19,177 nt of DNA, taken from contig JAICQE010000075.1 in NCBI GenBank assembly GCA_025938035.1, forward strand, positions 1-19,177, written 5' to 3'. Shown here piece after piece: positions 1 to 19,177 of this stretch. This stretch comes from Vicinamibacteria bacterium. GTDB lineage: Bacteria; Acidobacteriota; Vicinamibacteria; Vicinamibacterales; UBA2999. Positions within the stretch are counted from its first letter, which is position 1; every line of letters starts with the position of its first letter. A model generated the notes under the pieces. That model saw only the letters and a program-made list of their open reading frames with translations. It searched no databases and had not been told where the DNA came from. Made by a program: the position numbers and the translations under genes.

Positions 1-283
1 GCATCTTGCGGTCGAGGGTGCTGCCGGCGGCCTTCAGGCCGCGCACCAGCTGCGAGTAGGTCAGGCCGTTCTCGCGTGCTGCCGCATTGATGCGGACCAC
101 CCACAGCCGGCGGAACTCGCGCTTCTTGTTCTTCCGTCCGACGTAGGCATACTTCGCTGCCGTATCGACCGATTCCTTCGCTGCCCGATACAGCTTGCTT
201 TTGGTTTGGTAGTAGCCTTTCGCACGGGCGAGCAGCTTCTTCCGCTTCGCGCGCCGGACGGTCCCTCTTTTAACTCGCGGCAT
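1..283 (-). CDS. rplT: 50S ribosomal protein L20 (partial, C-terminus beyond window)
   Basis: L20 binds 23S rRNA early in assembly of the large ribosomal subunit. The visible 94 residues start [16 protein letters not shown] and contain the family stretches [16 protein letters not shown] and RIN..AREN.LTYSQLV.GLK. They are very rich in Lys and Arg, as expected. L20 is usually about 118 residues, so roughly the last 24 lie beyond the left edge. The ATG at 281-283 is preceded by a good ribosome-binding site (GAGAGGAAAC, minus strand). The gene is third in the classic infC-rpmI-rplT order, and 146 bases with several hairpins separate it from rpmI. The identification is secure. Confidence 0.97.
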
Positions 284-301
284 TGTTTCCTCTCGGCTAT
301 T

Positions 302-338
302 GGGTGCACCCGGTCTACCGGAACGGCTCTGCGCCGTT
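302..338 (-). promoter_or_regulatory. Structured leader of rplT with three short hairpins
   Basis: Three perfect inverted repeats lie just upstream of rplT: GGGTGCACCC (302-311), CCGGT/ACCGG (310-321) and AACGGC/GCCGTT (322-338). L20 is known to control its own operon by binding mRNA structures that mimic 23S rRNA in E. coli and Bacillus. That this leader does the same is only an inference from position. Confidence 0.3.
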
Positions 339-381
339 GCTCACGGTGGGTGACTTTGAAATGACCCAGCGACCTGACGAT

Positions 382-409
382 CTTCCGCCTGAAGGCGGAA
401 GCTACGGCT
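382..409. repeat. Palindromic repeat, TCCGCCTGAAGGCGGA family
   Basis: An 8-bp perfect stem, CTTCCGCC/GGCGGAAG with a TGAA loop (382-401), is followed by CTACGGCT. The core TCCGCCTGAAGGCGGA followed two bases later by CTACG also occurs inside murI (11041-11069, opposite strand). The two are therefore copies of one dispersed palindromic element. It lies in the 146-base gap between rpmI and rplT. Confidence 0.6.
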
Positions 410-429
410 TCAGCTATCCACCTACCAAC

Positions 430-627
430 TCACTTGTACGGCAGCATCCGATTCAGCTTCGGCGCATCCTGCTCGGCGACTTCGCGCGTCCCGCGCATCT
501 GCCGCTTCGACTTCGTCGTCTTGCTGGTCAGGATGTGACGCTTGAAGGCCGAGCCGCGGACGATCTTGCCCGTGCCGGTCTTCTTGAACCGCTTCGCTGC
601 ACCCCGGTGTGTCTTCAGTTTCGGCAT
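430..627 (-). CDS. rpmI: 50S ribosomal protein L35
   Basis: L35 is a small basic protein of the large ribosomal subunit. The 65 residues begin [21 protein letters not shown] and include the family block [11 protein letters not shown] and the ending LNRMLPYK. The length matches the family norm of about 65. The gene lies between infC and rplT, the usual order. The ATG at 625-627 has only a weak ribosome-binding site (GAAG about eight bases upstream). This suggests its translation depends partly on the upstream mRNA, which here carries the 646-712 heptamer hairpin. Confidence 0.97.
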
Positions 628-645
628 AAATGGTTTCTTCGCTGT

Positions 646-712
646 AATGCAGAATGCTGAATTCAGAATTCAGACGCCTGCATTCTGCATTCTGCATTCT
701 GAATTCTGAATT
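646..712. repeat. Two-arm heptamer repeat between infC and rpmI
   Basis: The left arm is four 7-mers (AATGCAG, AATGCTG, AATTCAG, AATTCAG; 646-673). The spacer is four bases (674-677). The right arm is five mirrored 7-mers (CTGCATT three times, CTGAATT twice; 678-712). The period is exactly seven throughout and the arms pair to form a long AT-rich hairpin in GC-rich surroundings. The element ends four bases from the infC stop codon (717-719) and fills the gap to rpmI. Confidence 0.85.
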
Positions 713-716
713 ACTT

Positions 717-1316
717 CTATTCCTCATCCCCCGGCTCCGCCGCCGCCACGGGCTCCGCCGACTTCTTCGGCACGTTCTTCCGCGTTGCCCGCCCGGCCAG
801 GATGACGTGCATCTGGTTGCCTTCCTGCCGCGGCATCGTCTCGGCCACGGCCTGGTCGCCGAGGTCCGCGATCAGCCGCTCCAGGATGCGGCGCCCGATT
901 TCCGGGTGCGCCATCTCGCGGCCGCGGAAGAAGATCGTCGCCTTCACCTTGTCGCCGTCCGCGAGGAAGCGTTCGATGTGCTTCCTCTTGAAGTCGTAAT
1001 CGTGCTCGTCGACCTTGGGGCGGAACTTGATCTCCTTCACCTCGATCACGCGCTGGTGCTTCTTCGCCTCGCGGGATCGTTTCTGCTCCTGGTACTGGTA
1101 TTTGCCGAAGTCCATGATTCGGCACACCGGAGGCACGGCAGTCGGCGAGATCTCGACCAGGTCGAGCCCCTTCTGACGCGCGATGGCGACCGCCTGCGGC
1201 GGCGGCATGATCCCGAGCTGCTGGCCGGTTTCGTCGATCACGCGAACTTCACGAACCCGGATGCGCTCGTTGGTGCGGACACGGTCGTCACGTCGGGGCG
1301 AACGATCGAAAGCTAT
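717..1316 (-). CDS. infC: Translation initiation factor IF-3, probable AUA start
   Basis: IF-3 binds the 30S subunit, keeps it apart from 50S and proofreads start codons. The first conventional start in frame (GTG, 1239-1241) would give 174 residues and cut off the conserved N-terminal block [11 protein letters not shown]. That block is plainly encoded upstream. The only well-placed start for it is ATA at 1314-1316, with AGGAG six bases before it (minus strand, 1327-1323), giving 199 residues. Rare start codons are a known hallmark of infC (AUU in E. coli) and allow IF-3 to repress itself. Further family blocks are [30 protein letters not shown] and [11 protein letters not shown]. The acidic Ala/Glu tail is variable in the family. 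Function is certain; the start is an inference. Confidence 0.93.
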
Positions 1317-1329
1317 AGCTGTCTCCTCT
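1314..1329 (-). promoter_or_regulatory. infC ribosome-binding site and AUA start codon
   Basis: On the minus strand AGAGGAG (1329-1323) is followed by ACAGCT and then ATA (1316-1314). The six-base spacing is ideal. No ATG, GTG or TTG lies in frame between the thrS stop region and the GTG at 1241, so the strong site has no conventional start to serve. Confidence 0.7.
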
Positions 1330-1333
1330 GCTA

Positions 1334-1368
1334 GTTGGTAGTTCGTAGTTGGTGGTTCGTAGTAGCTA
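1334..1368. repeat. One-arm heptamer repeat between thrS and infC
   Basis: Five consecutive 7-mers follow one another: GTTGGTA, GTTCGTA, GTTGGTG, GTTCGTA, GTAGCTA. The last contains the thrS stop codon (CTA on plus, 1366-1368). The units alternate, giving a 14-bp super-period. The repeat fills the gap up to the infC ribosome-binding site. Confidence 0.75.
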
Positions 1369-3309
1369 CGACGCTCCCTTTTTGACTATTTCTTCCTGCG
1401 CGTCCACGATGAACGCGCCAACGGCGCGCGCACCGAGATCCCCACCGGTTCGGCTGCGGACCGAGACGGTCCCTTCCGCTGCCTCCCGGTCGCCGGCGAC
1501 CAGCATGTAGGGGACCTTCTGAAGCTGCGCTTCCCGGATCTTATAGCCAATCTTCTCCTGCCGGTCGTCGAGCTCCACGCGCAGCCCGGCGGCGGCGAGC
1601 TGGTCGCGGACGCCCCTGGCGTACTCGAGGTGACGATCGGAAATCGGCATGACGACAGCCTGGACGGGGGCGAGCCACAGCGGCCAGGCGCCGGCGAAGT
1701 GTTCGATGAGCAGGCCGATGAACCGCTCGAACGTGCCGAAAATAGCCCGATGAATGACCACCGGGCGATGCTCGGCGTTGTCGGCGCCGATGTACTTGAG
1801 GTCGAACCGTTCAGGCATCTGGTAATCGAGCTGGAACGTAGCGCACTGCCACTTCCGCCCGATGGCATCCGTCACGTCGACGTCGATCTTCGGCCCGTAG
1901 AATGCGCCGTCGCCTTCGTCCACCGTAAAGCTGTGCCCCGTGCGTTCCAATGCCTCCTTCAACGACGCCTCGGCGTGGTCCCACGTCTCGATCTTGCCGA
2001 GAAACTCCTGCGGCCGCGTGGAGAGGCGGACTGAATACGGGAGCCCGAAGTCACGGTACACCTGCTTCATCAGCTCGAGCAGGCGCGCGACTTCGTCCGC
2101 AATCTGCGACTCCATCACGAAGCAGTGCGCGTCGTCCTGGCTGAGTTGCCGGACCCGGGTCAGCCCCGACAGCACGCCCGATGCTTCGTTGCGATGCAGC
2201 GGAGTCTGCTCGTGGAAGCGGAGCGGCAGGTCGCGATAGCTGCGGACCTCGGACGCAAAGACCAGGAAATGCCCGGGGCAGTTCATGGCCTTCATGGCCA
2301 TCTGCTCGTCATCCGCGTCCTTGCTGCCCCCCTCGACCAGAAACATGTTCTTGCGGTAGTGCGACCAGTGGCCGGAGGTCTCCCACAGCGCCTTGTTGAA
2401 CACGAGCGGCGTCTTGACCTCGACGTATCCAGCGGGGAACAGCACACTGCGCATGTAGTTCGCGAGGGTGTTGAACAGCGTCGTGCCGTTGCCGAGCCAG
2501 AACGCGGCCCCCGGCGCCCACTGGTGGAACATGAACAGCTTCTGGTCGCGGCCGATCTTCCGGTGATCGCGCTTCTTCGCCTCCTCGATCCGGTGCAGGT
2601 GTTCCTGCAGTTCCTTCTCGCTGAGGAACGCCGTCCCGTAGATGCGCTGCATCGGCTGGTTGCGCGCGTCGCCCTTCCAGTAGGCGTTGGACGCGTTGAG
2701 CAGCTTGAACGCCTTCAGCTTCCCCGTGGACGGCACGTGCGGTCCGACGCAGAAATCGACGAACGTCTCCCTGTCCTTGATCGTGTAGCAGGAGACCGTG
2801 TCCTGACCTTCCGTCTTCTCCTCGATCAGCTGGACCTTCAGCGGCTCGCCGCGACTGCCGAAGAAACGCTTTGCTTCCTCGCGCGGCCACATCTGCCGTT
2901 CGTACGGCAGATCCTGCTGCGCCAGCTCGCGCATCTTCTTCTCGATCAGCTCGAGGTCCTCGGGCACGAACGGCCGGCTGACGACGAAGTCGTAGAAGAA
3001 CCCTTCGTCGGTGGCGGGGCCGATGCCGCACTGCGCGCCCGGAAAGAGGTTCGTCACGGCGGCGGCCAGCAGGTGCGCCGTGCTGTGCCGGTAGAGCGCG
3101 AGCGCCTCGGCGCTGTCGGCGGTCACCAGACGGACCGACGCGTCCGCGTTGAGCGGATAGGCGAGGTCCACAAGTCGCCCGTCCACGACGGCGGCGAGCG
3201 AGGCCTTGGCCAGCCGCGGCGAAATTCCGGATGCGACGTCGCGCACCGGGGTGCCCGCCGGCACGCTGCGGCTGGAACCGTCTGGAAGTGTGATGTTGAC
3301 GTCGCTCAT
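1366..3309 (-). CDS. thrS: Threonyl-tRNA synthetase
   Basis: Class II synthetase that charges tRNA-Thr and edits mischarged serine. The 647 residues match the family length. An N-terminal TGS domain spans about 1-65. The editing domain carries H75-STA-H79 and C187-VGP-H191. The catalytic core has the zinc ligands C344 (AMNCPGH) and H395 (QDDAHCF), the motif 2 region HRNEASG...LTRVRQ and the motif 3 region [21 protein letters not shown]. The anticodon-binding domain is C-terminal. The ATG at 3307-3309 has no recognisable ribosome-binding site; the upstream bases belong to the 3313-3468 repeat. No T-box leader is visible. It heads the thrS-infC-rpmI-rplT cluster. Confidence 0.98.
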
Positions 3310-3312
3310 GGC

Positions 3313-3468
3313 AAGTGGAACAACTTCAAAAGTGGAAAAGTGGAAAAGTGGAAAAGTAAGTTAAAAGTACGTTTCGGAGCGACGGGTGGTACCCGTTACT
3401 TCGACCCTTCCAACTTTTTCCACTTTTCCACTTTTCCAGTTTTCCACTTCTTCCACTTGTTCCACTTT
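3313..3468. repeat. Two-arm octamer repeat between tRNA-Val and thrS
   Basis: The left arm (3313-3359) repeats AGTGGAAA with period 8. The right arm (3411-3468) repeats the mirror unit TTCCACTT six times, two of them offset by a single base. The 51-base centre holds the hairpin ACGGGT/ACCCGT with a GGT loop (3382-3396). The two-arm design matches the 646-712 element but with an 8-bp unit. It occupies the leader of thrS. Confidence 0.8.
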
Positions 3469-3473
3469 CATCG

Positions 3474-3512
3474 GCTCGCCAACAGAAGCTCGCGTAGCGA
3501 AGACTGGCGAGC
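3474..3512. repeat. Hairpin just downstream of tRNA-Val
   Basis: GCTCGCCA (3474-3481) and TGGCGAGC (3505-3512) form a perfect 8-bp stem around a 23-base loop. It follows the 3' end of the tRNA on the minus strand. There is no run of T after it, so it is not a standard intrinsic terminator. It could be a processing signal or another dispersed palindrome. Confidence 0.45.
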
Positions 3513-3518
3513 GAAGGT

Positions 3519-3595
3519 TGGTAGGCGCGGGTGGACTCGAACCACTGACCTCCTCCGTGTCAGGGAGGCGCTCTAACCAACTGAGCTACGCGCCT
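3519..3595 (-). tRNA. tRNA-Val (anticodon GAC), CCA encoded
   Basis: Read on the minus strand, the acceptor stem AGGCGCG/CGCGCCT pairs perfectly and is followed by A73 and an encoded CCA (3521-3519). The D stem is GCTC/GAGC. The anticodon stem CCTCC/GGAGG closes the loop CTGACAC, giving anticodon GAC for valine. The T loop is TTCGAGT; the T stem has one A-C mismatch at its base. The gene reads as intact. Without CCA it ends at 3522. Confidence 0.95.
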
Positions 3596-3644
3596 ATATC
3601 TACTGCAAAAATCAGGTGTTAACCCGAACGGCCAGTATACCAGA

Positions 3645-3693
3645 GGGCTCAGGGCTCAGGGCTCAGGGCTCAGGGCTCAGGCCTCAGGCCCCA
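3645..3693. repeat. Heptamer tandem repeat upstream of tRNA-Val
   Basis: Five perfect copies of GGGCTCA (3645-3679) are followed by two degenerate ones, GGCCTCA and GGCCCCA. The period is 7. This is a single arm with no mirror arm. It lies in the gap between hup and tRNA-Val. Confidence 0.85.
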
Positions 3694-3698
3694 GGCAG

Positions 3699-3751
3699 AG
3701 AGCGGGCCGTGCGAGCCGACCACCGGGTCGTCGGGCCGCAGGGTCCGCTCT
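3699..3751 (-). other. Possible 3' hairpin of hup
   Basis: AGAGCGG (3699-3705) and CCGCTCT (3745-3751) can pair around a GC-rich centre. This begins about 20 bases past the hup stop codon on the minus strand. No T-tract follows, so it is at most a weak terminator or a stability element. Confidence 0.25.
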
Positions 3752-3770
3752 GAATTGTGGCGAGGACGGT

Positions 3771-4043
3771 CTAGCGAACGGCGTCTTTGAGCGCCTTGCC
3801 GGCGCTGAAGCGGACGACGCGACGCTTGGGAATCTTGATGGCGGCGCCGGTCTGCGGGTTGCGGGCGGTGCGCGCCTTGCGCTGGGCGGTCTTGAAGGTG
3901 CCGAAGCCGACGAAGGTGATCGAATCACCGCGCTTCAACGATCTGGTGATGCCGTCGATGAGCGACTCAACGGCAGCGGACGCGCCCGCCTTGGACGAGC
4001 CTGTGTCTTTCGCGATCTTCGCGATCAGTTCCTGCTTGTTCAT
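3771..4043 (-). CDS. hup: HU-family DNA-binding protein
   Basis: HU is a small nucleoid protein that dimerises and bends DNA. The 90 residues begin MNKQELIAKIAKDTG and carry the family blocks GDSITFVGFGTF (39-50) and the arm motif RNPQTG (61-66) with the intercalating proline P63. Length and layout match canonical HU exactly. An in-frame extension upstream of the ATG is possible but is not HU-like. The chosen ATG (4041-4043) has GGAG five to six bases upstream. It has its own near-consensus promoter (4087-4115), so it is probably a strongly expressed single gene. Confidence 0.97.
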   Translation of the reverse strand: MNKQELIAKIAKDTGSSKAGASAAVESLIDGITRSLKRGDSITFVGFGTFKTAQRKARTARNPQTGAAIKIPKRRVVRFSAGKALKDAVR

Positions 4044-4078
4044 GAAATCTCCTCGGAGTCTGTTCGGATGGAAGTGAG

Positions 4079-4100
4079 GCGAGGCGGTTATACGCCTCGC
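4079..4100. promoter_or_regulatory. Perfect 8-bp inverted repeat around the hup -10 box
   Basis: GCGAGGCG (4079-4086) and CGCCTCGC (4093-4100) flank GTTATA, which is the -10 box of the hup promoter on the minus strand. A perfect dyad exactly around a -10 hexamer is what a repressor operator can look like. It would also act as a hairpin if transcription from upstream read through. Confidence 0.45.
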
Positions 4101-4115
4101 TCTCCGAGGTGTCAA
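4087..4115 (-). promoter_or_regulatory. Sigma-70-type promoter of hup
   Basis: On the minus strand TTGACA (4115-4110) is followed by a 17-base spacer and TATAAC (4092-4087). This is a perfect -35, ideal spacing and five of six bases in the -10. Transcription would start near 4080, giving a leader of about 37 bases that holds the hup ribosome-binding site. Confidence 0.75.
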
Positions 4116-4121
4116 TCGGAA

Positions 4122-4184
4122 ATCGTTCGGATCGTTCGAGACGTTCGAGTCGTTCGAGTCGTTCGAGTCGTTCGAGTCGTTCTA
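4122..4184. repeat. Nonamer tandem repeat beginning in the ctpA-like stop codon
   Basis: Seven 9-bp units related to GTCGTTCGA run from 4122 to 4184. The last reads GTCGTTCTA, and its CTA is the stop codon of the ctpA-like gene (4182-4184). Copies nearest the gene are identical, and those farther away diverge (ATCGTTCGA, ATCGTTCGG). There is no mirror arm. Confidence 0.85.
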
Positions 4185-5384
4185 CGCAGCCTGTTTCGCC
4201 GGCGCCGCGAGTCGTTCGATCGCCTTGTCGAGCGCCGCATCGACCTTCGGCGGATCGGCGCCGAAGTCGACGTCGGGTTCGGGGACGTGCACGTCGGGCG
4301 TGAGACCCTTCTCATGGATCGCTGCGCTCGACGGCGAGAGATATCGAACGCTGGTCAGCAGCAGCCCGCTTCCGTCCGGAAGCTTCACCAGTTGCTGCCT
4401 TGCGACGCGACCGATCGTTCGCTCGCCGACCAGTTCGGCGCGATTGTTGCCGTCAAGTGCGGCGGCGAACAGCTCTGCAGCGCCCGATGTCCCGGAGTCA
4501 ACCAGCAGGACGACAGGCGCAGCAACCGTGCCGTCGTTGGCCTGCGCGGCAATCGAATCTTTCCTGGTTTTGTCTTTCGCGTCGGGACGCGCCAGCGGAT
4601 CCCTGGACACCCGGACGGCCAGCGTGGCGCCGCGGACGAACAACCGTGCGGCTTCGATGCCGCTGTCCAGGTCGCCGCGCGAGGTGCCGCGGACGTCGAT
4701 CACGTACCGCGCCGCTCCGGTCTTGGCCAGCGCGTCGACGGCCTGCTTGATGCGGGCCGCCGAATTCGGCGTGAATTCAACGACGCGGATATATCCGGTG
4801 GATGCATTCGCCATTCGCGACGAGACCTCGGCACCCGACAGGCGCTCGCGGTTGACCGCCACCTCGTGCGGATCGGAGACACTGCCGCGAATGACGAGCA
4901 GCGTCACCTTTGATCCAGCCCCGCCGCGCAGCAGCCGGTTGCCCTCGAACGCTGAGATGTCGCGCGTGGACCTGCCGTCAATCGCGCGCAGGTAGTCCCC
5001 GGTGCGGATTCCTGCCTTTGCCGCCGGCGACCCGTCGCGCACCGACACCACGCGGAGGTAGTAGCCGCGCGTCAGATCGATGCCGAGTTCGCCCGCCGCG
5101 GGCGTGTCTTTCGACTCGAACGCCTTGACCAGGTCCGGGTTCAGGAACGCGCTGTCGACGTCGAGGCCGTCGGTCAGCCCGCGCATCGCGCCACGCATGG
5201 CCTTCTGCACGTCGACGTTCTCGACGTAGTTCTCGACCACCAGCTGCATCACGTCCTCGAAGACGCGCAGGCTGCGCAGCGTTTCGTCGCGCGTCATCGC
5301 CTGGCCCAGATAGCCGCCAATCAGCGTGAACGCAATGACCGGCGTGGAGACGACGAGGACCCAGAGGCGTGTGCGTGCTGTCAT
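4182..5384 (-). CDS. S41-family (CtpA-like) carboxyl-terminal protease, predicted inactive
   Basis: S41 proteases such as CtpA and Prc trim envelope proteins from the C-terminus. The 400-residue protein has an N-terminal membrane or signal segment (about 7-24), a PDZ domain (about 96-165) and an S41 fold ending LPDGSGLLLTSVRYLSPS...KGLTPDVHV. The catalytic positions are replaced. The nucleophile site, usually in SASASE, reads TSGAAE with Gly at 301. The lysine of the usual GKG motif, 22 residues after the Glu, is Arg 326. An active Ser-Lys dyad is therefore not expected. The ATG at 5382-5384 is chosen because GGGAG lies five bases upstream; a TTG four codons earlier is possible. The envC-like gene upstream is a common neighbour of ctpA. 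Family certain, inactivity inferred. Confidence 0.9.
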   Translation of the reverse strand: MTARTRLWVLVVSTPVIAFTLIGGYLGQAMTRDETLRSLRVFEDVMQLVVENYVENVDVQKAMRGAMRGLTDGLDVDSAFLNPDLVKAFESKDTPAAGELGIDLTRGYYLRVVSVRDGSPAAKAGIRTGDYLRAIDGRSTRDISAFEGNRLLRGGAGSKVTLLVIRGSVSDPHEVAVNRERLSGAEVSSRMANASTGYIRVVEFTPNSAARIKQAVDALAKTGAARYVIDVRGTSRGDLDSGIEAARLFVRGATLAVRVSRDPLARPDAKDKTRKDSIAAQANDGTVAAPVVLLVDSGTSGAAELFAAALDGNNRAELVGERTIGRVARQQLVKLPDGSGLLLTSVRYLSPSSAAIHEKGLTPDVHVPEPDVDFGADPPKVDAALDKAIERLAAPAKQAA

Positions 5385-5387
5385 TGA

Positions 5388-5458
5388 AACTCCCAACTAC
5401 CAACTCCCAACCTCCAACACGGCCGCCTTTTTGGGCGTTGGGCGTTGGGAATTGGGGC
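5388..5458. repeat. Two-arm heptamer repeat between envC-like and ctpA-like genes
   Basis: The left arm is four 7-mers (AACTCCC, AACTACC, AACTCCC, AACCTCC; 5388-5415). The spacer is 15 bases (5416-5430). The right arm is four mirrored 7-mers (TTGGGCG twice, TTGGGAA, TTGGGGC; 5431-5458). It begins three bases after the envC-like stop codon and ends three bases before the ctpA-like ATG. The last unit, read on the minus strand, supplies the GGGAG ribosome-binding site of that gene. Confidence 0.9.
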
Positions 5459-5461
5459 CGT

Positions 5462-6583
5462 TTACCTGGCCTTCAGCCATTGTAGGGGATCGACCGGACG
5501 ACCGTCGATCCGCATCTCGAAATAGAGCGCCGGAGGTCCGGCCGGCGCCGACCCGCTGCGGCCCAGCTCAGCCCCGGCGTCCACCGTGTCGCCCCGCTCG
5601 ACGCCAATCGTCCCGAGGTAGCCGTAGAGCGAATAGTTGTTGGCGCCGTGTTCGACAATGACCAGGTTGCCAAAGCCGATGAACGGGCCGGCCAGCCCCA
5701 CGGTACCGCCGTGGACGGCGCGGACGGCGGTGTTCTCGGCAACGGCGATCTCGATTCCGTTCCGGACGGCCGTGCCGCCAAGCCGGTCGGTGGCCTGTCC
5801 GAACCGGCCGACGAGCCGCCCGCCGGCGGGCCATTCGAGCGTGCCGCGGAAGGGGAGCAGCGGGACGACGACCGTTTCGCGAGGACGTCCTGCGTTGGCG
5901 GCTGAGAACTGCTGCTGCAGCCTGTCGTACGCGAGCTGCAGCTCGCCGGCATACTGCGCTGTGAGGTCGCGGCGTGAGTCGATGCGCGCGATGTGCGCCG
6001 ACAGATCCGCAACCGCCCGATCCGCGGCCGCGCGCGCCGTACGCGCCTCTCCTTCGCGCGCGCGAAGCTGTGCCGCCGACTGTTCCAGCGCGGCACGCTG
6101 CAGCGTCAGCTGCTGCAGCGTCCGGCGATGGTCGGCAATCCGTCGTTCGTTGATCGACGCCAGCGCCGCCACCACCCGCGTCGTTCGCGCGAACTCGCGC
6201 AGGTCGTCGGCGCCAAAGAGCAGGCGCGCGTAGCCGCTGCGTCCGCGCTTGTAGACGTCCACCAGCTGCGCCCGCAGATCGGGCAGCTGCGCCGTCCGCT
6301 GGAGTTCGAGGGTGGCGAGCCGCTCGGCCGCCTGAACCACCGCCGCCTGCGCGTCGGCGGCCGCTGTCTCGGCCTGCATCCATTCCTGCACGCGGAGGTC
6401 GCGCTGGATCTCCAGCTTGCGCAGCTCGCCGACGAGCGTCGTCGCCTCCCGGGCCAGCTGTTCGTTTTCGCGCTGGAGCGCGCGCAGGCGATCGTCGATC
6501 CGCCGGCTCTGCGGATCGGGTGCCTGTGCGTGGCTCACCGCCATGGCGCAGACGACGACCGCGAGGGAAAGAAGCCGTTTCAC
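5462..6583 (-). CDS. EnvC-like murein hydrolase activator with degenerate LytM (M23) domain
   Basis: EnvC-type proteins are periplasmic activators of cell-wall amidases at division. From the GTG at 6581-6583 the protein has 373 residues. It has a signal peptide (1-19, ending SHA), a long coiled coil (about 25-235) rich in Glu, Arg and Ala, and a C-terminal LytM fold (about 245-370). Zinc ligands of active M23 enzymes are missing: the HxGID site reads RNGIE (274-278), the LYAHL histidine is Y322, and the HLH site reads ALY (352-354). This matches the non-enzymatic EnvC pattern. A TTG six codons upstream is possible, but the GTG gives a cleaner signal peptide. It lies just upstream of the ctpA-like gene, as in many Gram-negatives. 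No ftsEX is present in the window. Confidence 0.9.
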   Translation of the reverse strand: MKRLLSLAVVVCAMAVSHAQAPDPQSRRIDDRLRALQRENEQLAREATTLVGELRKLEIQRDLRVQEWMQAETAAADAQAAVVQAAERLATLELQRTAQLPDLRAQLVDVYKRGRSGYARLLFGADDLREFARTTRVVAALASINERRIADHRRTLQQLTLQRAALEQSAAQLRAREGEARTARAAADRAVADLSAHIARIDSRRDLTAQYAGELQLAYDRLQQQFSAANAGRPRETVVVPLLPFRGTLEWPAGGRLVGRFGQATDRLGGTAVRNGIEIAVAENTAVRAVHGGTVGLAGPFIGFGNLVIVEHGANNYSLYGYLGTIGVERGDTVDAGAELGRSGSAPAGPPALYFEMRIDGRPVDPLQWLKAR

Positions 6584-6611
6584 ATCAAGTGGGTGCGACA
6601 ATTATACGGGC
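6584..6611. promoter_or_regulatory. 28-base divergent promoter region between envC-like gene and ruvX
   Basis: Only 28 bases separate the two GTG start codons. They contain ATTATA (6601-6606), which reads TATAAT on the minus strand and is a perfect -10 for the envC-like gene. Its start point would fall about ten bases before the GTG. A -10-like TATACG (6604-6609) faces ruvX. No clear -35 is seen for either direction. Leaders would be very short or absent. Confidence 0.4.
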
Positions 6612-7037
6612 GTGGGACGCATCGTTGGTCTCGACGTGGGAGAACGGCGCATCGGCGTCGCCGTGAGCGATCCGACCCGCACGCTCGCCCGTCCGCTGGC
6701 CGCGCTGCGGACGACGGGGCTCGACGGCGACGCGCTGAAGGTCAGTCTGGACGAAGTCGCGCGGCTGGGGGGAGAGGAGCCGCTCGACGCGATCGTGGTC
6801 GGACTGCCGCGCCGCCTCGACGGATCGCCGAACGAGATGACGCCGCGGATCGAACGGTTCGCGGCCCGGCTCCGCGAGCGCGCTGGACTGGCGGTGATCC
6901 TGCAGGACGAACGGCTGACGAGCGTGGAGGCGGAGAGCCGATTGGCGAGACGCGAGAAGAACTGGCAGGCACGAAAGGACCGCCTGGATGCCGCGGCGGC
7001 GGCGGTGATTCTGCAGGATTACCTCGACAACCACTGA
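6612..7037 (+). CDS. ruvX: RuvX/YqgF-family Holliday junction resolvase-like nuclease
   Basis: RuvX is an RNase H-fold nuclease linked to Holliday junction resolution and to pre-16S rRNA processing. The 141 residues begin MGRIVGLDVGERRIGVAVSD, with the first catalytic Asp at D8. They continue with IVVGLPRRLDG, the DERLTSVEAE block and RLDAAAAAVILQDYLD, which holds the last acidic residue. The family length is about 140. The GTG start is chosen because an upstream extension would run into the divergent gene and shows no homology. The stop codon overlaps the mltG start by one base (TGATG), so the two are translationally coupled. The ruvX-mltG pairing is widespread. Confidence 0.95.
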   Translation: MGRIVGLDVGERRIGVAVSDPTRTLARPLAALRTTGLDGDALKVSLDEVARLGGEEPLDAIVVGLPRRLDGSPNEMTPRIERFAARLRERAGLAVILQDERLTSVEAESRLARREKNWQARKDRLDAAAAAVILQDYLDNH

Positions 7038-8059
7038 TGAAAAAAGCGCTCGTCGGCCTCGTACTCCTGATCATCCTTGGCGGCGGCGCCCTGGCCGGCA
7101 TGGCCTGGACACGGATGCACACACCCTTCAAGGGTTATCCGGGCCCCGAACAGTTCGTGGAGATTCCCGTTGGTGCAGGTGCGGCCGTCATTCGCGAACG
7201 GCTGCTCGCCGCCGGCGTCGTGCAGGACGCGCTCACGCTGCGCCTTGCGCTGCGGTGGACCGGCGCGTCGCGTGACCTCCAGGCGGGCGAGTACCGCTTC
7301 GATCAGCCGATGACCGCGATCGAGGTCGTCGGCAAGATCGCGCGCGGCGACGTCTACGGGCAGCGTATTACCTTCCGCGAAGGCCTGACCATCCAGGAGA
7401 TGGCGGCGCTCTACGAATCGCGCGGCCTGGGCAGGGCGCGGGATTTCATCGACGCGTCGCGGAACGTCGCGCTGATTCGGGACCTCGACCCGGAGGCGCG
7501 GGACCTCGAGGGTTATCTGTTCCCCGACACCTATACCGTCGGCCGCACCGCGGTGGCCTCTCAGCTGATCGAAAGCATGGTGGCCGGATTCAGGGCCGCG
7601 TATCCGGGCGACGCATCGCAGCCCGCTGACCAGCCGCCGCTGACGACACGGCAGCTCGTGACGCTGGCGTCGCTCGTCGAGAAGGAAACGGGAAAACCCG
7701 AGGAGCGTCCGATCGTGTCGGCGGTCTATCGCAACCGGCTGCGCATCGGCATGGGCATGCAGGCCGATCCGACGGTGGTGTACGCGCTGCAGAAGGCCGG
7801 ACGGTACGACGGCAACATCCGCAAGGACGACCTCGCGATCAACTCTCCGTACAACACCTACAAGTACCCCGGACTTCCGCCGGGACCGATCGCGTCACCC
7901 GGCAAGGCGTCACTCGAGGCGGCGCTGCGGCCCGCCGACGTGGAGTTCCTCTATTTCGTCAGCCGCAATGACGGCTCACACGTCTTCGCGAAGACGCTGA
8001 CCGAACATAATCGCAACGTGCAGGAGTTCCAGGTCCGCTATTTCCAGCGGCGCCGCTAG
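7037..8059 (+). CDS. mltG: Endolytic murein transglycosylase
   Basis: MltG is a membrane-anchored lytic transglycosylase that cuts new glycan strands and sets their length. The 340 residues have one N-terminal membrane segment (about 4-24) and a LysM-like region. The YceG catalytic domain contains ASLVEKETG with the catalytic Glu at 215. Downstream blocks are VYRNRL..GM.MQADPTVVYAL, INSPYNTYKYPGLPPGPI and FVSRNDGSHVFAKTLTEHN, all typical. Length fits the family (about 340). It shares a stop/start overlap with ruvX. The gene ends at a set of hairpins (8062-8144) where it meets a convergent gene. Confidence 0.96.
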   Translation: MKKALVGLVLLIILGGGALAGMAWTRMHTPFKGYPGPEQFVEIPVGAGAAVIRERLLAAGVVQDALTLRLALRWTGASRDLQAGEYRFDQPMTAIEVVGKIARGDVYGQRITFREGLTIQEMAALYESRGLGRARDFIDASRNVALIRDLDPEARDLEGYLFPDTYTVGRTAVASQLIESMVAGFRAAYPGDASQPADQPPLTTRQLVTLASLVEKETGKPEERPIVSAVYRNRLRIGMGMQADPTVVYALQKAGRYDGNIRKDDLAINSPYNTYKYPGLPPGPIASPGKASLEAALRPADVEFLYFVSRNDGSHVFAKTLTEHNRNVQEFQVRYFQRRR

Positions 8060-8061
8060 GT

Positions 8062-8144
8062 GTAGCCGTGGGGCGAGCCTTGTCAGGCTCGCCTCGCGAA
8101 CCCGCAGGGTTCGCGCCACGGGCAATGCAGGCCACTCAGGCTAC
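8062..8144. repeat. Three-stem palindromic element between convergent genes
   Basis: Two perfect hairpins stand side by side: GGCGAGCC/GGCTCGCC with a 6-base loop (8072-8093) and GCGAACCC/GGGTTCGC with a 3-base loop (8096-8114). They are closed by CCGTGG (8066-8071) pairing with CCACGG (8116-8121), making a cloverleaf-like fold. An alternative outer pair is GTAGCC (8062-8067) with GGCTAC (8139-8144). It has no T-tract. It may act as a bidirectional terminator or be a REP-like dispersed element. Confidence 0.6.
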
Positions 8145-8154
8145 CCAGACCACC

Positions 8155-10851
<2,697 letters not shown>

Positions 10852-10869
10852 ACAAAGCTCCTTGCTGCA

Positions 10870-10897
10870 GGGATCGGGGATCAGGGATCGGGGATCA
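10870..10897. repeat. Heptamer tandem repeat between murI and the metalloprotease gene
   Basis: Four 7-mers alternate: GGGATCG, GGGATCA, GGGATCG, GGGATCA. A truncated copy (GGATCGC) follows. The alternation gives a 14-bp super-period, as in the 1334-1368 repeat. It lies in the leader of the metalloprotease gene, between a -10-like box and the ribosome-binding site. Confidence 0.8.
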
Positions 10898-10908
10898 GGA
10901 TCGCGCGA

Positions 10909-10914
10909 ATTATA
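10909..10914 (-). promoter_or_regulatory. Possible -10 box for the metalloprotease gene
   Basis: TATAAT on the minus strand stands out in GC-rich surroundings and overlaps the murI stop codon (10910-10912). No good -35 is seen 16 to 18 bases upstream. If real, it would drive the metalloprotease gene with a leader of about 50 bases that contains the heptamer repeat. Confidence 0.3.
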
Positions 10915-11752
10915 GCGCCGCGACCGGCCCGCCTTCGATGCCCAGCATCGTCAGCATCGCCGCAAGGTGTTGCGGGCTGCCGCTGGTGACGAAACGCGTA
11001 ATTCCGGCCGCGTCGTAGGGTCCGCCTCTAGGTGAACCTCCGTCGTAGTGTCCGCCTTCAGGCGGACCTGCCAGCAGCGACGCTTCCGCCAGCCGCCGCC
11101 GCAGCTCCCGGGCGACGGCCGCCGCGGGGTTGATCAGCGTGACAGCGGGGCCCGCAACGGAGGCAATGAGCGATTCCACGAAGGGGAAGTGCGTGCAGCC
11201 GAGGACGAGCGTGTCGGCGCCCTGTTCGACCAGCGGGCGGACAAACGAGGCGATGAGGTCGCGGGTCCTGGTGGTCGTGAGCTCCCCTTGTTCGATCTGT
11301 TCGACGAGGCCGGGACACGGCTGCGCCAGGATGCGCGCGCCGTTCGCCCAGGTTTCGGCGAGGCGCGCGAAACGCGGGCTGGCGATTGTCTGCCGGGTGG
11401 CGAGCACGCCGACGATGCCCGTTCGAGTGGCGGCGGCGGCGGGTTTCACGGCCGGCTCGATGGCGACGAACGGCAGCGGCCACCGGGCGCGGAGCGCTTC
11501 GACGGCCACGCCCGTGGCGGTGTTGCAGGCGACCACGATCGCCTTGGCGCGCTGATCGAGCAGGAACTCGACGATCCGGAACGCCCGCTCCTGAATCTCT
11601 TCGACCGGTTTGTCGCCGTAGGGAGCGTACGCGGAATCCGCCACGTAGATCAGGTTTTCGGCGGGCAGCTGCCGCTGGATCTCCTGCAGCACCGAGACGC
11701 CGCCGATTCCCGAATCGAAGACACCGATCGGGAGCGAGGCGGGCTCACTCAA
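10910..11752 (-). CDS. murI: Glutamate racemase with in-frame repeat insertion
   Basis: MurI converts L-glutamate to D-glutamate for peptidoglycan. The 280 residues show [13 protein letters not shown] with D13-S14, the first catalytic cysteine in VACNTAT (C76) and the second in LGCTHFP (C186, H188). Near the C-terminus, residues about 229-250 ([22 protein letters not shown]) do not look like MurI. They are encoded by two tandem 30-bp repeat units. The family sequence resumes at [10 protein letters not shown]. The start is a TTG (11750-11752) overlapping the last codons of the upstream hydrolase gene by eight bases, without a clear ribosome-binding site, so coupling is likely. All catalytic residues are present and the enzyme should work. 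Confidence 0.95.
11011..11070. repeat. Two tandem 30-bp palindromic units inside murI
   Basis: Units 11011-11040 and 11041-11070 match at 24 of the first 29 positions. The second contains the palindrome GTCCGCCTTCAGGCGGAC. The unit length is a multiple of three, so the murI frame is kept, adding about ten residues per copy. The core matches the intergenic palindrome at 382-409. Confidence 0.85.
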
Positions 11753-12590
11753 CGTAGGCCGGCGACTTGGGAAGCTTGGCGTGCGTGGCCATGTCGTGTT
11801 CGATCCAGAGCTCGGCGCCCGTCTGCTTCAGGAGCGCCTCGACCTTTGCGCGCGCGGCACGTGACTGGTCCGCGTTGAACTCGAAGGTCGGCAGGATGCC
11901 CCTCGCGCGCTCCTCCGGGTAGTGATACAGGTCGCCGGCCAGGAGCACCGGTCCGCGCTTCGGGAGGCGCACGAGCAGCACCTGATGGCCCGGCGTGTGC
12001 CCGGGCGCGGAAATCACCCGCACGGTGCCGTCGCCGAAGACATCGAAGTCTTCGTTGTCGAGGATCCGCGTTTTGGCGTTCTTCAGCGCGCTGTAGGTGG
12101 CCGGCTGAATGATCCCCTGCGGCTTTTCGCTGAACATGAAGTCGCGTTCCGCCTTCTGGGTGATCCACGTCGAGCCGGCGAAGGCGTTGGCGTTGCCGGT
12201 GTGGTCGGCGTGGTAGTGCGAGAGGGCGAAGTAGGTCACGTCCGCCGGCCGGTAGCCGGCGGCGGCAAGCTGCGGGAGCAGCGGCTTCGTCGCCGACTGC
12301 ACGCCCTCGGTGACGGTTGCGCCGTCGCCCTTGAACGCGCTGTCGGGGATGCCGCCGGCGTCGAACTGCAGCGTCCCGCGCGGATGGACGATCAGATACG
12401 AGCTGTTGACGAAGTCAGGCTCTTTGACTTCTTCGCGCGCGAGGTTGAAGAGCTTCGTGTCGAGCCCGCGGATGAAGCCGTTCTCGAAGACGTAGAGGCG
12501 GACGGAGGTAACGGTCGCCGGCTTGTTCTGCGCGGCGAGTGAAAGCGTAATCGCGAGGGTTGCTGCCGTGGTCGCGATGATTCGAATCAT
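11745..12590 (-). CDS. Exported metallo-beta-lactamase-fold hydrolase (AHL-lactonase-like)
   Basis: The 281-residue protein has an N-terminal signal peptide (about 1-20, ending AAQ), so it should act in the periplasm. The metal site is complete: H125-Y-H127-A-D129-H130, then H198 in PGHTPGH, D220 in LLAGD and H265 in WIEHD. The layout and the LLAGDLYHYPEE block resemble N-acyl-homoserine lactone lactonases. However, this superfamily hydrolyses many esters and lactones, so the substrate is open. The ATG (12588-12590) has AGGAG six bases upstream. Its stop overlaps the murI start. A 317-bp inverted repeat fills the space upstream to nadK. Confidence 0.88.
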   Translation of the reverse strand: MIRIIATTAATLAITLSLAAQNKPATVTSVRLYVFENGFIRGLDTKLFNLAREEVKEPDFVNSSYLIVHPRGTLQFDAGGIPDSAFKGDGATVTEGVQSATKPLLPQLAAAGYRPADVTYFALSHYHADHTGNANAFAGSTWITQKAERDFMFSEKPQGIIQPATYSALKNAKTRILDNEDFDVFGDGTVRVISAPGHTPGHQVLLVRLPKRGPVLLAGDLYHYPEERARGILPTFEFNADQSRAARAKVEALLKQTGAELWIEHDMATHAKLPKSPAYVE

Positions 12591-12605
12591 GTGTGTCTCC
12601 TGCCC

Positions 12606-12922
12606 GAGGCGACGGAGGTACGGAGGAAACGGCTTTACAGGAGGAACGAAGGAACGGAGACGAACGGAGTATTTTCAGTCTTGAACCACGAAGACCACGA
12701 AGATCACGAAGAGGCCGTTCGAGTGGCCGCCGAAGGCGGCCTGCCGCGACGTGAGCGATCGCAGATACAAACCGCACAGGTGCCAACGGCGGCTTGTATC
12801 TGCGGTCGCTCGCGTCACGGCTGTCGGCGTGCGTCGCACGCCGACAATCGAACGGCCCTCCGTTCGTCTTCGTTCCTCCGTTGCTCCTGTGAGGCCGTTA
12901 CCTCCGTCCCCTCCGTTACCTC
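12606..12922. repeat. 317-bp composite inverted repeat filling the MBL-nadK gap
   Basis: This element accounts for almost the whole 325-base gap. The outer arms (12606-12669 and 12858-12922) consist of ACGGAGG-like units and match each other in inverted orientation at about four positions in five. Next inside, GAGGCCGTTCGA (12711-12722) mirrors TCGAACGGCCCTC (12848-12860). The core has GTGAGCGATCGCAGATACAA (12751-12770) mirrored, with one mismatch and a 5-base insertion, at 12794-12818. Two perfect hairpins also lie inside: GGCCGCC/GGCGGCC (12725-12741) and GTCGGCGTGCG/CGCACGCCGAC (12823-12845). Three 9-mers of ACCACGAAG type sit at 12685-12711. The right arm includes the nadK stop codon. No gene is seen inside. 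Confidence 0.85.
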
Positions 12923-13830
12923 TCTCCCCACTTCAATTTCTCGCGCAGCACCTCGAAGTAACTCCGCGCGGGGGCTTTCACCAGCCGCAGGCAGCGCTCC
13001 GACTTGCGCACGGCGACCATGTCGCCCTTCTGCAGCGGATACCCGGCCTGGCCGTCGTAGGTGACGAAGATCTCGTCGCCCTCCGTGGTCATATTCGGGC
13101 GCACTTCGATCGTCTCGCTGCCAGGAATCACGACCGGCCGGTTGGTCAGCGTGTGCGGCGCGATCGGCGTGATGCCGATGGCGTCAACGCGCGGATGGAC
13201 GATGGGGCCGCCCGCCGCCAGGTTGTACGCCGTCGATCCGGTGGCGCTGGTAATAATCAGGCCGTCGGCCTTCACCTTCGTCACGAGTCCGGTGCTGACG
13301 GAGATCGAAAGCTCGATGATTCGCGACAGTGCAGCCTTGGTGAAGACGACGTCGTTCAGCACGATGCGCGAATCGAACCGCTCCCGCGACCGATACGCGT
13401 CCGCGGCCAGCATCGCGCGCTCGTCGATGGTGGCGTTGCCGTCGACGGCCGACTGCAGCGCCGGATAGAGCTCGTCGATCCGCGTTTCGGTCAGGAACCC
13501 GAGGCTGCCGAAGTTGACGCCGAGGATCGGCGTGTCGCGCCCGGTCAGCGCGATTCGCGTCGCCATGCTGAGCAGTGTGCCGTCGCCGCCCATCACCACG
13601 ATCAAATCGGCATGCCGCGGAATCTCGTCGCGCGAATACGACTTGGCCGCCGTGCCGCTGCCGGCCAGCGCGGCCGTCTCGGTTTCGAAGACCGCTTCGA
13701 TCTGTTTGTCGCGCAGCCAGGAGGCGAGCCGTTCGAGGTGATCGGAGGCGGCCCGCAGGCCGCGCTTGGCCACGATGCCGACGCGCGTGATACGCGCAGG
13801 CGCAGAAGACGACTCCGGTGACGAGGTCAT
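12916..13830 (-). CDS. nadK: NAD kinase
   Basis: NAD kinase phosphorylates NAD to NADP. The 304 residues carry the signature GGDGT (81-85) in VVMGGDGTLL, NFGSLGFLTE (106-115), the ND pair (159-160) in VLNDVV and the ADGLIITSATGSTAYNLAAGGPIV block (188-211). The length is close to the family's roughly 290. The ATG overlaps the tlyA stop as ATGA, indicating coupling. The final residues (about GER) and the stop codon lie in the right arm of the 12606-12922 inverted repeat. Confidence 0.97.
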   Translation of the reverse strand: MTSSPESSSAPARITRVGIVAKRGLRAASDHLERLASWLRDKQIEAVFETETAALAGSGTAAKSYSRDEIPRHADLIVVMGGDGTLLSMATRIALTGRDTPILGVNFGSLGFLTETRIDELYPALQSAVDGNATIDERAMLAADAYRSRERFDSRIVLNDVVFTKAALSRIIELSISVSTGLVTKVKADGLIITSATGSTAYNLAAGGPIVHPRVDAIGITPIAPHTLTNRPVVIPGSETIEVRPNMTTEGDEIFVTYDGQAGYPLQKGDMVAVRKSERCLRLVKAPARSYFEVLREKLKWGER

Positions 13831-14558
13831 GACGCGCGGAGATGGAGGAGGAACTCGACGTTCCCCTTCTGGCCCGTAATGGGGGAAGGGGTCGAGCCCG
13901 CTGGTCTCAATCCTATCGCAGCCGCCGCGGCCGCGACTTCCTCGAGCACCCGGTCGTGAACGGTGGCGTCGTGGATGATGCCTTTGCGCACCTCGCCGCG
14001 ACCCGCCTCGAACTGCGGCTTGACCAGCGCCACGACGTCTGCTCCCGGCCGGAGGAGAGGCGGTATGACGGGGAAGATCTGCCGCAGCGAGATGAACGAG
14101 ACGTCGATCACCACGAGATCGACCGGTCCGGGAAGATCCGCGAGCGTGAGGTGACGCGCGTTGAACCCCTCGACGACGATCACCCGCGGATCGTTGCGAA
14201 TCTTCCAGTCAATCTGCCCATGTCCGACGTCGAGCGCGACGACGCGCGCGGCGCCGCGCTGCAGCAGGACATCGGTGAAGCCGCCGGTCGACGCGCCGAT
14301 GTCGAGGCATTCACGGCCATCGGCCGGGATGCGGAAGGTGTCCAGCGCGTGCGCGAGCTTCAGTCCGCCGCGGCCGACGTACGGATGATCGGGCTCGGCG
14401 AGCGCGATGGCGGCGTCGCGCTCGACGGGCATGCCCGCTTTCCCGGCCGGTTTGCCGTCGACACGCACGTGTCCGGCGAGAATCAGCGCGCGCGCACGTT
14501 CGCGCGACGGCGCAAGGCCGCGGTCGACGACGAGCTGATCGAGGCGGGTTTTCGGCAT
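13827..14558 (-). CDS. tlyA: TlyA-family rRNA (cytidine-2'-O)-methyltransferase
   Basis: TlyA methylates ribose of cytidines in 16S and 23S rRNA and, in mycobacteria, confers capreomycin sensitivity. The 243 residues have an N-terminal S4 RNA-binding domain (about 3-60; RLDQLVVDRGLAPSRERARALI). An FtsJ-type methyltransferase fold follows, with SAM motif LDIGASTGGFTD (85-96), VDLVVIDVSFISLRQ and KPQFEAGR (180-187). The ATG at 14556-14558 is chosen because longer reading runs into the prenyl synthase gene and shows no homology. It lies between that gene and nadK, with an ATGA overlap to nadK. Confidence 0.96.
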   Translation of the reverse strand: MPKTRLDQLVVDRGLAPSRERARALILAGHVRVDGKPAGKAGMPVERDAAIALAEPDHPYVGRGGLKLAHALDTFRIPADGRECLDIGASTGGFTDVLLQRGAARVVALDVGHGQIDWKIRNDPRVIVVEGFNARHLTLADLPGPVDLVVIDVSFISLRQIFPVIPPLLRPGADVVALVKPQFEAGRGEVRKGIIHDATVHDRVLEEVAAAAAAIGLRPAGSTPSPITGQKGNVEFLLHLRAS

Positions 14559-14565
14559 CAGGTTG

Positions 14566-14583
14566 GTCCGGCTGAAGCCGGGC
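14566..14583. repeat. Short palindrome between prenyl synthase gene and tlyA
   Basis: CCGGC (14568-14572) and GCCGG (14577-14581) flank TGAA. Read on the plus strand, GTCCGGCTGAAGCCGG would encode VRLKP, the start of a peptide pattern (VRLKPDTT) often met in Acidobacteriota repeats. It has the same TGAA-loop design as the 382-409 palindrome. It fills the 26-base gap. Confidence 0.45.
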
Positions 14584-14584
14584 C

Positions 14585-15493
14585 TTAATTCGATCGTTCG
14601 ACGATCCAGCGCCCGATCCCGAGCAGGCGCGGATCGGCGACTCCCGCCGCGGCAAGCACGCTCTCCGCCCGTTCGAGACATTCGCGCGCCATCCGCCGCG
14701 ACGCCTCCACGCCGTACATGGACGGATATGTCGGCTTGCCGGACGCCGCATCCTTGCCGGCGGTCTTGCCCAGATCGGCGGAGACGCCCTCGACGTCGAG
14801 GATGTCGTCGACGATCTGAAACGCCAGCCCGAACTCGCCAGATGCGTCGTCGATCGCCTCGATTTGCTGCTGCGACCCGCCGCCCATGACAGCGCCGGCA
14901 CGGCCGGCTGCGCGGAGGAGTGCTCCGGTCTTCTTGCTGTGCATGATGCGCACGCCGTGCTCGTCGAGCGGCGCGGGGAGACTTCCACGCGCGTCGGGCG
15001 CGACCGTCGCCAGATCGATCGCCTGACCGCCGACCATGCCGATCGGACCTGCCGCCGCGGCAATGATTCGAATCACTTCGAGCTTGCGCGCGATCACCCC
15101 GGGATCCGAACTGCGCGGCTCGTTCGACAGGTGCGAGAACGCGTGCGTCAACAGCCCGTCGCCGGCCAGAATCGCGATGCCCTCGCCGGCGACGACGTGC
15201 AGGGTCGGCCGGCCGCGCCGCATCGTGTCGTTGTCCATGGCCGGCAGGTCGTCGTGGATGAGCGAGTAGGTATGAATCAGCTCGATGGCACAGGCCGCCG
15301 GCAGCGCGAGCGCGCGATCGCCGCCGACGGCGTCTGCGCTGGCCAGGCACAGGATCGGCCGCAGCCGCTTGCCTCCCGCATGCAGGCTGTACGACATCGC
15401 GTCATGCACGACCGGCGGGCACTCGGGAACGGGGGGCAGGATGGCCGCGAGCGCGTGCTCGACCTCCGCCCGGCGAGCGTCGATGTAGTCCAT
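14585..15493 (-). CDS. ispA: Short-chain polyprenyl diphosphate synthase (farnesyl/geranylgeranyl type)
   Basis: This enzyme condenses isopentenyl diphosphate with allylic diphosphates to make C15 or C20 chains used for quinones and lipid carriers. The 302 residues show GGKRLRP (40-46), the first Asp-rich motif DDLPAMD (81-87) with RRGRPTLH after it, KKTG (187-190), and the second motif DDILD (229-233). Tyr 76, five residues before the first Asp motif, fits a short-chain product, but C15 and C20 cannot be told apart here. The ATG (15491-15493) has no ribosome-binding site; its leader is the heptamer repeat at 15495-15579. The gene follows xseB, a common order; dxs, often next in such clusters, is absent. 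Confidence 0.94.
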   Translation of the reverse strand: MDYIDARRAEVEHALAAILPPVPECPPVVHDAMSYSLHAGGKRLRPILCLASADAVGGDRALALPAACAIELIHTYSLIHDDLPAMDNDTMRRGRPTLHVVAGEGIAILAGDGLLTHAFSHLSNEPRSSDPGVIARKLEVIRIIAAAAGPIGMVGGQAIDLATVAPDARGSLPAPLDEHGVRIMHSKKTGALLRAAGRAGAVMGGGSQQQIEAIDDASGEFGLAFQIVDDILDVEGVSADLGKTAGKDAASGKPTYPSMYGVEASRRMARECLERAESVLAAAGVADPRLLGIGRWIVERSN

Positions 15494-15494
15494 G

Positions 15495-15579
15495 AAAGGT
15501 AAAAGTCAAAGGGCAAAAGTCAAAAGAGGAGTTCAGAGGTCGCTCTTTTGACCTTTGCCTTTTGCCTTTTGACTTTCGT
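15495..15579. repeat. Two-arm heptamer repeat spanning the xseB 3' end and the ispA leader
   Basis: The left arm is five 7-mers (AAAGGTA, AAAGTCA, AAGGGCA, AAAGTCA, AAAGAGG; 15495-15529). The spacer is 15 bases (15530-15544) and holds the xseB stop codon (15533-15535). The right arm is five mirrored 7-mers (CTTTTGA, CCTTTGC, CTTTTGC, CTTTTGA, CTTTCGT; 15545-15579). The right arm is translated as the C-terminal tail of XseB. The left arm starts two bases before the ispA ATG. Confidence 0.9.
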
Positions 15580-15808
15580 CCTCGTTCATCAGGGTATTCG
15601 TGGCCTCCTGAAGCTGGCCGCGCTCGTTGAGGATTTCGATACGGCGCTCGGCCTCTTCCAGCCGCGCGTGGCAGAACCGCGAGAGCTGCACGCCGCGCTC
15701 GAACAGCTGCAGCGACTGCTCGAGCGGAATGTCGCCGTCCTCGAGCTTCTTGACGATCGTGTCGAGCTCGGTCAACGCGGCTTCGAAGTCTTTGATCGTT
15801 GGATCCAT
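15533..15808 (-). CDS. xseB: Exodeoxyribonuclease VII small subunit with repeat-derived tail
   Basis: XseB is the small helical subunit that decorates XseA in exonuclease VII, which degrades single-stranded DNA. The 91 residues contain the family core: FEAALTELDTIVKKLEDGDI, PLEQSLQLFERGVQLSRFCH and LEEAERRIEIL. The usual length is about 75-85. The last residues, ESQKAKGKGQKSDL, are encoded by the right arm of a heptamer repeat and are unlike the rest. They are probably a recent extension. The start is the ATG at 15806-15808; it has no ribosome-binding site and follows another heptamer repeat. xseA lies just upstream, so the two subunits are likely co-transcribed. Confidence 0.95.
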   Translation of the reverse strand: MDPTIKDFEAALTELDTIVKKLEDGDIPLEQSLQLFERGVQLSRFCHARLEEAERRIEILNERGQLQEATNTLMNEDESQKAKGKGQKSDL

Positions 15809-15813
15809 ATGGT

Positions 15814-15919
15814 GAGGCCGAAGGGCTAAGGCCTACGGCCTAAGTGAAGAACGAAGTCTACGGTTCTTGCTTCGGCCTTGACCAGCCCTTGGGCCTTGGG
15901 CCTTACCCCTGCGGCCTTC
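15814..15919. repeat. Two-arm heptamer repeat between xseA and xseB
   Basis: The left arm is four 7-mers (GAGGCCG, AAGGGCT, AAGGCCT, ACGGCCT; 15814-15841). The centre (15842-15870) holds a small hairpin AAGAAC/GTTCTT (15847-15868). The right arm has 7-mers TTCGGCC, TTGACCA, GCCCTTG, GGCCTTG, GGCCTTA (15871-15905), then CCCCTGC and GGCCTTC. The xseA stop codon is in GGCCTTA (15903-15905), and the last two units encode the XseA C-terminus. Confidence 0.75.
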
Positions 15920-17315
15920 GGCTTGTGACATCGCATTCCAACTCCCCGCGATGCAGCGTCACCCGGACACGATCGCCGGCATCGACGGTTGCGGCATCCC
16001 GAATGACGTGCGTCCGGTCCGCATCCCAGCAGACGGCATAACCGCGTCCCAGCACCGCCAGCGGGCTGAGGCTGTCGAGGCGCGCGACCGCGGTTCGCAG
16101 ACGGGCGTCGTGCCGATGATGCGCCCGGGTGAACGCGGCGGCCAGCTGTCCGTCCGCGGTTGCCAGACGCGCGCGAATCGCGCCGAGCCGCCGTCGCAGG
16201 TCGAACGTCTCGAGCTTCAACCGGAGCGCATGATAGGCGCGCTCGCGGCGGGCGAGATGGGTGCGGATGGCGCGGCGCAGCTCGTGCGTCAGTTCGGCCG
16301 CGTGCCGGCTGCGCATCGCGACGCGCCCGTGCGCACCCGCGTATCCGGACCGTGCTTCCAGCATGCGCAGCCGCGCTTCCAGCCGGTGCAGCCGCGCGCT
16401 CATCGTCGTCTCGAGCTGGTGCGTCAGGCGGTCGATGCGCGCGCAGAAGTCGTCCTTTCGCGAGACCACCATTTCCGCGGCGGCGGACGGGGTCGGCGCG
16501 CGAAGGTCGGCGACGAAATCTGCGATGGTGACGTCCGTTTCGTGGCCGACGGCCGAAATGGTTGGCACCGGACAGCCGGCAATCGCCCGTGCGACGACTT
16601 CTTCGTTGAACGCCCAGAGGTCTTCGATCGACCCGCCGCCGCGGCCGATGATGACCACGTCCACGTCGCGCACGCGGCCGATGGCGCGAATCGCGCGCAT
16701 GATGTCCATCGCCGCGCCTTCACCCTGCACGCGCGTCGGCCTGATCACGAGATGCGCGTTCGCGTAGCGCCGGCGCAGCACCTTGATGATGTCGCGGACA
16801 GCGGCGCCGTCGAGCGACGTGACGATTCCAATCTTTCGCGGCAGAGCCGGCAGGGGGCGCTTGCGCTGCGGGTCGAACAACCCCGCGGCCGAGAGCCGTT
16901 CTTTCAGTTGTTCGAACGCCAGCTGCCGGGCACCGAGCCCTTCCGGCTCCATGTGCTCGCACGACAGCTGATACTCGCCCTTCGGCCCATAGACGCTCAC
17001 ACGCCCGCGTGCGACAACACGCAGACCGTCCTGCGGCTTGAAGCGCAGGAGCCGCAGCGACGATCCGAACATCACGCCTTTGATTTGGGCGCCGCGGTCC
17101 TTGAGCGTGAAGTACATGTGTCCCGACGTCCACACCTTGCAGTTCGACAGCTCGCCTTCGACCCATACCTCGAAGAACTGCTCTTCGAGCGTCGTTCGGA
17201 TTCTGGCAGTGAGCTGCGAAACCGTCAGGACGCGCCGCGGTTCAGGCTCTGGCGGAGGCGGCGGCGCGGCAGCCGCGTCATCGTCTTCAAACGGGAGGTC
17301 GAAGAACGAGCTCAC
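15903..17315 (-). CDS. xseA: Exodeoxyribonuclease VII large subunit
   Basis: XseA is the catalytic subunit of exonuclease VII. The 470 residues have an acidic, Pro-rich N-terminus and an OB fold (about 30-125) with EGELSNCKVWTSGHMYFTLKD. The catalytic domain has GIVTSLDGAAVRDI, IIGRGGGSIEDLWAFNEE and GHETDVTIADFVADLRAPTPSAAAE. A long helical region rich in Arg, Leu and His follows. The ending LAVLGRGYAV is typical, and the last residues (RRPQG) come from a heptamer repeat. The GTG start (17313-17315) overlaps the stop codon of the upstream phosphodiesterase gene as GTGA, so the genes are coupled. Confidence 0.97.
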   Translation of the reverse strand: MSSFFDLPFEDDDAAAAPPPPPEPEPRRVLTVSQLTARIRTTLEEQFFEVWVEGELSNCKVWTSGHMYFTLKDRGAQIKGVMFGSSLRLLRFKPQDGLRVVARGRVSVYGPKGEYQLSCEHMEPEGLGARQLAFEQLKERLSAAGLFDPQRKRPLPALPRKIGIVTSLDGAAVRDIIKVLRRRYANAHLVIRPTRVQGEGAAMDIMRAIRAIGRVRDVDVVIIGRGGGSIEDLWAFNEEVVARAIAGCPVPTISAVGHETDVTIADFVADLRAPTPSAAAEMVVSRKDDFCARIDRLTHQLETTMSARLHRLEARLRMLEARSGYAGAHGRVAMRSRHAAELTHELRRAIRTHLARRERAYHALRLKLETFDLRRRLGAIRARLATADGQLAAAFTRAHHRHDARLRTAVARLDSLSPLAVLGRGYAVCWDADRTHVIRDAATVDAGDRVRVTLHRGELECDVTSRRPQG

Positions 17316-18154
17316 GTCCGCGGGGTGGAGGCATACAGGTCGGTCGCGGCGCCGGCCTGGAGATCAATGAGCTCCTGCTCCGGATAGCTGATGCGGCGCA
17401 CCGCGAGCGCCCGCCCGGTCTTGTCGTCCGCGTCGACGATCACGCCGTTCAGCCGCGGGTTTCCGGTCGCGGGCTCGAATCGCGACGGCATGCCGTTCAG
17501 AAAGCGCGCCAGCGACGGCTCGCGCTCCATGCCGATGATTGAATCGTGCGGGCCGGTCATTCCCGCGTCGGTCAAGTACGCCGTTCCATTGGGCAGGATT
17601 CGTTCATCCGCCGTCTGCACGTGCGTGTGCGTGCCGACCACGAGCGTGACCTTGCCATCGAGGTGCCATCCCATGGCGATCTTTTCGCTCGTCGCTTCGG
17701 CGTGAAAGTCGACGACGATGATCTTCGTCCGGCTCCTCATCGCCTCGATCTCGCGCAGGACGACCTGGAACGGGTCGTCGATGTTCAACATGAACACGCG
17801 CCCCATCACGTTGATCACGCCGACCGCCCGGCCGTCGCCGCTCTGCGCGACGTACGACCCGCGCCCGGGCACGCCGGCGGGGTAGTTGGCCGGACGCAGC
17901 AAGCGCGGCTCGCCCGGGATGTACTCGAGCACTTCCTTCTTGTCCCAGATGTGGTTGCCCGACGTCATGACGTCGACGCCCCATTCGACGATGGTGTCGC
18001 CGATGTCCTTCGTGATGCCGAATCCCGCCGCGGCGTTCTCGACGTTGGCAATCACGAACTCGACGCCGTAGTGATCGACCAGGCGGCGCAGGCCCTTGCG
18101 CAGCAACTCCCGTCCGGGCTTGCCGACGACGTCGCCGATGAAGAGGATTCTCAT
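17312..18154 (-). CDS. YmdB-type (TIGR00282) metallophosphoesterase
   Basis: Members such as Bacillus YmdB hydrolyse 2',3'-cyclic nucleotides and affect RNA turnover and multicellular behaviour. The 280 residues show the metal site in order: IGDVVGKPGR with D8, NVENAAAGFG, SGNHIWDKKE, VDFHAEATSEK and GTHTHVQTADERIL. The length of about 260-280 fits. The ATG overlaps the stop of the heat-shock gene as ATGA, and its own stop overlaps xseA. In Firmicutes ymdB follows the RNase Y gene; here it is tied to a small heat-shock protein and exonuclease VII. Confidence 0.94.
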   Translation of the reverse strand: MRILFIGDVVGKPGRELLRKGLRRLVDHYGVEFVIANVENAAAGFGITKDIGDTIVEWGVDVMTSGNHIWDKKEVLEYIPGEPRLLRPANYPAGVPGRGSYVAQSGDGRAVGVINVMGRVFMLNIDDPFQVVLREIEAMRSRTKIIVVDFHAEATSEKIAMGWHLDGKVTLVVGTHTHVQTADERILPNGTAYLTDAGMTGPHDSIIGMEREPSLARFLNGMPSRFEPATGNPRLNGVIVDADDKTGRALAVRRISYPEQELIDLQAGAATDLYASTPRT

Positions 18155-18603
18155 AGTTGGACGACGGGGATGGGATGCGACTGGTCGCGGCGGTCCACGA
18201 GCTTAGGCAACACGACCGTCAGCTCGCCATCCTTGACCGACGCACCCGCGCGAGGGACGTCGAACGCGCCGTTGAGGCGTACGGCGCGGGCGAAGCGGCC
18301 GAACTCGCGTTCGACCAGATGAAAGGTCTGATCCTCGCTCGCGCGCGGCGGTGCCTTCTCGCCAACGACGAGCAGCACCCCTGCGCGGAAGAGGACGCGC
18401 AGCGCAGCGGAGGGAATACCGCTGACGTCGACCACGACTTCAACCGCTTCATCCGTCTCGAGAACGTCGAGCGTCGGATGGCACTCTCCTGAATAGGCAC
18501 GCTGTTCGTGCGGCAGCCGGGCTGCCAGATCCTCGAACAATTCCCGCACATCGTCAGTCAGCTCGCGGGCTTCACTCGACGGCAGAAATGAGAATTGGGC
18601 CAC
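18151..18603 (-). CDS. Hsp20-family small heat-shock protein
   Basis: Small heat-shock proteins are ATP-independent chaperones that hold unfolding proteins. From the GTG at 18601-18603 the protein has 150 residues. A variable N-terminus is followed by an alpha-crystallin domain (about 40-130): PTLDVLETDEAVEVVVDVSGI, GVLLVVGEK, FHLVEREFGRFARAVRLNG and KDGELTVVLPK. The C-terminal IPVV resembles the IxI/V motif that binds neighbouring subunits. A GTG at 18619-18621 would add six residues and overlap the upstream gene by 13 bases. Neither start has a strong ribosome-binding site. The stop overlaps the next gene's ATG. Confidence 0.92.
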   Translation of the reverse strand: MAQFSFLPSSEARELTDDVRELFEDLAARLPHEQRAYSGECHPTLDVLETDEAVEVVVDVSGIPSAALRVLFRAGVLLVVGEKAPPRASEDQTFHLVEREFGRFARAVRLNGAFDVPRAGASVKDGELTVVLPKLVDRRDQSHPIPVVQL

Positions 18604-18608
18604 TGCGC

Positions 18609-19177
18609 CTAATGTTCGCACACATCCGGAACCATGCCGGTTCCCAGGACGCCGACATCACTGACGACGGCGGTGACGAGATCGAGCGGGGTCGACTCGA
18701 AGTACGGATTCCGCACGTCAACGCCGCTCGGCGGATCCGCCCAGACCTCACCTGGAGTGCCGTTGCGGATGACGAGGCGCGCGGAAAGTTCCTGGCGGAC
18801 GAACTTGTCGCGCGTGGCGGCGACGTAGACGGGAACGCCCTGCTCAGCCGCTGCTGCGGCAAGCATCCGGGTGCCGGACTTGTTGAGAAACCAGGACGGC
18901 GCGATGGCGTCCGCTCCGACGATGACCGCATCCGCGCCGGTCAGCGCATGACCAATGGCCGCATCGCCGAAGTACGTCACAGGTAGAGCCGTCGCTGCCA
19001 GGTGGGCGGCGAGGCGTCGTCCTTCGAGCGCCGGATGACTCTCGCTGCACGAGACATACAGCGGACGGACGCTGCGGATCGCTTCGATGACGACCACAAC
19101 CGAGCTGCTGAACGAGATCGTCACGACGTGCAACGGACGCTTGGGATCGTCCTCCGCGAAATGCGCGGCCGCGTAGC
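18609..19177 (-). CDS. eIF-2B alpha/beta/delta-family protein (N-terminus beyond window)
   Basis: The family includes MtnA (methylthioribose-1-phosphate isomerase), ribose-1,5-bisphosphate isomerase and related sugar-phosphate isomerases. The frame is open to the right edge, so the protein is incomplete at its N-terminus; about 188 C-terminal residues are visible. Family blocks are VSCSESHPALEGRRLA, VIVGADAI, NKSGTRMLAAAAAEQGVPVYV and NPYFESTPLDLVTAVVSDVG. The catalytic Cys and Asp of MtnA-type enzymes would be near CSES and GADAI, but the visible pattern does not allow a choice among isomerase types. It sits at the head of the visible hsp20-ymdB-xseA run, which follows with almost no gap. 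Confidence 0.9.
   Translation of the reverse strand, partial: YAAAHFAEDDPKRPLHVVTISFSSSVVVVIEAIRSVRPLYVSCSESHPALEGRRLAAHLAATALPVTYFGDAAIGHALTGADAVIVGADAIAPSWFLNKSGTRMLAAAAAEQGVPVYVAATRDKFVRQELSARLVIRNGTPGEVWADPPSGVDVRNPYFESTPLDLVTAVVSDVGVLGTGMVPDVCEH

Follow-up and report, generated by a model that had tools for sequence, protein, structure and literature searches.

Intergenic hairpins of 7-9-nt units in a Vicinamibacteria bacterium: a probable, so far overlooked kind of small mobile DNA similar to the Xanthomonas heptamers

The gaps between the genes at this locus carry tandem repeats of short units, in several places as two facing arms, which raises the question of whether such arrays are made in place or are copies of elements that move from gap to gap. 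In the window, the whole 19,177-nt stretch of DNA that was analysed, the 13 gaps (1,490 bp) hold tandem arrays with periods 7, 8 and 9. With gap limits taken from a hand-made gene list and 50 dinucleotide shuffles as the null, the summed array score at period 7 is 145, against a shuffle mean of 0.5 and maximum of 9; at periods 8 and 9 it is 42 and 69 (0.2 and 0.5 in shuffles). Period 14 scores 99 as an echo of period 7, and the score in these gaps is 0 at periods 4-6, 10-13 and 15. The repeats are where an earlier, sequence-only reading had placed them, and the gaps are far richer in them than shuffled DNA:

644..714, minus strand: two-arm hairpin of units AATTCAG/AATGCAG in the infC-rpmI gap, with GTAATTCAGAATTCAGAATGCAGAATGCAG... 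as the reading on the gene strand; fold z -3.6
1332..1363, minus strand: weak, mainly one-arm array of units CCAACTA/CGAACTA in the thrS-infC gap
3312..3470, minus strand: two-arm hairpin of 8/9-nt units AAAAGTGG/AAGTGGAAG in the gap from tRNA-Val to thrS; fold z -9.4 (150 of its 159 nt folded)
3644..3696, minus strand: one-arm array of TGAGCCC (AGGGCTC on the plus strand) between tRNA-Val and the HU gene
4122..4182, minus strand: one-arm 9-nt array of CGAACGACT in the HU to S41-peptidase gap
5388..5458, minus strand: two-arm hairpin of units AACTCCC/AACTACC and CAACGCC in the S41-peptidase to M23-type gap; fold z -3.9
10868..10903, minus strand: one-arm array of GATCCCC/GATCCCT adjoining the glutamate racemase gene
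12606..12930, minus strand: nest of inverted repeats with outer arms ACGGAGG/CCTCCGT, CACGAAG 9-mers and an inner TGAGCGATCGCAGATACAA hairpin
15495..15579, minus strand: two-arm hairpin of units AAAGTCA/AAAGGCA upstream of the prenyl-synthase gene (14585-15493); fold z -4.9
15814..15922, minus strand: two-arm hairpin of units AGGCCCA/AGGCCTA and relatives; fold z -4.2

The two-arm plan that had been proposed for the whole set cleanly fits five of the ten places (644-714, 3312-3470, 5388-5458, 15495-15579 and 15814-15922), the others being one-armed, weak or nested. By eye, 12606-12930 is several nested inverted repeats, not one two-arm array, with a period-9 score. One-arm arrays fold as RNA no better than shuffles (z +1.2 at 3644-3696, +2.3 at 4122-4182 and -0.4 at 10868-10903), and the same is true of 12600-12740, part of the nested gap (z +0.7). 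The proposal that the unit changes with each locus holds within these 19 kb, apart from a unit type common to 1332-1363 and 5388-5458 (CCAACTA/AACTACC), but not genome-wide, as described below. At gathering thresholds, tRNA was the only Rfam RNA matched in the window.

A scan for periods 7-9 and mirrored arms, which the sequence-only reading had proposed as a check, was run on 121 sequences of relatives (2.0 Mb) and returned 269 arrays. Ninety of these have a mirrored partner within 150 bp, where 1.3 were expected. A further count, 35 of the 269, reach the partner threshold in direct orientation, which is what array extension would give, and for 179, two thirds, the threshold applied yields no mirrored partner; both figures weigh against the dispersed-hairpin reading set out below. 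Most period-7 arrays (140 of 171) lie mostly within the 12.6% of the DNA that is non-coding, whereas arrays of periods 6 and 12 are mostly coding, with only 2 of 19 and 1 of 29, respectively, in non-coding DNA. Because 22 of the 35 period-9 arrays are in coding DNA, protein repeats make up part of the period-9 counts. Of 111 same-strand gaps, 38 have an array that touches or runs into the stop codon of the gene upstream (12 expected; maximum 18 in 200 draws), and 68 of the 111 arrays lie nearer the stop and 42 nearer the start (median 10 nt vs 31 nt). The sequence-only reading is borne out on the period of 7-9, the intergenic position and an excess of mirrored arms far beyond chance, and the pattern persists in relatives.

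Arrays could arise by local replication slippage, in which a chance hairpin or short repeat expands in steps of 7-9 nt that the polymerase footprint would set, and nothing moves between loci. The limitation of the period to 7-9 in the window's gaps is what such a process would favour, and PMC4692102 quotes an earlier published hypothesis that the polymerase slips at heptamers. Against it, each genome reuses its own unit vocabulary at many gaps: an exact unit is shared by 143 of 2674 same-genome site pairs and by 43 of 21,636 between-genome pairs, so that sharing at unlinked gaps is 27 times commoner within than between genomes. In six to seven of the 11 families tested, variant units moreover follow one another in a common order in copies from different loci, with z of 5.1, 4.2, 4.0 and 3.3 (G004), 2.8 (G001) and 2.5 and 2.3 (G005), values reached by 0, 0, 0, 0, 1, 0 and 2 of 60 shuffles, respectively. 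This test excluded within-locus pairs and a duplicated G005 stretch (the L252/L253 overlap), which lowered z from 4.7 to 2.8 for CGCACCGT and from 3.3 to 2.5 for GTCGTTG; arms were matched loosely (at most 3 mismatches per unit), some of them being chance matches, and at most 45 arms were used per family (45 of 123 for GGTAGCC, 45 of 46 for TGAGGGC). The other four families, GAATGCAG (z 0.3), CACAGAGA (-0.6), GGTAGCC (1.0) and TGAGGGC (0.7), have no shared unit order, which slippage would accommodate and which means that copying does not explain everything. In the AGATTTC family, several arms in both orientations terminate loop-ward in AGATTGA. Three L023 copies can be aligned over both arms and the loop, again unlike the outcome of purely local expansion; the CACAGAG copies inspected have no loop conservation. 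Reuse of a vocabulary together with loci that share unit order fits the expectation for dispersed elements, and the claim that units are locus-specific has to be given up.

Some of the window's own elements have counterparts elsewhere. The 644-714 hairpin has 31 consecutive bases in common with L293 (G029), a locus retrieved by a 16-base pattern made from its units; the similarity is confined to the element and the surroundings are unrelated, which also speaks against slippage. The family of 3312..3470 occurs in G001 too. Between the same infC and rpmI anchors, L003 has 31 nt without an array, and L002 has a heptamer-like run, seen by eye, that is under the detection score. By eye, the thrS-infC gap of L003 and L002 has no array of the 1332-1363 type, and that of 3644..3696 is absent from L003. 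Between tRNA-Val and thrS, L003 carries an AAGTTCG array and L002 has a gap of only about 21 nt; in L003 the HU to S41-peptidase gap has a TTGAAG heptamer array instead, and the S41-peptidase to M23-type gap a TTGGTGG-type array. In L002, the place of 15495..15579 has a different sequence, and 62 nt, without an array by eye, separate the anchors of 15814..15922.

Comparison of orthologous gaps between relatives, also proposed beforehand, found arrays present, absent or swapped. There are clean filled and empty sites at gene junctions (L205 16245 vs G018 and G020; L246 17408, L248 9091, L242 13320 and L240 13352 vs G005; L012 15030 vs L070), and elsewhere a different array sits in the same gap. 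Some of the "empty" sites could be precise losses. When 33 array sites of G004 were mapped in G005 (7 more remained unmapped), 10 held the same family, 9 a different array, 6 at most 30 nt, 4 other sequence without an array and 4 sequence at least about as long but with no array score, so that 23 of 33 were not scored as the same family. That relatives lack whole two-arm elements is hard to reconcile with slippage alone, which is better matched by orthologous arrays that differ in copy number or arms (L012 17356 vs L070 19259; L012 17914 vs L070 19917). On balance we regard slippage as an unlikely general origin. Duplications at the four cleanest junctions, taken as non-coding, are CGC (L205), TGAA (L246), TGA (L248) and none (L240 13352), and at less clean ones 3 bp (L028 3477) or 0 (L242 13320, L012 15030 and L024 16798); over the junctions compared no constant target-site duplication is apparent (lengths 0-4 bp), which counts against dispersed elements.

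The arrays are probably families of short, non-autonomous, dispersed hairpins, often sited right after stop codons, with a copy number altered by slippage. The window's gaps would then hold several such families, non-coding and about 60-160 bp long, with some 3-6 imperfect 7-9-nt units in tandem per arm and a mostly variable loop. A new copy would come from an existing element copied into a gene junction, through some activity acting in trans or because a hairpin is captured at microhomology. Selection may retain those insertions after which the upstream gene still has a stop codon, its own or one brought by the element, and replication slippage could afterwards lengthen or shorten an arm or delete or add one entirely. 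Copies with two arms would most likely be passive in the cell, as hairpins towards the 3' side of the transcript; we do not infer a regulatory role.

By eye, two orthologous pairs (G018/G020, L191 5588; and L012 19525/L070 21517) seem to have a near-complete switch of one unit column, which simple copying does not predict. A bolder and rather unlikely version of the dispersed-hairpin reading is that this is a distinct kind of mobile DNA whose enzyme reads hairpin shape and unit period and not a fixed sequence, so that the vocabulary is replaceable but the hairpin plan and the closeness to stop codons are kept. If so, the one-column switches would be footprints of a change of vocabulary between species.

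Selection for sites is another explanation, in which a unit family binds a DNA- or RNA-binding protein and the arms form a 3' hairpin by which the stability of the mRNA, or how well the following gene is translated, is controlled. The closeness of arrays to stops and the folding of the five two-arm window elements (z -3.6 to -9.4) are in its favour, and a translational role has been proposed for the TAACTGA repeats of Beggiatoaceae (PMC4679880). We nevertheless judge it improbable, as orthologous genes often differ in whether they have an array and in its unit, arrays with one arm do not fold, and terminator-like sites are in no clear excess (18 consensus matches vs 12.2 in shuffles, sd 4.0). 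As intrinsic terminators, the arrays fail: none of the five minus-strand matches is on a listed array. Matches do lie beside two of them, 3612-3627 by 3644-3696 and 3489-3501 by 3312-3470.

A hairpin-copying or templated polymerase, which would write one arm and copy it back as its mirror image, starting from a fresh unit at every locus, had been suggested as one possible generating mechanism and is very unlikely: it would account for the excess of mirrored arms and for the same unit variants in both arms of some elements (L012 11541) but not all (L132), yet the same units recur from locus to locus, and in 41 two-array elements compared with unit-shuffled arms, a low-power test in which later slippage could scramble the order, there is no sign that arms are in register (0 of 41 at p<0.05; among the 30 informative elements the mean z is 0.12).

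How the dispersed-hairpin reading relates to known repeats can now be considered. MITEs are short, non-coding elements with inverted ends that are present or absent at orthologous sites; the arrays share all of this but seem to differ in having no constant target-site duplication at the junctions compared. The STRR of cyanobacteria, like the arrays, are tandem heptamers in the gaps between genes, and they are not known to have mirrored arms or swapping at orthologous sites. Three heptanucleotides are mentioned for Calothrix (PMC4692102), and TAACTGA forms numerous intergenic heptamer arrays in marine Beggiatoaceae and occurs in some Cyanobacteria and Bacteroidetes (PMC4679880). The many intergenic arrays of Beggiatoaceae are similar to ours, but they have one unit, nearly always in direct orientation (169 sets, one indirect), and most of them lie immediately before start codons (PMC4679880).

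The closest published case is the GGGAATC heptamers of Xanthomonas, which include inverted pairs, 70 and 75 of them convergent in two genomes, so that mirrored heptamer arms are already in print (PMC4692102). As described there, the Xanthomonas repeats and GGGGA(C/T)T of Nostoc are intergenic heptamers with fixed and variable positions, near the upstream stop; that paper deals with one unit family per genome and gives gene context as kept for 83% of arrays between the two species (PMC4692102). Our arrays resemble these in being intergenic tandem heptamers with many arrays per genome, convergent inverted pairs and a position nearer the stop. They differ in having several families per genome and periods 7, 8 and 9, in the turnover seen between G004 and G005, and in the lack of a single G-rich GGGANTN unit: counting coding arrays as well, the canonical units number 175, and many of them are not G-rich. 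Our literature search found no published description of a many-family vocabulary or of swapping at orthologous gaps.

There is no agreement on how heptamer repeats, known from several groups of bacteria, originate. The lineage studied here offers many independent cases with filled and empty sites, and slippage, transposition and templated synthesis thus give different, testable predictions. Furthermore, gaps by the essential genes infC, rpmI, rplT and thrS have been repeatedly overwritten within a short evolutionary distance, which bears on operon and 3'-end annotation and on the comparison of intergenic sequence.

REP/BIME palindromes go with RAYT (Y1) transposases, which are found in some Acidobacteria (PMC3733652), and are likewise dispersed small intergenic hairpins. 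The Y1 family PF01797 was found in 13 of 20 chosen genomes, but flanking arrays do not support it as a partner: unlike REP/RAYT, none of 30 retrieved loci (1.8-3.4 kb each) has arrays on both sides of the match. No mobilising enzyme thus came to light at these loci, a point against the dispersed-hairpin reading. Some array is present in 6 of the 30, in two of them (L276 and L282) more than 1 kb downstream of the match. Y1 occurs in 11 of 12 array-rich and 2 of 8 array-poor genomes, a contrast that we do not rely on, since the sorting was our own, made from the stretches sampled, and genome size confounds it. The arrays also differ from REP/BIME in that their arms are tandem units. In the elements read by eye, no general GTAG or CGTC tag is apparent at the hairpin foot. 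In the GGTAG family of G001, also by eye, GTAG lies within most units.

Most genes in the 19 kb window lie on the minus strand, and its features are as follows.

thrS, glutamate racemase and prenyl-diphosphate synthase: matches above the curated cut-off
tRNA-Val
HU-like gene, S41-type peptidase, M23-type protein, metallo-hydrolase and NAD-kinase-like gene: matches below the curated cut-off
genes that we take to be rplT, rpmI and infC: names based on gene order and sequence

The nearest relatives of the window's thrS are in Acidobacteriota MAGs, many of which carry the label Vicinamibacteria or Vicinamibacterales; protein identity to locus L001 is 83%, and DNA identity to its genome, G001, is 81%. 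The short-period arrays that the sequence-only reading had described in the gaps were recovered: periods 7, 8 and 9 are present among the window's 13 gaps (1,490 bp), and the other periods tested from 4 to 15 gave no arrays in the window gaps, except for a period-14 echo. The 325-nt gap at 12591-12915 has multiple inverted repeats, one nested in another, as would result from the insertion of one element into another. Small REP-like hairpins are seen at 380-412 (TCCGCCTGAAGGCGGAAGC) and at 11030-11070 (GTCCGCCTTCAGGCGGACC, within the frame called as glutamate racemase), and a similar sequence, GTGTCCGGCTTGAGCCGGACC, is nested in loops of array elements of loci L023 and L012.

The window and 80 thrS loci (1.27 Mb) together contain 129, 34 and 23 arrays at periods 7, 8 and 9; a single order-2 Markov copy of the set contains 1, 0 and 3. 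In 121 sequences totalling 2.0 Mb, of which a second gene caller left 12.6% non-coding, 140 of 171 period-7 and 56 of 63 period-8 arrays were mostly non-coding, and period 9 was mixed (13/35). A sample of 39 stretches from other Acidobacteriota (747 kb, thrS identity 43-54%) carries 37, 9 and 6 arrays at these periods, patchily distributed: 24 stretches are free of arrays, and 33 of the 52 arrays fall in just four stretches (L151, L170, L182 and L183). The mirrored arms of the same reading are also well above chance, with an inverted partner within 150 bp for 90 of 269 arrays in the 121 sequences versus 1.3 expected when flanks are swapped in from other loci; 35 of the 269 have a same-direction partner at equal score. 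The loop between inverted arms has a median of 30 nt. Unit order in one arm agreed with that of the mirror arm no better than shuffled units did in the 41 elements tested of 47 two-array elements found, 30 being informative and short arms giving little power.

Units are reused within genomes. Among 221 sites in 55 genomes, 143 of 2,674 same-genome site pairs have an exact unit in common versus 43 of 21,636 between-genome pairs; with G001 excluded, the same-genome figure is 18/259. The G001 vocabulary, reused at several or many gaps, comprises GGTAGCC/GGTAGGT, CGCACCGT, CACAGAGA/CACCGAGA, AAAAGTGG and CAACTCC, of which AAAAGTGG and the CAACTCC type are common to the window; that of genome G004 includes GGTGGCT, TGAGGATG, AGATTTC, CAGCCCT and others. 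Of 43 genomes in G001's family, 3 gave hits to tandem AATKCAG, a window unit, most of them in G029 (7 hits, 6 places). At one of these places, L293, the arm GTAATTCAGAATTCAGAATGCAGAATGCAGA and the window arm agree at 31 bases in a row, 16 of which were already fixed by the search pattern; no likeness to the window is seen outside the element, and the loop is not alike.

Arms in different loci also have unit order in common, as judged for 11 families in three genomes against 60 unit shuffles of the same arms. No shuffle scored as high for the AGATTTC (z 5.1), GGTGGCT (4.2), GGGTAATT (4.0) and TGAGGATG (3.3) families of G004 or for GTCGTTG in G005 (2.5); one did for CGCACCGT in G001 (2.8) and two for GGTGGCT in G005 (2.3). 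The signal is absent from four families (TGAGGGC 0.7, GAATGCAG 0.3, GGTAGCC 1.0, CACAGAGA -0.6), and two families were somewhat weaker when the test was repeated than in its first version. AGATTTC arms, in either orientation, are near AGATTTC-AGATTTM-AGARTTC-AGATTTC-AGATTGA, and three elements of L023 can be aligned across the loop and both arms. Shared unit order between loci would be expected if elements with a body plan had been dispersed, and not if slippage had acted locally and independently. The likeness of the L023 loops and the restriction of the L293 match to the element lend this dispersal added support.

Gaps of close relatives are filled, empty or swapped. Loci L012 and L070 (~88% identical) differ by presence or absence of arrays and by family at the same gene junctions, and an array at L205 16245 in G022 is cleanly missing from G018 and G020, the three genomes being 93-95% identical around thrS. 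From G004 to G005, 33 mapped array sites comprise 10 with the same family, 9 with a different array, 6 with at most 30 nt, 4 with other sequence lacking an array and 4 with a similar or longer stretch lacking an array score (including L070 14527, opposite the L012 12526 element), with 7 further sites unmapped; from G005 to G004, 17 mapped sites comprise 6 same, 8 different, 2 empty and 1 without array score, with 6 unmapped, and by eye these counts include some coding repeats, chiefly period 9. In L003, the tRNA-thrS, S41-M23 and HU-S41 gaps are occupied by different arrays from those of the window; its infC-rpmI gap is 31 nt without an array, and its rpmI-rplT gap holds, by eye, a heptamer-like hairpin under the detection score, the window gap being without an array. 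Among 106 distinct insertions recovered by systematic comparison, 31 contain arrays. At the fewest-mismatch sites taken as non-coding, the flanking repeat is 3 bp (L205), 4 bp (L246), 3 bp (L248) or 0 bp (L240); none was found at L046 4029 and L252 4287, taken by eye as coding, and less clean sites gave 3 bp (L028 3477) or 0 bp (L242 13320, L012 15030, L024 16798).

In same-strand gaps (n=111), arrays lie a median of 10 nt downstream of the stop and 31 nt upstream of the next start; 38 are within 2 nt of the stop or overlap it versus 12 under uniform placement, and 13 adjoin the start. TAG makes up 21 of these 38 stops and 615 of all 1,795. At L012 15030, L024 16798 and L026 16814 the element itself supplies the stop codon (TA^ATG or TA^AATG becoming TAG...). 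Density per kb is 1.84 in convergent, 0.92 in same-strand and 0.70 in divergent gaps; the shares of gaps with an array, 23/142, 111/1377 and 13/124, show no avoidance of divergent gaps.

The arrays fall into families, are present, absent or swapped between relatives, lie near stop codons and, in six to seven of the 11 families, keep a common unit order. Elements may have been copied into gene junctions, where insertions would be tolerated, not exactly targeted; slippage or deletion may have followed, as at L012 17356, which is missing most of one arm present in L070 19259. Y1 transposases, the REP-mobilising type, occur in 13 of 20 chosen genomes, and arrays flank 0 of 30 fetched loci. Three array-rich Acidobacteriota beyond the window's group, G099 (L170), G111 (L183) and G123 (L182), have 9, 11 and 6 matches to Y1 transposases, and several of these matches are strong. 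The RNA fold is strong for the window's two-arm copies and not for the one-arm copies tested; any RNA-shape function would therefore be limited to part of the family.

The nearest described case, in PMC4692102, is inverted heptamer pairs near stop codons, with gene context kept for 83% of arrays between two species while length and sequence vary. PMC4679880 and PMC3733652 treat TAACTGA repeats and REPs, respectively. A literature search that covered only a minority of subscription papers found no other description of mirrored heptamers, and none of the pattern in either Acidobacteria or Planctomycetes.

In two orthologous pairs nearly every unit seems, by eye, to differ at one column, CCCCAGC/CCCGAGC at L191 5588-5618 versus L193 2646-2677 and GAAGTAA/GAACTAA at L012 19525-19548 versus L070 21517-21594; in both, odd unit variants seem to keep their place. 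At L012 12262, ~106 nt are missing compared with L070 14122-14228 and other loci; the stretch is in at least 10 relatives and probably lies inside a gene.
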